Of a stretch of DNA of 64,000 bases, positions 1-64,000 are shown one piece after another. The translations under genes were made by a program, and so were the position numbers. The notes below the pieces were generated by a model. That model did no database searches. It was given only the letters and a program-made list of their open reading frames with translations, and was not told where the DNA came from. This stretch comes from Nocardioides sp. TRM66260-LWL. GTDB taxonomy: Bacteria > Actinomycetota > Actinomycetes > Propionibacteriales > Nocardioidaceae. The stretch lies in the NCBI RefSeq assembly GCF_020075545.1, contig NZ_JAIQZK010000004.1:124001-188000 (forward strand). The letters are read 5' to 3'. Every line of letters begins with the position of its first letter. Position 1 is the stretch's first letter.

Positions 1-1211
1 GCCAGCTCAGCGACGATCCGCGTCGTCGGGACACGGTTCCCAGAGATGCTGCGCTCTCCGAGGGTCCAAAACTGGAACGCCTTCGGACGCAGCTGACCGT
101 TAATCTTCTCCATCGCCTCGTCAAGATCGCACACGAAGGTCGCGAACCGCCTCAGCCCATCACCCGGCAGGTCCGTGAGCAACTTGGCTGTGGCGCGCAC
201 GGAGTCGGACCGTTCCATCAACGCACTGAGCCGCTCCGCGAGATCTGATGGAGCATGTCCTCCGAGGCTGGCGGCGTCCGTTCGATAAGGGCTGTCAATC
301 AGCTGCTCCAGTTGATCCTGACCATCGAGGTCAGCGGGGTCAATCCAGCGCAGAGGCAGATACGCGTACTGGCCGTACGGCACGGTGGTGCGGTTGTCGC
401 CGTACGGGGGTGAGGTCATAAGGACGTCGGCTTGATTCGGCGACGGAGCGAGTTGACGTACATCGGCTCGTCGGCAGTCGATAGCACCCCTGTAACGGCC
501 GCCCACCTGCAGCAGGGAGGCTTTGGCGAGAGCCGCCCGCTCGACGGACGCCGCGGCGACGTTGTCGGCAGCGATCTGCTTGAACTCGGCCAGCGCGTCC
601 AGATCGCGAGCCGCGAGTGTCTTTTCGTCATAGACGTGCAGCTTGAAGGTCGAGGTCCGGGAGTTGCTGACCTGCCGCACCGTCGCGGCGAGACACACCC
701 AAAAGAATCGGCGGACATCGGAGCCTGGCAAAGCGCGAATGGCACGATGCAACCGCGTGAGCTGGACGGCGACATCCTCGGGGAACCACTTGTCGCGACC
801 ACGGAAGTCCAGGCGATCGGATCGAGCATCGTCGATGGCCGCATCGATCACGGACTCCAAGGACCGACGGAGTGTTGACTCTGACAGGGGGCGCGCCTTC
901 ACTCGGAGTAGCAACACCGCCAGCGGGTTGATGTCCGTTCCACGGAAGTCAAGCCCACGCAACATCGACTCGGTGAGCACGGTCCCGGATCCGGCAAACG
1001 GGTCGAACACAGTGCCACCGTCTGGCTCTACGGCAAGCCATGCATCGAGCAGCGCAGCCTGCACTTGGGGCACCATCATTGCCGGATAGTTGAAGAGGGC
1101 ATGCCCCATCGTCCTTCGGCTGTTGGTCGCGAACGTCCAGAAGTCTGGGTCGCCAGCCATCGGGGCGATCAGCAGCTCGCGCAGGTCATCGGGTGCTGAC
1201 GGGCTCGCCAC
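1..1211 (-). CDS. DNA methyltransferase (N4-cytosine/N6-adenine type), 3' end beyond window
   Basis: At least 403 residues are visible on the minus strand; the gene runs off the left edge. It probably methylates DNA at an exocyclic amino group. Near residue 57 it has the SAM-binding motif DPFAGSGTVL, followed by DINPLA, and further on the catalytic motif TSPPYGDN. The start is taken as GTG at 1211 because an in-frame TAG lies two codons upstream and a purine-rich AGGTAGG sits about 5 nt before it. Base composition is well below the chromosomal genes to the right. It could be the modification part of a restriction or defence system whose other parts lie left of the window; no endonuclease is visible here. 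Confidence 0.85.
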   Translation of the reverse strand, partial: MASPSAPDDLRELLIAPMAGDPDFWTFATNSRRTMGHALFNYPAMMVPQVQAALLDAWLAVEPDGGTVFDPFAGSGTVLTESMLRGLDFRGTDINPLAVLLLRVKARPLSESTLRRSLESVIDAAIDDARSDRLDFRGRDKWFPEDVAVQLTRLHRAIRALPGSDVRRFFWVCLAATVRQVSNSRTSTFKLHVYDEKTLAARDLDALAEFKQIAADNVAAASVERAALAKASLLQVGGRYRGAIDCRRADVRQLAPSPNQADVLMTSPPYGDNRTTVPYGQYAYLPLRWIDPADLDGQDQLEQLIDSPYRTDAASLGGHAPSDLAERLSALMERSDSVRATAKLLTDLPGDGLRRFATFVCDLDEAMEKINGQLRPKAFQFWTLGERSISGNRVPTTRIVAEL

Positions 1212-1389
1212 GGCATCCTACCTCGCTCCTCGACCAGGTCACAGCCGCGGTGGCCTAGGCCTCCGCGGCTGCAGGTAACTGACTGCCCATCCGTGTTCAG
1301 GTGCAGGCACTGCGAGAGTACCAACCCAAGTCCAGTCTGGGCGGGATATTCCCCTGCCACCAGCACGTGTCGCAACTAGCGTCAGGCAG

Positions 1390-1890
1390 GTGCGAGTCGA
1401 TGCGTTCGGTGTGCCAGACACCCTGCTGGGTCCATTGCCGGACGAGTTCTATGGGGCTGTCGGGCGCATCATCTGCTTGTCCGCACTCCTAGAGAACAAG
1501 ATGCTCTCGCTGTATCAGGCGTTGACGGGCTCGCAGCAGGATGAGCACACCCGCCTACCGCTATCTGAGTTAGTCAATCGCTGTTCGGCGGTCGTGTCCG
1601 CCGCCGGACCAAGCGACACTCGGGACCGCATGAGCACATACCTCGTCCTTGTCGATTCAGCCACAAAAGATCGGAACGACTACGCGCACAACTTGTGGCC
1701 GGCGCAACCGGACGGGCAGTTCTTCGGCTGGCGCCCCGGGCGCGCCACAAGAGCCTCCGACAACGAAGACCAGATGACGAGCAAGAACTTCGCGGACCTC
1801 CAAGGCACGATCGACCTGCTCGTTGCCTCCCTCGCCGAGTGGCCACACTGCTTCGCGCTTGTTTCGGGAACTCCCGACGAGTTCAGATAG
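1390..1890 (+). CDS. Hypothetical protein with HEPN-like RNDYAH motif
   Basis: 166-residue, predicted mostly helical protein with a GTG start. Around residues 97-102 it contains RNDYAH, which fits the R-x4-6-H signature of HEPN-fold proteins, many of which are RNases in toxin-antitoxin and abortive-infection systems. An acidic/helical segment with LENKMLSLYQAL precedes it. The gene is divergent from the methyltransferase (179 bp between starts) and convergent with the XRE regulator (10 bp between stops). The HEPN assignment rests on one short motif and is an inference; many functionally unrelated proteins contain RNxxAH. Confidence 0.6.
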   Translation: MRVDAFGVPDTLLGPLPDEFYGAVGRIICLSALLENKMLSLYQALTGSQQDEHTRLPLSELVNRCSAVVSAAGPSDTRDRMSTYLVLVDSATKDRNDYAHNLWPAQPDGQFFGWRPGRATRASDNEDQMTSKNFADLQGTIDLLVASLAEWPHCFALVSGTPDEFR

Positions 1891-1899
1891 GACGGCGTC

Positions 1900-2118
1900 T
1901 TAGGGCGGGGTGAGTAGGTCCAGCGGCTGAAGTTGGAGCGTGATCGCGATTCGCTCGACGCTCTTGAGAGACAAGTTGCGTTCGCCCCGCTCCAGGCCCC
2001 CTACGTAAGTGCGGTGATAGCCCAGGAGGTCAGCGAACGCTTCCTGCGACAACCCGCGGGCACTGCGGTAGCGCCTGAGGTTCTCCCCCATTGCGCGTTG
2101 CAGGTCGCCCTCAGCCAC
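1900..2118 (-). CDS. XRE-family transcriptional regulator
   Basis: 72-residue single-domain helix-turn-helix protein. The Cro/C1-type fold is seen across residues 12-67, with the recognition region SQEAFADLLGYHRTYVGGLE and the typical GERNLSLKSVERIAITL continuation. Proteins of this size usually act as antitoxins, restriction controllers or phage-type repressors. It is transcribed away from a truncated ORF at 2203. A perfect inverted repeat (GCTACTT/AAGTAGC) lies between the two starts and is a candidate operator. Its original partner gene has probably been lost, since the divergent ORF is cut off. Confidence 0.85.
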   Translation of the reverse strand: MAEGDLQRAMGENLRRYRSARGLSQEAFADLLGYHRTYVGGLERGERNLSLKSVERIAITLQLQPLDLLTPP

Positions 2119-2138
2119 GACTCAAACCGTGGCGGACC

Positions 2139-2170
2139 GCTACTTGAGGGTCTACAGACTTATAAGTAGC
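2139..2170. promoter_or_regulatory. Candidate operator between XRE gene and truncated divergent ORF
   Basis: Perfect 7-bp inverted repeat GCTACTT (2139-2145) and AAGTAGC (2164-2170) separated by 18 bp, placed in the 84-bp divergent intergenic space immediately upstream of the XRE start at 2118. Position and symmetry suit an autoregulatory site; binding is inferred only. Confidence 0.4.
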
Positions 2171-2202
2171 ATCAGGTGTTCCGACGAGCGATGGAGGTAG
2201 CA

Positions 2203-2325
2203 GTGAGCGGTGGTTCCTGGACGTACGACGAGCGCGTCAGCTTCAAGCAACGGGCGTGGACGGCCCTCGATGCGGCGCTGGCGACCGTGAGGTCTCTTCG
2301 GCGGCGAGAGTCCACACGAAGGTGA
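2203..2325 (+). pseudogene. 5' remnant of a gene divergent from the XRE regulator
   Basis: A GTG start at 2203 (an in-frame ATG lies at 2191) with GGAGGTAG directly upstream opens a 40-residue reading frame beginning SGGSWTYDERVSFKQRAWTA. The strong ribosome site and the position opposite the XRE gene argue that this was the start of a real gene. It ends abruptly at 2325 inside sequence that, on the other strand, encodes the end of the membrane protein at 2243. I read this as a deletion junction near 2,290-2,310 that truncated both genes. Function unknown. Confidence 0.4.
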
Positions 2326-3394
2326 AGCCGGTGCCGGCCTGAATCCAGCCGGGTATATCAATGGTCAGCTCCCTGCCATCTGCTTGGGCGGGGAGCTGAC
2401 TCACGTATGGGCGCCTACTGGTGGGCACCATGTCAGTCACGCTCATGCGCGAGATGTCGGCCGAGGAGTAGTCCACTTGGACAGAGACGCCCCTTGCCGG
2501 CTGGGCGATCGCGAGGAACAGGCGATGGTTCGCGGGATCCGCAATGGTCCGATACGTGTGGCGCACCCGGACGGGTCGTTGTTCGCGAACGATGTCGTCG
2601 CCGATCGAGACACTGTAGGTCTGCCCAGACTTGCGTTGCAGGCGCCTCACCGGACGCTCCTCACCATCAACGCTGAAGGCGAGCAGTTCGAAGCTTGACG
2701 GGTCGCTCGGGTCGAAGCCGGGGCGGGGCGTCATGAGCCAGGTTGAGGTTCCCGGGACGTCGGTGACGAGCTCATGGAACTCATCAAGGTCGCCGGTGCA
2801 GGCGAAGCGTTGTACCGATCGACTGGGCACGACGGTGTACTCCCAAGAGACTAGGATACCCAGCCGTGAGACGTCAGCCCGGTGGTCCCGGTCGCCGGAG
2901 GAAAGTCGAACTTTCACTTCAACGTCGTACCAACGCTCCGGTGTCCGAACCGCCTGGTCGCGGATGTCTTCATAGACTTCCTGCGCGAAACGATCGTCTC
3001 CCAGCCGGAGTGAAAGAGCATTGGCTATAAGCTGATCGAGCGTGGCGTCCGTCGCAACACCGCGCATATTCTCCGGGCTGTCCGTGAATCCTGCAACGAC
3101 AGCGTCTCGGAATGCCGGCGCTGACTCACTCAGTAGTCGACGAATGCGTTCATCCTCACGCATCTCTTTGTCGCGGGCATCAGCGAAATCCCATGCGATT
3201 CCAAACATGCCTGCCGCTGCCAAGGTTCCACCGATCTCGCCGATGGGTCAGAACGAAAGCCATTGCCAACCACCCCGGAGGTCAACGTACTTCGAGAAAC
3301 TGAGCAGCGCTACGCCAAGCATGAATGATGCGAGCGCAACAAGTACTACCTTCAAGTGATAGATCCGGGCGAGTGGGTTGTCATTCGAATTCAT
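2243..3394 (-). pseudogene. Two-TM-anchored protein of unknown function, interrupted by in-frame TGA
   Basis: One continuous minus-strand frame runs from ATG 3394 to 2243 but has TGA at codon 49 (3250-3248). Before the stop is a hydrophobic helix (residues about 15-35: VVLVALASFMLGVALL). Directly after it comes PIGEIGGTLAAAGMFGIAW, a second hydrophobic helix, then a charged helical stretch and a soluble domain of about 250 residues. The arrangement (TM, short loop, ExGxxL helix, cytoplasmic domain) is one I recognise from intact actinobacterial proteins of unknown function. This suggests the stop is a lesion, a sequencing error or a readthrough site. Re-initiation at TTG 3223 would give a 326-residue product. 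The last ~20 residues look like readthrough past a deletion junction. Confidence 0.6.
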
Positions 3395-3552
3395 ACTGCT
3401 TAGGTATTATGAGGCAAATGACCAGTTGTGCCAACTGGCATTCCGATCGACGTAGTAGATTTCAACCGGGCAAGCCCGCAGACTACTAAGCGCCAGCCTC
3501 CCAATCCCGGCTCCGCGACCGAACAGTTCCCCGGGCGTACGGTAGACCAGAT

Positions 3553-3726
3553 TCACTCTCGCGATACCCGCCATAGACGGTCCTTGGTTGCAGTCAACTG
3601 GCGGCGAAGCTCCTCGGACTCGCTTGACATTGCCACCAGCCGGCTGACCAGGAATCCACCAACAATGGCGACGATGCCAGCGGACGATTGTGCGGGCGTC
3701 GCGAGGAGCGGGCCGGGATCACTCAT
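3553..3726 (-). CDS. Short membrane-anchor protein (possible fragment)
   Basis: 57 residues from ATG 3726: a short N-terminus, one transmembrane helix (AGIVAIVGGFLVSRLVAM) and then the beginning of a charged coiled coil (ESEELRRQLTATKDRL) that stops at 3553. The ATG overlaps the stop of the glycine-repeat gene (ATGA), so the two were probably translationally coupled. The coiled coil ends soon after it begins, so this may be the N-terminal fragment of a longer membrane protein. Function unknown. Confidence 0.45.
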   Translation of the reverse strand: MSDPGPLLATPAQSSAGIVAIVGGFLVSRLVAMSSESEELRRQLTATKDRLWRVSRE

Positions 3727-4137
3727 AGATCGAGTCCGTGAGCCCTTGCCAGCAAGTTCGCCGCATGTGGATGACCGCGCTCTTGCAAGATCGGAATCCA
3801 GACGTGCATAGGCGGAGTATTGCTTTGATAGTGCGGTCCTGGTCCAGTCCGAAAGCCCGCCACCAGGTCCAGAACTGAGACCGCAACCGGGACCACCGGA
3901 CAACCCGCCACCCGGGCCAGAGCTCAGCCCCCCGCCTGGGCCTGACGACAGGCCACCGCCCGGGCCACTGCTGAGTCCTCCTCCTGCTCCTGATGACATA
4001 CCACCACCGGGTCCTGATGACATCCCGCCGTCCGGGCCTGTCGATGCACCATCACCGGGACCGGTTGAGAGACCACCGCCCGGTCCCGTGCTAAGTCCAC
4101 CGCCAGGTTCGGTTCAACGATCACGTGGCCACGGCAT
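3723..4137 (-). pseudogene. Glycine-rich octapeptide-repeat protein (GPGGGLSx repeats), damaged
   Basis: About eleven tandem 24-bp units between roughly 3846 and 4113 encode variants of the octapeptide GPGGGLSS. An ATG at 4137 overlaps the preceding stop (TGATG) and is in frame with the repeats, but TGA occurs at codon 8 (4116-4114). At the other end the repeats lose frame at 3849-3850. Removing one C there continues into GLSTGPGPHYQSNTPPMH and a ~40-residue C-terminal domain ending at 3723 (RGHPHAANLLARAHGLDL). That tail after glycine repeats is an arrangement I recall from intact actinobacterial genes. An alternative start, GTG 4124, would need a second indel. So two lesions (or sequencing errors) separate the three parts. 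Function unknown. Confidence 0.55.
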
Positions 4138-4415
4138 CAGAGATTATCTTTCAGCCACTTGCCACCTCTATCGGTGAACCCGAACCATGCAGCGGCATCT
4201 CCGGTCACATCAATCACCAACAACTCGTCGTTGCTGTCGATCAAGCCGCTATTAACCAACTCGTCGCGAAGCCCAGTCGCCGACTTGTTCGTCTTCACCA
4301 GCCAAGTGCTGTCGAGGTGGTGCCACCATGCGCCTTGGCTCTTGATCAGCTCGATCAACTGATCATACTTTTGCCCCTTTGCGTTGAGATCATACCCAAC
4401 GAGTAGCGTGTTCAT
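4137..4415 (-). CDS. Small Cas2/VapD-like ferredoxin-fold protein (often labelled SinR family)
   Basis: 92 residues, ATG 4415 with GGAGGGAG upstream. It opens with MNTLLVGYDLN, then a helix with KYDQLIELIKS, then WWHHLDSTWLVKT, and ends with ELLVIDVTGDAAAWFGF. This beta-alpha-beta layout with an acidic residue at the end of strand 1 is typical of the small stand-alone Cas2-like proteins that databases often name SinR family. No CRISPR repeats or cas1 are present, so a role in spacer acquisition is not indicated. An RNA-interferase-like or other function is possible. It is the first gene of a three-gene minus-strand group with the glycine-repeat and membrane-anchor genes. Confidence 0.75.
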   Translation of the reverse strand: MNTLLVGYDLNAKGQKYDQLIELIKSQGAWWHHLDSTWLVKTNKSATGLRDELVNSGLIDSNDELLVIDVTGDAAAWFGFTDRGGKWLKDNL

Positions 4416-4650
4416 ACGCTTTCTCCCTCCGCTCGCCGCAGCAAGCCTTTAGTCAATTTGGTTTGTCTTTTCCCACCCGTGACTGTTGGTGTTTGCCAGG
4501 CATTCTCTGTGACCCTTAGGTCCTCATGGGTGTCCGCACGTCCTCGTAACCGTGCGCTCTTCATTAGAGTTGATGTAAGGCTGATTGCATTTTACTGCTT
4601 TCCGCTTGAGCTTAGCAAGCACAAGCGATTGGATACTGTTTTCGTAATCA
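4416..4650. other. AT-rich stretch with no supportable gene
   Basis: This is among the most AT-rich sequence in the window. An open frame at 4458-4709 on the plus strand has no ribosome site, no recognisable domain and runs into the degenerate repeat copy, so I do not call it. The stretch probably contains the promoter of the minus-strand group that begins at 4415. Confidence 0.5.
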
Positions 4651-4661
4651 ATGGAGAGCAA

Positions 4662-5131
4662 AGTCATACCAAGAACAATCAATCCCAAATATCTATAGCA
4701 TCACCATGAGTTGAGGCAGCTCTACCTCAGGTTTCCAGAAACCTTCATCGTGCTCAGCCCAACCAACCAGTGGGTCGTTCACGACCACTACTAAACCCAA
4801 AGCGCCGCGTCCGATAAGCAGGTCCTCCTCGAGCGAGACTGTCTGAATAGGGAACGGCCGTCACTCCCCCAGGCTGCCGGCAAGGCCTACCACCAGCTGC
4901 GCCGCTGCTTCCAGATCGCCAGTCACTACGGCCAAGGCGACCCACTGCGCTTCGTCCGAGCGCTCATGAGTCTGACCGCTTCAGACCAGGCTCTCCTGAA
5001 CGGCGACCGGGATCTCCGTCCACGCGCTCGTGTGGCCAGTGCCGGACATCGAGTTGCTCACCCAAGCACGAATTTGCATCGCCGAGGCGACGCAGTCTGT
5101 CATCTCCGACGACATCGATCAGGCTGCCTAG
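4662..5131 (+). pseudogene. Degenerate copy of gene X
   Basis: Aligns with the reading frame at 8447-8915, but the ATG has become ATA and stops (TAG, TGA, TAA) fall in the first third. Conserved blocks remain, e.g. AAGKAYHQL, RCFQIASHYGQGDPL and the C-terminal PDIELLTQARICIAEA ending DQAA. This copy keeps the frame through the point where the second copy has an extra base, which helps to locate the lesion there. Its stop shares a CTAG with the convergent HTH gene. Confidence 0.7.
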
Positions 5132-5559
5132 CCCCGCAGCCCGGATGACCGCCACCCAGGCGCCCGCAGCTCAACGCCGAGCTTCTTCAGCTGCCGCCCT
5201 ACCGTGCTGGCGTACACCCCAAGTCGCTCACCGATCTCAGTCGTCGTTAGACCCGACTCGTATAGCTTCACGATCTCCTCGAGCTGCTTCTGCGTCAGGC
5301 GCTGCCGCGTCCGCACCAGCACCCCCGCCTCAACCAGCACCGCTCGAATCGTCTGGTGATGCAGTCCGTGTTCCGCCGCTAGCGCCTTCACGGTCTCACC
5401 GGCCACGTAGCGCTCGACCATTCGCTCGCGAAGCTCGGCCGTCTGTTTCCCTAGTTCAGAACGAGTTTGTGGTCGATCCGCCAGCTCCGCAGGAGAGTCG
5501 GAAGCCGTGGCTAACTGGGGTGGATCAAAGTTGGAAAGACTTGAGACTAGGTGCACCAA
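5128..5559 (-). CDS. Helix-turn-helix protein, copy 1 (resolvase-like HTH)
   Basis: 143 residues, GTG 5559 (VHLVSSLSNFDPPQL). Two HTH-like segments are visible: ERYVAGETVKALAAEHGLHH (about residues 51-70) and EIVKLYESGLTTTEIGERLG followed by VYASTVGRQLKKLG (about 95-128). The second resembles the DNA-binding tail of serine recombinases (Hin type), but there is no catalytic domain. It is about 65-70% identical to the copy at 8912, with differences mostly conservative, so both may still be functional. It is tail-to-tail with the X remnant. Role unknown; it could be a regulator or a DNA-binding part of a mobile unit. Confidence 0.7.
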   Translation of the reverse strand: MVHLVSSLSNFDPPQLATASDSPAELADRPQTRSELGKQTAELRERMVERYVAGETVKALAAEHGLHHQTIRAVLVEAGVLVRTRQRLTQKQLEEIVKLYESGLTTTEIGERLGVYASTVGRQLKKLGVELRAPGWRSSGLRG

Positions 5560-5608
5560 ATTCTACTAATATTGTAGACATTCACCCCTGTTAGTTACGT
5601 CCAACTCG

Positions 5609-5631
5609 CAGCCTCCGGTACACGGAGGCTG
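5609..5631 (+). terminator. Hairpin upstream of nucleotidyltransferase gene
   Basis: CAGCCTCCG and CGGAGGCTG pair perfectly around a 5-nt loop (GTACA), followed by a moderately T-rich run (TTGTCATTCTT). It lies between the HTH start (5559, minus) and the nucleotidyltransferase start (5827, plus). It could be a terminator, an attenuator in the leader, or a protein-binding site. Confidence 0.4.
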
Positions 5632-5826
5632 TTGTCATTCTTGCAAGCGCCGACATAGCCACCCCTGTTGGGAGTTTGACTCCAGTCAGGTCGATTTGGC
5701 TCCGGTACATGATTTTGAGCCACATTCGGAAGATCACGACCCCTGAGCGTTGTACCGGTCCTGTTGTGAATAACGCGTCGCACCTGGGTCTTCCTGCTGT
5801 CATACTGTGACTAGAGGAGTTGTTAA

Positions 5827-7191
5827 ATGATCAGTAAAGACGAGTTGCTCGCACAAGCCGCAGTGTTCGACCTTAACGAGGCGGACGTTCAACGCGATTA
5901 TCTCTTTGGATGGCTCATCTCGGGCATCTTTCGAGAGTCAGAGCTCGCCGACCATGTGGTTCTGAAGGGCGGCAACGCTCTACGCAAGGGCTACTTCCCG
6001 GGCACCAGGTTCTCCGACGACCTCGACCTGACGAGCGAGCAGGGCATCGGGGCTGAGCACCTCCTCGAACAAATGAACGGGGTATGTCGGTTCGCCGAGG
6101 CGCAGACGGGAGTTCGCTTTGATATCGATCGCAACCGCGTCACCAACGAGCGAATGATCGATGAGACCAAGCGTCTGTTCAAGCTCAAGCTGTACTTCAA
6201 GGACTTTATCGGTGCACAGGACCACATCACACTGAGCATCCGCATGGACGTGTCTGAGTTCGACCGCCTTCACCTTGCTCCGCAGACCCGGCAACTCATT
6301 CATCCTTACTCGGACTCGGACGCTTGTGCCGCCGAGATTCGATGCATTAAGCTCGAAGAGGCACTGGCCGAGAAGATGAAGTGCCTGCTACAGAGGCGCT
6401 ACTGCTACGACCTCTTTGACCTCGTCTACTGCGCGTTTGTCAGTCAAGACATCGAGATCGACCGCCGGGAGATGCTCGATGTCTTCCTGCGCAAGACCGT
6501 CTTCAGTCGCAGTCCAGGTTCAGCTCGTGCCTTGCTGCTGGACCTGCCCCTTGACCTGTTTCGCGGCTACTGGGGCAAGGTCCTTACGCCGAAAGCCAGC
6601 CGCTTCTCGTTCGACGATGCGGTTGCCCAGCTGCGGACTGGTCTCGACTCAATCTTCGGTACCAGCGGCTCTCAAGCACTTGCAGCCTCTGCCGCGTTCT
6701 TCCCGTCCCGATGGCGGAACATCATCCTGCAGGCTGGTAGTGAGCAACGCCTGCTGCGCATGACCTACAACAACGCGACCCGACTAGTCGAGCCGTACTC
6801 CTTGGACTACAGGGTTCGCAAGTCTGACGGTGTCGGCCAGGAGTACTTCTTCGGCTACGACACCACTGGCGGTCGGTCCAGCGGACCCTCGATCAAAAGC
6901 TTCCTACACCAAGGCATCCAGGACATGGTGATCGAAGATGAGAAGTTCGAGCCTCGGTTCCCGGTTCAGCTCAGCAAGTCGGGTGACAGCGACCGGGCCG
7001 CTTACTTCGCCGGCACGCGCTCGACGTCAACGCGACGCTCGTCGACCTCAGGACCAAAGCACCGCGTGCAATGTCCTTACTGCAGCAAGACGTTCACGCG
7101 AAAGGTGCGAACCACAGCGCTCAATCCACACATGGACCGGTTTGGTAACCGCTGCTACGGGCGGCGCGGAATGTACCTCGGGTACTTCTAG
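5827..7191 (+). CDS. AbiEii/AbiGii-type nucleotidyltransferase with C-terminal zinc-finger-like tail
   Basis: 454 residues, ATG 5827 preceded by GAGGAG. Nucleotidyltransferase motifs are clear: VVLKGGNALRKGY (about 46-58), then RFSDDLDLT (about 62-70) with the metal-binding acidic residues, and KLEEALAEKMKCLLQRR plus YDLFDLVY (about 178-205). AbiEii proteins of AbiE systems are toxins that transfer nucleotides, and growth arrest protects against phage. Here the domain is followed by a second region (about 300-395) resembling WYL-like Sm folds (RLLRMTYNNATRLVEPYSL...EYFFGYD). A Cys2...His/Cys tail follows (CPYCSKTFTRK...NPHMDRFGNRC, about 416-445). No AbiEi antitoxin precedes it. It is joined by 15 bp to the 401-aa gene, so the two probably work together. 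Confidence 0.8.
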   Translation: MISKDELLAQAAVFDLNEADVQRDYLFGWLISGIFRESELADHVVLKGGNALRKGYFPGTRFSDDLDLTSEQGIGAEHLLEQMNGVCRFAEAQTGVRFDIDRNRVTNERMIDETKRLFKLKLYFKDFIGAQDHITLSIRMDVSEFDRLHLAPQTRQLIHPYSDSDACAAEIRCIKLEEALAEKMKCLLQRRYCYDLFDLVYCAFVSQDIEIDRREMLDVFLRKTVFSRSPGSARALLLDLPLDLFRGYWGKVLTPKASRFSFDDAVAQLRTGLDSIFGTSGSQALAASAAFFPSRWRNIILQAGSEQRLLRMTYNNATRLVEPYSLDYRVRKSDGVGQEYFFGYDTTGGRSSGPSIKSFLHQGIQDMVIEDEKFEPRFPVQLSKSGDSDRAAYFAGTRSTSTRRSSTSGPKHRVQCPYCSKTFTRKVRTTALNPHMDRFGNRCYGRRGMYLGYF

Positions 7192-7206
7192 GAGACGAGG
7201 ACTGAG

Positions 7207-8412
7207 ATGCGCTTCCCATCCACGCCACAGATCGAGCAGGAGATCGCACGAGTCCGTTCGCTGACACGCGACCTACTCGCTGGCTACGTAGCTTGGGGCC
7301 CCGAGCTCAAGTATGGCGACACCTACCAGGCGGTCTACGGTGACGTGTTTGACTTCGTGAACTTCCGCATGGAGTCCGTCGAGAGTTGCCTGACCCTGCT
7401 CGACGACAGCAAGGTCTCCGACTCGCTCGCGCTCTGCCGAAGTCTGCTCGAGAACTACATGGTCTTCGCGCTGATCTGCCGCGGGCGCAAGTACGTCATG
7501 GTCCAGGATCTGACCTCTCTCGATACTGAGAAGTTTAAGGAGGAGCTGGCAAAGGCCGAGGCAGCTTGGCAGAAGAGCGCGACAGACGGGACCACCTCGC
7601 TGATCGCGGTTCGCAAGTACCCGGACGCGAACCGGCATATCGAGTACGTCTACGACGACATCCGGTTCGACGACGGTGAGCCCGCACCAGTGTCCATTTA
7701 CTATTTCCATCTCGATGAGTTCAACCCGGAGGCTATGCGGCTTAAGGATGAGGACTATTTCGAGTACTACCCGATGCCACCTGACGTGCGCCGTAGCGAC
7801 GCCAAGTATCGCCGCGAACAACTCGCGCGCTACCGCTACATTCTGTCCTACGACAGCCTCAAGCGATCGCTACATCTGAACGGTCTGCTCGACCGCGCCG
7901 CGCTGCTTCGGTTGGAGGCGCATTACACATTTCTCGGCCAGTACCTCCACCCGACCAAGGGCGCCATGCGCCGCCTGCGCAACGACGACAATTGGTACGA
8001 CGGTCGTCCTCAGATCGGCATGGACCGCTCATACCGGCAGTCGGCCGAGCTTCTGGCCAGCGTGTATGTCTTGCAGCTTGCGATCAGCTTCATCGAAGAG
8101 ATTGTGAACTACTTCGATGCGCAGCCGAAGCGGGACGTGGTGTTCTCGGGGACGACCCACCTTCACGAGCTTCTGGACGATGCAAAGTCATCAACGTCCT
8201 ACTTCTGGTTCTTAACTAACGAGCCGTCTGAATGGGATCGCTACAACTGGTGTGTCCACTTCGCCTCGAAGGAAGACATCGAGTCGTGGGGTGGCTACCT
8301 GAATTCGCCCACTGAAGACATCAAGTTCAACAAAAGCATCTTGGGCAATCTCGAAAGCGCGCTACGACGAGTATCGAACGTCAAAGCCGGCGACTACATC
8401 CCGCCGATCTAG
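7207..8412 (+). CDS. Helical protein of unknown function, partner of the nucleotidyltransferase
   Basis: 401 residues, ATG 7207, 15 bp after the nucleotidyltransferase with GGAGACGAGG in between, so very likely co-transcribed. Predicted mostly alpha-helical. Recognisable stretches are CRSLLENYMVFALICRG (about 78-95) and LEAHYTFLGQYLHPTKGAMRR (about 238-258), which resemble DUF5677-like proteins. No transmembrane segment, signal peptide or known catalytic motif is seen. In classic AbiE the partner is a winged-helix antitoxin encoded upstream; this protein is neither that fold nor in that position. It may be the antitoxin or a sensor of this two-gene unit; that is inference from linkage only. 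Confidence 0.6.
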   Translation: MRFPSTPQIEQEIARVRSLTRDLLAGYVAWGPELKYGDTYQAVYGDVFDFVNFRMESVESCLTLLDDSKVSDSLALCRSLLENYMVFALICRGRKYVMVQDLTSLDTEKFKEELAKAEAAWQKSATDGTTSLIAVRKYPDANRHIEYVYDDIRFDDGEPAPVSIYYFHLDEFNPEAMRLKDEDYFEYYPMPPDVRRSDAKYRREQLARYRYILSYDSLKRSLHLNGLLDRAALLRLEAHYTFLGQYLHPTKGAMRRLRNDDNWYDGRPQIGMDRSYRQSAELLASVYVLQLAISFIEEIVNYFDAQPKRDVVFSGTTHLHELLDDAKSSTSYFWFLTNEPSEWDRYNWCVHFASKEDIESWGGYLNSPTEDIKFNKSILGNLESALRRVSNVKAGDYIPPI

Positions 8413-8446
8413 GCCTCATACTGCCTCCACTAATCGGAGACCAGTC

Positions 8447-8915
8447 ATGCCAAGAACAACAGATAACGAATATTTGCAGCGCCGTCGAGACGTTCGGCAG
8501 CTCTGGTCCAGATTCTCAGAAACCTTCATGGTCCTCAGCCCCACCGACCAATGGCGCGTCCACGACTATTACCAAACCCAGAGCACCGCGACAGATGACC
8601 AACTGCTCCTCGAGCGAGACAGTCTGAGCAGAGAAGGGCCCTCACTCCCCCAAGCCGCCGGCAAGGCCTACCACCAGCTCAACCGCTGCTTCCAGATCGC
8701 TAGCCACTACGGCCAGGGCGATCCACTGCAATTCTTTCGAGCCATCATGGCGCTGACCAAGTCGGAGCAGGCGATGCTCAAGCAGGAGACCGGCATCTCG
8801 ATCCACTCACTTCGTCAGACCAGCACCGGACATCGAGCAGCTGACCCGGGCATTCATCTCTATCGCCGAGGCCCAACGGGAGGCCACCGACCAAGACCTC
8901 GACCAAGCGGCCTAG
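8447..8915 (+). pseudogene. Gene X (unknown function), single-base frameshift near 3' end
   Basis: ATG 8447 with GGAGA upstream. The first ~125 codons are open (MPRTTDNEYLQRRRDVRQLW onward, a helical protein without known domain). Compared with the 4.7-5.1 kb copy there is one extra base near 8820 (46 versus 45 nt between ACCGG and CCGGACATC). Correcting it gives a product of about 155 residues ending PDIEQLTRAFISIAEAQREA...DQAA, whose stop TAG (8913-8915) shares CTAG with the stop of the convergent HTH gene, as in copy 1. Uncorrected, the frame runs to 9040 across the HTH gene, which is unlikely to be real. It may be a true mutation or an assembly error. Confidence 0.6.
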
Positions 8916-9340
8916 CTTCGCTCGTCTGCTGGCCGCCACCCGGGCGCCCGCAGCTCGATGCCGAGCTTCTTCAGCTTGCGCCCAATCGTGCTGGCGTAGA
9001 CACCGAATCGCTCACCGATCTCGGTCGTCGTGAGTCCTGATTCGTACAGCCGCACGATCTCGTCGACGTCACCCTCGGCGAGTCGCTGCCGCGTCCGCAC
9101 CATCGCGCCAGCCTTCGCCAGCACTGCCCGAACCGTCTGGTGATGCAGCCCATGCTCAGCTGCGAGCGCCTTGACCGTCTCGCCAGCTGCGTAGCGAGTG
9201 ACCAGCTGAGTACGTACCTCGTCGGCCTGTTTCTGCAGGTCAGCTCTGGTTTGCACCTGCTTCGTCTCGGCCGCCGAGGCTCCGGGAGTGCTTGTTAACT
9301 GGGGTGGTTCAAAGTTCGAAAGACCTGAGAAGAGGTGCAC
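8912..9340 (-). CDS. Helix-turn-helix protein, copy 2 (resolvase-like HTH)
   Basis: 142 residues from GTG 9340 (VHLFSGLSNFEPPQL), the start shared with copy 1. A frame to 9352 exists but lies outside the repeat homology. It contains TRYAAGETVKALAAEHGLHH and EIVRLYESGLTTTEIGERFG-VYASTIGRKLKKLG, two HTH segments; the second is like the DNA-binding domain of Hin-type recombinases. There is no catalytic serine domain. It is tail-to-tail with gene X. The preceding chromosomal gene ends at 9349, within 9 bp, which marks the island edge. Confidence 0.7.
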   Translation of the reverse strand: MHLFSGLSNFEPPQLTSTPGASAAETKQVQTRADLQKQADEVRTQLVTRYAAGETVKALAAEHGLHHQTVRAVLAKAGAMVRTRQRLAEGDVDEIVRLYESGLTTTEIGERFGVYASTIGRKLKKLGIELRAPGWRPADERS

Positions 9341-9348
9341 CCGCGGCG

Positions 9349-9702
9349 TCACGCGCCCGCGGCGCCGTCCGGATCCTCCCCCGCGGTCGAGGCGTCCGGC
9401 ATCACCACCACCCCGCCGAAGCGGGCCTCGTCGATGCGGAACGGCCGCCCGTCGATCAGCACCCGGTGCCCGTCGGTGACCTCCGCGCAGATCTCGCCGG
9501 TCGACCGCCCGACATCGTCGACGTAGTGCGCGACGAATCCGCCGCCGAACCCGGTGTTGAACCCGGCGACCCGGCGTCCGGTGCCCGGCTCGACCGCGCG
9601 GGACTCGCAGTCACCGCAGACCCTCCCGCGGTATCGCGGGGAGCCGAGGTCCTGCACGGCGCCGCACACCGGACACGGTGAGACGAGGGGCTCCTCGCTC
9701 AC
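9349..9702 (-). CDS. Small zinc-ribbon-containing hypothetical protein
   Basis: 117 residues, GTG 9702. Near the N-terminus it has two Cys pairs, CPVCG (about 10-14) and CGDC (about 34-37), probably a zinc ribbon, then a beta-rich domain (FVAHYVDDVGRSTGEICAEVTDGHRVLIDGRPFRIDEARFGG, cut into strands) with no catalytic motif known to me. High-GC codon use is typical of the chromosome, unlike the HTH gene abutting its 3' end. Its last residues (DPDGAAGA) lie at the island junction and could be altered by the insertion. Two tiny overlapping frames precede it (9795-9736 and 9738-9700). Confidence 0.65.
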   Translation of the reverse strand: MSEEPLVSPCPVCGAVQDLGSPRYRGRVCGDCESRAVEPGTGRRVAGFNTGFGGGFVAHYVDDVGRSTGEICAEVTDGHRVLIDGRPFRIDEARFGGVVVMPDASTAGEDPDGAAGA

Positions 9703-9795
9703 CGAGGCGTCCCTGGGACGTCGACCAGCAGGCTCATCGAGCGCTCCCGGGGCGCGGCCCGATCGGCGTCCGGGTGTTCGGGGCCGTGCGGACCA
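9700..9795 (-). other. Two tiny overlapping leader-like frames upstream of zinc-ribbon gene
   Basis: ATG 9795 follows a near-perfect AGGAGGAG (3 nt spacing) and opens a 20-codon frame (MVRTAPNTRTPIGPRPGSAR) whose stop overlaps a second ATG (ATGA). That 12-codon frame (MSLLVDVPGTPR) ends overlapping the GTG start of the 9702 gene (GTGA). The chained overlaps suggest translational coupling or a leader; they could also be chance in GC-rich sequence. Confidence 0.3.
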
Positions 9796-9882
9796 TGGGC
9801 TCCTCCTGCGTTCGTGGGCGCGGGGAGGTTTGCCCGATGGCCGCCGCGTCGAAACGTCGGAGGCACCGGGCGGCGCGACGGG

Positions 9883-10104
9883 TCAGAGCAGGCCGACGAC
9901 CACCAGGACGGCCGCGACGACGGCGGCCCACACGGCGAGGTTGAGCGCGACCACGACGAGGAGCAGGGCGAGCGTCACGCCGTCCGTCCCGGCGTCGACG
10001 GCGAGCGGGGCGGCGTCGCGGCGCCCGGCCGGGGCGTCGTCGACCACGAGCCGCAGGGGGCTGCTCGGGGACGGAGGGATCGAGGGCAGGGGCTGGGGAG
10101 GCAT
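9883..10104 (-). CDS. Small membrane protein
   Basis: 73 residues, ATG 10104, with AAAGGA 9 nt upstream. A proline-rich N-terminus (MPPQPLPSIPPSPSS) and charged middle are followed by a long C-terminal hydrophobic region (VTLALLLVVVALNLAVWAA, continuing VVAAVLVVVGLL) long enough for one or two membrane helices. No domain recognised. The longer frame to 10323 lacks a ribosome site, so the internal start was chosen. Confidence 0.6.
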   Translation of the reverse strand: MPPQPLPSIPPSPSSPLRLVVDDAPAGRRDAAPLAVDAGTDGVTLALLLVVVALNLAVWAAVVAAVLVVVGLL

Positions 10105-10321
10105 CTGAGGAGTCCTTTCGCCGGGGCGCGCAGTCGACCCGGTCGATTCCACAACGAGCACTACGGTCGACGGTGCCGCGCGTCCGGTATCCGGTCTGGA
10201 CCAGTTCACACCCGTCCACCCGCCTCCGCAGGCGGCGCGGAGCCGGTCTGTGGCGCAGAACACGGGCGCGGACCCCCCGACCGGACGTTTCCTCCCCGGC
10301 TCACGCGGGAGGCTGACCCCC

Positions 10322-10495
10322 ATGGGGTTGGGGAGCCACTTCGGACGGATGCGTCGCGCACGACGCTGCCGACAGCGCTACGGGTACGGCAACTGCCCGC
10401 ACCGGGAGCGGCACAGCCCCGGTCCGGTGCCCCAGGAGTCCACCGACATCTGGTACGCCGCGCTGCGCGACGAGCACCGCGACGACCCCCGCTGA
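10322..10495 (+). CDS. Small basic hypothetical protein
   Basis: 57 residues, ATG 10322, with GGGAGG about 9 nt upstream. Basic N-terminal half (GRMRRARRCRQRYGYGNC) and a more acidic C-terminal half (DIWYAALRDEHRDDPR). No membrane segment or known domain. It sits alone between the small membrane protein and the convergent secreted protease. Included because of the ribosome site and balanced composition; it could be spurious. Confidence 0.45.
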   Translation: MGLGSHFGRMRRARRCRQRYGYGNCPHRERHSPGPVPQESTDIWYAALRDEHRDDPR

Positions 10496-10545
10496 CCGGC
10501 GCTGACCGGCGCCGACCGGACCCTGCCCGGCTCCGCGCGGCCCCG

Positions 10546-13326
10546 TCAGCCGGCTCCCAGGGCGTAGACGCGGGTGGCCGTCCGGCCCTCGCCGTCCCTG
10601 GCCTGCACGGTGACGGGGCCGGTGCCGGGTGCCGACGGGATCCCGGCGAGGACGCCCGCGGACGACAGCGTCAGGCCGCTCGGCAGGGTGCCGTCGACCA
10701 CGCTCCAGCTCACCGCGCCGTACCCGCCGCTGGTGCGCAGGACGGTCGAGAGCGCCCGTCCGACCGTGACGGCGGGCAGGGTCGCGGTGGTGACCGTGAG
10801 GACGGCGCGCGGCGTGATCCGCGCCGTCACGACGACCTGGCGGCCGTCGGCGTCCCGGATCGTCACCGGCACGCTGACCGCGGCGGCGGTCGTGGGGGTG
10901 CCCGAGAGCGTGCCGCCGTCGAAGGACCAGCCCGCGGGCGGCTTGGCGCTCAGCTGGTAGGGCCCGGTGCCGCCGGAGGGGACGACCGTGGCCGAGGCCG
11001 CCGTCCCGACCGTGGCGGCCGGGGCCACGACGGTGGCCGTGAGCGCGGGGACGACCCGCACCGCCCAGGTGGCCGTGGCGGTCGCGCCCGTGGCGTCGCG
11101 GACCGCCGCCGTGACGCTGAGGTCGCCGACGGCGAGCCCACGGGCGGTGAGGCGGCCGCCGGCGTCGATCGTGACGCCGGGGGGCAGGTCGACGCCCGAC
11201 CAGGTGTACGGCCGCGTGCCGCCGATCGCCGCGAGCGGCACCGTGGTGACGGCGCCCGCGACCAGCGAGCCGTTGCTCGGCAGCCCGGTCGTCGCGACCC
11301 GCACCGGGCCGCTGACGGCCAGGGTGAACGTCGCCTCGCGCGGACGGCCGTCGGCGTCGACCACCCGGACGCCGAACGTGGCGACGTCGGCCTGCGTGGG
11401 CGTGCCGGTGATCTCCCCGCTCGCCGAGACCGTGGCCCAGTCCGGCGCCCGCAGCGTCGTGACCGTGTAGGGCGCGACGCCTCCGGTGAGGCGCAGCGTG
11501 CCCCGGTAGGCCACGCCGGTCGCGGCCGTCGCCGGCGTCGGGGCCGCGACGGTGGGCGGGGCCGCGATCCGCAGCGCGAGGTCGCGGGTGGCGGTGAGGC
11601 CGCGGGCGTCGGCGACCTTCACCGACACCGTGAACGACCCGGCCGCCGAGGGGCGGCCGGCGAGCACGCCGGCGGGGCTGAGCGTCAGACCGGCGGGCAG
11701 GCGTCCGGACGCGAGGCTCCAGGTGACGGCGCCGGTCGCCGAGCTGGCGAGCGTCGCGGAGTACGGGACGCCGAGGGTCGCCGCGGCCAGGCTGGTCGTG
11801 CTGACCACCGGGGCGTCGCTGTAGGTGCCGCCGAGCCGGAGCGTGTAGGTGCCGAGGGAGCCGTAGTCGCTGAAGGCGGCCGTCCCGGTGCCCTCGACGG
11901 TGGCGTAGTAGGTGCCGGCGGGCAGCGCGAGCGCGGTCAGGGAGGCGCCCGTTCCGCTGACGACGCTGGGGCCGCCGACGACGAGGTCGGGATCGCTCGT
12001 GGCGATCTGCGCGCCGGTGGAGTCCAGGACGCGCAGGGTCGCGTCGAGGTCCGGGGCGACGGGGCTGGTGTCGACCGAGACGTCCACGCTGGCCGGCGCG
12101 GCCAGGGTGAAGGAGAAGGCGTCGACGTCGGCGCCGGTGGCGATCACGCCGGTGCGACTGGGACCGGCGACGGCGTCGCCGAGCGCGGTGGCGGTGGCGG
12201 GGGTGTCGCCGTGGTCGTCGGCCCGCGTCGTCGCGCCGTGGCCCTGCATGACCGCGAGGGCGTCCTGCTGGTTGTTGGCCCCGGCGTACTCGCCCCGGGC
12301 CCACTGGCTGAGCGGCTGGTAGTAGCCGACGCCCATGATCGGGGCCCATCCGTTGGCGCCGCCGTAGTAGCCCTGGCTGCTCGTGCCCTGGTGGGTCAGG
12401 CCGAGCGTGTGGCCGGCCTCGTGCGAGACGGCCTCGGCGATGTTCTTGGCGCTGTAGCCGAGGCCGCGGGTGAACGCGAAGGCCGGCTGGTAGTAGTCGT
12501 GGTTCGTGTAGTCGTCGAGCACCCCGAGGTAGGCGACGCCGCCGCAGCCGCACCTCGACTGGCCGACCGTGTCGTTGGTGATGACCACGCGGGTGCCGTA
12601 GGCCTGGTCGGCGGCGCTGGTGCGGTTCAGCGCGTCGGCCGCCGGCTGCTCGGTGGTGACGTCGACGTCGAAGGGGGCGTAGTCCTCCGCCACGATCGCC
12701 CACACGTTCTGGAGCACCACCTTCTCCGCGTCGGAGAACGCGGGGGTCGCGTCCATGCTGAACGCCGGGAGGGCGACGGTGGCGGCGCCGCCCCACTGGC
12801 CGGCGTTCCAGGCGGTGTTCGTCAGCGTGAAGCCGTCGGCGTCGAGGTAGATCGTGCGCGGCGCGCCCGGACGCGAGTGCAGCTGGAAGGTCGAGCCCAG
12901 CGGCGCGACGGGATCGGTGGTGGTGGTCGCCGCGCCGGCCGGGACCGCGTCCGCGGGCTGCGGGCCGAGCACCGGGTCGGCGACGCGGTCGAGGTAGAAC
13001 GCCTTGCCGCAGCGGTCGAGCCACAGCTCGTCGGGCACGCCGGCGGACGCCTCGTCGGCGGCCGCGGCCTCGACGCTGGCGGTCAGCTCCGCTGCGTCGC
13101 CCGGGTTCGCCGGCTGGTCGGGGATCGGCGTGCCTGCGGCCTCGAGGGCCGCGGCCGGCGTGGGCTGCGCGAGCACCGGCGCGCAGGGCGCACCGGTCGC
13201 GGCGGAGGCCGGCGGCGCTGGGACGCCGAGCGCGGCGACGCCGGGCAGGAGCAGGACCAGACCGGCGAGGGTGCGGCGCAGCGGCGCGACGCGGCCGGCG
13301 GGGTGCGTGGATGACGTGGGGTGCAT
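10546..13326 (-). CDS. Secreted zinc metallopeptidase with pre-peptidase and Ig-like repeat domains
   Basis: 926 residues, ATG 13326. A Sec signal peptide (basic LRRTLAGLVLLLPGVAAL, cleavage after PPASA, about residue 43) targets it outside. The catalytic domain around residue 300 has SHEAGHTLGLTHQG, the HExxHxxGxxH zinc signature of metzincins, preceded by conserved IYLDADGFTLTNTAWN and followed by PIMGVGYY (Met-turn). Next is a pre-peptidase C-terminal type domain (DVDAFSFTLAAPASVDVSV), then about five or six Ig-like repeats of ~80-90 residues with the recurring ASGRLPAGLTLSPAGVLAGRP pattern (putative-Ig family), likely adhesive. Probably digests extracellular protein or cell-wall-associated targets. 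It is monocistronic. Confidence 0.9.
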   Translation of the reverse strand: MHPTSSTHPAGRVAPLRRTLAGLVLLLPGVAALGVPAPPASAATGAPCAPVLAQPTPAAALEAAGTPIPDQPANPGDAAELTASVEAAAADEASAGVPDELWLDRCGKAFYLDRVADPVLGPQPADAVPAGAATTTTDPVAPLGSTFQLHSRPGAPRTIYLDADGFTLTNTAWNAGQWGGAATVALPAFSMDATPAFSDAEKVVLQNVWAIVAEDYAPFDVDVTTEQPAADALNRTSAADQAYGTRVVITNDTVGQSRCGCGGVAYLGVLDDYTNHDYYQPAFAFTRGLGYSAKNIAEAVSHEAGHTLGLTHQGTSSQGYYGGANGWAPIMGVGYYQPLSQWARGEYAGANNQQDALAVMQGHGATTRADDHGDTPATATALGDAVAGPSRTGVIATGADVDAFSFTLAAPASVDVSVDTSPVAPDLDATLRVLDSTGAQIATSDPDLVVGGPSVVSGTGASLTALALPAGTYYATVEGTGTAAFSDYGSLGTYTLRLGGTYSDAPVVSTTSLAAATLGVPYSATLASSATGAVTWSLASGRLPAGLTLSPAGVLAGRPSAAGSFTVSVKVADARGLTATRDLALRIAAPPTVAAPTPATAATGVAYRGTLRLTGGVAPYTVTTLRAPDWATVSASGEITGTPTQADVATFGVRVVDADGRPREATFTLAVSGPVRVATTGLPSNGSLVAGAVTTVPLAAIGGTRPYTWSGVDLPPGVTIDAGGRLTARGLAVGDLSVTAAVRDATGATATATWAVRVVPALTATVVAPAATVGTAASATVVPSGGTGPYQLSAKPPAGWSFDGGTLSGTPTTAAAVSVPVTIRDADGRQVVVTARITPRAVLTVTTATLPAVTVGRALSTVLRTSGGYGAVSWSVVDGTLPSGLTLSSAGVLAGIPSAPGTGPVTVQARDGEGRTATRVYALGAG

Positions 13327-13555
13327 GGGGGCTGCTTCCTCACCTCGGGCGGCTTCCTGCCGCCGGGCCTGGAGGTGTCGTGGCTCGTCCGTGAACGGGG
13401 GGACCTCCAGGGTGACGCGACGACGGCCCCGGCGTCATCGGGAGCGGCGCGGAAATGGCCGAACGGACAGCCCGGAGTGGTCCTGCCGGGCCCCGGGGGA
13501 TCCCGCACGCCCCTGCCGCTCGGGCCGGCCCGCACGCCGGGGCTAGCCTGCCGGC

Positions 13556-13993
13556 ATGCACCGCTTCGGCTCCGTCCTGCCGGTCGACGCCCGCGGCTGG
13601 CTGCTGCTGCAGGAGCGGGACGGCCACGCGCGCATCGACCCCGACCGCTGGGGCCTCTGCGGGGGCCACCTCGAGCCCGACGAGGAGCCGCTGGACGGCG
13701 CGCTGCGCGAGCTCGCGGAGGAGACCGGCGTCCGGCTGCGCCCCGACGACCTCGTGCCGCTCGCGGAGGAGCCGGTCTTCCACGAGGCCTACGGCACCTG
13801 GGACACCGCGTGGGTGTACGCCGCGGCGGTCGACCTGACCGACGCCGACGTGCACGCCACCGAGGGACGGCGGATCGTGTTCGTCGACCCCGAGCGGGCC
13901 CTCGGTCTGCCGCTGAGCCGCCTCACCGGGCAGGTGCTGCCGCGGTTCGTCGGCAGCGCGCTGCACCGGCGGCTCGGCGTCGAGCGCGGCTGA
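13556..13993 (+). CDS. Nudix hydrolase
   Basis: 145 residues, ATG 13556. The Nudix box is complete: GGHLEPDEEPLDGALRELAE then ETGV (about residues 39-62), fitting Gx5Ex7REUxEExGU with the metal-binding glutamates. It hydrolyses a nucleoside diphosphate linked to another group; the substrate cannot be told from the sequence. N-terminal MHRFGSVLPVDARGWLLLQERD is the usual first strand. It is divergent from the secreted protease (229 bp) and convergent with the sugar-kinase operon. Confidence 0.9.
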   Translation: MHRFGSVLPVDARGWLLLQERDGHARIDPDRWGLCGGHLEPDEEPLDGALRELAEETGVRLRPDDLVPLAEEPVFHEAYGTWDTAWVYAAAVDLTDADVHATEGRRIVFVDPERALGLPLSRLTGQVLPRFVGSALHRRLGVERG

Positions 13994-14041
13994 GCCGGCC
14001 CAGGCTCGGGAAGGGGCTCGGGACCGCGCCCGGGACGCGGC

Positions 14042-15013
14042 TCAGGACGCGGCGCGGGCGAGCGCCGCCGCGCCGACGATGCCGGCCTCGGCGTGCACGG
14101 TGCTGGCGACCAGCCGCGGCAGGTCGCGGTGACTGCGGCCGGGCAGGGCGCGCTCGAGGGCGGCGCGGGCGGCCGGCAGGTAGAGGTCGGCCTCGGCGGC
14201 CAGTCCCCCGCCGACCACGACGGCCGCGGGGTCGATGACGGCGCACAGCGTCGCGACGCCCTCGCCGAGCCAGCGGCCCAGATCGGTGACGAGCTCGCAG
14301 GCCAGGGGGTCGCCGGCCCGGGCGGCGGCGATCACGCAGCGTCCGCTGACCAGCTCGACGGACGCGGGATCGCCCTGCGCCCGGTGGGCCAGCAGGCCGG
14401 CGGCCTCGTCGGGACGCTCGACGACGGCGCGCCGGGCGCGACGCGTCAGGGCGCCGCCGGAGACGTACTGCTCCCAGCAGCCCCGCTGGCCGCAGCCGCA
14501 CGGCTCGCCGTCGGGGACGACGCGCAGGTGGCCGAGCTCGGCGGCCATCCCCTGGCTGCCGCGGAGCAGGCGGCCCTGGGAGACGATCGCGCCGCCGAGG
14601 CCGGTGCCGAGCGTCAGGCAGACCAGCTCGCGCACGCCGCTGACCTCGCCGAAGCAGAACTCCGCCCAGCCGGCGGCGTTCGCGTCGTTCTCGACGACGA
14701 CCGGCAGCCCGGTGAGGGCCGCGAGGCGTCCGCCGAGGTCGTGGTCGCGCCAGGCGATGTTGGGCGCGAACCGGACGGTCGCGGCGTCGCCGGCGACGAA
14801 GCCCGCGGCCGCGACGCCGACGGCGCTGACGGCCTCGGACCCGCCGACCCGGCGGCCCAGGCGGGCCACCAGGTCGGCGATCGAGGCCTCGATGCCGCCG
14901 GGATCGGCGGCGGGGGTGTCGACCCGGTCGTGCACCAGGACGACCCCCGTGGCGTCGACGACGCCGGCGGAGATCTTGGTGCCGCCGACGTCGACGCCGA
15001 TGGTGTGGGTCAT
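14042..15013 (-). CDS. ROK-family sugar kinase (glucokinase-like)
   Basis: 323 residues, ATG 15013. It phosphorylates a hexose, most likely glucose or a related sugar, using ATP. Visible motifs: N-terminal phosphate loop IGVDVGGTKISAG, sugar-site ENDANAAGWAE, LGTGLGGAIV and the ROK zinc site CGCGQRGCWEQYVSG. There is no N-terminal DNA-binding domain, which distinguishes it from the ROK repressor at 18385. Its ATG overlaps the permease stop (ATGA), so it is the last gene of the sugar-uptake operon and probably traps the imported sugar. Confidence 0.9.
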   Translation of the reverse strand: MTHTIGVDVGGTKISAGVVDATGVVLVHDRVDTPAADPGGIEASIADLVARLGRRVGGSEAVSAVGVAAAGFVAGDAATVRFAPNIAWRDHDLGGRLAALTGLPVVVENDANAAGWAEFCFGEVSGVRELVCLTLGTGLGGAIVSQGRLLRGSQGMAAELGHLRVVPDGEPCGCGQRGCWEQYVSGGALTRRARRAVVERPDEAAGLLAHRAQGDPASVELVSGRCVIAAARAGDPLACELVTDLGRWLGEGVATLCAVIDPAAVVVGGGLAAEADLYLPAARAALERALPGRSHRDLPRLVASTVHAEAGIVGAAALARAAS

Positions 15014-16281
15014 CCTCGTCCGCTGCTCGAGCGGGCCCGGCGCGAGACCGAGTCGATAGCCACGGCCAGCAGCAGCACCAGACCGGTGACGACGTAGCGC
15101 ACGGAGGCGTCCACGCCGATCAGGTTGAGGCCGAACTGGATCGAGGTCAGCACGAAGATGCCGAGCAGCGCCGACCACGCGGAGCCGCGACCGCCGAAGA
15201 GGCTGGTGCCGCCGATGACGGCCGCGGAGATGGCGGTCAGGTTGGTGTCGGTGCCGCCCGAGGACTGCGAGACCGACGTCAGCTGGCCGGCGGCGAGCAG
15301 ACCGCCGAGCGCGGCGAGCACGCTGCAGGAGACGAAGACCGAGATGTAGACGCGGTCGACCTTGATGCCGGCCCGGCGCGCCGCCTCCTCGTTGCCGCCC
15401 ACCGCGAAGACGTGCCGGCCCCAGCGGGTGCGGCGCAGCGCGAGGTCGACGAGGACGACCAGCACGACGAAGAGGATCGTCAGGTACGGGATGCCCCGGT
15501 CGATGCCCAGGTAGTACGCCGCGTAGAGCAGGCCCGCCAGCAGGGCGACGGCCTTGACCGCGAGCAGCGTGAGCGGCTCGGTGGACAGGCCGGCCGCGCG
15601 ACGTCGACGCCACGTGAGCAGGCGGGCGCCGACGTAGAGCAGCACCGCGAGCGCCATGAGGCCGTAGGCGGCGCCGCCGGTGACGAACTTCTGTCGCGCG
15701 AAGACGATCAGGCCCGAGGTCGGCGGCAGGTTGACGCTGCCGTTCTCGCCGAGCGTGCGCAGCTGGAGGCCGAGCAGCGCCAGCAGGCCCGCGAGGCTGA
15801 TCACGAACGACGGCACGCCGACCTTCGTGTACAGCAGGCCGTAGACCAGGCCGACGGCGACGCCGGCGCCGATGGCGGCGGCGATCGCGATCCACAGCGA
15901 CTGCGCGTGGTAGGTGACCAGCACGGCCATGATCGAGGCCGACAGGCCCGACATCGAGCCCACCGACAGGTCGATCTCGCCGAGCAGCAGCACCAGGACG
16001 ATGCCGAGCGCGATGATGCCGACCGGCGCGGCGAACTGGGCGATGCTCACCAGGTTGCGCGAGGAGAGGAAGGTCTGCGCCTGGGTCTGGAAGACCACGG
16101 CGATGATGACCAGGCCGACGACCACCGGCAGGCTTCCGAGCTCGCCCGAGCGCACCCGGCGGACGAACGCCAGGACGGCGCCGACGAGGCCCTGCTCCTG
16201 GATCAGCCGCTCGTCGAGCAGGTCGGCCGGAACGCCGGCCGCGGTGGGGTCGGCGACGGGATCGGTGACGGGCGCGCTCAC
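15010..16281 (-). CDS. xylH: Sugar ABC transporter permease (XylH type)
   Basis: 423 residues, GTG 16281 overlapping the ATPase stop (GTGA). About ten hydrophobic segments from residue 53 onward, with the branched-chain/ribose permease signatures GIIALGIVLVLLLGEIDLSVG and GIPYLTILFVVLVVLVDLAL, the EAA-like loop RHVFAVGGNEEAARRAGI, and GGTSLFGGRGSAWSALLG. The insertion between mid-protein helices makes it longer than ribose permeases (about 320) and matches XylH-type length. It forms the membrane channel for the binding protein at 17123 and ATPase at 16278. Xylose is suggested by the neighbourhood, not proven. Confidence 0.88.
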   Translation of the reverse strand: MSAPVTDPVADPTAAGVPADLLDERLIQEQGLVGAVLAFVRRVRSGELGSLPVVVGLVIIAVVFQTQAQTFLSSRNLVSIAQFAAPVGIIALGIVLVLLLGEIDLSVGSMSGLSASIMAVLVTYHAQSLWIAIAAAIGAGVAVGLVYGLLYTKVGVPSFVISLAGLLALLGLQLRTLGENGSVNLPPTSGLIVFARQKFVTGGAAYGLMALAVLLYVGARLLTWRRRRAAGLSTEPLTLLAVKAVALLAGLLYAAYYLGIDRGIPYLTILFVVLVVLVDLALRRTRWGRHVFAVGGNEEAARRAGIKVDRVYISVFVSCSVLAALGGLLAAGQLTSVSQSSGGTDTNLTAISAAVIGGTSLFGGRGSAWSALLGIFVLTSIQFGLNLIGVDASVRYVVTGLVLLLAVAIDSVSRRARSSSGRG

Positions 16282-17126
16282 GCGGGGTCTCCCTTGTGCA
16301 GGCCGACGGTGGCCGGCTCGGCGGTCTCGGTCTCGGTCGCCCGGCGCTCGGCGCGACGGGTGACGGCGTTGTCGGACGCACCGGTGATGGCGGCGACCAG
16401 GTCGGCCGTCGAGGTCTCCGCGGTGCGGAACTCGGCGGCGTTGCGCCCCAGGCGCAGCACGACGATGCGATCGCTCACCTGCTGCACGTCGGCCATGTTG
16501 TGGCTGATCAGGATCACGCCGAGGCCCTGCTCGCGCAGTCGCTCGACCAGGTTGAGCACCTCGGCGGTCTGGGCGACGCCGAGGGCGGCCGTCGGCTCGT
16601 CGAGCATGACGACCTTGGGCGCGCCCACGAGGCTGCGGGCGATGGCCACGGTCTGCCGCTGGCCGCCGGAGAGGCCGGCGATCGCGATCCGCACCGAGGG
16701 GATCTTGGCGGAGAGGCTGCGCAGCAGCCGCCACGCCTCGGTCTCCATGGCGACCTCGTCGACGAACCCGCCGCGGCGGATCTCCCGGCCGAGGAACAGG
16801 TTGGCGACGACGTCGAGGTTGTCGCAGAGGGCGAGGTCCTGGAAGACCGTCGCGATCCCGAGGTCCTGCGCGGCGGCGGGGCCGTCGATGGTGACGTCGC
16901 GGCCGTCGAAGCTGATGGTGCCGCCGTCGGGCTGGTAGACGCCGGACATCACCTTGACCAGCGTCGACTTGCCCGCGCCGTTGTCGCCCACGAGGGCGAC
17001 GACCTCGCCGGCGCCGACGTGGAAGTCGACGTCGGTGAGGGCCTGCACGGCACCGAACCGCTTGGAGACACCCCGGAGCGCGAGGACCTCGCGCTCCGGG
17101 GCGACCGCGACTGCGGAGTGGCTCAC
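16278..17126 (-). CDS. xylG: Sugar ABC transporter ATP-binding protein (single-domain XylG type)
   Basis: 282 residues, GTG 17126 overlapping the binding-protein stop (GTGA). One complete ATPase domain: Walker A GDNGAGKSTL (about 47-56), signature LSGGQRQ (about 152), Walker B VVMLDEPTAAL (about 171-181) and the switch histidine ISHNM. E. coli XylG has two fused ATPase domains (about 510 residues); the single-domain form is common in actinobacterial xylFGH operons. It powers uptake through the adjacent permease. A ~30-residue charged C-terminal tail (RRAERRATETETAEP) is unexplained. Confidence 0.9.
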   Translation of the reverse strand: MSHSAVAVAPEREVLALRGVSKRFGAVQALTDVDFHVGAGEVVALVGDNGAGKSTLVKVMSGVYQPDGGTISFDGRDVTIDGPAAAQDLGIATVFQDLALCDNLDVVANLFLGREIRRGGFVDEVAMETEAWRLLRSLSAKIPSVRIAIAGLSGGQRQTVAIARSLVGAPKVVMLDEPTAALGVAQTAEVLNLVERLREQGLGVILISHNMADVQQVSDRIVVLRLGRNAAEFRTAETSTADLVAAITGASDNAVTRRAERRATETETAEPATVGLHKGDPA

Positions 17127-18214
17127 TTGATGCCCAGGGTGTCGCAGAACGACTTGTAGTCCGCGGTGCAGATGTCGCTGGCGGAGTAGAAGCCGTCCTT
17201 GACGACGGTGTCGGCGATGTTGTCCTTAGTGACCACGACCGGGTCGAAGATGAAGGACTTGACGCCCTGGAAGTCGGTGGTGTCGCCGACGTCCTCGCCC
17301 TTGGCGACCGCGACCGCGACCTCGGCGGCCTTCTCGGCCTCGGTCTTGATCGACTTGTAGATCGTCATGAACTGCTCGCCCGCGGCGATGCGCTGGATGG
17401 CGGCGAGCTCGGCGTCCTGGCCGGTGATCGGCGGGAGGTCGGTGGCCTTGACGCCCGCGCCGGTGAACGCGGCGATGACGCCGCCGGCCTGGCCGTCGTT
17501 GGCGGCGTAGACGCCGGCGATCGTCGACGGGTCGTGCTTGGTGAGCTGCGCCGTCGTGAACTTCTGCGCGTTCTCGGGGCTCCAGTCGGGGTTGTCGTAC
17601 TCCCCGCCGTCGAAGATCTTGACGCCCGAGGCGTCGATGATCTTGTGCGCGCCGCTCTTGAACTGGGCGGCGTTCGGGTCGGTGGGGGCGCCGTTGAGCA
17701 TGAGGATGTCGCCCTTGTTGCCCAGGGCGTCGACCAGGGACTGCGCCTGCAGCTCGCCGACCCGCTCGTTGTTGAACGACATGTAGTAGTCGGCGCCCTC
17801 GATGAAGCGGTCGTAGGCGATGACCGGGATGTTGGCGGCCTTGGCGTCGGAGACCATGCCGGTGGCGCCCTTGGCGTCGACCGGGTCGAGGACGATCGCG
17901 GCGACCTTCTGCGTGATCGCGGACTCGACCTGCTGCTGCTGCTTGGCGGGGTCCTGGTCGGCGTTGGCGTAGGTGACCGTGCAGTCGCCGCACAGCTCCT
18001 TGACCTTGGCCTCGAAGAGCGGCTTGTCCTGCGACTCGTACCGGGTGGTCTTCGTCTCCGGCAGCAGCAGGGCGATGGTCTTGCCGCCCCCGCCCGAGGC
18101 GGCGTCGCCGCCGTTGCCGGTGCTCGAGTCGTTGGCGCCACAGGCGCTGAGGGAGCCGAACGCGATGACACCGACGGTGGTGCCAAGCGCGAGACGACGG
18201 ATGGCTCGTGCCAC
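17123..18214 (-). CDS. xylF: Sugar ABC transporter substrate-binding lipoprotein (XylF-like)
   Basis: 363 residues. GTG 18214 is preferred over the upstream in-frame starts because AGGAGG lies 8 nt before it and it gives a proper lipoprotein signal (MARAIRRLALGTTVGVIAFG, lipobox LSAC). The mature protein is a periplasmic-binding type I fold: KTIALLLPETKTTRYESQD, VDAKGATGMV, AANIPVIAYDRFIEGADYY and GVYAANDGQAGGVIAAF, as in xylose/ribose-binding proteins. It is anchored outside the membrane and delivers sugar to the permease at 15010. The promoter lies in the divergent region with the ROK repressor. Confidence 0.9.
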   Translation of the reverse strand: MARAIRRLALGTTVGVIAFGSLSACGANDSSTGNGGDAASGGGGKTIALLLPETKTTRYESQDKPLFEAKVKELCGDCTVTYANADQDPAKQQQQVESAITQKVAAIVLDPVDAKGATGMVSDAKAANIPVIAYDRFIEGADYYMSFNNERVGELQAQSLVDALGNKGDILMLNGAPTDPNAAQFKSGAHKIIDASGVKIFDGGEYDNPDWSPENAQKFTTAQLTKHDPSTIAGVYAANDGQAGGVIAAFTGAGVKATDLPPITGQDAELAAIQRIAAGEQFMTIYKSIKTEAEKAAEVAVAVAKGEDVGDTTDFQGVKSFIFDPVVVTKDNIADTVVKDGFYSASDICTADYKSFCDTLGIK

Positions 18215-18285
18215 GTGGGGTCCTCCTGTTTCGTGGGCGCCGACAGCGCCTCGGTGGCATGGAGTGTTGCCCGTCACAGGTTTGT

Positions 18286-18352
18286 CGTCAAGAGATGAAT
18301 GCAAAACCGTGATCTTCCGGCCTAGGCCAGGTTTTGCTCCTGACTCTTGACG
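18286..18352. promoter_or_regulatory. 67-bp dyad operator spanning divergent ROK/xylF promoters
   Basis: Outer arms CGTCAAGAG (18286-18294) and CTCTTGACG (18344-18352), inner arms GCAAAACC (18301-18308) and GGTTTTGC (18330-18337), with identical 6-bp gaps and a 21-bp centre: 34 of 34 arm bases are symmetrical. Read outward, each outer arm contains TTGACG. For the regulator it is followed after 19 bp by TACAGT, 7 bp before the ATG; on the other strand it faces xylF. The position suits ROK-protein binding that covers both -35 elements. Confidence 0.75.
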
Positions 18353-18384
18353 GAGACCACCGTCACACCCCTACAGTCCCCGGC

Positions 18385-19617
18385 ATGACCTCGGCCCCCG
18401 TCACCCCGGCGCATCCGCCTGCGCGCGGCGACGTGGCCCCCGGGTCGACCTCGTCGCTGCGCGGCGCCAACCAGCGTCGGGTGCTCGCGGTGCTCCAGGC
18501 CGCCGCCGGCGCCGAGGCGCTGAGCCAGGCGGCGCTGGCCCGCGAGACCGGCCTCGCCCCGGCGACGGTCTCCAACATCGTCCGCGACCTCGCGGCCGCC
18601 GAGCTGGTCGAGACCACCGTCGGCGCCGGACGCCGCGGCACCACCGTGCGCATCGCGCGCAGCGCCGGCCTGGTCGCGGGCATCGACATCGGGCACCGCC
18701 ACGCCCGGGTCGTCGTCGGCGACCTCACCGGCGAGGTGCTCGCGCACGACCGCCGTCCGCTGGGCGCGGCGCACCCGAGCGAGGAGGGGCTCGACCTCGT
18801 CGCCGCCATGCTCGAGGGCCTGGTCGCCGATCTCGGACGCGAGACCGACCCCGGCCCGCTGCGCTCGATCGGCTTCGGGCTGCCGGCCCCCATCGCCCGC
18901 ACCTCCGACGGCCGCGAGGTCGTCATGGAGTCGGCGATCCTGCCCGGATGGGTCGGGCTCGACGCGCGCCAGGCCGCCCAGGAGCGGTTCGCGACGCCCG
19001 TCCACGTGGAGAACGACGCCAACCTCGGCGCGCTGGCCGAGCACACCCGCGGCGCCGGCGTCGGCCACGGGACCATGGCCTTCGTCAAGGTCTCCTCCGG
19101 CATCGGCTCGGGCCTGATCATCGGCGGCGAGCCCTTCCGCGGCTCGCTCGGCACCGCCGGCGAGATCGGCCACCTGACCCTCGACGAGCAGGGCCCCATG
19201 TGCCGCTGCGGCTCCCGCGGCTGCCTGGAGGCCTACGCGTCGGTCGGCTCGATCGAGACCCTCCTGGCCGAGCGGCTGCCCGAGGCCACCTTCGACGAGG
19301 TGGTGGCCGCCGCCGCGGACGGCAACGTCGTCGCGGCCCGGGTCTTCGAGGACGCCGGCCTCCACCTGGGCTGGGGCCTGGCGATGCTGGCCAACCTGGT
19401 GAACCCCAGCGCCATCGTCGTGGGCGGCGACCTCGCCCGGGCCGGCGACCTGGTGCTCGACTGGGTGCGGGTGGGCCTGCGGCGTCACGCCCTCGCCTCG
19501 GTCGCCCAGGACACCGTGGTGTGCGCGAGCACGCTCGGCGACCGCGCGTCCGCCATCGGGGCGCTGGCGCTGGCGGTGCGCACGGTCGAGCTGATCCCGG
19601 CCGGCGGCATCGGCTGA
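18385..19617 (+). CDS. ROK-family transcriptional repressor (Rok7B7/XylR-like)
   Basis: 410 residues, ATG 18385; probably leaderless, as TACAGT ends 7 nt before it. An N-terminal winged helix (SLRGANQRRVLAVLQAA; SQAALARETGLAPATVSNIV, about 18-65) precedes a ROK sugar-kinase-like domain with GIDIGHRHARVVVGDL, ENDANLGALAEHTRGAG and the zinc site CRCGSRGCLEAYAS. Such proteins repress sugar genes until the sugar binds. It is divergent from the transporter, an arrangement also known for rok7B7 and xylFGH in Streptomyces coelicolor, so I expect it to control that operon and itself through the 67-bp dyad. Confidence 0.88.
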   Translation: MTSAPVTPAHPPARGDVAPGSTSSLRGANQRRVLAVLQAAAGAEALSQAALARETGLAPATVSNIVRDLAAAELVETTVGAGRRGTTVRIARSAGLVAGIDIGHRHARVVVGDLTGEVLAHDRRPLGAAHPSEEGLDLVAAMLEGLVADLGRETDPGPLRSIGFGLPAPIARTSDGREVVMESAILPGWVGLDARQAAQERFATPVHVENDANLGALAEHTRGAGVGHGTMAFVKVSSGIGSGLIIGGEPFRGSLGTAGEIGHLTLDEQGPMCRCGSRGCLEAYASVGSIETLLAERLPEATFDEVVAAAADGNVVAARVFEDAGLHLGWGLAMLANLVNPSAIVVGGDLARAGDLVLDWVRVGLRRHALASVAQDTVVCASTLGDRASAIGALALAVRTVELIPAGGIG

Positions 19618-19699
19618 GCGTCCCGGATTCCGGGGATCGACCCCCGGCCCTGCACACTGGACGCCGTCCCCCGCCGTCGCCTGCCACCGGAGGTCCAGC

Positions 19700-20479
19700 A
19701 TGCACCAGCGAGGCGTCCTCGCCTGGTGGGCCGGAGCCGTCGCCGTCCTCGGCCTGCTCGTCGTCGGCGGCCCGCTCGCGCACCTGCTGACCTCTCCCCC
19801 GCCCGCCCTGGTGGCCGAGGCGCTGCCGGCGCAGCCCGGCACGACGCCGGTCGGCGAGGTGGCTGCGCTGCCCGCCGCCGAGGCCTCGCCCGGCGCCGGC
19901 GTCGGCTCCTCCGCCCGCCGCGGCGCGGCCAGCGGGTCGGCGGCGCCCCTCGGCTCCGACGGCGGCACGTCCGCACCGCAGCCCAGCGCTGCGCCGACCA
20001 GCGGGGTCGGGCGCACCTGGCTGCAGGGCAGCGCGCTGAGCCAGCGGATCGGTGGCTACTCCTACCGCTGGTACGACGACGGCCACATCGAGCCCGACCC
20101 GGCCTGGGTGCGGGCGAACATCCGCACCGAGGCGGTGCCGATCCTGGGGCAGGTCACCTGCCACCGGCTGATCATCTCCCAGCTGCGCGCCGCGCTGACC
20201 GAGATCCAGCGCGAGGGACTCGCCCCGCTGATCCGGCCCGACGAGTACGCCGGCTGCTACAACCCGCGGTTCATCGACCGCGACCCCTCGCGTCCGCTCT
20301 CGCTGCACGCCTTCGGCATCGCCTTCGACCTCAACACCCGCACCAACGCGCTCGGCACCGCCGGCGACATGGACCCGCGCATCGTCGCGATCATGCAGCG
20401 CTGGGGCTTCGCGTGGGGCGGGTACTGGACCTCCCGGCCCGACCCCATGCACTTCGAGCTGTACGCGCTCAAGGGCTGA
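19700..20479 (+). CDS. Secreted/anchored M15-family D-Ala-D-Ala carboxypeptidase-like protein
   Basis: 259 residues, ATG 19700, preceded by GGAGG. N-terminal hydrophobic segment (VLAWWAGAVAVLGLLVVGG) as signal peptide or anchor, a ~70-residue Ala/Pro/Ser linker, then a VanY/M15-type domain. Zinc-ligand signatures are SLHAFGIAFDLN (His...Asp, about 206-217) and the closing DPMHFEL (about 249-255). Expected to trim peptidoglycan stem peptides outside the membrane. It stands alone, followed by two palindromic repeat elements. Confidence 0.85.
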   Translation: MHQRGVLAWWAGAVAVLGLLVVGGPLAHLLTSPPPALVAEALPAQPGTTPVGEVAALPAAEASPGAGVGSSARRGAASGSAAPLGSDGGTSAPQPSAAPTSGVGRTWLQGSALSQRIGGYSYRWYDDGHIEPDPAWVRANIRTEAVPILGQVTCHRLIISQLRAALTEIQREGLAPLIRPDEYAGCYNPRFIDRDPSRPLSLHAFGIAFDLNTRTNALGTAGDMDPRIVAIMQRWGFAWGGYWTSRPDPMHFELYALKG

Positions 20480-20528
20480 CGCCGCGTCCGGTCGTCCGCG
20501 TCGTGGGCGCCGGCCGCCCCCAACGCTT

Positions 20529-20598
20529 GTAACGCGGGGTTCGACCCCACTGGTCGCCCCTCATGAGGGGTGCACAGATGGTGGGAACCCCGCGTTAC
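20529..20598. repeat. Palindromic element, GTAACGCGG family, copy 1
   Basis: GTAACGCGGGGTTC (20529-20542) and its exact reverse complement (20585-20598) bracket a 42-bp centre that itself holds a small hairpin (CCCCTCATGAGGGG). Same outer arms as the copy at 46747. It could act as a terminator for the M15 gene. Confidence 0.8.
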
Positions 20599-20628
20599 AT
20601 CGGGTCCGTCCGACCCCGCCCAACGCTT

Positions 20629-20696
20629 GTAACGCGGAGTCCCGTCAACTGACCACCCCTTGTGACTGGTGGTCAGTTCACGGGACTCCGCGTTAC
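20629..20696. repeat. Palindromic element, GTAACGCGG family, copy 2
   Basis: 29-bp arms (20629-20657 and 20668-20696) with one mismatch and a 10-nt loop; outer sequence GTAACGCGGAGTCCC. Preceded by CCAACGCTT, as in the copy 100 bp upstream. It lies between the stops of two convergent genes and could terminate both. Confidence 0.8.
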
Positions 20697-20724
20697 ATGG
20701 GGGCGGGCCGGCCGAGGGCCCGGC

Positions 20725-21921
<1,197 letters not shown>

Positions 21922-21969
21922 GCGGCTCATCCAACCACCGGCCCCCGCGGCCCGACGTAGGCTCTCAGC

Positions 21970-22242
21970 ATGTGCCGCAGCATCCGTCAGCTCCACAACT
22001 TCGAGCCGCCGGCCACCGACGACGAGGTGCACGCCGCGGCCCTGCAGTACGTCCGCAAGATCGCCGGCACGAGCGCTCCCTCGCAGGCCAACCGGGCCGC
22101 CTTCGACGCCGCCGTCGCCGCGATCACCGAGGTCACCCGCGATCTCGTCGACTCCCTCGTCACCACCGCGCCGCCGAAGGACCGCGAGGTCGAGGCGGCC
22201 AAGGCGCGGGCCCGGGCCGCCGTCCGGTACGCCCGGCCATGA
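21970..22242 (+). CDS. DUF2277 family protein
   Basis: 90 residues, ATG 21970. It opens [20 protein letters not shown] and continues [20 protein letters not shown], the conserved form of the DUF2277 family; biochemical role unknown. Its stop overlaps the ATG of the sirtuin gene (ATGA), so the two are coupled. The paired helical C-terminus ([14 protein letters not shown]) is basic. Confidence 0.88.
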
Positions 22243-23135
22243 CGCTCTCCCCCGTCGTCCGCCCGCTGGCCGGCGTCCGCTCGGTCACCGGCGCGAGCCT
22301 GCCGCGCGAGCCGGAGGCCGCCGACCCGGCACGCGCCGAGGAGGCCCTCGCGCTGCTCGCCCCGCGGCGGCTCGTGGTGCTCACCGGCGCCGGCCTCTCC
22401 ACCGACTCCGGCATCCCCGACTACCGGGGCCCCGGCGCTCCCGAGCGCACGCCGATGACCTTCCAGGAGTTCTGCTCCGGCCCGGAGGCCCGCCAGCGCT
22501 ACTGGGCGCGCAGCCACGTCGGCTGGGGCCGGATGCGCCGTGCCGACCCGAACGCCGGCCACCGCGCGGTGGCGTCGCTGGACGCCGGGCTGGTGATCAC
22601 CCAGAACGTCGACGGCCTGCACGAGCGCGCCGGCACGCCACGCCTGGTCGCGCTGCACGGCCGGATCGCCGACGTCGTGTGCCTCTCCTGCCGCACTGTG
22701 ACGCCGCGCTCGACCCTGCAGGAGCGGCTCGCCGAGCTCAACCCGGGCTGGCTGGCCGAGCACGCGGACGCGCAGGTGCGTCCCGACGGCGACGTCCTGC
22801 TCGACGACACCGCCGGGTTCGCGGTGCCCGACTGCCCCTGCGGCGGGGTGCTCAAGCCGGACGTCGTGTTCTTCGGCGAGAGCGTCCCGCGCGAGCGGGT
22901 GGCCCGCTGCTTCGCGGCGGTCGACGCCCTGACGCCCGCCGACGGCGCCCTGCTGGTGGCCGGCTCGAGCCTGGCGGTGATGAGCGGCCTGCGCTTCGTG
23001 CGCCGTGCCGCCAAGGCGGGGGTGCCGGTGGTGCTGGCCAACCGCGGCCGCACCCGCGGCGACGAGCACGCGACGTGCGCCGTCGAGACCGACTGCACGA
23101 CGTTCCTGACGCGGCTCGCGGCCCTGCGCTCCTAG
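22239..23135 (+). CDS. NAD-dependent protein deacylase (sirtuin)
   Basis: 298 residues, ATG 22239. It removes acyl groups from lysine using NAD+. NAD-binding [15 protein letters not shown] (about 47-61), catalytic [12 protein letters not shown] with the HG pair in [11 protein letters not shown], four zinc cysteines (CLSC about 148-151 and CPC about 195-197), and VVFFGESVP are all present. The layout matches class II (SIRT4-like) enzymes. It is coupled to the DUF2277 gene upstream. Confidence 0.9.
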
Positions 23136-23153
23136 CGCGTGGGCCCGGACGGG

Positions 23154-23519
23154 TCAGCGCTCGTCGAGCTCCTTGCGCCACTCGGCGAGCATGTCGAGCA
23201 CCGACTGGGTGGACTCCAGACCGCGTGCCTCGGGACCGCCGTCGGCCTCGTCGAGCCGCTCGCTGGCCTGCTCGGGCGGGAGCCGGACGCCGCGCTCGAC
23301 GACGTAGAGGGTGTCCTCGAGCTCGAAGCGCAGGTCGGCGACCCAGCCGGAGTGGTACTCGCCGTCGACGTCGAGCAGGACGAGGTCCTCGCCCGGCTCC
23401 AGGGCGCGACGCAGGCGGGACTCGACGTGGCTGACGATCAGCGGACCGCGCATGGCGGTCAGCTCGGCCCCGGTGTAGGGCAGCTCCACGAGTTCCACGG
23501 TGAGAACACTCTCCGACAT
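23154..23519 (-). CDS. Hypothetical acidic protein
   Basis: 121 residues, ATG 23519 (a GTG lies one codon upstream). Acidic, no membrane segment: TVELVELPYTGAELTAMRGP, then a beta-rich stretch (GEDLVLLDVDGEYHSGWVAD, LEDTLYVVERGVRLPPEQ) and a C-terminal helix (SVLDMLAEWRKELDER). I do not recognise a family. It lies downstream of the DtxR regulator on the same strand (135 bp gap), so they might share a transcript. Confidence 0.55.
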   Translation of the reverse strand: MSESVLTVELVELPYTGAELTAMRGPLIVSHVESRLRRALEPGEDLVLLDVDGEYHSGWVADLRFELEDTLYVVERGVRLPPEQASERLDEADGGPEARGLESTQSVLDMLAEWRKELDER

Positions 23520-23654
23520 CACTACGCCCTCCCAGACGTCTCATGCCCATGGGGGCATCGGTGCTTCGTCAGGGACAACGCGGCGGATGGGCTCAGGTCA
23601 CGCCCGGGACCGCTGGTCCAGACCAGTGGCGGGCGCTCGGGGGGAGGGGTCGGA

Positions 23655-24341
23655 TCACAGCCGCCGCACGAAGATGTGGTCGGCGGCCTCGGGGGCGATC
23701 TCGGCGGACTCACCGGAGGCGCCGACCAGCACGCCCTCCTCGGTGGGCACCACGGTGACCGTCGTGTCGGGCAGGGCGCCCACGCGCCGCAGCGCGCTCA
23801 TGAGGTGCTCGTCCTTCTGCATCTCCTCGGAGATGCGGCGGATCAGGACGCGCCCCTCCCCCGCGCTCGCGGCGGCGGAGAGGGACTCGACCCCGGTCAT
23901 GAAGTCCTCGGCGACCTCGTCGCCGCCGAGCTCGTCGAGACCGGGGATGGGGTTGCCGTACGGCGAGGCCGTCGGGTGGTCGAGCAGCTCGACGAGGCGT
24001 CGCTCGACGTTCTCGGAGATGACGTGCTCCCAGCGGCACGCCTCTTCGTGCACGAGCTCCCAGGGCAGCCCGATGACGTCGGTGAGCAGCCGCTCGGCGA
24101 GTCGGTGCTTGCGCATGACGCGGGTGGCCAGCCGCCGCCCCTCGTCGGTGAGCTCCAGGTGACGGTCGCCCTCGACGGTGAGGAGGCCGTCGCGCTCCAT
24201 GCGGGCGACCGTCTGGGAGACGGTGGGGCCGCTCTGGTGCAGGCGCTCGGCGATGCGGGCTCGCAGGGGGACGATGCCCTCCTCCACGAGCTCGTAGATC
24301 GTGCGCAGGTACATCTCGGTGGTGTCGATCAAGTCGCTCAC
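23655..24341 (-). CDS. DtxR/IdeR/MntR-family metal-dependent regulator
   Basis: 228 residues. GTG 24341 is chosen because SDLIDTTEMYLRTIYEL is the normal N-terminus of the family and GGGGAGG lies directly upstream. Winged helix with ARIAERLHQSGPTVSQTVAR (about 28-47), metal-dimerisation domain with RKHRLAERLLTDVIGLPW and EEACRWEHVISENVE (His/Glu/Cys ligands), and a C-terminal FeoA/SH3-like domain. It represses iron- or manganese-uptake genes when metal is bound. No iron box is obvious at its own promoter. It is divergent from the photolyase gene. Confidence 0.9.
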   Translation of the reverse strand: MSDLIDTTEMYLRTIYELVEEGIVPLRARIAERLHQSGPTVSQTVARMERDGLLTVEGDRHLELTDEGRRLATRVMRKHRLAERLLTDVIGLPWELVHEEACRWEHVISENVERRLVELLDHPTASPYGNPIPGLDELGGDEVAEDFMTGVESLSAAASAGEGRVLIRRISEEMQKDEHLMSALRRVGALPDTTVTVVPTEEGVLVGASGESAEIAPEAADHIFVRRL

Positions 24342-24444
24342 CTCCCCATTCTTGCCTAAGCGGATGACAGGGCGGTGACGGCGACGCTGCGGCGGGCGTC
24401 CCGAAGGGGTGAGCGGGTGGGTGCGGCCTGGCAGGGTGAGAGGC

Positions 24445-25818
24445 ATGGCCGACCGTCCCACCGCCGTCATGTGGTTCCGGCGCGACCTGCGCCTGGCCGA
24501 CAACCCCGCCCTGTGCGCGGCCGCCGCGGACGGCGCGGTGCTGCCGCTGTTCGTGCTCGACGACGCCCTGTGGAGGCCGGCCGGACCCAGCCGCCGCGCC
24601 TACCTCGCAGCGTCGCTGCGCTCGCTGGACGCCTCGCTGCGGCAGCGGCAGACCCGGCTGAGCGTCGTCCACGGCGACCCGGTGCGCCGCGTCGTCGAGG
24701 CGGCGCGGGCCGTGGGCGCGACCCGCGTGCACGTGGCCGCCGACTACGGGCCCTACGGCGCGCGGCGCGACGCCGCGGTCGAGGAGGCGCTGGCCGAGCA
24801 CGACCTCGAGCTGGTGCGCACCGGCTCGCCCTACGCGGTCGCGCCCGGCCGCGTGCGCAACGGCTCGGGCGAGCCCTACAAGGTGTTCACGCCGTTCTCC
24901 CGCGCCTGGGCCGCGCACGGCTGGCGCGACCCCGTCGAGGCGCCGACCGGCTCCGGCTGGGTCGAGCTGCCGGAGAGCCGGACGACGGGGATCCCCGACG
25001 TCGCCCTGCCCGACGGCCTGGAGCTGCCCGAGGCCGGCGAGCGCGCGGCGCTGGAGCGCTGGACGGAGTTCCGCGAGCGCCTCGGCGACTACGCCGACCA
25101 CCGCGACCTGCCGGCGATCGAGGGCACCTCGCGGATGTCGGCCCACCTGAAGTGGGGCGAGATCCACCCGCGGACGATGCTCGCCGACCTGGCCGGGCCC
25201 GTCGCCCACGGCAGCGGGTCGGCCCAGACCTACCGCTCCGAGCTCGCGTGGCGGGAGTTCTACGCCGACGTCCTGCACGCCCGCCCCGAGACCGCGCGGG
25301 AGTACCTGCGCGGCGAGTACGCCCGCATGCAGTACGACGAGCCGGGCCGCGCGTTCGAGCGCTGGCAGGAGGGACGCACGGGCTTCCCGATCGTCGACGC
25401 CGGCATGCGCCAGCTGCGCGCCACCGGCTGGATGCACAACCGGGTGCGGATGATCGTCGCCAGCTTCCTGGTCAAGGACCTCCACGTGGAGTGGCAGCAC
25501 GGCGCCCGGCACTTCCTGCACTGGCTGGTCGACGGCGACCTCGCCTCGAACAACCACGGCTGGCAGTGGACGGCCGGCAGCGGCACCGACGCCGCGCCGT
25601 TCTTCCGGGTGTTCAACCCGACGTCGCAGGGCCGCAAGTTCGACCCGAAGGGCGCCTACGTGCGGCGCTGGGTCGAGGAGCTCGCCGACCCCGGGCAGGT
25701 GCCCGACCCCCACGACCCCGACGCCGACACCCGCTCGCTGGTGGGCTACCCCCGGCCCATGGTCGACCACGGCGCCGAGCGCAAGGAGGCGCTGGCCCGC
25801 TGGGAGGCGATCCGCTGA
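24445..25818 (+). CDS. phrB: Deoxyribodipyrimidine photolyase
   Basis: 457 residues, ATG 24445. A light-driven FAD enzyme that repairs UV pyrimidine dimers. The N-terminal antenna-binding domain begins AVMWFRRDLRLADNPAL. The C-terminal FAD domain has TSRMSAHLKWGEIHPRTML, ELAWREFYADVL, TGFPIVDAGMRQLRATGWMH, NRVRMIVASFLVKDL and NNHGWQWTAG, the CPD photolyase class I pattern. Length is usual for the family. Monocistronic, divergent from the DtxR gene. Confidence 0.93.
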   Translation: MADRPTAVMWFRRDLRLADNPALCAAAADGAVLPLFVLDDALWRPAGPSRRAYLAASLRSLDASLRQRQTRLSVVHGDPVRRVVEAARAVGATRVHVAADYGPYGARRDAAVEEALAEHDLELVRTGSPYAVAPGRVRNGSGEPYKVFTPFSRAWAAHGWRDPVEAPTGSGWVELPESRTTGIPDVALPDGLELPEAGERAALERWTEFRERLGDYADHRDLPAIEGTSRMSAHLKWGEIHPRTMLADLAGPVAHGSGSAQTYRSELAWREFYADVLHARPETAREYLRGEYARMQYDEPGRAFERWQEGRTGFPIVDAGMRQLRATGWMHNRVRMIVASFLVKDLHVEWQHGARHFLHWLVDGDLASNNHGWQWTAGSGTDAAPFFRVFNPTSQGRKFDPKGAYVRRWVEELADPGQVPDPHDPDADTRSLVGYPRPMVDHGAERKEALARWEAIR

Positions 25819-25897
25819 GCGGCCGACCCGCCCGGCGGACCCGGGCGGCCCCGTCCGGACGTGCGCCGGGTCACGTCGGTCTGGAACAATCTCCGAC

Positions 25898-27523
25898 ATG
25901 TCTTTGAACGATCCAAACGCCACGCCGTGGTGGCGCGACGCGGTCATCTACCAGGTCTACGTCCGCAGCTTCGCCGACAGTGACGGCGACGGCATCGGCG
26001 ACCTGCCCGGCATCACCGCACGCCTGCCGCACCTGCGCGACCTCGGCGTCGACGCGCTGTGGATCACGCCCTTCTACACCTCCCCGCAGAAGGACCACGG
26101 CTACGACGTCGCCGACTACTGCGACGTCGACCCGCTGTTCGGCTCGCTGGCCGACGCCGACGCCCTGATCGAGCGGGCCCACGGCCTGGGGCTCAAGGTC
26201 GTCGTCGACCTGGTGCCCAACCACTCCTCCAGCGCGCACGCGTGGTTCCAGGCCGCGCTGGCCGCCGAGCCGGGCTCGCCCGAGCGCGCGCGCTACCTCT
26301 TCCGCGACGGCCGCGGCGTCGACGGCTCCGAGCCGCCGAACAACTGGCGCTCGGTGTTCGGCGGCCCCGCCTGGACGCGGGTGCCCGACGGCCAGTGGTA
26401 CCTGCACCTCTTCGACTCCTCCCAGCCCGACTTCGACTGGCGCAACCCCGAGGTCGGCGATCTCTTCGAGTCGGTGCTGCGCTTCTGGCTCGACCGCGGC
26501 GTCGACGGCTTCCGGGTCGACGTCGCCCACGGCCTGGTCAAGGAGGCCTCGCTGCGCGACCAGGTCGTCGAGGAGGGCGAGGAGCCGGCGTCCGGCGCCG
26601 ACGTCAACGGCGAGCAGGAGCGCTCGATGGTCGAGCGGGTGCTGCGCGACGAGCCGATGTGGGACCAGCCCGAGGTGCACGACGTCTACCGCCGGTGGCA
26701 CCGCGTGCTCGCGGAGTACGACGGCGACCGGATGGACGTCGCCGAGGCCTGGACCCAGACGCCGGAGTCGATGGCCCGCTTCGTGCGTCCCGACGAGATG
26801 AGCCAGTCGTTCAACTTCGCCTGGCTGGTCTCGCCGTGGTCGGCCGAGGCCTTCGCCGAGGTCATCACCGGCACCTTCGACGCGCTGGCCGAGGTCGGCG
26901 CCTCGCCGACGTGGGTGCTCAGCAACCACGACGTCATCCGCCACGTCACGCGCTACGGCGGCGGCGAGCAGGGTCTGGCCCGCGCCCGCGCGGCCACCAT
27001 GACCATGCTCGCGCTGCCCGGATCGTCCTACCTCTACCAGGGCGAGGAGCTCGGCCTGGAGCAGGTCGACGTCGAGCCGCAGTTCCGGCAGGACCCCTCG
27101 TGGTTCCGCACCGGCGAGGTCGGCCGCGACGGCTGCCGCGTGCCGATCCCGTGGTCGGGCGACGCCGCCCCGTACGGCTTCGGCCCGGGCGGGGAGCAGC
27201 CGTGGCTGCCGCAGCCGGACGACTGGGCGCCGCTGACCGTCGAGGCGCAGGCCGCCGACGAGGCGTCGACGCTGGCGTTCTACCGCCGCACGCTGGCCGC
27301 GCGACGCGACCTCGTCGGCACGAGCGTCGAGATGCTCGACCTGGGGGCGGACGTCCTCGGCTTCCGCCGCGGCGTCGGCGAGCGCGCCGTCACCGTCGTG
27401 CTCAACTGCGGCGCGACCCCGGCGCCGCTGCCGCAGGGCGAGGTGCTGCTGTGCAGCGACGCCTCCGGGCTGCCCGCGGATGCGACCCTGCCGGCCGACA
27501 CCGCCGTCTGGCTGCGGGGCTGA
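25898..27523 (+). CDS. GH13 alpha-glucosidase
   Basis: 541 residues, ATG 25898, no signal peptide, so cytoplasmic. WWRDAVIYQVYVRSFADSDG opens the barrel. The four GH13 regions are visible: DLVPNHSS, GFRVDVAHGL (nucleophile Asp), DVAEAWT (acid/base Glu) and LSNHDVIRHVTRYGGG. It hydrolyses alpha-1,4 or alpha-1,6 glucosidic bonds of imported oligosaccharides. Most like the oligo-1,6-/alpha-glucosidase subfamily; exact linkage preference cannot be read. Monocistronic. Confidence 0.9.
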   Translation: MSLNDPNATPWWRDAVIYQVYVRSFADSDGDGIGDLPGITARLPHLRDLGVDALWITPFYTSPQKDHGYDVADYCDVDPLFGSLADADALIERAHGLGLKVVVDLVPNHSSSAHAWFQAALAAEPGSPERARYLFRDGRGVDGSEPPNNWRSVFGGPAWTRVPDGQWYLHLFDSSQPDFDWRNPEVGDLFESVLRFWLDRGVDGFRVDVAHGLVKEASLRDQVVEEGEEPASGADVNGEQERSMVERVLRDEPMWDQPEVHDVYRRWHRVLAEYDGDRMDVAEAWTQTPESMARFVRPDEMSQSFNFAWLVSPWSAEAFAEVITGTFDALAEVGASPTWVLSNHDVIRHVTRYGGGEQGLARARAATMTMLALPGSSYLYQGEELGLEQVDVEPQFRQDPSWFRTGEVGRDGCRVPIPWSGDAAPYGFGPGGEQPWLPQPDDWAPLTVEAQAADEASTLAFYRRTLAARRDLVGTSVEMLDLGADVLGFRRGVGERAVTVVLNCGATPAPLPQGEVLLCSDASGLPADATLPADTAVWLRG

Positions 27524-27554
27524 CACCGACCCGACGGACGCCGGGCGTCGGGGC

Positions 27555-28028
27555 TCAGGCCCCGGCGTCCGGCTCGTCGAGGGCCAGGTTGTAGGCGGCC
27601 AGCTCGTCGACGAACGCGGCCAGCCGGGCCGGGCTCCACGAGCCGAGCCGCTCGTCGATGAACGAGCGGCGCTGCCGCGAGACCTCGTCGAGGCGCCGCA
27701 GGGCGTCGTCGCTGACCGAGACGAGGTGGGCCCGGCCGTCGGCGGGGTCGGGCGTGCGCTCGACCAGGCCGAGGTCGATCAGGTGCTGCAGTTGGCGGCT
27801 GATCGCGCCCTTGTCGATCTGGAAGTGGCAGACCAGCGACGCCGCGCGCACCGGCCCGGTCTCGGCCACGTGCGCGAGCAGGAGGTAGGAGGACGACTGC
27901 AGCTCGGGATGCACCGCCCGTGCGCGTTCGGCGATGATCCGCCGCAGCCGGCGGACCAGCCCGCCGACCTCCTGCTCCAGGCGGAGCAGGAGGTCGGTGC
28001 GCGCGGGGGCGTCGGCGTGCAGGCTCAT
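27555..28028 (-). CDS. MarR-family regulator
   Basis: 157 residues, ATG 28028, overlapping the stop of the exporter gene (ATGA). Winged helix: LLLAHVAETGPVRAASLVCH, QIDKGAISRQLQHLIDLGLV, then the wing RTPDPADGRAHLVSVSDDA. As the second gene of the exporter operon it probably represses that operon through the inverted repeat just upstream of 29755, and is released by a toxic ligand. Confidence 0.9.
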   Translation of the reverse strand: MSLHADAPARTDLLLRLEQEVGGLVRRLRRIIAERARAVHPELQSSSYLLLAHVAETGPVRAASLVCHFQIDKGAISRQLQHLIDLGLVERTPDPADGRAHLVSVSDDALRRLDEVSRQRRSFIDERLGSWSPARLAAFVDELAAYNLALDEPDAGA

Positions 28029-29755
28029 CGGGTGCGGATGCTACCGGCCAGCTCGCCGGTGGCCTCGGGCGCGGCGGCCGCGAGCCCGGCGTCCTCGTCC
28101 AAGCCGGCGGCCCCGTCGGAGGGCACCAGGTCGTTGGTGGTGCGCAGCGGCACCTCCCGGATGAACAGCACGCACACCAGGGCCAGCACGGCGAACGGCG
28201 TGGCGACGAGGAACAGCTCGCCGAACGACTGGCCGAAGGCCGACTCGAAGACCGCCCGCACCGGGCCCGGCAGGGCGCCGAGGTCGGGGATCTCGTGGCT
28301 GCTGTGGCTGTCGGAGGCGACCCCGATGGACGCCAGGCCGGCCTGGGCCTTGTCGGCCACCCGGCTGCTCAGCAGCGCGCCGAGCACGGCGACGCCGATC
28401 GAGCCGCCGAGGGAGCGGAAGAACGCCACGACCGAGCTGGCCGCGCCGAGCTCGCTGAGCGGCACGTTGTTCTGCACCGCCAGGACGAGGTTCTGCATCG
28501 TGGCGCCCAGGCCGATCCCGAGGACGGCCATGAAGGCGCCGACGACGACCAGGCTGGTGGTCTCGTCGATCGTGCCGAGCAGGCCGAGGCCGACCACGAC
28601 GAGCACCATGCCGCCGACCAGGTAGCGCTTCCAGCGGCCGGTGGCGGTGATGATGCGTCCGGTGCCGATGCTCGAGACCAGCAGGCCGCCCACCATGGCG
28701 ATCGACATGAGCCCGGCGTGCGTCGGGGTCATGCCGCGGGCGGTCTGGAAGTACTGCGAGAGGTAGACCGTCGAGCCGAACATCGCGACGCCGATGAGCG
28801 TCGAGGCGGTCGTGGCGAGCGCGATGGTGCGGTCGCGGAACAGGTGCAGCGGGATGATCGGCTCGCGGGCCACGCGGCCCTCGACGACCATGGCCGCGAC
28901 GAGCACGACGACGCCGGCGACGACGAGCACGGCGGTCGTGGCCGAGGCCCAGGCGAACTGGTTGCCGGCCAGGCTCACCCACACCAGCAGGATGCTGACG
29001 CCGGCCATGATCAGGGTCGCGCCCAGCACGTCGACGCTGGCCTCGCGGCGGACGACGGGCAGGTGCAGGGTCTTCTGGAGCAGCACGAAGGCGACCAGGG
29101 CGATCGGCAGGCCGACGAAGAAGCAGCCGCGCCAGCCGAGGGCGGAGTCGACGATCACGCCGCCGATGAGCGGCCCGGAGACGGTGGCCAGCGCGAACAC
29201 GGCGCCGATGTAGCCGGAGTAGCGGCCCCGCTCGCGCGGCGGCACCATCGTCGCGATGACGACCTGCACCAGCGCGGTCAGGCCGCCGACGCCGAGGCCC
29301 TGGACGACGCGGGCGCCGATCAGGGTGCCCATGTTCGGGGCCAGGGAGGCGATCACCGAGCCGACGACGTAGACGACCAGCGCGGTCTGCACCAGCAGCT
29401 TCTTGCTGTAGAGATCGGCCAGCTTGCCCCAGACCGGGGTGGTGGCGGTCATCGCGAGCAGGGTGGCGACGACGACCCAGGTGTAGCCGGTCTGGCTGCC
29501 CTGGAGGTCGGCGACGATCCGCGGCAGCGCGTTGGTGACGACCGTGCTGGAGAGCATCGCGACGAACATCGCGAGCAGCAGGCCGGAGAGCGCCTCGAGG
29601 ATCTGCCGATGGGTCATCGGCTCGTCGGCACGCGGCGGCTCGTGGCCGGCGGCGTGCTGGGGCTGCGGGTGTCGCTCGCCGCGGTGCGCGCCGGCGTGGT
29701 GGGCCGGGGCCGCCGCGGGGCGGGGATCGAGGTGGGTCACGTACGCGTCCTTCAT
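28025..29755 (-). CDS. DHA2-family MFS drug exporter (14 TM)
   Basis: 576 residues from ATG 29755. A proton-driven exporter in the cytoplasmic membrane. Fourteen hydrophobic helices follow residue ~45, with the MFS loop GKLADLYSKKLLVQ, motif C-like GPLIGGVIVDSALGWRGCFF and TMQNLVLAVQNNVP. The first 45 residues are His/Pro/Ala-rich (AAAPAHHAGAHRGERHPQPQ) and unusual; the canonical start may be the internal MTHRQILEALSG. If ATG 29755 is used the transcript is probably leaderless, since the operator ends 3 bp upstream. It forms an operon with the MarR regulator. Confidence 0.88.
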   Translation of the reverse strand: MKDAYVTHLDPRPAAAPAHHAGAHRGERHPQPQHAAGHEPPRADEPMTHRQILEALSGLLLAMFVAMLSSTVVTNALPRIVADLQGSQTGYTWVVVATLLAMTATTPVWGKLADLYSKKLLVQTALVVYVVGSVIASLAPNMGTLIGARVVQGLGVGGLTALVQVVIATMVPPRERGRYSGYIGAVFALATVSGPLIGGVIVDSALGWRGCFFVGLPIALVAFVLLQKTLHLPVVRREASVDVLGATLIMAGVSILLVWVSLAGNQFAWASATTAVLVVAGVVVLVAAMVVEGRVAREPIIPLHLFRDRTIALATTASTLIGVAMFGSTVYLSQYFQTARGMTPTHAGLMSIAMVGGLLVSSIGTGRIITATGRWKRYLVGGMVLVVVGLGLLGTIDETTSLVVVGAFMAVLGIGLGATMQNLVLAVQNNVPLSELGAASSVVAFFRSLGGSIGVAVLGALLSSRVADKAQAGLASIGVASDSHSSHEIPDLGALPGPVRAVFESAFGQSFGELFLVATPFAVLALVCVLFIREVPLRTTNDLVPSDGAAGLDEDAGLAAAAPEATGELAGSIRTR

Positions 29756-29757
29756 GC

Positions 29758-29780
29758 TGACCTAAAGGTTGTCTAGGTCA
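29758..29780 (-). promoter_or_regulatory. Likely MarR operator overlapping exporter promoter
   Basis: Perfect inverted repeat TGACCTA (29758-29764) / TAGGTCA (29774-29780) with a 9-bp centre, 3 bp upstream of the exporter start. The minus strand reads TTGACCTAGACAA, which also offers a -35-like TTGACC. Position and symmetry fit a MarR-family site; binding by the adjacent regulator is inferred. Confidence 0.6.
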
Positions 29781-29870
29781 ACGTTATTCCGCGGACGCGC
29801 ACGCGCCCAAACGCGCCAATCCCTCCGGGTGCCCCGGCGGGTGCCCGGCGGGTGCCCCGGCGGGACGCCG

Positions 29871-30935
29871 TCAGCCGGCCAGCGAGCTGCGCAGCCGGGG
29901 CGTCAGCGCGGTGAGCGCCGTCAGCCGGGCGGGGATGTCGCCGAGCGGGAGGATGTCGTCGGCCAGGCCGGCGCCGACCACGGCCCCGGGCATGCCCCAG
30001 ACGACCGAGGAGTCCTGGTCCTGGGCGATCACCACGCCGCCCGCCTTCGAGACGGCCTCGCAGCCGATCCGTCCGTCGTGCCCCATGCCGGTGAGCACCA
30101 GCGCGACGCAGCCGGCCCCGTAGATCGCGGCGGCGGAGCGGAAGAGCGCGTCGGCGGCGGGCCGGCAGAAGTTCTCCTTCTCGCCCTGGTCGAGGGTCGC
30201 GACGACCCGGGCCTCCGAGCGTCCGAGGCGCAGGTGGAAGTCGCCCGGCGCCACGAGCACGCGTCCGGGCGCCACGACGTCGCCGGCGCGCGCCTCGCGC
30301 ACCTCGAGGTCGGTGAGCCGGTCGAGCCGCTGGGCGAGCTGGGCGCTGAAGACCGGCGGCATGTGCTGCGCGATCAGGATGGGCAGCGGGAAGGTCGCGG
30401 GCAGCGCCGTCAGCACCTGGCACAGGGCGTCCGGGCCGCCCGTGGAGCAGCCGATGACCAGCGCGGTGGGGCTGGGCAGGTCCGGGCTGGTGCGGCGATG
30501 CCGCACCAGCGCGCCGCCGCCGACGACGCGGCGGGCGCCGGCCAGCGCCTTGATCCGCGGCACGAGCTCCGCGCGCACCTTCGCCATCGACTCGGTCACG
30601 CTGCCCGCCCCGGTCGGCTTGGCCACGTAGTCGGACGCGCCGCGCGAGAGCGCCTGCAGCGTCGCCGCGGCGCCGCGCTCGGTGAGCGTGCTGAACATGA
30701 TCACGGGCAGGCGCGGATGCGCGCGGTGGATGCGCTCGAGGGCGCCGAGCCCGTCGAGCCGGGGCATCTCGACGTCGAGCGTGACGACGTCCGGCCGCAG
30801 CCGATCGACCATCACGATCGCCTCCTCGCCGTCGCAGGCGGTGCCGACCACCTCGATCTCCGGGTCGCCCGACAGGACGGTGGAGATCAGGCGCCGGAGG
30901 ACGGTGGAGTCGTCCACCACGAGAGCCCTGATCAC
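29871..30935 (-). CDS. cheB: Chemotaxis protein-glutamate methylesterase CheB
   Basis: 354 residues from GTG 30935. This start is preferred to the upstream ATG 30998 because a FliA-type promoter at 30945-30971 would otherwise lie inside the gene, and because IRALVVDDSTVLRRL is the usual CheB N-terminus. Receiver domain with phospho-acceptor Asp in VVTLDVEMPRLDG; C-terminal esterase triad in IGCSTGGPDAL (Ser), LIAQHMPPVFS (His) and TGMGHDG (Asp). It removes methyl groups from chemoreceptors and opposes CheR. Divergent from cheR. Confidence 0.93.
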   Translation of the reverse strand: MIRALVVDDSTVLRRLISTVLSGDPEIEVVGTACDGEEAIVMVDRLRPDVVTLDVEMPRLDGLGALERIHRAHPRLPVIMFSTLTERGAAATLQALSRGASDYVAKPTGAGSVTESMAKVRAELVPRIKALAGARRVVGGGALVRHRRTSPDLPSPTALVIGCSTGGPDALCQVLTALPATFPLPILIAQHMPPVFSAQLAQRLDRLTDLEVREARAGDVVAPGRVLVAPGDFHLRLGRSEARVVATLDQGEKENFCRPAADALFRSAAAIYGAGCVALVLTGMGHDGRIGCEAVSKAGGVVIAQDQDSSVVWGMPGAVVGAGLADDILPLGDIPARLTALTALTPRLRSSLAG

Positions 30936-30944
30936 GCCGGGCCC

Positions 30945-30971
30945 ATCGGCACCGACGTCGACCCACCTGAG
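30945..30971 (-). promoter_or_regulatory. FliA-type promoter of cheB
   Basis: On the minus strand CTCAGGT (30971-30965), 14 bp, then GCCGAT (30950-30945): CTCA-N17-GCCGAT. The GTG of cheB is 10 nt after the -10 element. This is one of six such sites in the motility region and the only one with spacing one base longer. Confidence 0.7.
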
Positions 30972-31015
30972 CGAACGCACTGGTCTGGTCTCGACCATCC
31001 GGCTGCCGACGATCC

Positions 31016-31041
31016 CTCAGGTGACCCCCGGTGGCACCGAT
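31016..31041 (+). promoter_or_regulatory. FliA-type promoter of cheR operon
   Basis: CTCAGGT (31016-31022), 14 bp, CCGAT (31037-31041). It is preceded by GATCC as at flgB. The cheR GTG at 31051 lies 9 nt downstream, implying a nearly leaderless mRNA. Confidence 0.75.
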
Positions 31042-31050
31042 GGTCCGGAC

Positions 31051-31944
31051 GTGATCTCCGAGACCAACTTCGGCTTCGTCGCCGACCTGCTGCGTCGGGA
31101 GACCGCCATGCTCTGCGAGCGCGGCAAGGAGTACCTCGTCGAGGCGCGCCTGCTGCCGCTCGCCCGCCAGGCGGGTGACCCCGACGTCGACCACTACGTC
31201 GACCGACTCCGTCGCGACGCCGGCGAGCGCGCCCGCGCCGTCGACGCCCTGACGATCAACGAGACGTCGTGGTTCCGCGACCTCGCCCCCTACCAGGCGT
31301 TCGTCGACGACGTGCTGCCGCGCCTCCTCGCCGCCCGGGTCGACACGCGTCGCCTGACCATCTGGTCGGCCGCCTGCTCCTCGGGCCAGGAGGCCTACAG
31401 CCTGGCGATGCTGCTGGACGAGCACCTGCCGGCCGGCTGGACCGCCCGCATCCACGCCACCGACGTCTCGCCGACGATGGTCGAGCGGGTCCGCGCCGGC
31501 CGCTACTCGCAGGTCGAGATGAACCGCGGCATGCCGGCCACGCGCCTCGTCAAGTACTTCCAGCGGGTCGGCAGCGAGTGGGAGGTCCAGCCGCAGCTGC
31601 GGACGATGGTGACCACCCAGGTGATGAACCTGGCCGCGCCGCTGCCGCCGCTGCCGACCTTCGACGTCGTGCTGCTGCGCAACGTCCTCATCTACTTCGA
31701 CCACGCGACGAAGCAGTCGATCCTCGACCGGGTCCAGGCGACCATCGCAGAGGACGGCTTCCTCATGCTCGGGTCGACCGAGACCACGCTCGACCTCGAG
31801 ACCACCTGGACGCGCGAGTCCGCCGGTCCCGCGGGACGGGTCGTGCTGCACCGCCCACGCCACGGACGCGCCGTCAGCCGGCCGTTCCCCGATTCGTCAT
31901 CCCCCGCGGCGAGCCCTCACCTCACGCTCAGGACAGGAGCCTGA
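31051..31944 (+). CDS. cheR: Chemotaxis protein methyltransferase CheR
   Basis: 297 residues from GTG 31051; an in-frame GTG at 31021 overlaps the promoter, so the later start is chosen. It methylates glutamates on chemoreceptors using SAM. N-terminal helical domain (NFGFVADLLRRETAM), TINETSWFRD, SAM site IWSAACSSGQEAYSLAMLL, ATDVSPTMVERVRAGRYSQ and FDVVLLRNVLIYFD are all typical. First gene of a five-gene chemotaxis operon. Confidence 0.93.
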   Translation: MISETNFGFVADLLRRETAMLCERGKEYLVEARLLPLARQAGDPDVDHYVDRLRRDAGERARAVDALTINETSWFRDLAPYQAFVDDVLPRLLAARVDTRRLTIWSAACSSGQEAYSLAMLLDEHLPAGWTARIHATDVSPTMVERVRAGRYSQVEMNRGMPATRLVKYFQRVGSEWEVQPQLRTMVTTQVMNLAAPLPPLPTFDVVLLRNVLIYFDHATKQSILDRVQATIAEDGFLMLGSTETTLDLETTWTRESAGPAGRVVLHRPRHGRAVSRPFPDSSSPAASPHLTLRTGA

Positions 31945-31949
31945 CCACC

Positions 31950-32333
31950 ATGCACGCACTGATCATCGACGACTCCAGGACGATGCGGTCCATCCTCAAG
32001 CGCATCGTCCACGAGATCGGCTTCGAGACCACCGAGGCCGCCAACGGCCAGGAGGCCCTCGACGTCCTCGAGGCCGGGCTCGTCCCCGACCTGTGCCTCA
32101 TCGACTGGAACATGCCGCTCATGGACGGCTACACCTTCGTGACGCGGGTGCGGGCCGACGAGCGGTGGCGCTCGATGACGCTCATGATGGTGACCACCGA
32201 GAGCGAGCACGGGCAGATCGTCCGCGCGCTGGCCGCGGGCGCCCACGAGTACGTCATCAAGCCGTTCACGGCCGACGCCATCGTCGAGAAGCTCGAGCTC
32301 CTCGGCCTCGCCGTCCGGGAGGTCCCGGCATGA
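31950..32333 (+). CDS. cheY: Response regulator CheY (first copy)
   Basis: 127 residues, ATG 31950. A single receiver domain: acidic pair IIDDSRTM, phospho-acceptor in CLIDWNMPLMDGY, switch Thr in MMVTTESEH and Lys in YVIKPFTAD. It would bind the motor switch (FliM) when phosphorylated by CheA, which is not in this window. Its stop overlaps the cheX start. Confidence 0.9.
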   Translation: MHALIIDDSRTMRSILKRIVHEIGFETTEAANGQEALDVLEAGLVPDLCLIDWNMPLMDGYTFVTRVRADERWRSMTLMMVTTESEHGQIVRALAAGAHEYVIKPFTADAIVEKLELLGLAVREVPA

Positions 32334-32839
32334 TCGCCATCGACGAGCCCACGATCTCCGACGTCCACGCGGTCGTCGAGGAGGTCTGGACGAGCTTCCT
32401 CGGCTCCGACGAGCCCATCCAGATCGGCGCCTCGACCGAGACGACGAGCCTCGTAGACCGGCTGATGCTGGACGACGACACCTGGACCGCCGCCATCACC
32501 GTCACCGGCGCGTGGGAGGCGATGATCCTGATCAGCGTGCCCGTGCCCGCGGCCGGCCTGATCACCGTCGGCATGCTCGGCCTGGACCCCGCCGAGGCCG
32601 AGACCTGCGGCCTGGAGGACCTCACCGACGCCCTCGGCGAGCTCGTCAACATCGTCGGCGGCGGCGTCAAGAGCCTCATGCCCGGCCCGAGCGCGCTCTC
32701 GCTGCCGCTCGTCGCCCAGGGCGCCATCACCTCGACGTCGAACCTCGAGGAGGTGTGCGCCGTCGACCTCACCTGGCACGGCCACCCCATCCGCGTGTCC
32801 ATCGACGTTCCCCGCACCACCCACGGCATCGGAGGCTGA
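32330..32839 (+). CDS. cheX: CheX/CheC-family CheY-P phosphatase
   Basis: 169 residues, ATG 32330 (ATGA overlap with cheY). The family's catalytic signature ExxN appears in DALGELVNIVGGGVKSLM (about residues 101-118), preceded by LTDALGE; the rest is the alternating alpha/beta pattern of CheX. It would dephosphorylate CheY-P and reset signalling. Located between two cheY genes, as expected for such a role. Confidence 0.82.
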   Translation: MIAIDEPTISDVHAVVEEVWTSFLGSDEPIQIGASTETTSLVDRLMLDDDTWTAAITVTGAWEAMILISVPVPAAGLITVGMLGLDPAEAETCGLEDLTDALGELVNIVGGGVKSLMPGPSALSLPLVAQGAITSTSNLEEVCAVDLTWHGHPIRVSIDVPRTTHGIGG

Positions 32840-32842
32840 ACC

Positions 32843-33208
32843 GTGTTGATCCTGGTCGTCGACGACTCCCGCGTCATGCGGCAGATCGTCATCCGCACCC
32901 TGCGGCAGTCGGGCCACGGCGGCCACGACATCGTCGAGGCGGAGAACGGCCGTGAGGCGCTCGAGCTGTGCACCACGCGCAGCGTCGACCTCGTGCTCTC
33001 GGACTGGAACATGCCGGAGATGAGCGGCATCGACCTGCTGGAGTCGCTGCGCGAGCGCGGCTCCACGGTGACGTTCGGCTTCGTCACCTCGGAGGGGTCG
33101 GACCTCATGCGCTCCCGGGCACAGGCGGCGGGGGCGCAGTTCCTCATCGCCAAGCCGTTCACCCCTGAGGCGTTCGACGCCGCCCTGAACGCCGCCAAGG
33201 TGGGCTGA
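32843..33208 (+). CDS. cheY: Response regulator CheY (second copy)
   Basis: 121 residues, GTG 32843. Receiver domain with VVDDSRVMR, phospho-acceptor in LSDWNMPEMSGIDLL, Thr in FGFVTSEGSD and Lys in FLIAKPFTPEAF. It differs clearly from the first CheY. One may be a phosphate sink or act on a different target, as in other species with two CheY proteins; which is which cannot be told here. Confidence 0.9.
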   Translation: MLILVVDDSRVMRQIVIRTLRQSGHGGHDIVEAENGREALELCTTRSVDLVLSDWNMPEMSGIDLLESLRERGSTVTFGFVTSEGSDLMRSRAQAAGAQFLIAKPFTPEAFDAALNAAKVG

Positions 33209-33211
33209 GGC

Positions 33212-33700
33212 GTGACCACCCTGATGACGCACCTGCCGGCGCCGAAGGAGGTCAAGGACCTCATCTTCGGGCTGCTCGACAAGCCGATCGCCCTGCGTCC
33301 CGGCCCGCCGTTCGCGGTGAGCCCGCTCTACCCGGCGAGCATCGCCTCGTTCGTGGACGACTCGCTCGTCGTGCGGGCCGTCGTCGCGCTCGACCTGCCG
33401 CTCTCGGCCTACCTCTCCGCGGCCCTGGCCCTCGTGCCGGTCGCCGGCGCGGAGGCCGCGATCGAGGAGCAGCGGCTCAGCCCGCCGCTGGCCGAGGCCC
33501 TGCACGAGGTGTTCAACGTCTTCGCGACGCTGTTCAATGTGGGCGACTCCGCCCACGTACGCCTCTACAACGCCACGCCCTCGGGCGAGCCGCTCGCCGC
33601 CGACGCCCGCAGCCGCACCCAGATCCTGGGCCGGCGCGAAGACCTCGTCGTCGACATCACCGGCTACGGCACCGGACGCCTCGCGATCGTCCTCTGCTGA
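33212..33700 (+). CDS. Chemotaxis-operon protein of unknown function, possibly CheX-like
   Basis: 162 residues, GTG 33212, 3 bp after cheY and before a strong terminator, so it is the last gene of the che operon. It has LAEALHEVFNVFATLFN (about residues 90-106), which keeps the ExxN spacing of CheX/CheC in a similar helix, and a final beta hairpin (DLVVDITGYGTGRLAIVL). I regard it as a possible divergent CheX paralogue, but the similarity is weak. Confidence 0.6.
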   Translation: MTTLMTHLPAPKEVKDLIFGLLDKPIALRPGPPFAVSPLYPASIASFVDDSLVVRAVVALDLPLSAYLSAALALVPVAGAEAAIEEQRLSPPLAEALHEVFNVFATLFNVGDSAHVRLYNATPSGEPLAADARSRTQILGRREDLVVDITGYGTGRLAIVLC

Positions 33701-33720
33701 GCCCCGGCGCCCTGCGTGCC

Positions 33721-33756
33721 GACGGCCCGCGACCCTCCCTCGGGTCGCGGGCCGTC
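33721..33756 (+). terminator. Terminator of the chemotaxis operon
   Basis: Perfect 15-bp stem, GACGGCCCGCGACCC (33721-33735) with its reverse complement (33742-33756) around a 6-nt loop, 20 bp after the last che stop. No U-tract, as is common in high-GC actinobacteria. Confidence 0.8.
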
Positions 33757-33794
33757 TCGCCGTCGGGCGTCACTCGGTGGTCGAGTGGGGCTCC

Positions 33795-33823
33795 GGTGGT
33801 CGAGCTCGTCGAGACCCCCGCAC
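33795..33823. repeat. GGTGGTCGAG repeat, intergenic copy
   Basis: GGTGGTCGAGCTCGTCGAGA followed by CCCCCGCAC: an imperfect palindrome nearly identical to stretches in fliO (52266) and flhB (56175). A partial unit (GGTGGTCGAGTGGGGCTCC) precedes it at 33776. The rest of 33,757-34,030 holds no gene that I can support. Confidence 0.7.
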
Positions 33824-34035
33824 CCGACCGCTGACGGCGGCTAGTGGTCGACCAGCCCCGGTCTCCTCACCGCTCGCCTTGGTCGCCGTGGCGGTCATGG
33901 CACTCGGTGGTCGCTCGCCGTCTCGGTACAGCGGGTGTCCCCCTTTCGCCGTCGCCGGCTTCGGCGTTGCTTCTCTCAGTTGTCTTTGGTTGGTGCCTTG
34001 AAAGCCTGCTCTGATCTGGGGATATCCCCTTCTCT

Positions 34036-34058
34036 TCGAACGCGTGTTCGCATAGAAT
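34036..34058 (+). promoter_or_regulatory. SOS (LexA) box and -10 of HNH gene
   Basis: TCGAACGCGTGTTCGC (34036-34051) matches the actinobacterial SOS box TCGAAC-N4-GTTCGA at 11 of 12 defined positions. TAGAAT (34053-34058) follows directly as a -10 element and the ATG is 6 nt further, so the mRNA would be leaderless and LexA would cover the promoter. Confidence 0.75.
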
Positions 34059-34064
34059 CAGGCT

Positions 34065-35378
34065 ATGCCCTCTCGGACCCCCCGGCTGCTGCGTGATAGC
34101 GATGCCCTGCGCGCTGCGATGGCCGCACGTGCTGCCGAGGAGCAGGCGGCCCGTGACGTGTTCATCGCCGCCGCGGACTGGGCCATCGCTCATGTCGCCG
34201 GGTCCGGCGACGTCGCGGGATACGTCATCGACACCGGGATGATGCTGCCGCTCGCGGGTCCTGGGGCTCCGGAGGTTCAGGAGCATGCGGTCACCGAGTT
34301 CATCACCGCACTCGGCATGACCCAGCAGGCCGGGTCCTTCTACGTGGGCCACGCGCTCGAGGCCTGCGTCCGGCTCCCTCGCGTCTGGTCCCGCCTCGTG
34401 AAGGGCGAGCTGACGGTGTGGCAGGTCCGCCGGATCACCGAGGACACCATCCCGCTGTCGGCCGAGGCAGCCGACCTGGTCGACGCCCGGATCGCCGCCT
34501 ACGCCCACCAGGTGTCGCAGACCCAGATCTCGAACATCTGCCGGGTCGCGCAGGAGCACGCCGACCCCGACGAAGCGGTCCTGCGTCAGGCGCGTGAGGC
34601 CGAGCACCGCTGCTTCGAGGTGTGGATGGGCCAAGCCGGCTTCGACGGCACCATCGACATCTCAGGCCGCCTCGACCAGCCCGACGCCGCCGACCTCGAA
34701 CGCGCCATCGCCGCGCTGGCCGAGCAGCTGAAGAAGGCCGGCTCGGAGGAGACGCTGAGCGTCCGGCGCGCGAAGGCCGCCGGGATGCTCGCGCGTGGGG
34801 AGCAGGCCCTCCCGCTCGAGGCCGACGGCGGGCCCGGAGCCACCGCGTCAGCGACGCCGTCCCGGTCGCGGCACCTCACGCTCTACGTCCACCTCTCCGT
34901 CGACGCCGTCACCGGAGCCCTCGGCGACGTCGCGCGAAGCGAGGCGTCCCGCTCACCGCTCGGCATCGACGTCATCAGGACCTGGTGCCAGACCGCCGGC
35001 ACCAGCGTCACCGTGCGGCCGGTCCTCGATCTGGCGGCCGAGCGCTACAGCGACGCCTACGAGGTGCCGGATCTGATGCGGGAGCAGATCATCCTCAGGG
35101 ACCACACCTGCGTGTTCCCGTACTGCCGCCGGCCGGCGAGATCCTGCGACGCCGACCACGTCCAGTCCTACGAATCCGGCGGCCCCACCAGCTCCTCGAA
35201 TCTCGCGCCGCTGTGCCGCAAGCACCACCGCCACAAGACCCACGACGGCTGGCGCTACAAGCCCGCCGGACCCGACCAACCCGGCGTCTACCTCTGGCGA
35301 TCACCGAACGGCGTCCGCTTCCGACGCGACCGCCACGGCACCACCCTCCTCGACCCACCCGAGCCCGACGGCGGCTGA
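34065..35378 (+). CDS. DUF222-type HNH endonuclease (13E12-like)
   Basis: 437 residues, ATG 34065. The long N-terminal DUF222 region (about 30-300) is followed by a C-terminal HNH nuclease domain: TCVFPYCRRPARSCDADHVQ, then SNLAPLCRKHHRHKTHDGW (about 350-395), with zinc cysteines and catalytic His. Multicopy families of this kind, including the mycobacterial 13E12 repeats, may be mobile. It splits the motility region between the che operon and the flagellar genes and has its own SOS-type promoter. Its biological role is unknown. Confidence 0.88.
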   Translation: MPSRTPRLLRDSDALRAAMAARAAEEQAARDVFIAAADWAIAHVAGSGDVAGYVIDTGMMLPLAGPGAPEVQEHAVTEFITALGMTQQAGSFYVGHALEACVRLPRVWSRLVKGELTVWQVRRITEDTIPLSAEAADLVDARIAAYAHQVSQTQISNICRVAQEHADPDEAVLRQAREAEHRCFEVWMGQAGFDGTIDISGRLDQPDAADLERAIAALAEQLKKAGSEETLSVRRAKAAGMLARGEQALPLEADGGPGATASATPSRSRHLTLYVHLSVDAVTGALGDVARSEASRSPLGIDVIRTWCQTAGTSVTVRPVLDLAAERYSDAYEVPDLMREQIILRDHTCVFPYCRRPARSCDADHVQSYESGGPTSSSNLAPLCRKHHRHKTHDGWRYKPAGPDQPGVYLWRSPNGVRFRRDRHGTTLLDPPEPDGG

Positions 35379-35448
35379 GCGCCACCGCTACGCACCGCCC
35401 CGCAGCCCGACACCACCCGGTGATCGGGCCACGGGCATGCCCGGGGCC

Positions 35449-36240
35449 TCAGCCGGCGAGACCGGGGAGGGGCGCGGTGCCGAAGGCGACGTCGAAGCGG
35501 TCGCACCAGATGACGGCGCTGCGGATGCCCTCGAGCGAGGCCGAGTCGGGGATCGCGTAGGTCTGGTTGCCGCGCGTCGCCTTCAGCTTCCCGAGGCGGA
35601 CGTACGAGCCGTCGTCGTAGCTCCCCCACGAGCCGCCCGACGGGGCGGACGAGAGCCACACGTGCACGTCGGGGCCGTCGCTGGTCGAGAGTCCCTCGAG
35701 GCGCAGCACCCGCTGACCGTCCTCGAGTCGCAGCAGCACCGCACGGCCGGACGTCTCGTGCTCGGCGTCCTCGAAGTCGCCGGACGAGAGCTCGCGCACC
35801 ACCGGCACGGCGGACGGGGACGGCGTGGCGGACGCCTCGATCGTCGGACTCGACGCCGGGTTCGACGGGGCGCCCGAGACCGCGCCCGGGAACGGGGCCG
35901 CAGATCGGGTGGGAGCGGCGGGTCGGGCGTCCACCGGGTCGCCCGCCGAGGGCCGGCCGCGCGGCGTCGGCTTCGGAGTCGGCGTCGGCGCCGCGACGGC
36001 GGGGGTCGAGGACTCGACGGCCGAGGCCGGGGAGGACGGCGTGCCGACGGGAGCGGACGGGGAGCCGGGGACCCGAGGCGCGAGGTCGGCGGCCTGGGGC
36101 GCCGAGGTCTGGCGGACGCCGAGCGGCGCCGTCTCGTCGATCGTGCTGGAGGTGAGCAGCCGCCAGGGCTGGAACCACCAGCCGCCGAGCGCGAGCAGCG
36201 CGACGAGGGCGACGACGAGGAGGGCGGGGGGTCTGCGCAT
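35449..36240 (-). CDS. Membrane-anchored DM13-domain protein
   Basis: 263 residues, ATG 36240. One N-terminal membrane helix (PPALLVVALVALLALGGWW), a ~130-residue Pro/Ser/Ala/Thr linker, and a C-terminal DM13 domain (about 165-260): GRAVLLRLEDGQRVLRLEGL, DGPDVHVWLS, LGKLKATRGNQTYAIPD and IWCDRFDVAFGTAPL. The conserved lone Cys of DM13 is present in IWCDRF. The domain is proposed to take part in extracytoplasmic electron transfer. It is divergent from flgB; no motility role is evident. Confidence 0.82.
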   Translation of the reverse strand: MRRPPALLVVALVALLALGGWWFQPWRLLTSSTIDETAPLGVRQTSAPQAADLAPRVPGSPSAPVGTPSSPASAVESSTPAVAAPTPTPKPTPRGRPSAGDPVDARPAAPTRSAAPFPGAVSGAPSNPASSPTIEASATPSPSAVPVVRELSSGDFEDAEHETSGRAVLLRLEDGQRVLRLEGLSTSDGPDVHVWLSSAPSGGSWGSYDDGSYVRLGKLKATRGNQTYAIPDSASLEGIRSAVIWCDRFDVAFGTAPLPGLAG

Positions 36241-36359
36241 CACGGCGGGCTCCGGACCGTCGGGGGAGGGTGGTCTGCCCTCGACGGTAGGGCGGAGCCG
36301 GGGTCCGGAGCAGGGGTCGGACGCCGTCGTCACCGCACCGTAAGAAGTCGCCCGGATCC

Positions 36360-36385
36360 CTCAGGTGCCGTCCGGGACGGCCGAT
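36360..36385 (+). promoter_or_regulatory. FliA-type promoter of the flgB-flgE operon
   Basis: CTCAGGT (36360-36366), 14 bp, CCGAT (36381-36385), about 120 bp before flgB, which leaves a real 5' leader unlike cheB, cheR and fliM. GATCC precedes the -35, as at cheR. Confidence 0.75.
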
Positions 36386-36505
36386 GCCACCCACGAGCGA
36401 GGACTGCTCGACACCGCCGACGGACCGGCACCCGCCCCTGCGAGCCGCAGGGGGACCGCCCCAGCGCGCTTCCGCGCTGACCGTTCCGTCGGAGGTCAGA
36501 TCCCC

Positions 36506-36889
36506 GTGTCCGTGCCCCTGTACGCCGCGAGCGACGCCGTCTCGTCGGTGCTCGGCTACGCGCTGGACGGCATCGCGCAGCGCCAGCGCGTGATCGCCGA
36601 CAACATCGCCAACATCGACACCCCCGGGTTCCGGGCGACGGCGGTGGACTTCGAGTCCTCGCTGCAGGCGGCGATCAGCGGCGCGGGCCCCGACGGCGTC
36701 CAGTCCGCCCTCGCGAACGCCACCCCGGCGCTGCTGCCCACCAACACCCCGGTCGGCGCCAACGGCAACGACGTCGACCTGCGCAAGGAGACCCTCGCGG
36801 CCATGCAGTCGCAGTTCCAGTACCAGATGGTCGCCCGCGCGGTGACCGACCGCTTCGACCTCGTGAAGACCGCGGCGGGAGCCGTCTGA
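36506..36889 (+). CDS. flgB: Flagellar basal-body rod protein FlgB
   Basis: 127 residues, GTG 36506 with GGAGGTCAG upstream. Proximal rod subunit exported by the flagellar type III system. The rod-family motif RQRVIADNIANIDTPGFRAT lies at about 29-48 and the C-terminal helix MQSQFQYQMVARAVTDRFDL completes the coiled-coil pair. First gene of a 12-gene operon; its stop overlaps the flgC start (TGATG). Confidence 0.95.
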   Translation: MSVPLYAASDAVSSVLGYALDGIAQRQRVIADNIANIDTPGFRATAVDFESSLQAAISGAGPDGVQSALANATPALLPTNTPVGANGNDVDLRKETLAAMQSQFQYQMVARAVTDRFDLVKTAAGAV

Positions 36890-37284
36890 TGGGCGCCTTC
36901 GACGCGCTGAGCATCGCGAACTCCGGGCTCGGCTTCCACCAGACCTGGCTCGACGCGCTGTCGTACAACATCGCGAACGCCAACACGATCCGCCCGACCT
37001 CGCAGTCGGCCTTCCAGGCCCAGATGGTCGTCGCGCAGCCGCTGGCCGGCGGCCAGGGCGTCGCGGTCGGCGGCCTCGCCTACTCCGACGCGCAGGGCGT
37101 GATCGTCAACGACCCGAACAGCCCGCTGGCCGACGCGAACGGCAACGTGCGGGCGCCGGCGATGGACATGTCCGCCCAGATGACCCAGCTGATCATGGCC
37201 CAGCGCGGCTTCCAGGCCAGCGCGCAGGTCACTAAGTACGCGCAGGACACCTACTCCACCGCCATCGGGATCGGTGGCCGATGA
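36889..37284 (+). CDS. flgC: Flagellar basal-body rod protein FlgC
   Basis: 131 residues, ATG 36889. Rod protein: N-terminal [20 protein letters not shown] followed by [10 protein letters not shown], and C-terminal [20 protein letters not shown]. The usual NIANxNT is retained. Length matches the family. Its stop overlaps the fliE ATG. Confidence 0.94.
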
Positions 37285-37634
37285 GCGTCAACGGCATCGA
37301 GGCGGTCGGCTTCACGCCGATGGTCCCCACCCAGGTGGCCGCGCCGGCCACCGGCCCGTCCGCGCCGACCGCGCCCACCGGCCCGAACGCCCCCGGCGCG
37401 CCGAAGGTCGAGGGTCCCGACTTCGGCCAGCTCGTCGCCGACGGCCTCCAGCGCCTCGACGGCGTCCAGCGCACCAGCGACCGGCTCGCCGTCCAGGCCG
37501 CCAGCGGCACGCTCACCAACCTGCACGACTACACGATCGCGGCCACCCAGGCGGCCGTGACGACCCAGGTGACGGTGGCCGTGCGCAACAAGGCCGTCGA
37601 GGCGTTCAACGAGATCATGCGGATGCAGGTCTGA
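37281..37634 (+). CDS. fliE: Flagellar hook-basal body protein FliE
   Basis: 117 residues, ATG 37281 (ATGA overlap). Links the MS ring to the rod. An Ala/Pro-rich N-terminal part ([18 protein letters not shown]) is followed by the conserved helical C-terminus with [20 protein letters not shown] and [17 protein letters not shown], typical of FliE. Confidence 0.93.
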
Positions 37635-37636
37635 GG

Positions 37637-39208
37637 ATGAAGGACTCCCTGACCCGCGCGCTCGCGGGATACCGCGCCCAGTTCTCCGCCTTCACGGCCG
37701 GCCAGAAGGTCGTCGCGATCGTCGGCACCGCCGCCCTGCTGCTCGGCGGCTTCATGGTCTACCGCTGGGCCTCGGCCCCGACCTACGCGCCGCTCTACGC
37801 GAACCTCTCCTCCGCGGACGCCTCGGCGATCACCCAGGAGCTCGACTCCACCGGGGTGCCCTACCAGCTCAGCGACGGCGGCAACACGATCCTCGTGCCG
37901 CAGGACGCGCTCTACCAGGCCCGGCTCGACGTGGCCGGCAAGGGCCTGCCGTCCTCCAGCAAGGCCGGCACCGACCCGTTCGCCAACAGCGGCATCGCCA
38001 GCTCGGACTTCGAGCAGCAGACCAACGTCCGGATGGCGCTGGAGAGCGACCTCGCCACCACGATCGAGCACATCCAGGGCATCTCGACGGCCGTGGTGCA
38101 CCTGGCGATCCCGCAGAAGCAGGCCTTCTCCGACAACCAGAGCCCCACCACCGCCTCGGTGCTCGTGCAGACCGACCCGGGCGCGAGCCTGACCCCCGGC
38201 CAGGTGCAGACCATCGTCCAGCTGGTGTCCTCCAGCGTCGACGGCCTGGACCCCAAGAACGTCTCGGTGGCCGACTCCACCGGCCGGGTCTACACCAACC
38301 CGGGCGCGGACGGCTCCGACCCGATGATGCAGGACCAGCAGGTCGCGGCCGTCCAGAACGACCTGCAGACCAAGCTGCAGGCGATGCTCGACCGCGTCGT
38401 CGGCCCGGGCAACTCGACCGTCCAGGTGACGCCGGTGCTCGACTTCGACAAGAAGGTCACCGACATCACCAGCTACACCCCCGACAGCAAGAACCCGGTC
38501 TCCTCGCAGACCACCTCGGAGGAGAAGTACCAGGGCCCCGGCGCCGCGAACGCCGCCGGCGGGGTCGTCGGCCCCGACGGCCAGCTGCTCGGCGCCAACG
38601 CCGCCGGCTCCTCGGCGTCGAAGTACGACAAGAAGGCCACCACCCAGGACCGCGCGATCGGCAGCACCGTCCAGCGGGTCGAGAGCACCCCCGGCCAGAT
38701 CAAGTCGCTGCACATCGGCGTCGCGATGGACGCCGCGGCGACCAAGAACGTGCCGCTGGCCAGCATCCAGAAGCTCATCGCCTCGACGGCCGGCGTCAAC
38801 GTGCCGCGGGGCGACACCATCCAGGTGGCGCAGGTGCCGTTCGACCGCTCCGCGGAGGCCGCTGCCCAGCAGGAGCTGCAGGCCGCCCAGGCGGCCCAGT
38901 CGTCGGCCTCGCGCAACGACCTGATCCGCAAGGGCGCCCTGGCCGGCGTCGTCCTGCTCGCCCTGCTGCTGGCCCTGATCAAGAGCCGCAAGCGCGCCAA
39001 GGCCCGGGCCGAGGCGACGACCTACCTGGTCGAGCAGCTGCGCGAGCAGGCCGCCCAGCAGCAGGTGCTCGAGCAGAGCAACGCCCTGGCCCTCGAGGCC
39101 GCCGAGCACACCCCGGAGGACGACATGCGCGACGAGCTCTCCGCGCTCATCGAGCGTCAGCCCGAGGACGTCGCCTCGCTCCTGCGCGGCTGGCTGACGG
39201 AGCGCTGA
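37637..39208 (+). CDS. fliF: Flagellar MS-ring protein FliF
   Basis: 523 residues, ATG 37637. Forms the ring in the cytoplasmic membrane on which the motor is built. First TM about 27-46 (VVAIVGTAALLLGGFMVYRW), then the YscJ-like ring-building motif APLYANLSSADASAITQELD, and the second TM near 435 (KGALAGVVLLALLLALIK). The C-terminal ~25 residues (DELSALIERQPEDVASLLRG) bind FliG. Confidence 0.95.
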   Translation: MKDSLTRALAGYRAQFSAFTAGQKVVAIVGTAALLLGGFMVYRWASAPTYAPLYANLSSADASAITQELDSTGVPYQLSDGGNTILVPQDALYQARLDVAGKGLPSSSKAGTDPFANSGIASSDFEQQTNVRMALESDLATTIEHIQGISTAVVHLAIPQKQAFSDNQSPTTASVLVQTDPGASLTPGQVQTIVQLVSSSVDGLDPKNVSVADSTGRVYTNPGADGSDPMMQDQQVAAVQNDLQTKLQAMLDRVVGPGNSTVQVTPVLDFDKKVTDITSYTPDSKNPVSSQTTSEEKYQGPGAANAAGGVVGPDGQLLGANAAGSSASKYDKKATTQDRAIGSTVQRVESTPGQIKSLHIGVAMDAAATKNVPLASIQKLIASTAGVNVPRGDTIQVAQVPFDRSAEAAAQQELQAAQAAQSSASRNDLIRKGALAGVVLLALLLALIKSRKRAKARAEATTYLVEQLREQAAQQQVLEQSNALALEAAEHTPEDDMRDELSALIERQPEDVASLLRGWLTER

Positions 39209-39211
39209 CCC

Positions 39212-40225
39212 ATGGCCACGACCCTCACCGGCGCCGGCGCCCGCAAGGCCGCCGTCCTGCTCGTCCAGCTCGGCAAGGCGAAGGCCGCCAGCGTGCTGGC
39301 CCACCTCAGCGAGAGCGAGGTCGAGGCGGTCTCCAGCGAGATCGCCCGGCTGGAGTCCGTCAGCCAGGGCGAGGCCGGCGCGGTGCTCCAGGAGTTCCAC
39401 GACATGATGACCGCGCGCGGGCACATCGCGCGCGGCGGCCTGGGCTTCGCCCAGCAGGTGCTGGAGCAGACCATGGGCTCCGAGCGCGCCGCGCAGATCA
39501 TCGAGCGGCTGCACGCGGCCGCCATCCAGATGCCCTTCCAGTTCCTGCACCAGGCCGACCCCGCGCAGCTGCGCTCGTTCATCGTCGACGAGCACCCGCA
39601 GGTGATCGCGCTCGTGCTCGCGCACATGACGCCCGACAAGGCGTCCCTGCTGCTCTCCGGGCTGCCGCCGGAGCAGCAGGCGCAGGTGGCCCACCGGATC
39701 GCGGTCATGGACCGCACCTCGCCCGACATCATCCGGGCGGTGGAGTCGACGCTGGAGCGCAAGCTCTCCTCGATGCTGCAGCCCAGCGACATGTCCCGCG
39801 TCGGCGGGCTCGACCCGCTGGTGAACATCATCAACTGCTCCGACCGCGCGACCGAGCGGCAGATCATCGAGGGCCTGGAGTCGCTCGACGGCTCGCTCGC
39901 CGAGGAGATCCGCAGCCGGATGTTCATGTTCGAGGACATCGTCCACCTCGACGACCGCTCCATGCAGATGGTGCTGCGCCAGGTCGACACCAGCCAGCTC
40001 GCGCTCGCCCTCAAGGGCGTCTCGGAGCCGGTGCGCGACAAGGTCACCCGCAACCTCTCCAGCCGGGCGGCCGAGGGCCTGGTCGAGGAGATCGAGCTGC
40101 TCGGGCCGGTGCGCCTCAGCCAGGTCGAGGAGGCCCAGCAGGCCGTCATCCGCTCGATCCGCCAGCTCGAGGAGCGCGGCGAGATCCTGGTGCGCCGCGG
40201 AGGCGACAGTGACTTCGTCGAGTGA
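39212..40225 (+). CDS. fliG: Flagellar motor switch protein FliG
   Basis: 337 residues, ATG 39212. Torque-generating switch subunit. AAVLLVQLGKAKAASVLAHL at the N-terminus, the EHPQVIALVLAHM armadillo motif (about 130-142), and C-terminal MFMFEDIVHLDDRSMQMVLR with the charged ridge that meets MotA (KDKVTRNLSSRAAE type). The end overlaps the start of fliH by 17 bp. Confidence 0.95.
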   Translation: MATTLTGAGARKAAVLLVQLGKAKAASVLAHLSESEVEAVSSEIARLESVSQGEAGAVLQEFHDMMTARGHIARGGLGFAQQVLEQTMGSERAAQIIERLHAAAIQMPFQFLHQADPAQLRSFIVDEHPQVIALVLAHMTPDKASLLLSGLPPEQQAQVAHRIAVMDRTSPDIIRAVESTLERKLSSMLQPSDMSRVGGLDPLVNIINCSDRATERQIIEGLESLDGSLAEEIRSRMFMFEDIVHLDDRSMQMVLRQVDTSQLALALKGVSEPVRDKVTRNLSSRAAEGLVEEIELLGPVRLSQVEEAQQAVIRSIRQLEERGEILVRRGGDSDFVE

Positions 40226-40928
40226 GTCGCCGGGGCTGCCCGGGCTGCCCGAGAGGGTCGTGCGCGGCGACGGTGCGACGGGCGCGGCCGTGCTGGCCAC
40301 CCCCGACCTGCGCCGCGGCGCGTGGACGCGGCTCGGCGACGCCGGGGTGCTCGGCGACGCCGTCACCGAGCACTCGCTGGCCGGACTCGCCGAGAGCGCC
40401 CGCGTGGCCGCCCAGGCCCAGGGCTACGCGACCGGCTGGGGCGAGGGACGCCGCGCCGCCGCGGAGCTCGCCGCCGAGGCCGAGCGGGCGGCCGAGGAGG
40501 CCCGCGCCGCCGCCGAGGCCCGCCGCGCCGAGGAGCACGCGCTCGCGATGGCCGCGCTGACCCGCGCCGCCGCGGAGCTGCAGCGCACCGCCGCCCGGCT
40601 CGCCGCGGAGCTCGAGGACGAGGCCCTGCGCCTGGCCCGCGAGCTGACCGCGCAGATCGTCGGACACGAGGTGCGCAGCAGCGCCGACCCCGAGGGCGAC
40701 GTCGTGCGGCGGGCGCTCGCCGTCCTGCCCGCAGGCCTGCCGGTGACGGTGCGCCTGCACCCCGCCGTCGCCGCCTCCGCCGCGGCCCGGATGCTCGACG
40801 ACCACGACGTCACCGTGCGGGCCGACGCGACGCTCGGCCCCGCCGACGCCGTCGTCGAGACGCCGACCTCGATCGTCGACCTCGGCATCGAGGCCGCGCT
40901 CGCCCGCGTCCGCGAGGCGCTCGCGTGA
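40209..40928 (+). CDS. fliH: Flagellar assembly protein FliH
   Basis: 239 residues, GTG 40209 inside the fliG end. Controls the export ATPase FliI. The centre is a long Ala/Glu/Arg helix (GYATGWGEGRRAAAELAAEA onward), followed by a V-ATPase E-subunit-like C-terminal domain (EDEALRLARELTAQIVGHEV). Identified by composition, the GxGxG-like helix and position before fliI. Confidence 0.85.
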   Translation: MTSSSESPGLPGLPERVVRGDGATGAAVLATPDLRRGAWTRLGDAGVLGDAVTEHSLAGLAESARVAAQAQGYATGWGEGRRAAAELAAEAERAAEEARAAAEARRAEEHALAMAALTRAAAELQRTAARLAAELEDEALRLARELTAQIVGHEVRSSADPEGDVVRRALAVLPAGLPVTVRLHPAVAASAAARMLDDHDVTVRADATLGPADAVVETPTSIVDLGIEAALARVREALA

Positions 40929-42265
40929 GCCCCGTCGGCGCCGCCACCCTGGACGCCGCACGCGACCGGGCCCGGCGCGCCGCCGCGCCGCTGCGGCTCG
41001 GGCGCGTCGAGGAGCTCGTCGGGCTGCACCTGCGCGTCGTCGGCCTGCGCGCCGCGGTCGGCGACCTGCTCGAGATCGTCCCCTCGGCGGGGGCCGGCGA
41101 GCCCGTGCTCGCCGAGGTCGCGGCCAGCGCGACGTCCGGCCTGATCGCCCTGCCCCTGGGCCGCACCGCGGGACTGCAGGCCGGCGACCCGGTGCGGCAC
41201 ACCGGCGGTCCGCTGCGCATCCGCGTCGGCGAGGCGCTGCGCGGACGCGTGCTCGACGGCCTCGGCCGTCCGGTCGACGGCGGTCCGCCCCTGGACGACC
41301 CCGCCCTCGGCCTCGCGCTCGCGGACGTCGACGGCACCGCGCCCGACGCACTCTCGCGGCCCCGCATCGACACCCAGCTCGGCCTCGGCGTGCGCGCCCT
41401 GGACGCCCTCGTGCCGTGCGGACGCGGCCAGCGGCTGGGCATCATGGCCGGCTCCGGCGTCGGCAAGTCGAGCCTGCTCTCGATGATCGCCCGAGGCACC
41501 GACGCCGAGATCTCCGTCATCGCCCTGATCGGCGAGCGCGGCCGCGAGGTGCGCGAGTTCGTCGAGAACGACCTCGGCCCCGAGGGCCTGGCCCGCTCGG
41601 TGGTCGTCGTCGCCACCTCCGACGCCCCGCCGGTCGAGCGGCTGCGCGCGGCGTTCGTGGCCACCCGCATCGCCGAGTGGTTCCGCGACGCCGGGCGGCA
41701 CGTCGTGCTGATGATGGACTCCCTGACCCGCGTCTCGATGGCCCAGCGCGAGATCGGGCTGTCGGCCGGCGAGCCGCCCGCCACCCGCGGCTACCCGCCG
41801 TCGGTCTTCACCCTCATGCCGCGCCTGCTGGAGCGCGCGGGCACCTCGCCGTCCGGCTCGATCACCGGCCTCTACACCGTGCTGGTCGAGGGCGACGACC
41901 TGCAGGACCCGATCGGCGACACCGCCCGCTCGATCCTCGACGGCCACATCGTCCTGACCCGTCGGCTCGCCACCGCCGGCCACTTCCCGAGCATCGACGT
42001 GCTGGAGTCGATCAGCCGCGTCACCGGCGCCGTCACCACCCGCGAGCAGCGGGCCGACGCCACCGTCCTGCGCCGCATGCTGGCCGCGCACCGCTCGGTG
42101 AAGGAGCTCGTCGAGATCGGCGCGTACGTCTCGGGCACCGACCCCGACGCCGACGCCGCGCTGGCCCGGATGCCGCGCATCGACGCGTTCCTGCGCCAGG
42201 ACATGGACGACCAGACGCCCACCTCAGAGACCTGGGCGCTGCTGAACGGCCTGGTGGCGCCGTGA
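40925..42265 (+). CDS. fliI: Flagellum-specific ATPase FliI
   Basis: 446 residues, GTG 40925 overlapping the fliH stop. Hexameric ATPase of flagellar export. Walker A IMAGSGVGKSSLLSM (about 175), ALIGERGREVREFV, Walker B VVLMMDSLTRVSMAQREIGL and TGLYTVLVEGDDLQDPI as in all FliI/YscN proteins. Standard length. Confidence 0.95.
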   Translation: MSPVGAATLDAARDRARRAAAPLRLGRVEELVGLHLRVVGLRAAVGDLLEIVPSAGAGEPVLAEVAASATSGLIALPLGRTAGLQAGDPVRHTGGPLRIRVGEALRGRVLDGLGRPVDGGPPLDDPALGLALADVDGTAPDALSRPRIDTQLGLGVRALDALVPCGRGQRLGIMAGSGVGKSSLLSMIARGTDAEISVIALIGERGREVREFVENDLGPEGLARSVVVVATSDAPPVERLRAAFVATRIAEWFRDAGRHVVLMMDSLTRVSMAQREIGLSAGEPPATRGYPPSVFTLMPRLLERAGTSPSGSITGLYTVLVEGDDLQDPIGDTARSILDGHIVLTRRLATAGHFPSIDVLESISRVTGAVTTREQRADATVLRRMLAAHRSVKELVEIGAYVSGTDPDADAALARMPRIDAFLRQDMDDQTPTSETWALLNGLVAP

Positions 42266-42708
42266 GCCGCACCCGGCACGACCCCGGCCTGCACGCCGTC
42301 GCGCGGGTGCGCGGCGTCCGCGAGCAGGACAGCCGGCTGGGCCTGCAGCAGGCGCTGCGCGAGCTGCGTCAGCGCGAGGCCGACCTCGCCGCCCTCGAGG
42401 CGTCGCTGCGCGAGCACGGCGCCCGGGTCGAGGGCGACCTCGGCTCGTTCGCCGCCCTGCGGCTCTCGCTGCTCGGCCTGCGCGAGCGGATGGTCGAGGC
42501 CCGGGCGCAGGTCGCCGCCGCCGAGGGCGTCGCGCGTGACGCCCACGCCCGGTGGAGCTCCGACAAGGCGCGGCTCGGCGCCGTCGAGGGACTGCTGGAG
42601 CGACGGGCCGAGGAGCGTCGGGTCGAGGCCGGACGCGCCGAGGCCACCGAGCTCGACGACGTCGCCGGCCGGCTGTGGCTGCGGGCCGCCCAGGAGGCCA
42701 CGGCATGA
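42262..42708 (+). CDS. fliJ: Flagellar export chaperone-like protein FliJ
   Basis: 148 residues, GTG 42262 overlapping fliI. Almost entirely a charged coiled coil (LRELRQREADLAALEASLRE and EGLLERRAEERRVEAGRAEA), as expected of FliJ, which forms the central stalk of the FliI ring. Sequence conservation in this family is low; the call depends on position and coiled-coil form. Confidence 0.8.
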   Translation: MSRTRHDPGLHAVARVRGVREQDSRLGLQQALRELRQREADLAALEASLREHGARVEGDLGSFAALRLSLLGLRERMVEARAQVAAAEGVARDAHARWSSDKARLGAVEGLLERRAEERRVEAGRAEATELDDVAGRLWLRAAQEATA

Positions 42709-43709
42709 GCCTCTCCGACGTCACCGCGCGGATCGCGCAGATCCAGGGCCAGCTCGCGGCCTTCGCGCCCGCGCCGACGGCCCCGGGCACCGCGATCGGC
42801 AGCGGCACCGCCTTCGCCGCCCAGCTCGCGGACGCCTCCGGCACGGCCGCGACCGGCCTCCCCGCCGCGGGTGGATCGGCCGGCTCGGGCTCCGGCGACG
42901 CCGTCGTGGCCGCCGCCAAGCGGTACCTCGGCGTCCCGTACGTGTGGGGCGGCACCGACCCGCAGAAGGGCCTGGACTGCTCGGGGCTGGTGCAGCGCGC
43001 CTACGCCGACCTCGGCGTCGACCTCCCCCGGGTCTCCCGCGACCAGGCGAAGGTCGGGACGCCGGTGGCGTCCCTCGCCGACGCGCGCCCCGGCGACCTG
43101 CTCGCCTTCGGCTCCCCGGTGCACCACATCGGCATCTACGTCGGCGACGGGAAGATGATCGAGGCCCCGCGTCCGGGCCTCGCCGTGCGCGTCACCGATC
43201 TCTACGACACCCCCAGCGCGATCCGCCGGGTGCTGCCGGACGCCGCGGCCGCCGCGCGACCGCTCGTCGGCGGATCGTCCGTGCAGCCTGTCGGGGTCGC
43301 GACGCCGGGCGCGACCGGAGGCGTCACGGGCGTGCCCTACGCCGACCTGTTCAACCGCGCCGGTGCCGCGCACGGGGTGTCGCCCGCGCTGCTGGCCGCG
43401 ATGGCCCGCCAGGAGTCGGGGTTCGACCCGCGCGCGGTCAGCCCCGCCGGGGCCCGCGGGCTCATGCAGCTGATGCCCGCGACGGCGTCCGGCCTCGGCG
43501 TCTCCGACTCCTTCGACCCCGCCCAGTCGGTCGACGGCGCGGCCCGGCTGATGCGCCGGCTGCTCGACCGGTTCGGCGGTCGCGTCGACCTCGCCCTGGC
43601 CGGATACAACGCCGGTCCGGGCGCAGTGCTCAGGTACGACGGCATCCCGCCGTATCCGGAGACGAGGAACTACGTCCGTTCGATCATGGCGATGGTGAGG
43701 GCCGCATGA
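42705..43709 (+). CDS. Bifunctional peptidoglycan hydrolase (NlpC/P60 + lytic transglycosylase) in flagellar operon
   Basis: 334 residues, ATG 42705 overlapping fliJ. The first ~60 residues have no Sec signal. An NlpC/P60 domain follows (about 65-180) with catalytic Cys in DPQKGLDCSGLVQRAY and His in VHHIGIYVGDG. Next is a soluble lytic transglycosylase domain (about 210-334) with ESGFDPRAVSPAGARGLMQL and AGYNAGPGAV. It likely opens the cell wall for the rod, the part played by FlgJ elsewhere, with both an endopeptidase and a glycan-cleaving domain. Lack of a signal peptide suggests export through the flagellar apparatus. Confidence 0.88.
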   Translation: MSLSDVTARIAQIQGQLAAFAPAPTAPGTAIGSGTAFAAQLADASGTAATGLPAAGGSAGSGSGDAVVAAAKRYLGVPYVWGGTDPQKGLDCSGLVQRAYADLGVDLPRVSRDQAKVGTPVASLADARPGDLLAFGSPVHHIGIYVGDGKMIEAPRPGLAVRVTDLYDTPSAIRRVLPDAAAAARPLVGGSSVQPVGVATPGATGGVTGVPYADLFNRAGAAHGVSPALLAAMARQESGFDPRAVSPAGARGLMQLMPATASGLGVSDSFDPAQSVDGAARLMRRLLDRFGGRVDLALAGYNAGPGAVLRYDGIPPYPETRNYVRSIMAMVRAA

Positions 43710-45229
43710 CCGTGTCTCCTGCGCTTCCGGCGCCGCTGCCCGGCATCCCTGCTCCCGGTGCGCCCGGCAAGCCCGGGGCGCCCGGGGTGGTGCCGGCGCT
43801 CGCCGGCGGCGTCGCGACGGCCGACCTGCCCGGCGCGCTCGGCGCCGTCCTCGCCTCCGCGGGCGACGACACCGCCGCCGGCTTCGCGGCGCTCGTCGCC
43901 GGGCTCCTCGGCGCCGCGCCCGCCGCCGCTGCCGTCGCACCCACCGCGCCCGCTGCGCCCGCTGCTCCGGCAGCGTCCGCCGGTGACGACACGGAGGTCG
44001 AGACGAAGGTCGGCGCGAAGGCCGACGAGGGCGACGACGCCGCGCAGATGCCCGTGGTCGACGTGGCCGCGCTGACCAGCGACCCCGCCGTCGCCCAGGT
44101 GCTCTCCGCGCTGGTCGCCGCCGGCCTGACTCCGGTGCCGGCCACTCCCGCCACCCCGGCGACCCAGGCGACCCCGGCGACCCCGGTCGCGCCGGCGTCG
44201 CCGCGCCCGATCGACGCGGCACCGGCCCCGACGACCGCCCAGCCTCAGGCCCTCCCCGCCGGCGCCCCGAGCGCCTCCCCTGGCACGACAGCGCCGACCG
44301 CGCCGACCGCGGCCGCGGCTCAGGCCGCGACCGTCGCTCCGGCCGGCACGCCGAGCCCGGTCGCCGCCACGCCCGGCGCAGCGTCCGCCGTGCCCGCCGC
44401 GTCTGCAGAGCCCGCTGGCCACGGATCGCAGCCGATCGCCCGGCACGTGGCACTGCTCGACCGTCGCGAGACCGTCCGGACCGAGACCGCGCCGACCGCG
44501 CCGGCTCAGACCGCCACCGCGGACGCCTCGGCACCGGCTGCGACCGCAGCGCCCGCCGACCCCACGACCACCGCACCGGCTCAGGCCCTCCCCGCCACCG
44601 GCACGGCACCCGCACCGGCGCCCGCCCCGGGGATCGCTCCCGCGGTCGCGCCGCCGACGCTCGTCCACCCGCTGGCTCCCGGCCTGGACGTCGCGCGCGC
44701 CGTCCCCGGGCAGGTGCACGGCCGGGTGGTCGCCGAGGTGACCCGGCTGGTCAGCGCCGGCGGCGGCAGCCACCGGATGACGCTGCGGCTCGACCCGGGC
44801 ACCCTCGGCGAGGTGCGGATCGTCCTCGCCGTCCGCGGCGACGACGTCCGGGTGCGGCTGGCCGCGCACGACCAGGCCCACGCCGCGCTGGCCGCCGCCG
44901 CGCCCGAGCTGCGCCGCCTGCTCGAGGGCCAGGCCGGCGTCGACGCACGCGTGCTCGTCCGCGAGCTCGCCACCGCGCCCGCGGGCCCGGGCTCGCAGGA
45001 GTCCGGCCACCAGCCCGGCCAGCAGTCCGGGCAGCCCTCCGGGAGCCACGGCTCCCCCACCGACCCCGGCTCGGGTCAGCCCCATCGGGGCGCCGACGGC
45101 CGGCAGCCAGGACCGTGGGCAGGGACGCCCGCGGCCCCGTTCGCCAGGGATGGCATCCGGGAGGCGGCCCTCGCGCCGGCGACCGGCGATCGGCTCACGT
45201 CGCGGCAGGGCCTCGACGTGAGCATGTGA
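43706..45229 (+). CDS. fliK: Flagellar hook-length control protein FliK
   Basis: 507 residues, ATG 43706. A long low-complexity Ala/Pro/Thr region (about 1-330) serves as the measuring part. The C-terminal domain (about 340-440) has MTLRLDPGTLGEVRIVLAVR and VRLAAHDQAHAALAAAAPEL, the conserved L-x-P-x-x-LGxVxV core of FliK. A Gln/Ser/Gly-rich tail follows. It sets hook length and switches export specificity. Confidence 0.9.
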   Translation: MTVSPALPAPLPGIPAPGAPGKPGAPGVVPALAGGVATADLPGALGAVLASAGDDTAAGFAALVAGLLGAAPAAAAVAPTAPAAPAAPAASAGDDTEVETKVGAKADEGDDAAQMPVVDVAALTSDPAVAQVLSALVAAGLTPVPATPATPATQATPATPVAPASPRPIDAAPAPTTAQPQALPAGAPSASPGTTAPTAPTAAAAQAATVAPAGTPSPVAATPGAASAVPAASAEPAGHGSQPIARHVALLDRRETVRTETAPTAPAQTATADASAPAATAAPADPTTTAPAQALPATGTAPAPAPAPGIAPAVAPPTLVHPLAPGLDVARAVPGQVHGRVVAEVTRLVSAGGGSHRMTLRLDPGTLGEVRIVLAVRGDDVRVRLAAHDQAHAALAAAAPELRRLLEGQAGVDARVLVRELATAPAGPGSQESGHQPGQQSGQPSGSHGSPTDPGSGQPHRGADGRQPGPWAGTPAAPFARDGIREAALAPATGDRLTSRQGLDVSM

Positions 45230-45240
45230 AGGAGGCGGCC

Positions 45241-45759
45241 GTGTCGATCTCGGCCACCGAGGGCGTCGGCGGTGCCGGCGGCCTGGCGTCGATGGTGACC
45301 CCAGCGACGTCGTCCACCAAGAAGGACGACAAGGAGATGTTCATGCAGCTCCTCGTCGCCCAGCTGAAGTACCAGGACCCGACGAACCCCGCCGACACCT
45401 CGCAGTTCCTCGCGCAGTCGGCGCAGTTCACCTCGCTGGAGAAGATGCAGGCCGTCGCCGACCAGACCCAGCAGCTGTTCGCCGCCCAGATGGCCTTCGG
45501 CGCCAGCAGCCTGGTCGGCAAGCAGGTGAGCTACACGCTCGCCGACGGCACGAAGGGCGCCGGCTCGTGCAGCGGCGTCAGCTTCGAGGCCGGCGGCCCC
45601 GTGCTCGACGTCGCCGGCACCCCGGTGCCGCTGGCGCAGGTGACCACCGTCGGCGACGCCGCGGCCGTCACGAAGCCGAGCACCGGCACCGGCACCGGCA
45701 CCGGCACCGGCACCGGCGGAACCACGTCCGGCACCACGCCGGCCGCGCCCGCGTCCTGA
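45241..45759 (+). CDS. flgD: Flagellar hook-capping protein FlgD
   Basis: 172 residues, GTG 45241 with AAGGAGG 5 nt upstream. The conserved N-terminal core KDDKEMFMQLLVAQLKYQDP and TNPADTSQFLAQSAQFTSLE is diagnostic. The C-terminus carries a (TG)n run encoded by tandem ACCGGC hexamers (45682-45717) and lacks most of the Ig-like domain of E. coli FlgD (231 residues). It caps the growing hook. Confidence 0.93.
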   Translation: MSISATEGVGGAGGLASMVTPATSSTKKDDKEMFMQLLVAQLKYQDPTNPADTSQFLAQSAQFTSLEKMQAVADQTQQLFAAQMAFGASSLVGKQVSYTLADGTKGAGSCSGVSFEAGGPVLDVAGTPVPLAQVTTVGDAAAVTKPSTGTGTGTGTGTGGTTSGTTPAAPAS

Positions 45760-45810
45760 TCCACCCATCCCGCACCGTCCCCGGCTCCCACCGTCCCGAG
45801 AGGCTCCACC

Positions 45811-46668
45811 ATGCTCCGCTCGCTCTTCGCCGGCATCTCCGGCCTGCGCGCCAACCAGACCGCGCTCGACGTCACCGGCAACAACATCGCCAACGCCAAC
45901 ACCATCGGCTTCAAGTCCAGCAGCACCGTCTTCTCCGACACCCTGAGCCAGATGCTCACCGGCGCGTCGGCCGGCAACGCCACCCGCGGCGGCACCAACC
46001 CGGTGCAGGTCGGCCTGGGCGTGCAGGTCGCCGGCATCCTGGGCAACTTCAACCAGGGCTCGACCCAGACCACGGGTCGCGGCACCGACCTGATGATGGA
46101 GGGCGACGGCATGTTCGTCGTCAAGATGGGCAACGAGGACCAGTACACCCGTGCCGGCGCGTTCACCTTCGACGAGACCGGCACCCTCGTCACCCCGACC
46201 GGCGCGCGCGTGCAGGGCTACGCCCTCGACGCCGCCGGCCAGCCCACCGGCGGCCTGATCGACGTCAGCAAGACCGACTTCACGAACGTCCTGCCCGCCG
46301 TGCCCGCCGGCACCACGCTGACCTCGTACACGATCGGCTCCGACGGCACCCTGCGCGGCGTGTTCTCCGACGGCGTGCAGCGCGACATGGCCAAGCTCGC
46401 CATCGCCGACTTCAACAACCCGATGGGCCTCGAGCGGGTCGGCCAGACCGCCTTCCGCGCCTCCGCCAACTCCGGCCCCGCCCAGCTCGGCGTCGCCGGC
46501 CAGGGCACCCGCGGCAAGGTGACGGCCGGGGCGCTGGAGATGTCGAACGTCGACCTCGCCGCCGAGTTCACCAACCTGATCCTCGCCCAGCGCGGCTTCC
46601 AGGCGTCCTCGCGCGTCATCACCACCTCCGACCAGGTGCTCGAGGACCTCGTCAACATCAAGCGCTGA
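45811..46668 (+). CDS. flgE: Flagellar hook protein FlgE (short, FlgE/FlgF/FlgG family)
   Basis: 285 residues, ATG 45811. N-terminal SLFAGISGLRANQTALDVTG and [14 protein letters not shown], middle MMEGDGMFVVKMGNEDQYTR and AGAFTFDETGTLVTPTGARV, C-terminal GALEMSNVDLAAEFTNLILA with QRGFQASSRVI. It is shorter than E. coli FlgE (402) and close to FlgG length. I call it FlgE because it directly follows flgD; no other hook or distal-rod gene is in the window. Last gene of the operon. Confidence 0.88.
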   Translation: MLRSLFAGISGLRANQTALDVTGNNIANANTIGFKSSSTVFSDTLSQMLTGASAGNATRGGTNPVQVGLGVQVAGILGNFNQGSTQTTGRGTDLMMEGDGMFVVKMGNEDQYTRAGAFTFDETGTLVTPTGARVQGYALDAAGQPTGGLIDVSKTDFTNVLPAVPAGTTLTSYTIGSDGTLRGVFSDGVQRDMAKLAIADFNNPMGLERVGQTAFRASANSGPAQLGVAGQGTRGKVTAGALEMSNVDLAAEFTNLILAQRGFQASSRVITTSDQVLEDLVNIKR

Positions 46669-46706
46669 CGCCCCGGCTCCCCGAGCCGCCTCCCACGCAC
46701 GCCCCC

Positions 46707-46739
46707 GCGGGGCCTCGCCGGATCCCGGCGGGGCCCCGC
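46707..46739 (+). terminator. Terminator after flgE
   Basis: 15-bp stem (GCGGGGCC-T-CGCCGG paired with CCGGCG-G-GGCCCCGC, one G-U pair) with a 3-nt loop, 38 bp downstream of the flgE stop and before a separate palindromic element. No U-tract. Confidence 0.75.
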
Positions 46740-46746
46740 GCGACAT

Positions 46747-46816
46747 GTAACGCGGGGTTCCGCACGTCTACGCACCCCCAATATGGGTCGACCAGACGGG
46801 TCGAACCCCGCGTTAC
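46747..46816. repeat. Palindromic element, GTAACGCGG family, copy 3
   Basis: GTAACGCGGGGTTC (46747-46760) and its exact reverse complement (46803-46816), 42 bp apart: the same arms and the same spacing as the copy at 20529, although the centres differ. It sits between flgE and flbD. Confidence 0.8.
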
Positions 46817-46891
46817 CTGCGGACGGGCGGTCCGCGGGCGCGACCCGCCGACAACCCGCCGAGATCCCGCCGAGAACCCACCGATCGGACG

Positions 46892-46917
46892 CTCAGGTCC
46901 GGCCCGGAGAGGCCGAT
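46892..46917 (+). promoter_or_regulatory. FliA-type promoter of flbD-motA-motB-fliL
   Basis: CTCAGGT (46892-46898), 14 bp, CCGAT (46913-46917), 59 bp before the flbD start. The second unit of the flagellar cluster begins here, after the flgE terminator. Confidence 0.75.
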
Positions 46918-46976
46918 CACATCTCTGCGACGGCCACGGACGGCCGTCACCCCCACGCGCACCAGGAGGGTGCCCC

Positions 46977-47411
46977 ATGATCACGCTCACGCGTCTGTCC
47001 GGATCGGTGTTCGCCCTGAACTCCGACCTGATCGAGCGGGTCGAGAGCACCCCGGACACGATCATCACGTTGGTCGACGGCAAGAAGTACGTCGTCGCCG
47101 AGTCGGTGAACGAGGTCATCTCCATCGTCCGCGCGCACCGCGCGGAGATCGTGGCCCTCAGCGGCTACGTGCGCGTGCCGGCGGTCGACCAGCACGGCTA
47201 CGCCCTGGTCGCCCCCCACGAGCCCCCGGAGCAGGCCGGCGCGCGTCGCAGCGCGCTCCCACGGCCCTCCCTCACCGTGGTCTCCCCCCAGACCACGGAC
47301 GAGGGCCGGACGGGTCGCCCCGACGCCCCCCGACGAGGCGAGCCCGTCCGGTCCGTCCCCACCGACGAGACCGCGACGCACGACCAGACCGTTCCCGAGG
47401 AGCACCGCTGA
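46977..47411 (+). CDS. flbD: Flagellar protein FlbD with C-terminal extension
   Basis: 144 residues, ATG 46977 after AGGAGGG. The first ~65 residues are a complete FlbD/YlzI domain: MITLTRLSGSVFALNSDLIE, RVESTPDTIITLVDGKKYVV and ESVNEVISIVRAHR. FlbD proteins are usually about 70 residues; the ~75-residue Pro/Arg/Asp-rich tail here is extra and looks disordered. The function is poorly known, but the gene is nearly always next to motA. Its stop overlaps the motA start (TGATG). Confidence 0.85.
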   Translation: MITLTRLSGSVFALNSDLIERVESTPDTIITLVDGKKYVVAESVNEVISIVRAHRAEIVALSGYVRVPAVDQHGYALVAPHEPPEQAGARRSALPRPSLTVVSPQTTDEGRTGRPDAPRRGEPVRSVPTDETATHDQTVPEEHR

Positions 47412-48184
47412 TGGACATCGCCACCCCGGTCGGCATCGTCGTCGCCTTCGTGGTCATCATCGTCTCGATGGTCATGGAGGGCGGCAACCCCGCCAGCCTG
47501 ATCGCCCCGCCGGCGATGATCCTGGTCTTCGGCGGCACCCTCTTCGTCAGCATGGCCGGCGGCACGATGGGCGACCTCAAGATGTCGCTCGGCGCGCTGA
47601 AGACCGCGTTCACCGGCGGCGTCAAGCCGGCCGCGGACGTCGTGCCGGCCGTCGTCCAGCTGGCCGACAAGGCCCGCCGCGAGGGCCTCCTCGCGCTGGA
47701 GGAGATGGTCAAGGACATGCCCGACGAGTTCCTCGTCAAGGGCGTCACGATGGCCATCGACGGCACCGACCCCGACGAGGTGCGCGACATCCTCGAGGCC
47801 GAGGTCGCGGCCAAGAAGAAGGCCGACAAGCAGGCCGCGAAGTTCTTCGCCGACGCCGGCGCCTACGCGCCCACCATCGGCATCATCGGCACCGTCATGG
47901 GCCTCGTGCACGTGCTGGAGAACCTCGCCCAGCCGGCCGAGCTCGGGCACCTGATCGCCGCCGCGTTCCTCGCGACCCTGTGGGGCGTGATGTCGGCCAA
48001 CGTCATGTGGCTGCCGATCGCCAGCCGGATCAAGCGGCTCAGCGAGCTCGAGGCCCAGCGCATGGAGCTGATCATCGAGGGCGTGGCCGCCATCCAGGCC
48101 GGCTCGAACCCGCGCGTCATCGCCCAGAAGCTCACCTCGCTGCTGCCGGGCGACCAGCAGCCGCCCGCCCAGGAGGCCGCCTGA
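47411..48184 (+). CDS. motA: Flagellar stator protein MotA
   Basis: 257 residues, ATG 47411. Four membrane helices (VGIVVAFVVIIVSMVMEGG; PPAMILVFGGTLFVSMAGG; APTIGIIGTVMGLVHVLENL; AAAFLATLWGVMSANVMWLP) with the large cytoplasmic loop between helices 2 and 3 that contacts FliG. With MotB it forms a proton or sodium channel that drives rotation. Confidence 0.95.
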   Translation: MDIATPVGIVVAFVVIIVSMVMEGGNPASLIAPPAMILVFGGTLFVSMAGGTMGDLKMSLGALKTAFTGGVKPAADVVPAVVQLADKARREGLLALEEMVKDMPDEFLVKGVTMAIDGTDPDEVRDILEAEVAAKKKADKQAAKFFADAGAYAPTIGIIGTVMGLVHVLENLAQPAELGHLIAAAFLATLWGVMSANVMWLPIASRIKRLSELEAQRMELIIEGVAAIQAGSNPRVIAQKLTSLLPGDQQPPAQEAA

Positions 48185-48185
48185 C

Positions 48186-49328
48186 ATGAGCGGTCACGGG
48201 GGGCACGGCCGTCGGGCCAAGCACGAGGAGCACGAGGAGCACGAGAACCACGAGCGCTGGCTCGTGACGTACGCCGACATGGTGACGCTGCTGATGGTGC
48301 TGTTCATCGTCATGTTCGCGATGAGCCAGGTCGACCAGAAGAAGTTCCTGATGCTGAAGGAGGGCCTGGCGGCCGGCTTCGGCGCGTCCGACTCCATCCT
48401 CGACGGCAACACCTCGATCCAGGACCAGCCCGGCATGTCGGCGATCGGCCCGATCGCGCCGAACCTCACCACCGCCGACCTCAGCGTCGAGCAGTCCAAG
48501 CAGGTGGACGAGGCGGTGGAGGCCGGCATGCAGCAGCAGTCCGCGCAGGCGCAGCAGCGCCAGTTCGCGGCGGCGCGCGCGGAGGTGCAGCGGCTCGACG
48601 GCGTCCGTCAGGCGCTGATGGCCGCGCTGAAGGCCAAGGGCCTCGCCGGCGACGTGCGCACCAGCTACGACGAGCGCGGCCTGGTGGTCAGCCTGGTCTC
48701 GCGGCACATCGTCTTCGACGCCGACTCCGCCGTCCTGACCCCGCGCGGCGCGGCCGTGGTCGACGCCCTCGCCCCCGCGCTCAAGGCGCTGCCGGAGGAC
48801 CTGGAGATCGACGGCCACACCAACCAGGAGAAGGTGAAGCCGAAGTACTTCGCCAGCGACTGGGACCTCTCGGCCGCCCGCGCGGTCACCGTGCTGCGGC
48901 GGCTCAACGAGCGCTTCGGGGTGCCCGCGGACCGCCTGCGCCTGGCCGCCTTCGGCGACACCAAGCCGCTGATCCCCGTGAGCCGACCGGACTCCCAGGA
49001 GATCAACAAGCGCGTCGACGTCATCGTGCTCACCGGGCTCTCCGCCGACAACGCCGCCCAGCTGCCCGATGCCGCCGCGTCGCTCGGCCTGCCGTCGGTC
49101 GGCACGCTCTCCGGCGCCCGCGCCGCGCAGGACCGCACCGCCGCCGGCGTCGACCCGTCCGACCCGACGGCCGGCGCCGACGCCGCCCGGGCCGGGGCCG
49201 AGCCCGACCCCATCGGCCGGGCCGACGCCGGCGCGTCGGCCGCCGCGCCCGCCACCCGCACCCCGGCCCGCACCGCCGGATCCGACACCCGCCCCGACAC
49301 CCGCACCGCCCGAGGAGCCATCCGATGA
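48186..49328 (+). CDS. motB: Flagellar stator protein MotB
   Basis: 380 residues, ATG 48186. A His/Glu-rich start (KHEEHEEHENHERW), one TM with the ion-carrying Asp in YADMVTLLMVLFIVMFAMSQ, a plug/linker region, and the OmpA-like peptidoglycan-binding domain (about 180-280: EIDGHTNQEKV, RRLNERFGVPADRLRLAAFG, INKRVDVIVL). About 90 extra Ala/Pro/Thr-rich residues follow. It anchors the stator to the wall. Confidence 0.94.
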   Translation: MSGHGGHGRRAKHEEHEEHENHERWLVTYADMVTLLMVLFIVMFAMSQVDQKKFLMLKEGLAAGFGASDSILDGNTSIQDQPGMSAIGPIAPNLTTADLSVEQSKQVDEAVEAGMQQQSAQAQQRQFAAARAEVQRLDGVRQALMAALKAKGLAGDVRTSYDERGLVVSLVSRHIVFDADSAVLTPRGAAVVDALAPALKALPEDLEIDGHTNQEKVKPKYFASDWDLSAARAVTVLRRLNERFGVPADRLRLAAFGDTKPLIPVSRPDSQEINKRVDVIVLTGLSADNAAQLPDAAASLGLPSVGTLSGARAAQDRTAAGVDPSDPTAGADAARAGAEPDPIGRADAGASAAAPATRTPARTAGSDTRPDTRTARGAIR

Positions 49329-49762
49329 GCGCCACCGCCGCCGCCCCGGCCGCCGAGGAGAAGAAGGGGGGCAAGAAGAAGCTGATCATCATCGTCGTCG
49401 CCCTGCTCGTCGTCGCCGGCGCCGCCTACTTCTTCCTGCTCAAGCCCAAGCCGGCCGACGCCGCCAAGCCGAAGCCGGTCGCCGGCGTCGTCACCCCGCT
49501 CGACCCGATCCAGATCAACCTCGAGGGCGGCCACTACCTGCGCGTGGGCATCGCCCTGCAGCAGACCGACAAGGCCGCCGAGGCCCTCGACGGCAGCAAG
49601 GCCCTCGACGCCGCGATCGAGCTGTTCAGCGGCAAGAGCATCGAGGAGCTCTCCAAGCCCAAGGAGCGGGTGAAGCTGAAGAAGGAGCTCGTCAAGGAGC
49701 TCGAGCACCTCTACGAGGACGAGGTCATGGACGTCTACTTCACCCAGTTCGTCATGCAGTAG
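49325..49762 (+). CDS. fliL: Flagellar basal-body-associated protein FliL
   Basis: 145 residues, ATG 49325 overlapping motB. A lysine-rich cytoplasmic start (EEKKGGKKK), a TM (LIIIVVALLVVAGAAYFFLL) and an extracellular domain with DPIQINLEGGHYLRVGIALQ and the ending YEDEVMDVYFTQFVMQ, as in FliL. Supports the stator. Last gene of this unit. Confidence 0.92.
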   Translation: MSATAAAPAAEEKKGGKKKLIIIVVALLVVAGAAYFFLLKPKPADAAKPKPVAGVVTPLDPIQINLEGGHYLRVGIALQQTDKAAEALDGSKALDAAIELFSGKSIEELSKPKERVKLKKELVKELEHLYEDEVMDVYFTQFVMQ

Positions 49763-49890
49763 CCGCCCACCCTCCGCCCACCCTCCGATCGGGCCACCGG
49801 CCCCCGCCCGTCCGGGCCGGGAGCGGCCGCCCGACCGGACCATCTTCACGCCCCGTCGCGCTCGACCGGGCGTGTCGAGGCGACGTTCGG

Positions 49891-49916
49891 CTCAGGTGCC
49901 CCACGCCCGGGCCGAT
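49891..49916 (+). promoter_or_regulatory. FliA-type promoter of fliM-flhB operon
   Basis: CTCAGGT (49891-49897), 14 bp, CCGAT (49912-49916). The fliM GTG at 49927 is 10 nt downstream, so the mRNA is nearly leaderless; this decides the fliM start over longer in-frame options. Confidence 0.75.
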
Positions 49917-49926
49917 CCGGGGCGGC

Positions 49927-50886
49927 GTGAGCATCTCGCCCGTCCCGGTCTCCGCACCGGCCTCCCCACCGGGCCGCACCCGTCGGCGCAGCAGCCGCGG
50001 CGGCACGCCCACGCCCTACGACTTCCGCCGGCCGATCCAGCTCTCCCGCGAGCACCAGCGGATCCTGCAGCTGGGCTTCGACGGCTTCGCGCGCCAGGCG
50101 ACGACGGTCTTCACCTCCGCCCTGCGCAGCGTCTGCGCGGTCTCGCTCACCACGATCGACCAGCGCAGCTACAGCGAGTACGTCGACTCCCTCGACGCCA
50201 CGACCTACCTGACGCTGTTCACCACCGACCCCATGCCCGGCCGAGGCATGCTCGACCTGCCGCTCAACGCGGTCATGTCGTGCGTCGACCACATGCTCGG
50301 CGGACCGGGCGCGGCGTCGCAGCCGAACCGGCCGCTCACCGAGATCGAGAGCGGCATCATCAGCGGCCTGGTCGAGCGGCTGCTCGCCGAGATGCGCTAC
50401 TCGCTGGCCGCGATCGTCGCGCTCGACCCGCAGGTCACCGGCGTCGAGTACAGCCCGCAGTTCGCCCAGGTGGCCGGGGCCGCCGACGTCATGGTGGTGA
50501 TCGAGCTCGAGCTGCGCATCGACGAGCGGCCGCACCGCATGTCGGTGTGCCTGCCGTTCAGCGGCCTGCATCCGCACCTGGCTGCGGCCGCGGCGCCGGC
50601 GCCGGTCTCCGGACGCGAGCGCGCGATGCGCGCCGAGGCGGCCGAGCTGCTCCAGACCGCCTTCCAGGACGTGCCCGTCGACGTCGGCGTGCGGTTCCGC
50701 ACCACCGGCGTCGAGCCGTCCGTCCTGGCCTCGCTCCAGCCGGGCGACGTGCTCCGCCTGGCGCACCCGGCCGCCGCGCCGCTCGACGTCACCGTCGACG
50801 ACACCGTCTTCGCCCACGCCACCGCCGGAGCCCGCGGGCCCCGGCTGGCCGCCCTCATCGTCACGACCCCGCAGGAGACCCGATGA
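49927..50886 (+). CDS. fliM: Flagellar motor switch protein FliM
   Basis: 319 residues from GTG 49927. C-ring component and target of CheY-P. After a Ser/Arg-rich start come YDFRRPIQLSREHQRILQLG and FDGFARQATTVFTSALRS, the CheC-like middle domain with DLPLNAVMSCVDHMLGGPGA and EIESGIISGLVERLLAEMRY, and the C-terminal SpoA domain (VDVGVRFRTTGVEPSVLASLQPGDVL cut short). The usual N-terminal CheY-binding LSQxEIDALL is not seen. Confidence 0.92.
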   Translation: MSISPVPVSAPASPPGRTRRRSSRGGTPTPYDFRRPIQLSREHQRILQLGFDGFARQATTVFTSALRSVCAVSLTTIDQRSYSEYVDSLDATTYLTLFTTDPMPGRGMLDLPLNAVMSCVDHMLGGPGAASQPNRPLTEIESGIISGLVERLLAEMRYSLAAIVALDPQVTGVEYSPQFAQVAGAADVMVVIELELRIDERPHRMSVCLPFSGLHPHLAAAAAPAPVSGRERAMRAEAAELLQTAFQDVPVDVGVRFRTTGVEPSVLASLQPGDVLRLAHPAAAPLDVTVDDTVFAHATAGARGPRLAALIVTTPQETR

Positions 50887-51764
50887 CCGCCTCGCCCGAC
50901 TCCGGCCTCTCGCCCCAGGCCCGCCTGGCCTTCGAGACCGCCACGGCGCTCGCCGAGGTGCTCCCGGCCAGCGAGCCGCTCGCGGCCGGCGACCCGCAGC
51001 CCGGCACCGAGCACGTCACCGGCCTGTTCGCCGGCGCGGCGGTCGCCGACCTCACCGGCGCGGTCACCGGACGCATCGCGGTGCTGGTCGGCGAGGAGCT
51101 CGTCGCCGCCCTGAAGTCGAGCCCGATGGGCGGCCTGGACCTCGCCGCCGCCGTGCAGCCCGCGCTCGACGCCGCCGCCAGCGCGCTCGGCGCCCAGGCC
51201 TCCGCCGCCCGCGGTCTCGACCTCGCCCTGGTGCTCGACGAGCTCGTCGGCGGCACCGGGCCGTTCACCGCCGTGCCGCTGCTGGGCAGCGGCATCGCCG
51301 CCGCCGTGCTGGTGCCCGACACGACGCTGGAGACCGCCGCGACCGTGCAGGCCTCCGGTGGCGCGGCCGGTGGGCCGTCCGCGGCGAGCCCGGCCGCGGA
51401 GGCGGTCGCGGCGCCCGCGGGCGCCGCGGTCGCGCCCGTGCCGGCCGGCATGCCGATCCCGCAGGTGCCGCCCGCCGGAGCCCCGGGCTACGAGAACGTG
51501 ACGTCGCTGGCGGGACGCCGCGGCATCGAGATGCTGCACGGCGTCGAGATGGAGGTGACCGTCGAGCTCGGCCGCACCCGCATGCCGGTGCGCGAGCTGC
51601 TGGCGCTGGCGCCGGGCACGGTCATCGCCCTCGACCGCGCCGCCGGCAGCCCGGCCGACCTGCTGGTCAACGGCCGCCTGATCGCCCGCGGGGAGGTCGT
51701 CGTCGTCGACGAGGACTTCGGCCTGCGGATCACCGAGATCCTCGACCAGCAGGCGCTGGCCTGA
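50883..51764 (+). CDS. fliN: Flagellar motor switch protein FliN (long, FliY-like)
   Basis: 293 residues, ATG 50883 overlapping fliM. The C-terminal SpoA domain (about 215-290) is complete: EVTVELGRTRMPVRELLALA, PGTVIALDRAAGSPADLLVN and RGEVVVVDEDFGLRITEI. The ~190-residue N-terminal region resembles a CheC-like fold without the ExxN catalytic pair, so the layout is that of FliY from other Gram-positives but probably without phosphatase activity. Confidence 0.9.
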   Translation: MTASPDSGLSPQARLAFETATALAEVLPASEPLAAGDPQPGTEHVTGLFAGAAVADLTGAVTGRIAVLVGEELVAALKSSPMGGLDLAAAVQPALDAAASALGAQASAARGLDLALVLDELVGGTGPFTAVPLLGSGIAAAVLVPDTTLETAATVQASGGAAGGPSAASPAAEAVAAPAGAAVAPVPAGMPIPQVPPAGAPGYENVTSLAGRRGIEMLHGVEMEVTVELGRTRMPVRELLALAPGTVIALDRAAGSPADLLVNGRLIARGEVVVVDEDFGLRITEILDQQALA

Positions 51765-51795
51765 GGCCGGACCGGCAGCGAAGGAAGGACACCCC

Positions 51796-52872
51796 ATGAC
51801 CGAGCTCGCCCTGCGGATGGTCGCCTCGCTGGCCGTCGTCGTCGGCCTGCTGCTGCTGGCCGCCCGCATCGCCGGCCGCCGCTTCCGCTCGTCCTCGGAC
51901 GCCGAGATCCAGGTGCTGCAGCGCCAGTCGATCAGCCGCGGCTCGCAGATCGCCGTCGTGCAGGTGCGCGACCGCGTCCTCGTGCTCGGCAGCACCGAGC
52001 AGCAGGTCGCGCTGCTGACCAGCTTCGACGCCGACGCCGCCGACGCCGCCGATGCCGCCGATGCCGCCGAGCGCGAGGGCGACGAGGCGGACGGCGCAGA
52101 CGACGGCGATCTCGCCGCCGTGCTGACGCTGGTCGCCCCCGTGGTCGAGGCCGCGCCGGTCGTCGAGGCCGCGCCGGTCGTCGAGGCCGCGCCGGTCGTC
52201 GAGGCCGCGCCGGTGGTCGAGGCCCAGACGGTGGTCGAGCCCCGGACGGTGGTCGAGCCCCGGACGGTGGTCGAGCCTGTCGAGACCCCCGCGCCGACCC
52301 ACCGGGCCGCGCCGCTCGCAGCGCACACGGTCGAGCCCGTCGAGCCCGACCTGCCCCGCAGCCGGCCCCTGCCACCGGGCCGCACGATCTCCCGCGACCC
52401 CTTCGGCCCGCGCATCCCCGGCAGGCACGCCGCCGCCGTCGAGGAGACGCCCGCCTTCGTGATGCCCACCGCCCCGGTGCTCGAGCCGGTCGCGGCCGAC
52501 CCGGCGCTGGCGCTGCTCGGCGAGCTCGACCAGCGCAGCGAGCTCGACCGCCTGCTCGACGCCGCCCTCGAGGCCGCGCCCACCCGGCCGTCGCCCCTCC
52601 CGATGACCCCGGCGGTCCCGGCCGCCCCGGCGGCCGAGCGCCGACCGTCCCGCAAGGAGCGCGCCGAGGCCAAGCGGCAGGCCGCCCTCCTGGCCCGCGC
52701 CCAGCGGATCCTCGCCGCCGAGCAGGCCGCGGCCGCGAAGGCCGCCACGCCCGCCGCCGGCCAGCCTGCCAAGGCCGGCAAGCCCGGGGGCAAGGACGCG
52801 CTCGCCGGCTCCGTGCTCTCCACCCAGACCTGGCGCCAGGCCTACCAGGCCGTCACCGGACGGGCCTCCTGA
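51796..52872 (+). CDS. fliO: Flagellar biosynthesis protein FliO with inserted VVE repeat
   Basis: 358 residues, ATG 51796, with GAAGGA upstream. N-terminal TM (MVASLAVVVGLLLLAARIAG) and the small FliO domain with EIQVLQRQSISRGSQIAVVQ and LVLGSTEQQVALL (about 35-75). The remainder is low-complexity: four VVEAAP units and then VVEPRT/VVEPVETPAP (about 115-168), encoded by the same GGTGGTCGAG repeat found between genes. Usual FliO is 100-220 residues. A basic C-terminal part ends the protein. It helps assemble FliP in the export gate. Confidence 0.85.
   Translation: MTELALRMVASLAVVVGLLLLAARIAGRRFRSSSDAEIQVLQRQSISRGSQIAVVQVRDRVLVLGSTEQQVALLTSFDADAADAADAADAAEREGDEADGADDGDLAAVLTLVAPVVEAAPVVEAAPVVEAAPVVEAAPVVEAQTVVEPRTVVEPRTVVEPVETPAPTHRAAPLAAHTVEPVEPDLPRSRPLPPGRTISRDPFGPRIPGRHAAAVEETPAFVMPTAPVLEPVAADPALALLGELDQRSELDRLLDAALEAAPTRPSPLPMTPAVPAAPAAERRPSRKERAEAKRQAALLARAQRILAAEQAAAAKAATPAAGQPAKAGKPGGKDALAGSVLSTQTWRQAYQAVTGRAS
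52266..52294. repeat. GGTGGTCGAG repeat inside fliO
   Basis: GGTGGTCGAGCCTGTCGAGA followed by CCCCCGCGCC, encoding VVEPVETPAP in frame. It is preceded by two shorter units (GGTGGTCGAGCCCCGGAC) at about 52230-52265. Confidence 0.8.
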
Positions 52873-52876
52873 GGTG

Positions 52877-53833
52877 ATGGCGCGCCCCGGGCGCGCGCTC
52901 CTGGTCCCGGGGGCGCTGCGTGCTGCCCTGCGGACGACCCTGGCGACGCTGCTGGCGGTGCTCGTCCTCACCACCGGCGCGCTGCTCGCGCCGGCGCAGG
53001 CCGCGCCCGGCGACCCCACGCCCGGGGTCTCGACCGGCTCGACCACCGACAGCGGCACGACCACCGGAGACGGCGCGACCACCGGCGCTCCCCGCTCCTC
53101 CGGCACCACCGACCCGGCCGGCCCCCGAGGCCCGCAGGGACCGAAGGGCACCACCGGCAGCGGCGACGGCTCGGTGACGATCGACGTCGGCAGCCTTACC
53201 GACAAGCCCAGCCAGTCGATCGTCCTGCTGATCGTCCTGACGCTGCTCTCGCTGGCCCCGGCGATCCTGCTCACCTGCACCAGCTTCACCAAGATCCTCG
53301 TGGTGCTGGGCCTGACCCGCAACGCGCTCGGCCTCCAGCAGACCCCGCCGAACCAGGTGCTGGCCGGCCTCGCGCTCTTCCTCAGCCTGTTCATCATGGC
53401 GCCGGTGCTGAGCCAGATGAACAGCGACGGCGTGCAGCCCTACCTCGACGGCACCAAGACCTCCTCGCAGGCCTGGGACGACGGCCTCGCCCCGCTGCGC
53501 GCCTTCATGCTCGACAACACCGACGACGACGAGCTGACGATGCTCACCGACGTCGCCCGGCGCGACCAGCCGAAGACGCGCGAGGACGTCCCGATGACCA
53601 CCCTGGTGCCCGCGTTCATCCTCAGCGAGCTGAAGGACGCCTTCATCATCGGCTTCATCATCTTCATCCCGTTCCTCGTCATCGACATCGTCGTGAGCGG
53701 GGCGCTGATGGCGCTGGGCATGATGATGATGCCCCCGGTGATGGTGTCGCTGCCGTTCAAGCTGCTGCTCTTCGTGCTCGTCAACGGCTGGGGCCTGATC
53801 ATCACAGCCCTCGTCCAGAGCTATCAGACCTAG
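52877..53833 (+). CDS. fliP: Flagellar biosynthesis protein FliP
   Basis: 318 residues; ATG 52877 (GTG 52874 also possible). Export-gate membrane protein. The signal peptide (TLATLLAVLVLTTGALLAPA) is followed by an unusual ~60-residue Thr/Ser/Gly linker that contains collagen-like GPRGPQGPKG. The FliP core has LTLLSLAPAILLTCTSFTKI, LVVLGLTRNALGLQQTPPNQ, LVPAFILSELKDAFIIGF and the final PFKLLLFVLVNGWGLIITAL. Confidence 0.94.
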   Translation: MARPGRALLVPGALRAALRTTLATLLAVLVLTTGALLAPAQAAPGDPTPGVSTGSTTDSGTTTGDGATTGAPRSSGTTDPAGPRGPQGPKGTTGSGDGSVTIDVGSLTDKPSQSIVLLIVLTLLSLAPAILLTCTSFTKILVVLGLTRNALGLQQTPPNQVLAGLALFLSLFIMAPVLSQMNSDGVQPYLDGTKTSSQAWDDGLAPLRAFMLDNTDDDELTMLTDVARRDQPKTREDVPMTTLVPAFILSELKDAFIIGFIIFIPFLVIDIVVSGALMALGMMMMPPVMVSLPFKLLLFVLVNGWGLIITALVQSYQT

Positions 53834-53884
53834 CGCCCCGACGACGCCCGCGATGAGACCCGACCCGACCCGGGAGATGACCCG

Positions 53885-54154
53885 ATGACCGACAACGCCG
53901 TCGTCCAGATCGCCCTGAAAACCATGATGGTCGCGCTGCAGCTCTCGGCGCCGATCCTGCTCACCGCGCTCGCGGTCGGCTTCGCGATCTCGCTGTTCCA
54001 GTCGATGACCCAGATCCAGGAGTTCACCCTCGCCTTCGTGCCGAAGGTCGTGGCGGTCGGCGTGGCCCTGCTGGTCAGCGGCAACTGGATGCTGCACACG
54101 ATGATCTCCTTCACCCAGGAGCTCTTCGCGATGATCCCGAGCCTGCTGGCCTGA
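53885..54154 (+). CDS. fliQ: Flagellar biosynthesis protein FliQ
   Basis: 89 residues, ATG 53885, GGGAGATG upstream. Two TM helices (MVALQLSAPILLTALAVGFA and KVVAVGVALLVSGNWMLHTM) joined by ISLFQSMTQIQEFTLAFVPK, which is the family signature. Part of the FliPQR export gate. Confidence 0.95.
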   Translation: MTDNAVVQIALKTMMVALQLSAPILLTALAVGFAISLFQSMTQIQEFTLAFVPKVVAVGVALLVSGNWMLHTMISFTQELFAMIPSLLA

Positions 54155-54192
54155 GCCGCCCGGACCCGCCAGGACCCGCCAGGACCCCGCCC

Positions 54193-54957
54193 GTGACGCT
54201 CACCTTCGCCGGCCAGCCGCTGCTGGCCTTCCTGCTCGCCGCCGTGCGCATCCTCGCGTGGCTGGCGGTGGTGCCGCCGTTCAGCACCCGCGCGGTGCCG
54301 GCGATGGCGAAGGTGGTGCTCGGGCTCGGCCTGGCGTTCGCGGTGGCCCCGCTGCTGGCGTCCTCGACGATGCCGGCCACGACGCCGGCGCTGCTGATGA
54401 CGGTGCTCACCGAGACCCTGATCGGGCTGGCGATGGGCTTCCTCACCGCGCTGCTCTTCCAGGCCGTCGCGGCGGCCGGCTCGATGATCGACGTCTTCGG
54501 CGGCTTCGCCCTGGCGCAGGGCTTCGACCCGCTCGGCATGCAGATGAACACCGTCTTCGGGAAGTTCCACCAGATGCTCGCCACGATGCTGCTCTTCGCC
54601 ACCGGCGGCCACCTGCTGGTGATCGGCGGCCTCCTGCGCACCTTCGAGCTGCTGCCGATCGGCGACTCCCCCGACCTCGACGGCGCAACGTCGCTGCTCC
54701 AGCGCGCCTTCGGCGTCTTCTTCACCACCACCGTGCAGATCGCGCTGCCGATGATCGCCGTGCTCTTCGTCGTCGACCTCGGGCTGGCCCTGATGACCAA
54801 GATCGCCCCGCAGCTCAACGCGATCAACGTGATGTTCCCGGCCAAGATCGGGCTCACCCTGCTCCTGCTGGGCCTGTCGTTCCCGGTGCTGCCGGTCGTG
54901 ATCCAGCGCCTCACCGACCTCTCCATGCAGCTCATGGCGAGCTTCGCGGGCGCCTGA
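54193..54957 (+). CDS. fliR: Flagellar biosynthesis protein FliR
   Basis: 254 residues, GTG 54193. Six or so TM helices; conserved LAAVRILAWLAVVPPFSTRA at the start, MGFLTALLFQAVAAAGSMID, and GFALAQGFDPLGMQMNTVFG. Completes the FliPQR gate; its end is 12 bp from flhB. Confidence 0.94.
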   Translation: MTLTFAGQPLLAFLLAAVRILAWLAVVPPFSTRAVPAMAKVVLGLGLAFAVAPLLASSTMPATTPALLMTVLTETLIGLAMGFLTALLFQAVAAAGSMIDVFGGFALAQGFDPLGMQMNTVFGKFHQMLATMLLFATGGHLLVIGGLLRTFELLPIGDSPDLDGATSLLQRAFGVFFTTTVQIALPMIAVLFVVDLGLALMTKIAPQLNAINVMFPAKIGLTLLLLGLSFPVLPVVIQRLTDLSMQLMASFAGA

Positions 54958-54969
54958 GGGGAGGCGGAC

Positions 54970-56238
54970 GTGGCGGAGGAGAAGACCGAGAAGCCCACTC
55001 CCAAGCGCCGCAAGGAGGCGCGCAAGGAGGGGCAGGTCGCCCGGACCCAGGAGATCGGCCCGTGGGCGGCGCTGGCCGTCGTCGGCCTCGCGCTGCCGGC
55101 GCTGCTGCGCCACGAGGTCGCGACGATGGCCGACTTCATGCGCTCCTGCCTGCACGCCCTGGAGGACCCCAGCACCACCCAGGCCACCGACCTGCTCGTG
55201 CAGGGCGCGGGACACGCCGCGGTCGCGGTGCTCGTCCTGGGCTGCGCGGTCCTGCTGGTCAGCGTCGCCGGCACGCTCGGGCAGGGCGGCTTCTACCTGG
55301 CCACCAAGGCGGTCAAGCCGAACCTCAAGAAGCTCAGCCTGGTCCAGGGCGCGAAGCGGCTCTTCGGCCCGCACGCCCTCTGGGAGGGCCTGAAGACCCT
55401 GGCGAAGACCGCGGCGGTCGGGCTGCTCGCGTGGTCGACGATCCGCGGCGTCATGCCGCTGCTCGGCGGGCTGCACCCGATGGACGAGGTGGTCGCCACC
55501 GCCGGCGACCGGGCGCTGGGCATGCTCCGCGACGTCGCGATCGCGGGCCTGCTGCTCGCGGCCGCCGACTACGGCTTCCAGCGGCGCCGCATCGGCAAGC
55601 AGACCCGCATGACCAAGGAGGAGGTCAAGCAGGAGAACAAGCAGGCCGAGGGCGACCCGATGCTCAAGGGCGCGATCCGCGCCCGGCAGCTGGCCGCCAG
55701 CCGCAACCGGATGATGGCCGACGTCCCCGTGGCCGACGTCGTGCTGGTCAACCCGACGCACGTCGCCGTCGCGCTGCGCTACCAGCCCGAGCGCGGCGCG
55801 CCGGTCGTCGTCGCGCGCGGGGCGGGCGTCGTGGCGGCCCGCATCCGCGAGATCGCCGCCGAGCACGACGTCCCGCTGGTGCAGGACGTGCCGCTGGCCC
55901 GCGCGCTCTACGTCTCCTGCGAGGTCGGCACGGAGATCCCGCCGCAGCTCTTCGCCGCGGTCGCGCAGATACTGGCGTTCGTCATCGCCCGCCGCACCCA
56001 GGGCGCCCGCGGCGGCTCCCACCGCAGCCCGCGTCCGGTGCAGCAGGAGCTCCCCGACCTCCCCGCCCGCGGCCGGCGACGCCGCGTCCCGGAGCCGCGC
56101 GCCGAGCTCGGGTCGCCGGCGGCGGTCGAGCCCCGGACGGCGGTCGAGCCGCGGACGGCGGTCGAGCCCCGGACGGTGGTCGAGCCTGCCGATACCCCCG
56201 CGCCGAAGCACTCAGGTCTGCCCGCCCTGGGCCGATAG
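54970..56238 (+). CDS. flhB: Flagellar biosynthesis protein FlhB with repeat-derived tail
   Basis: 422 residues, GTG 54970. Begins AEEKTEKPTPKRRKEARKEG, the invariant FlhB start, with four TM helices and the autocleavage site NPTH in VVLVNPTHVAVALRYQPERG (about 259-262). The normal protein would end near residue 355. Here ~65 more residues follow, including AVEPRTAVEPRTAVEPRT and VVEPADTPAP encoded by the GGTGGTCGAG-type repeat. It sets substrate specificity of export. The promoter of flhA lies within its last codons. Confidence 0.93.
   Translation: MAEEKTEKPTPKRRKEARKEGQVARTQEIGPWAALAVVGLALPALLRHEVATMADFMRSCLHALEDPSTTQATDLLVQGAGHAAVAVLVLGCAVLLVSVAGTLGQGGFYLATKAVKPNLKKLSLVQGAKRLFGPHALWEGLKTLAKTAAVGLLAWSTIRGVMPLLGGLHPMDEVVATAGDRALGMLRDVAIAGLLLAAADYGFQRRRIGKQTRMTKEEVKQENKQAEGDPMLKGAIRARQLAASRNRMMADVPVADVVLVNPTHVAVALRYQPERGAPVVVARGAGVVAARIREIAAEHDVPLVQDVPLARALYVSCEVGTEIPPQLFAAVAQILAFVIARRTQGARGGSHRSPRPVQQELPDLPARGRRRRVPEPRAELGSPAAVEPRTAVEPRTAVEPRTVVEPADTPAPKHSGLPALGR
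56175..56203. repeat. GGTGGTCGAG repeat inside flhB
   Basis: GGTGGTCGAGCCTGCCGATA followed by CCCCCGCGCC, in frame as VVEPADTPAP, preceded by three GCGGTCGAGCC-type units (about 56121-56174). Near the 3' end of flhB. Confidence 0.8.
56211..56236 (+). promoter_or_regulatory. FliA-type promoter of flhA
   Basis: CTCAGGT (56211-56217), 14 bp, CCGATAG (56232-56238), within the end of flhB and 69 bp before the flhA start; the closest of the six to the enterobacterial GCCGATAA. Confidence 0.75.
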
Positions 56239-56304
56239 GCCCCTCGACGCAAGGACTGCGTCGGCTCGCCACGGACGGCCGGATCCAGAACGGACGGACC
56301 CCGC

Positions 56305-58374
56305 GTGGCCCTCAAGCGCCTGACCCAGCTCGGCGTGCCGGTCGGCATCGTGTTCATCGTGGTGATGCTGGTCATCCCGCTGCCCGCGATGGTGCTCGAC
56401 CTGCTCATCGCCTTCAACATCACCATGGCGCTGCTCGTGCTGCTGACGGCGATGTTCGTGACCCGGCCCCTGGACTTCGCCTCGTTCCCGGCGATCCTGC
56501 TGGTGATGACGCTGTTCCGCCTGGCGCTCAACGTCTCCGCGACCCGGCTCGTGCTGCTCGACGGCTTCGCCGGCAAGGTGATCGACACCTTCGGCCACTT
56601 CGTGGTCGGCGGCTCGCTGATCGTCGGCCTGATCATCTTCACGATCCTGCTGATCATCCAGTTCGTCGTCATCACCAACGGCGCCGGCCGCGTCGCCGAG
56701 GTCGGGGCGCGCTTCACCCTCGACGCGATGCCCGGCAAGCAGATGGCGATCGACGCCGACCTCAACTCCGGCCTGATCGACGAGGACGAGGCCCGCCGGC
56801 GCCGCAAGGAGGTGCACGCCGAGGCCGACTTCTACGGCGCGATGGACGGCGCCTCGAAGTTCGTCAAGGGCGACGCGATCGCGGCCATCATCATCACGCT
56901 GGTCAACCTGGTCGGCGGCTTCGCCGTCGGCATGGTGCAGAAGGGCATGTCGCCGGGTGACGCGGTCACCACCTACTCGCTGCTGTCGGTGGGCGACGGC
57001 CTGGTGTCCCAGATCCCCGCGCTGCTGCTCTCGGTGGCCACCGGCCTGGTCGTCACCCGCTCGGCGAGCGACGGCGACATGGGCTCCGACATCATCCGGC
57101 AGGTCACGGCCCAGCGGCTCCCGATGCGCATCGCCGGCTTCGGCGCGATCAGCCTGTGCCTGATCCCCGGTCTGCCGAAGATCCCCTTCCTGCTGGCCGG
57201 CGGCTCGCTGCTGATGCTCTCGGCGCGGATCGAGGCCCGCGAGCAGGCCGACGCGGCCGCCGCTCCCGCCGAGTCGGTCGGGGCCGCGCTGGCGCCGTCC
57301 GGCGACCGGCCCGACCAGCTGGCCGAGGAGATCCAGGTCGACCCGCTCGGCCTGGAGCTCTCCGCCGACATCGTCGACCTGGTCGACCTCAGCAGCGGCG
57401 GCGACCTGCTCGAGCGGGTCAAGGCGCTGCGCCGCAAGGTCGCCGGCGAGCTCGGCGTGGTGCTGCCGCTCGTGCGCACCCGCGACAACATCGACCTGCC
57501 CAGCCGCACCTACGCGATCAAGCTCTTCGACATCGAGGTGGCCCGCGGCGAGGCGCCGCCGGGCACGGTCCTCGCGATCGGCGACTATCTCGGCTCGCTG
57601 CCCGGCGAGCCCACCGTCGAGCCGGTCTTCGGCCTGCAGGCCAAGTGGATCCCCGCCGAGCTGCGGCACCAGGCCGAGCTGTCCGGGGCCACCGTGGTCG
57701 ACCGCTCGGCGGTGATCACCACCCACCTGGCCGAGGTCGTCACCCGGCACGCCTCCCGACTGCTCGGTCGCGAGGACGTCCGGCTGCTCACCGACGTCGT
57801 CAAGCGCACGCACCCGAACGTCGTCGAGGAGCTCACCCCGGCGCAGCTCTCGCTGGGCGAGGTGCAGCGTGTGCTCCAGCAGCTGCTGGAGGAGGAGATC
57901 TCGATCCGCAACCTGGTGCGCATCTACGAGGCGCTCTCGCTGCGCGCGGCGGCGACCAAGGACCTCGACGCGCTCGTCGAGGCCGCCCGGGTGGCCCTCG
58001 GACCGGCCGTCGTCGCGCCGCACGTCGTCGACGGCGTCGTTCACGTCATCTCCTTCGAGCCGTCCTTCGAGCAGCGGATGCTGGAGTCGATGCGGCCCGG
58101 CGAGCAGGGCTCGGTGATCGTGCTCGACCCCGTCTCGCTCCAGGCGGTGATCGGCGGGCTGGCGCAGCTGCTGGTCGACGCCGAGAACCGCAACCTGCGG
58201 CCGGTGCTGGTCTGCGCGCCGCAGCTGCGGGCGGCCGTGCGCCGGCTCGTCCGGCCCGCGATCGAGCGGCTGCACGTGCTGTCGTACACCGAGCTCTCGG
58301 GCCTCACCGGCACCGTGCAGGTGCGCTCGGCGGGCGTCGTCTCGGGCGACCGGGCGATGGAGCCGAGCCGATGA
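56305..58374 (+). CDS. flhA: Flagellar biosynthesis protein FlhA
   Basis: 689 residues, GTG 56305. Export-gate component with eight N-terminal TM helices and a cytosolic platform. FHIPEP-region residues are seen in VTRPLDFASFPAILLVMTLF with RLALNVSATRLVL, then GAGRVAEVGARFTLDAMPGK, QMAIDADLNSGLIDEDEARR and ADFYGAMDGASKFVKGDAIA. C-terminal part includes EVQRVLQQLLEEEISIRNLV. Full length. Its stop overlaps the next ATG (ATGA). Confidence 0.95.
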   Translation: MALKRLTQLGVPVGIVFIVVMLVIPLPAMVLDLLIAFNITMALLVLLTAMFVTRPLDFASFPAILLVMTLFRLALNVSATRLVLLDGFAGKVIDTFGHFVVGGSLIVGLIIFTILLIIQFVVITNGAGRVAEVGARFTLDAMPGKQMAIDADLNSGLIDEDEARRRRKEVHAEADFYGAMDGASKFVKGDAIAAIIITLVNLVGGFAVGMVQKGMSPGDAVTTYSLLSVGDGLVSQIPALLLSVATGLVVTRSASDGDMGSDIIRQVTAQRLPMRIAGFGAISLCLIPGLPKIPFLLAGGSLLMLSARIEAREQADAAAAPAESVGAALAPSGDRPDQLAEEIQVDPLGLELSADIVDLVDLSSGGDLLERVKALRRKVAGELGVVLPLVRTRDNIDLPSRTYAIKLFDIEVARGEAPPGTVLAIGDYLGSLPGEPTVEPVFGLQAKWIPAELRHQAELSGATVVDRSAVITTHLAEVVTRHASRLLGREDVRLLTDVVKRTHPNVVEELTPAQLSLGEVQRVLQQLLEEEISIRNLVRIYEALSLRAAATKDLDALVEAARVALGPAVVAPHVVDGVVHVISFEPSFEQRMLESMRPGEQGSVIVLDPVSLQAVIGGLAQLLVDAENRNLRPVLVCAPQLRAAVRRLVRPAIERLHVLSYTELSGLTGTVQVRSAGVVSGDRAMEPSR

Positions 58375-58640
58375 GGATGGTCTCGACGCCGGTGCTCGGC
58401 GGCGCGGCGCTGGTCACCGCGCCGATGCTGTGGCAGGGCCTGGTCACCGGCGAGCGTCCGCTGGAGCCGACGCTCGAGCGCTACCTGATGGTGGTGGTGG
58501 GCGTCTGGCTCGCCCTGTCGGTGCTGGAGATGCTCGTCGGCGCGGCGCCCCGGGTCAGCCGCGACGGCGCCGACGGTGACGGCGGGGGCGGCGCACGCCC
58601 CCTGGACGACGGACGGCCCGCAGGCTCGACCCTCGGGTGA
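58371..58640 (+). CDS. Small membrane protein coupled to flhA
   Basis: 89 residues, ATG 58371. Two hydrophobic segments (VLGGAALVTAPMLWQGLVTG, about 7-26, and YLMVVVGVWLALSVLEMLV, about 39-57) and an acidic Gly/Asp tail (SRDGADGDGGGGARP). The overlap with flhA suggests a role in the flagellar export apparatus or simple co-expression. No family recognised; it closes the motility region. Confidence 0.7.
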   Translation: MRMVSTPVLGGAALVTAPMLWQGLVTGERPLEPTLERYLMVVVGVWLALSVLEMLVGAAPRVSRDGADGDGGGGARPLDDGRPAGSTLG

Positions 58641-58747
58641 GGGTCCGCCCCGGTGGACGTCCGGGGCCGCCTGCGGGCCGGGTGGCTGCGGTGGATTCGC
58701 GGGGCGTGCCCTGCGGTCCGGCGCAACGCGCTGGTGTCGCGGGGTGC

Positions 58748-58806
58748 CTAGCGGGCAGCCACCTCACGCGTCCGATCAGAAACCATTCTGCGGATCACCT
58801 CCTTTC
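58748..58806 (-). other. 12-codon ORF with perfect extended Shine-Dalgarno / anti-SD-like sequence
   Basis: On the minus strand AAAGGAGGTGATCC (58805-58792), fully complementary to the 16S rRNA 3' tail, lies 5 nt before ATG 58786, which opens MVSDRTREVAAR and stops at 58748. On the plus strand the same bases read GGATCACCTCCTTTC, preceded by a hairpin (CAGAA-ACCA-TTCTG, 58777-58790), a layout like the 3' end of 16S rRNA. Either a translated leader peptide or an RNA element; see findings. Confidence 0.35.
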
Positions 58807-58894
58807 CCGTGTACGACGAGCGTAGGTCGGGGAGGCGGGCCCGACAACGGCATTTCCCGCGGGCGTCGCGCAGCGCCAGCGGGGCCTGCTCCGG

Positions 58895-59275
58895 CTACTT
58901 CGCCGAGGCGCACTGGGCGACGTCGGTGCCCAGGCCGCTGAGCACGGTGCGGTCCTGCTCGGTGCCCTCGAAGCCCTCGTCGCCCTTGACGAAGGCCTTG
59001 AGGGCGTCGTCGGAGAGGTCGGAGTCGACGAGGACCTTCGCCACGCAGTCGCGCTGGGCGTCGGTGAAGCCAGTGACGGTGGCCTCCTTGCCGAGCACCG
59101 AGGTGCCCGACTTGATCGAGTCCGCGACCTCGGACCGGCTCGGACGCCCGCCCGAGCCGGCGTCCCCGGAGTCGTCGTTGCCGCCGCAGCCGGTGAGGGC
59201 GCCCGCGGCGAGCAGGGTGGCGACGGCGACGAGACCGCCGGTGCGGCGCAGGACGGACGAGCGGGTGGGGGTCAT
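58895..59275 (-). CDS. Putative lipoprotein
   Basis: 126 residues, ATG 59275, GGAG upstream. A lipoprotein signal (RRTGGLVAVATLLAAGALTG, lipobox LTGC at about 29-32), a Gly/Asp/Ser linker and a helical domain with two Cys (QRDCVAKVL and VAQCASAK) that could form a disulfide. Similar small secreted helical proteins with this Cys pair are widespread in actinobacteria, with no known role. Confidence 0.75.
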   Translation of the reverse strand: MTPTRSSVLRRTGGLVAVATLLAAGALTGCGGNDDSGDAGSGGRPSRSEVADSIKSGTSVLGKEATVTGFTDAQRDCVAKVLVDSDLSDDALKAFVKGDEGFEGTEQDRTVLSGLGTDVAQCASAK

Positions 59276-59416
59276 CGGAGCTCCTCGAGCGCTGGGGCCG
59301 ACGGGTGGCCGGCCGGGGGCCGACGACGGACGCCGCCGGACCCCGGAAGCCTACGGCGCGGATCCGGGCCGCGGGACCTATGGCCCTCGTCACAGCGCGG
59401 CGCTAGTCTCCGGCGA

Positions 59417-60469
59417 GTGAACAGTCGTGCACCGCGCTCCCGTCGCCCCCGTCCCGCCCGCGGCCTCTCGGCCCGCCTCGGCGGCATGCTGACCAGCGGC
59501 GTCCTCGCCGCGGGCGGCCTGCTGGCCGTCGGCGCCGTGGTCCCCGCCTCCGCCGCGCCGGCCCCGGTCGGCCCGGCGTTCAGCGTCCCCACTGCCACCC
59601 TCGACGCCGCCGTCACCTGTCGCGGCGACCTCGCCGGCTCGGCGCTGACCCCGGTGCTGCTCGTGCCGGGCACCACGCTGACCCCCGAGCTGAACTTCTC
59701 GTGGAACTACGTGCGGGCCTTCGACGCCCAGGACCGTCCCTGGTGCACCGTCGAGCTCCCCGCCAACGGCATGCTCGACATCGCGACGGCCGGCGAGTAC
59801 GTCACCCGCGCGATCCGCACCATCTACGCGAAGGCCGGCGAGCGCCGCATCGACGTGCTCGGCTTCAGCCAGGGCGGCATGGTGCCGCGGTGGTCGCTGA
59901 AGTACTGGCCCGACACCCGCGAGATGGTCGACGACCTCGTCAGCCTCGACGCCTCCAACCACGGCACGGCGTCCGCCTACCCGGTCTGCCTGCTCGGCTG
60001 CGCGCCGTCGGTGTGGCAGCAGCGCTCGACCTCGCGGTTCCTCGCCGCCCTGAACTCCGGACCCGAGACCTGGCCCGGCATCAGCTACACGCAGGTCTAC
60101 ACGGCCACCGACGAGGTCGTGTTCCCGAACTTCGACCCCGTCGCCAGCAGCCCGCTGCGCACCGGCCAGGGCCAGATCCGCAACGTCCAGGTGCAGTCGC
60201 TGTGCCCCGTGCACGTCTCGGAGCACCTCTCGATGGGCACCACCGACCCCGTCGGCTACGCCCTCGCCCTCGACGCCCTCGACCACCCGGGCACCGCGGA
60301 CCCCGCGCGCATCCCGGCCTCGGTGTGCCTGCAGCTGCTGCACCCCGGCGTCGACCCGGTCACCTACCTGCCGTACATGACCCAGGTCATCGCCACCGCC
60401 GGCCAGCAGCTCGTCCTCGGCCCGCGGGTCTTCTCCGAGCCCGCGCTGCCCGCCTACGCGCGGGGGTAG
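59417..60469 (+). CDS. Secreted lipase, CALB-like alpha/beta-hydrolase
   Basis: 350 residues, GTG 59417. A Sec signal (GGMLTSGVLAAGGLLAVGAV, cleavage after VPASA) exports it. The sequence resembles Candida antarctica lipase B: oxyanion strand PVLLVPGTTLTPELNFSWNY, nucleophile in DVLGFSQGGMVPRW (CALB has TWSQGG), Asp in YTATDEVVFPNF (CALB ATDEIV) and a probable His in VSEHLSMG. Cysteines suggest disulfides. It hydrolyses ester bonds of lipids outside the cell. Confidence 0.85.
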   Translation: MNSRAPRSRRPRPARGLSARLGGMLTSGVLAAGGLLAVGAVVPASAAPAPVGPAFSVPTATLDAAVTCRGDLAGSALTPVLLVPGTTLTPELNFSWNYVRAFDAQDRPWCTVELPANGMLDIATAGEYVTRAIRTIYAKAGERRIDVLGFSQGGMVPRWSLKYWPDTREMVDDLVSLDASNHGTASAYPVCLLGCAPSVWQQRSTSRFLAALNSGPETWPGISYTQVYTATDEVVFPNFDPVASSPLRTGQGQIRNVQVQSLCPVHVSEHLSMGTTDPVGYALALDALDHPGTADPARIPASVCLQLLHPGVDPVTYLPYMTQVIATAGQQLVLGPRVFSEPALPAYARG

Positions 60470-60487
60470 TGAGCCGTCGGGCCCGCA

Positions 60488-60525
60488 AGTGCAGGTTTCC
60501 CCGGATATCCGGGGAAACCTGCACT
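60488..60525. repeat. 38-bp perfect palindrome
   Basis: AGTGCAGGTTTCCCCGGAT (60488-60506) followed without a loop by its exact reverse complement (60507-60525). It lies between the convergent lipase and FAD-dehydrogenase genes. It may act as a bidirectional terminator or be a member of a dispersed palindrome family; only one copy is in this window. Confidence 0.85.
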
Positions 60526-60609
60526 CGCTGACGCGGAAGGCACCTCACGGCACCCGCAGAGGTGCCGTTCGCGTCACGGAACCAGCAGGACGCGCCCGCG
60601 CCCGGGGCG

Positions 60610-62289
60610 TCAGCCGCGCGCGATCGCCCGGCCGGCGTTGCGGCCGGAGAAGATGCAGCCGCCGAGGAACGTGCCCTCGAGCGCGTTGTAGCCGTGCACC
60701 CCGCCACCGCCGAAGCCGGCGGCCTCGCCGGCGGCGAACAGCCCCGGCACCGGCTCGCCGTCCGGGCCGATCACCCGGCTGTCCAGATCGGTCTGCAGGC
60801 CTCCGAGGGTCTTGCGGGAGAGGATGTTGAGCCGGACGGCGATCAGCGGGCCGTGCGCGGGATCCAGGATCCGGTGGGGCTTGGCGACCCGGACCAGCCG
60901 GTCGGTCAGCGAGCGCCGCGCGTTGGCGATCGTCATCAGCTGCACGTCCTTGGAGAAGCCGTTCTCGACCTCGCGGTCGCGGGCGACGATCTGCCGCTCG
61001 ATGTCGGCGAGGTCCAGCTGCGGCCCGCGGGCCAGCCGGTTCATGCCCTCGACCAGCGCGGGCAGCGTGTCGGCGACGACGAAGTCCTCCCCGTGCTGCT
61101 TGAACGCCTCGACCGGCGGCGGGGCGCCCTTCGCGGCGCGGGTGCGCAGGAGCAGGCGGAGGTCCTTCTCGGTGAGGTCGGGGTTCTGCTCCGAGCCGGA
61201 GAGGGCGAACTCCTTCTCGATGATCGTCTGGGTGAGCACGAACCACGAGTAGTCGTGGCCAGTGGCCAGGATCTGCCGCATCGCGCCGACCGAGTCCGCG
61301 CCCGGCACGCCCGAGGAGCCCACGAGGCGGCGCCCGTGGGCGTCGAACCACATCGACGACGGCCCGGGCAGGATCCGGATGGCGTGGTCGGGCCAGACGG
61401 GGTCCCAGTTGTGGATGCCCTCGGTGTAGGCCCACATGCGGTCGCGGTTGACCACGCGTCCGCCCGCGGCCTCGGTGATGGCGAGCATCCGCCCGTCGAC
61501 GTGCGCCGGCACGCCGGAGATGAGGTGCCGCGGCGCCGGGCCGACGCGCTCGGTGGGCCAGGTGCGACGGATCAGCTCGTGGTTGTGGCCGATGCCGCCG
61601 GAGGCGACCACGACGGCGTCCGCCCGGTGCTCGAACTCCCCCACCACCTCGCGGCTGGACGAGACGCCGCGCGCGGCGTCGTCCGGGGCGAGCACCGCGC
61701 CGCGCACGCCGACGACCGCACCGTCCTCGACGACCAGCTCGTCGACGCGGTGCCGGAAGCCGAAGGCCACGCGGCCGGCCGACTCGGCCTCCAGCACCGA
61801 CGGGACGAAGGCGTCGACGACGCCCGGCCCGGTGCCCCAGGTCAGATGGAAGCGCGGCACGGAGTTGCCGTGGCCCAGCGCCGAGCCGTCGCCGCGCTCG
61901 GCCCAGCCGACCATCGGCAGCGAGCGCAGCCCGAGCGCGCGCAGGTAGGAGCGCTTCTCGCCGGCGGCGAACTCGACGTACGCGCGGGCCCAGCGCTGCG
62001 CCCAGGAGTCCTCGTCGTCGAGCCGGTCGAAGGCCGCCGAGCCCTGCCAGTCCTGCCAGGCGAGCTCGACGGAGTCCTTGACGCCCATCCGCCGCTGCTC
62101 GGGGCTGTCGACGAAGAACAGCCCGCCGAGCGACCACCACGCCTGGCCGCCGAGGTTCGCGCGGTTCTCCTGGTCGAGCACGAGGACGCGCCGGCGTCCG
62201 ACCGAGGCGGCCTCGTGGGCGGCGACCAGGCCGGCGAGACCGGCGCCGACGACGATCGCGTCCCAGGTGCGGGTGGTGGCATCGCTCAT
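60610..62289 (-). CDS. FAD-binding dehydrogenase (succinate dehydrogenase/KstD-like flavoprotein)
   Basis: 559 residues, ATG 62289. N-terminal FAD motif WDAIVVGAGLAGLVAAHEAA and VLVLDQENRANLGGQAWWSL. Middle substrate domain, then the C-terminal FAD contact GGGGVHGYNALEGTFLGGCI, typical of the fumarate reductase/3-ketosteroid dehydrogenase superfamily. This subgroup is usually annotated only as FAD-binding dehydrogenase; the substrate is unknown. No signal or TM. Monocistronic. Confidence 0.88.
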   Translation of the reverse strand: MSDATTRTWDAIVVGAGLAGLVAAHEAASVGRRRVLVLDQENRANLGGQAWWSLGGLFFVDSPEQRRMGVKDSVELAWQDWQGSAAFDRLDDEDSWAQRWARAYVEFAAGEKRSYLRALGLRSLPMVGWAERGDGSALGHGNSVPRFHLTWGTGPGVVDAFVPSVLEAESAGRVAFGFRHRVDELVVEDGAVVGVRGAVLAPDDAARGVSSSREVVGEFEHRADAVVVASGGIGHNHELIRRTWPTERVGPAPRHLISGVPAHVDGRMLAITEAAGGRVVNRDRMWAYTEGIHNWDPVWPDHAIRILPGPSSMWFDAHGRRLVGSSGVPGADSVGAMRQILATGHDYSWFVLTQTIIEKEFALSGSEQNPDLTEKDLRLLLRTRAAKGAPPPVEAFKQHGEDFVVADTLPALVEGMNRLARGPQLDLADIERQIVARDREVENGFSKDVQLMTIANARRSLTDRLVRVAKPHRILDPAHGPLIAVRLNILSRKTLGGLQTDLDSRVIGPDGEPVPGLFAAGEAAGFGGGGVHGYNALEGTFLGGCIFSGRNAGRAIARG

Positions 62290-62432
62290 GGGGCCGACTC
62301 TGCCACCCCGGCGCGGCCGTCGGGCGGGCCGTCCGCATGGCCCGGTCGGACCATGGGCGCCTGACCCCGTCCGCGGGGCCCGGGGGCCGGACGGCGGCTC
62401 ACCGACCGCGCCGGCCGGCCGATCGGGAGGTC

Positions 62433-62768
62433 ATGCGCGCCGCGATCCCCGTCCTGGGGCTGGTGGCCGTGCTGGGCCCCTCCGCCGCCGGCCTCGCGTC
62501 GGCGGCGACCCCCACCACGCCCCCCGTCCCCCGCCCTGCCCACCACGCGTCCGGAGCCGCCGGCTCCCCGGACTCCCCCACCCCGACGTCCGCCCCGACG
62601 TCCGCCCGGCCGTGCCGGCTGCTGCCCTACCAGCCGCGGTACGGCGCGCCGGGTCGAGCCGGCGACGCCGCGACCGGCGGGATGGCCGCCCAGACCCTGG
62701 TGGTGGTCGTCCCCCGGACGACGTGCAACACCCCGCGCTCCCGCTGGGACGCGCGGGGTGCCGACTGA
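62433..62768 (+). CDS. Small secreted protein of unknown function
   Basis: 111 residues, ATG 62433 with GGGAGG 2-3 nt upstream. A signal peptide (RAAIPVLGLVAVLGPSAAGL, cleavage after ASA) is followed by a Pro/Thr/Ser/His-rich linker and a short C-terminal part with two Cys (RPCRLLPYQPRY and RTTCNTPRSRW). No domain known. Divergent from the FAD dehydrogenase. Confidence 0.6.
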   Translation: MRAAIPVLGLVAVLGPSAAGLASAATPTTPPVPRPAHHASGAAGSPDSPTPTSAPTSARPCRLLPYQPRYGAPGRAGDAATGGMAAQTLVVVVPRTTCNTPRSRWDARGAD

Positions 62769-62792
62769 CGCGGATCCGGCCGGGCCGGACCC

Positions 62793-64000
62793 TCAGCCCG
62801 CGACCGCGCCGGCGAACTGGCTGGCGTGGAGTCGCGCGTAGGCGCCGCCGGCGTCCAGCAGCGCGTCGTAGGTGCCCTGCTCGACGATCCGCCCGTCCTC
62901 CATGACGACGATCAGGTCGGCGTCGCGGATGGTCGAGAGCCGGTGCGCGATGACGAACGACGTGCGGTCGGCGCGCAGCGCGGCCATGGCCTGCTGCACC
63001 AGCACCTCGGTGCGGGTGTCGACCGACGAGGTGGCCTCGTCGAGGATCAGCAGGGCCGGATCGGTCAGAAACGCCCGCGCGATGGTCAGCAGCTGCCGCT
63101 CGCCCGAGGAGAGGTTGGTGCCGTCCTCGTCGACCCGGGTGTCGTAGCCGTCGGGCAGCGTGTGGACGAACCGGTCGACGAAGGTGGCCCGCGCGGCGGC
63201 GCGGATCTCCTCCTCGGTGGCGTCGGGCCGCCCGTAGGCGAGGTTCTCGCGGATCGTGCCGGCGAAGAGCCAGGTGTCCTGCAGCACCATGCCGATGCGG
63301 CTGCGCAGCGCGGTGCGCGAGAGCGACGCGACGTCGACGCCGTCGAGGGTGATGCGACCGCCGTCGAGGTCGTAGAAGCGCATGATCAGGTTGACCAGGG
63401 TGGTCTTGCCCGCACCGGTCGGACCGACGATCGCGACGGTCTGACCCGGCCGCGCGACCAGCGAGAGGTCCGCGATCAGCGGACGGTCGGGGGTGTAGGC
63501 GAAGTCGACGTGCTCGAAGGCGACCTCGCCGCGAGCGGCCCGGCCGGTCTGCGGCGTAGCGTCGCCGGTGACCGGCTCCTCCCCGGCGTCGAGCAGCTCG
63601 AAGACCCGCTCGGCCGACGCGACGCCCGACTGCAGCAGGTTGGCCATCGAGGCGACCGTGGTCAGCGGCTGGTTGAACTGGCGGGTGTACTGCACGAACG
63701 CCTGGACGTCGCCGACCGAGAGGGTGCCGGACGCCACTCGCAGGCCTCCGACGACCGCGACGAGCACGTAGTTGAGGTTCCCGATGAACATCATCAGCGG
63801 CATGATCAGGCCGCTGATGAACTGGGCCTTGAAGCTCACCTCGAAGAGCCCGGCGTTGTGCTCGGCGAAGGTCTCCTCGACCTCGGCGCGGCGGCCGAAC
63901 ACGCTGACCAGCGCGTGCCCCGAGAAGGCCTCCTCGATGTGGCCGTTGAGCTGCCCCGTGCGCCGCCACTGCGCCACGAACTGGCCCTGCGAGCGTCGCA
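62793..64000 (-). CDS. ABC exporter, fused membrane and ATPase domains, 5' end beyond window
   Basis: The gene starts beyond the right edge; about 402 C-terminal residues are visible. They include the last part of a type-I exporter membrane domain ([20 protein letters not shown] and [20 protein letters not shown]) and a full ATPase: Walker [22 protein letters not shown]-loop MVLQDTWLF, signature [14 protein letters not shown], Walker [13 protein letters not shown] and switch His in [14 protein letters not shown]. Multidrug/lipid exporter type, probably working as a heterodimer with an unseen neighbour. Confidence 0.92.

Follow-up and report, generated by a model that had tools for sequence, protein, structure and literature searches.

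Flagellar promoters of Actinoplanes missouriensis reportedly follow the consensus CTCA-N15..17-GCCGAA, a result attributed to Jang et al. in 2016. According to excerpts of a review, 33 flagellar genes of this organism are transcribed simultaneously (PMC8306008), and the idea of a single transcriptional tier is already known from it. The FliA class III of enterobacteria has a GCCGAT −10 element like that described here, with flagellin, hook-associated and chemotaxis genes as targets, and works with FlgM, whereas in the locus considered here ring, rod, export and stator genes fall in the same class and FlgM reaches the cut-off in none of 20 genomes. Excerpts of two papers state that FlgM is absent from actinobacteria (PMC2587704; PMC10746217); the first of these, from 2008, asked how actinobacterial FliA is then controlled, and a 2013 review remarked that WhiG-type sigma factors had not been analyzed in motile simple actinobacteria (PMC4255298). 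In a further group of related systems, CsrA and FliW control hag of Bacillus subtilis and flaA of Campylobacter jejuni; these resemble our case in the presence of csrA and fliW and in a GGA within the ribosome site (looked at here in fliC leaders). Excerpts of work on C. jejuni describe a flagellin leader whose hairpin loops hold ANGGA, as found here, and CsrA binding to many flagellar mRNAs, with RpoN and FliA acting in order (PMC4894983); the difference is that flagellin-type hairpins are here also found on the leaders of flgB, flbD, flhA and one cheY.

We analyzed a window of 64,000 nucleotides, this being the whole stretch of Nocardioides DNA under study, which contains a motility cluster (table 1). 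The original prediction had placed CTCAGGT-N14-CCGAT promoters before five genes or operons, cheR, flgB, flbD, fliM and flhA, and an N15 form before cheB. All five N14 sites are exact, against a mean of 0.01 in dinucleotide shuffles, the N15 form is present on the minus strand, and the genes that follow were checked by Pfam (the names of fliF, fliG and fliI derive from gene order and inspection by eye, with no Pfam run, those of fliQ and fliR from size and order). The start codon of cheB is probably the GTG at 30937, and the flhA promoter ends at 56236, overlapping the TAG stop codon of flhB (56236-56238) by one base. Among the features that the original prediction did not mention are the lack of a good site before fliA, three leaderless-looking operons, CsrA-type hairpins in four leaders and a seventh, weaker site, which lies 9 nt upstream of a 111-aa ORF (at 62433) without a Pfam match.

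Table 1. Promoters, leader hairpins and genes of the motility cluster, in window coordinates
Feature	Position	Strand	Basis or remark
cheB (receiver + methylesterase)	29871..30937	-	Pfam
FliA-type promoter of cheB	30945..30971	-	CTCAGGT-N15-CCGAT
FliA-type promoter of cheR-cheY-cheX-cheY	31016..31041	+	CTCAGGT-N14-CCGAT, geometry, orthologues
cheR, cheY, cheX, cheY, 162-aa ORF of unknown kind	31051..33700	+	Pfam
FliA-type promoter of flgB-to-flgE operon	36360..36385	+	CTCAGGT-N14-CCGAT, orthologues
CsrA-type hairpin, flgB leader, ACGGAC hexaloop	36413..36432	+	23.8 bits, 2nd of 65 in window
flgB, flgC, fliE, fliF, fliG, fliH, fliI, fliJ, NlpC/SLT protein, fliK, flgD, flgE	36506..46668	+	
FliA-type promoter of flbD-motA-motB-fliL	46892..46917	+	CTCAGGT-N14-CCGAT, orthologues
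CsrA-type hairpin, flbD leader, ACGGAC hexaloop	46929..46948	+	27.8 bits, 1st of 65 in window
flbD, motA, motB, fliL	46977..49762	+	Pfam
FliA-type promoter of fliM-fliN-fliO-fliP-fliQ-fliR-flhB	49891..49916	+	CTCAGGT-N14-CCGAT, orthologues
fliM, fliN, fliO, fliP, fliQ, fliR, flhB	49927..56238	+	Pfam; fliQ and fliR by size and order
FliA-type promoter of flhA	56211..56236	+	CTCAGGT-N14-CCGAT, orthologues
CsrA-type hairpin, flhA leader, ACGGAC hexaloop	56264..56283	+	19.3 bits, 3rd of 65 in window
flhA	56305..58374	+	Pfam
Weaker candidate FliA-type site	62398..62423	+	CTCACCG-N13-GCCGAT, low confidence

The loose pattern CTCA-N13..20-CCGAW is weakly enriched in the window (12 vs 7.0 expected), so that the signal is carried by GGT and the fixed spacing. 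Genome-wide, CTCAGGT-N13..16-CCGAW has 15 matches, 14 with N14 and one, that of cheB, with N15, and its reversed control has none; the expected bias toward motility genes is evident, since the two motility clusters make up 1.14% of the genome and contain 8 of the 15 (binomial 1.7e-12), even if six are not followed by any known motility gene and a pair of these six lack a gene in sense altogether. The relaxed pattern CTCA-N16-GCCGAT, with 30 matches in this genome vs 11 for its reverse, is too noisy for a target list. Late flagellar genes, missing from the window as the original prediction noted, include fliC and the flgN-flgK-flgL-fliW-csrA operon on contig C16, both with the same promoter, and cheA, which also lies on a contig other than the window's, carries it with one mismatch. 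Since fliC and the flgN operon bear a promoter of the window type, early and late genes form one promoter class. The extension of the match to CTCAGGT and CCGAT holds for all six sites; in 110 family sites selected by score, CTCA is kept in 99-100% and CGA in 100%, with the two G of GGT at 89% and 83% and its T at 72%, and GGT is thus preferred rather than required. The spacer is 13 in 110 of 116 sites. A GCCGAT-like −10 and a CTCA/TAAA-like −35 about 16 bp apart, in conserved placement upstream of flagellar and chemotaxis operons, correspond to the FliA (sigma-28) type. With respect to Actinoplanes, the −35 is extended to CTCAGGt and the −10 mostly ends in T; moreover, chemotaxis operons here carry the site, fliM, cheR and cheB look leaderless and the early leaders have hairpins.

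Conservation was followed in orthologous upstreams of this genome and 19 relatives, scored out of 13 with a threshold of at least 11 (counts for the next seven genes include one row each from this genome). Sites above threshold precede flbD in 20/20, fliM in 18/19, flhA in 16/18 and flgB in 14/19 cases, as well as fliC in 15/19, flgN in 14/18 and cheA in 6/7, compared with 0/390 upstreams of 21 other genes and 9/1320 null windows. These promoters before flgB, flbD, fliM and flhA support the predicted membership of ring, export-gate and stator genes in the FliA-type class. The figures are 4/6 for cheB and a weak 4/9 for cheR, after this genome's rows were dropped because the cheB start codon had been called too early and cheR had not been called. 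Across 198 family genomes the number of motifs tracks FliA, with raw per-genome means, in which shared descent is ignored, of 7.7 in the 67 genomes with FliA vs 2.2 in the 131 others (reversed control 1.7 and 1.4) and, within the same genus, of 7.8 (n=35) vs 2.4 (n=37); as exceptions, fewer than six exact motifs are present in 15 of 62 flagellated genomes, and at least six in 8 of 136 genomes negative for flagellin. Outside the family, FliA-type sites are found before fliC (9/17), flgN (10/16) and flbD (7/11) but seldom before flgB (2/12) and never before fliM (0/10), and hairpins in 14/17 fliC but only 2/12 flgB and 3/11 flbD leaders (one flhA row, from genome G439, was falsely placed and disregarded); one tier and early-operon hairpins are therefore unsupported there.

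The distance from site to start codon is 9-10 nt in 20 of 116 sites and 0-8 nt in none, while the 81 leadered sites have a pyrimidine at T+9 in 82% and G at T+10 in 60%. Leaderless-type patterns average 6.1 per genome with FliA vs 2.1 otherwise (reversed control 1.9 and 1.5). The likely first base of the transcript is thus the 10th one following CCGAT, slightly beyond the 5-9 bp originally proposed. The cheR start GTG (31051) is this 10th base and the near-leaderless fliM start GTG (49927) the 11th; by appearance, the messages of fliM, cheR and cheB would be leaderless.

The candidate sigma factor is encoded on contig C16, adjoining fliC/fliD/fliS and the flgN operon. It scores 189.7 bits in one search, where it is the genome's sole match above the TIGR02479 cut-off of 189.6, and 188.8 in another, and its nearest solved chains are of WhiG/FliA type, the best being 6pfv, which we take to be WhiG; close relatives and flagellar neighborhood together place it in the FliA/WhiG family. 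This family is common to WhiG of Streptomyces and Rubrobacter, which works with RsiG and, in the excerpts available, has another regulon (sporulation, pili). Some relatives hold several FliA copies. Autoregulation of fliA by FliA is not supported, as sites of at least 11 occur in 1/18 upstreams (this genome's best is 10) and in 3 of 34 named fliA loci; fliA must use some other promoter, and one simple housekeeping −35/−10 pattern was found in 0/18. A CTAG operator was too weak a candidate, with 2.6/kb before fliA vs 0.9/kb in other intergenic DNA and none in this genome's own stretch. Sub-cut-off FlgM matches occur in 3/20 genomes (E 0.03-0.8). One promoter class for early and late genes, together with no FlgM over cut-off, agrees with the Actinoplanes type, and a single-tier FliA regulon comprising both sets is supported by these comparisons.

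What is new is the presence of covarying CsrA-type hairpins on the leaders of flgB, flbD, flhA and fliC. Hairpins with an ANGGAN hexaloop are found upstream of these genes in 68/76 cases vs 9/502 for other genes. Gene by gene (promoter sites of at least 10, leaders over 12 nt, stems of at least 4), they occur in 17/17 flgB, 18/18 flbD, 18/18 fliC and 12/16 flhA leaders, with shuffled means of 0.03-0.07; three of the 16 flhA leaders have only three base pairs, among them that of the window, whose three inner pairs escape the scan, and one has a five-base loop. Paired positions covary (0.538 vs 0.151 shuffled), a score that leans upward from pooling the four genes and picking hairpins with stems of at least 3. 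In 56 of the 68 hairpins, with duplicates taken once and those overrunning the leader start excluded, the loop A and GGA are invariant and the stem variable, the loop pattern being also a selection rule. The loop lies 6-11 bases from the predicted start in 15/18 fliC and 17/18 flbD leaders, and 24-31 in 16/17 flgB leaders. With a model trained with the window's own three hairpins included, that of flbD has a genome-wide E of 0.0148 among the 150 candidates scored (150 per genome, of 3460-4390). No Rfam family matches at the window's hairpins, and only one of 26 other FliA-type sites (13 of this genome and 13 of 20 from genomes G191 and G114) is followed by such a hairpin, that of a cheY on contig C9. 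The genome encodes csrA and its antagonist fliW in the flgN operon, CsrA scoring over its cut-off and FliW above that of Pfam but below those of NCBIfam. ANGGA in a hairpin loop with a conserved stem, beside csrA and fliW, is the form of a CsrA-target leader; as the ANGGAN hexaloop is the form bound by CsrA, we propose the four leaders as candidate CsrA targets.

That the six matches arose by chance in a GC-rich genome is hardly credible: the reversed pattern does occur 1.4-1.7 times per family genome, but the shuffles, the conservation before orthologues and the family-wide counts all refute it. It is unlikely that the FliA sites merely amplify early operons that also own housekeeping promoters, with a hierarchy hidden behind them. 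Bacillus subtilis offers an example of such a hierarchy, with FliA-type sites plus housekeeping promoters, and fliA itself needs another promoter; however, each operon has one conserved FliA-type site, and the fixed hairpin-to-start distance suits a single main start.

Reading of the promoters by a different sigma factor, of SigB/SigF type or a second FliA paralogue, could be suspected from seven weaker TIGR02479 matches in the genome, the multiple FliA copies of relatives and a textbook −35 of TAAA rather than CTCA (PMC8325347, in excerpt). This we regard as very improbable, for those matches reach only 26-130 bits, the −10 given for flagellar sigma factors in excerpted literature is GCCGATAA, and motif number follows FliA. 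More serious, if still doubtful, is the possibility that the hairpins are CsrA-dependent stabilizers or 5′ protective stems bound by another factor, since those of fliC and flbD lie close to the 5′ end like that of Escherichia coli flhDC, whose message is protected by CsrA according to a title cited in PMC7652899. Against it stand the invariant loop on a varying stem, with the selection caveat noted above, and the inclusion of csrA and fliW in the regulon.

Our preferred reading, one-tier transcription by FliA with a message-level CsrA-FliW brake, appears probable as a whole. It takes promoters, conservation, geometry, covarying hairpins, the presence of fliA, csrA and fliW and the lack of FlgM over cut-off from the sequence; FliA as reader, start sites, CsrA binding and the direction of its effect are parts that we infer. 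The C16 sigma would read WW-N3-CTCAGGt-N12-G-GCCGAT, start transcripts at the predicted base and turn on early flagellar, late flagellar and chemotaxis genes together, with fliA not driven by FliA and no recognizable FlgM to restrain it. Order and dosage would be set at the message level: CsrA may bind the GGA in the six-base loop of the flgB, flbD, flhA and fliC hairpins and bridge it to the ribosome-site GGA, blocking translation, until its operon-mate FliW takes it away during flagellin export. The leaderless cheR, cheB and fliM-operon messages, and those of flgN-flgK-flgL-fliW-csrA and cheA, would remain outside this brake.

For the Nocardioidaceae, we put forward with evenly divided confidence that message-level order replaces the classical transcriptional order, CsrA-FliW gating flagellin and the rod/ring/hook, stator and export-gate operons, while fliM-operon switch and export genes and adaptation genes would escape as leaderless messages. 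For FliA control without FlgM, the gains are a defined promoter whose start base is predicted, a list of targets and an RNA-level checkpoint that can be put to the test; if the proposal is true, flagellin export would influence in turn, by way of FliW, how new basal bodies are made.

The six promoter sites of the original prediction, five on the plus strand and one on the minus strand, are present in the window, and Pfam matches identify the genes 3' of them as cheB, cheR, flgB, flbD, fliM and flhA, as had been proposed. Exact CTCAGGT-N14-CCGAT occurs five times there, against a mean of 0.01 in dinucleotide shuffles. A consensus of CTCA-N15..17-GCCGAA was reportedly described for Actinoplanes missouriensis by Jang et al. 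in 2016. In the whole genome (3.90 Mb, 16 contigs), CTCAGGT-N13..16-CCGAW has 15 matches and the reversed motif none. The predicted motility bias is evident genome-wide, eight of the 15 lying inside two motility clusters that together span 44.5 kb and make up 1.14% of the genome (binomial 1.7e-12). Two of these, before fliC and before flgN-flgK-flgL-fliW-csrA, are on C16, the contig with fliA and the second cluster; the regulon thus includes late genes absent from the window, under a common promoter. On the same contig, cheA is preceded by CTCAGAT-N13-GCCGAT. A ninth match (contig C9) lies 5' of a lone receiver gene, and the remaining six have downstream a 60-aa ORF, a biotin carboxylase (331 nt off), a RibD_C protein, a PGPGW membrane protein or, in two cases, no sense gene. 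By our gene calls, all nine matches outside the window are intergenic.

Coordinates of features in the window and on other contigs (C) of the same genome
Feature	Location	Strand	Remark
Probable cheB start codon GTG	window 30937		N15 spacer; two bases short of leaderless
cheR start codon GTG	window 31051		exact leaderless fit
fliM start codon GTG	window 49927		one base longer than leaderless
DUF222-HNH gene	window 33793-35348		first cluster half
DUF222-HNH gene	L024:17268-18815 (fetched locus, C16)		second cluster half
flhB stop codon TAG	window 56236-56238		starts with final T of flhA promoter CCGAT
Ms_IGR-5 (Rfam actinobacterial sRNA)	window 58608-58812	-	83.6 bits (gathering 45); end of flhA operon
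TIGR02479 match (FliA)	C16:78327-78974		189.7 bits
Exact motif match	C13:79441	+	no sense gene downstream; leads into apparent hairpin
Exact motif match	C14:107146	+	no sense gene downstream
CTCAGGC-type site	C9:160147-160172	-	exactly 9 nt 5' of acyltransferase-like protein (named by eye)
CTCAGGC-type site	C16:11536-11561	-	exactly 9 nt 5' of TPR lipoprotein-like protein (named by eye)

The FliA match is the only one in the genome above the TIGR02479 cut-off of 189.6 bits (runner-up, 130), the called protein scoring 188.8 by hmmscan; its nearest solved chains are of FliA/WhiG type, and its gene lies between fliC and flgN. Across Nocardioidaceae, flagellin is found in 62 of 198 genomes, and FliA matches below 1e-80 in all 62 plus five further genomes. 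Raw motif counts, which ignore kinship, average 7.7 per genome in the 67 FliA-positive genomes versus 2.2 in the 131 others (reversed control, 1.7 and 1.4), and 7.8 (n = 35) versus 2.4 (n = 37) within the genus. Fewer than six matches occur in 15 of the 62 flagellated genomes, and at least six in 8 of the 136 without flagellin. Five family genomes (G044, G175, G179, G035, G047) have FliA with no flagellin found, G179 nevertheless carrying 8 matches. Extra FliA-like genes occur in G029 (two of equal score, about 1 kb apart), G108, G191 (a stop inside one copy), G183 and G090.

We then compared orthologous operons in 20 genomes, own included, the relatives being picked mostly for closeness of fliC and fliM. 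Sites scoring at least 11 of 13 within 300 nt upstream precede flbD in 20/20, fliM in 18/19, flhA in 16/18 and flgB in 14/19 (19/19, 17/18 and 15/17 for the first three with the own genome removed), as well as fliC (15/19), flgN (14/18), cheA (6/7), cheB (4/6) and cheR (4/9). Few precede fliS (1/19), csrA (2/15) or fliA itself (1/18), and none precedes 21 other genes (0/390); null windows give 9/1320. Upstream of fliA, relatives have CTAG at 2.6/kb versus 0.9/kb in other intergenic DNA, often in GGNCTAGNCC-like form, possibly an operator. Of 19 fetched relatives, mostly selected on this point, 17 have an unbroken motility cluster; in this genome it is split over two contigs, and the inverted DUF222-HNH copies, 85.6% identical over 1562 bp, perhaps mark a site of rearrangement.

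Among 116 sites, the distance to the start codon is 9 nt in 14, 10 nt in 6 and 0-8 nt in none; four values are negative, the start codons probably having been called too early. Of 81 sites with leaders, 82% carry a pyrimidine as base 9 after CCGAT and 60% carry G as base 10. The distance gap and these preferences predict transcription starts at base 10, which would leave cheR, cheB and the fliM operon with little or no leader. The genes behind the two CTCAGGC-type sites are possible leaderless members of the regulon. CGATAG is found in 10 of 16 listed flhA sites, the identity of its TAG as the flhB stop being established for the own genome only.

Scanning leaders from the predicted start to just past the start codon for ANGGAN loops on stems of at least 4 bp, we found hairpins at flgB (17/17), flbD (18/18), fliC (18/18) and flhA (12/16), and none at flgN (0/15), cheA (0/6) or fliM (0/5); shuffled leaders gave at most one per set and reverse complements none. 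When the 110 nt upstream of each called gene are scanned instead, hairpins occur in 68/76 cases at the four positive genes and in 9/502 at all others, flgD accounting for four of the nine. Named loci, from genomes partly overlapping the main set, have hairpins at 25/29 fliC-side sites. In 56 distinct hairpins, pooled from four genes and selected for having the stem, 97 cells changed on both sides versus 43 in shuffles, with a covariation score of 0.538 versus 0.151 (0.06-0.16 with partners slid 1-3 columns). A covariance model ranks the own flbD, fliC and flgB leaders 1-3 among 150 candidates, the C9 cheY leader, outside its training set, fifth, and flhA about 15th of 19; rank four and most remaining matches lie elsewhere in the genome. 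In the window, flbD, flgB and flhA, all in the training set, rank 1-3 of 65.

Beyond Nocardioidaceae, scores of at least 11 are reached at 9 of 19 flagellin loci, in six families. Among 17 such genomes whose clusters were fetched, sites of at least 10.5 precede fliC (9/17), flgN (10/16) and flbD (7/11), but flgB in only 2/12 and fliM in none (0/10). The hairpin is at fliC in 14/17, but at flgB in 2/12 and flbD in 3/11. Family f32 has CTAAC-like -35 elements instead. Sequence evidence for a single tier is thus confined to Nocardioidaceae. In three genomes (loci L191-L192 and L209-L210 of f32, L203-L204 of f25), CTTAC/CTAAC-N15..16-GCCGAY lies 9-10 nt before fliM, a leaderless geometry with a different -35.

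The hairpin has the same shape as that bound by CsrA in Campylobacter flaA, as described in excerpts of PMC4894983, and csrA and fliW both lie within the flgN operon. According to excerpts of the respective papers, 33 flagellar genes of A. missouriensis are transcribed without hierarchy (PMC8306008) and WhiG-like sigma factors read the flagellar genes of this species (PMC8325347); FlgM is missing in Kineococcus and Nocardioides sp. JS614, for which CsrA acting on flagellin was suggested (PMC2587704), and later actinobacterial classes are without it (PMC10746217). Among the literature matches listed, covering titles and abstract openings and few subscription papers, none describes CsrA sites in the leaders of flgB, flbD or flhA from actinobacteria. 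These results support the proposed FliA regulon as one of a known kind, extended to Nocardioidaceae; the hairpins of its early operons make it a variant here, probably under CsrA control.
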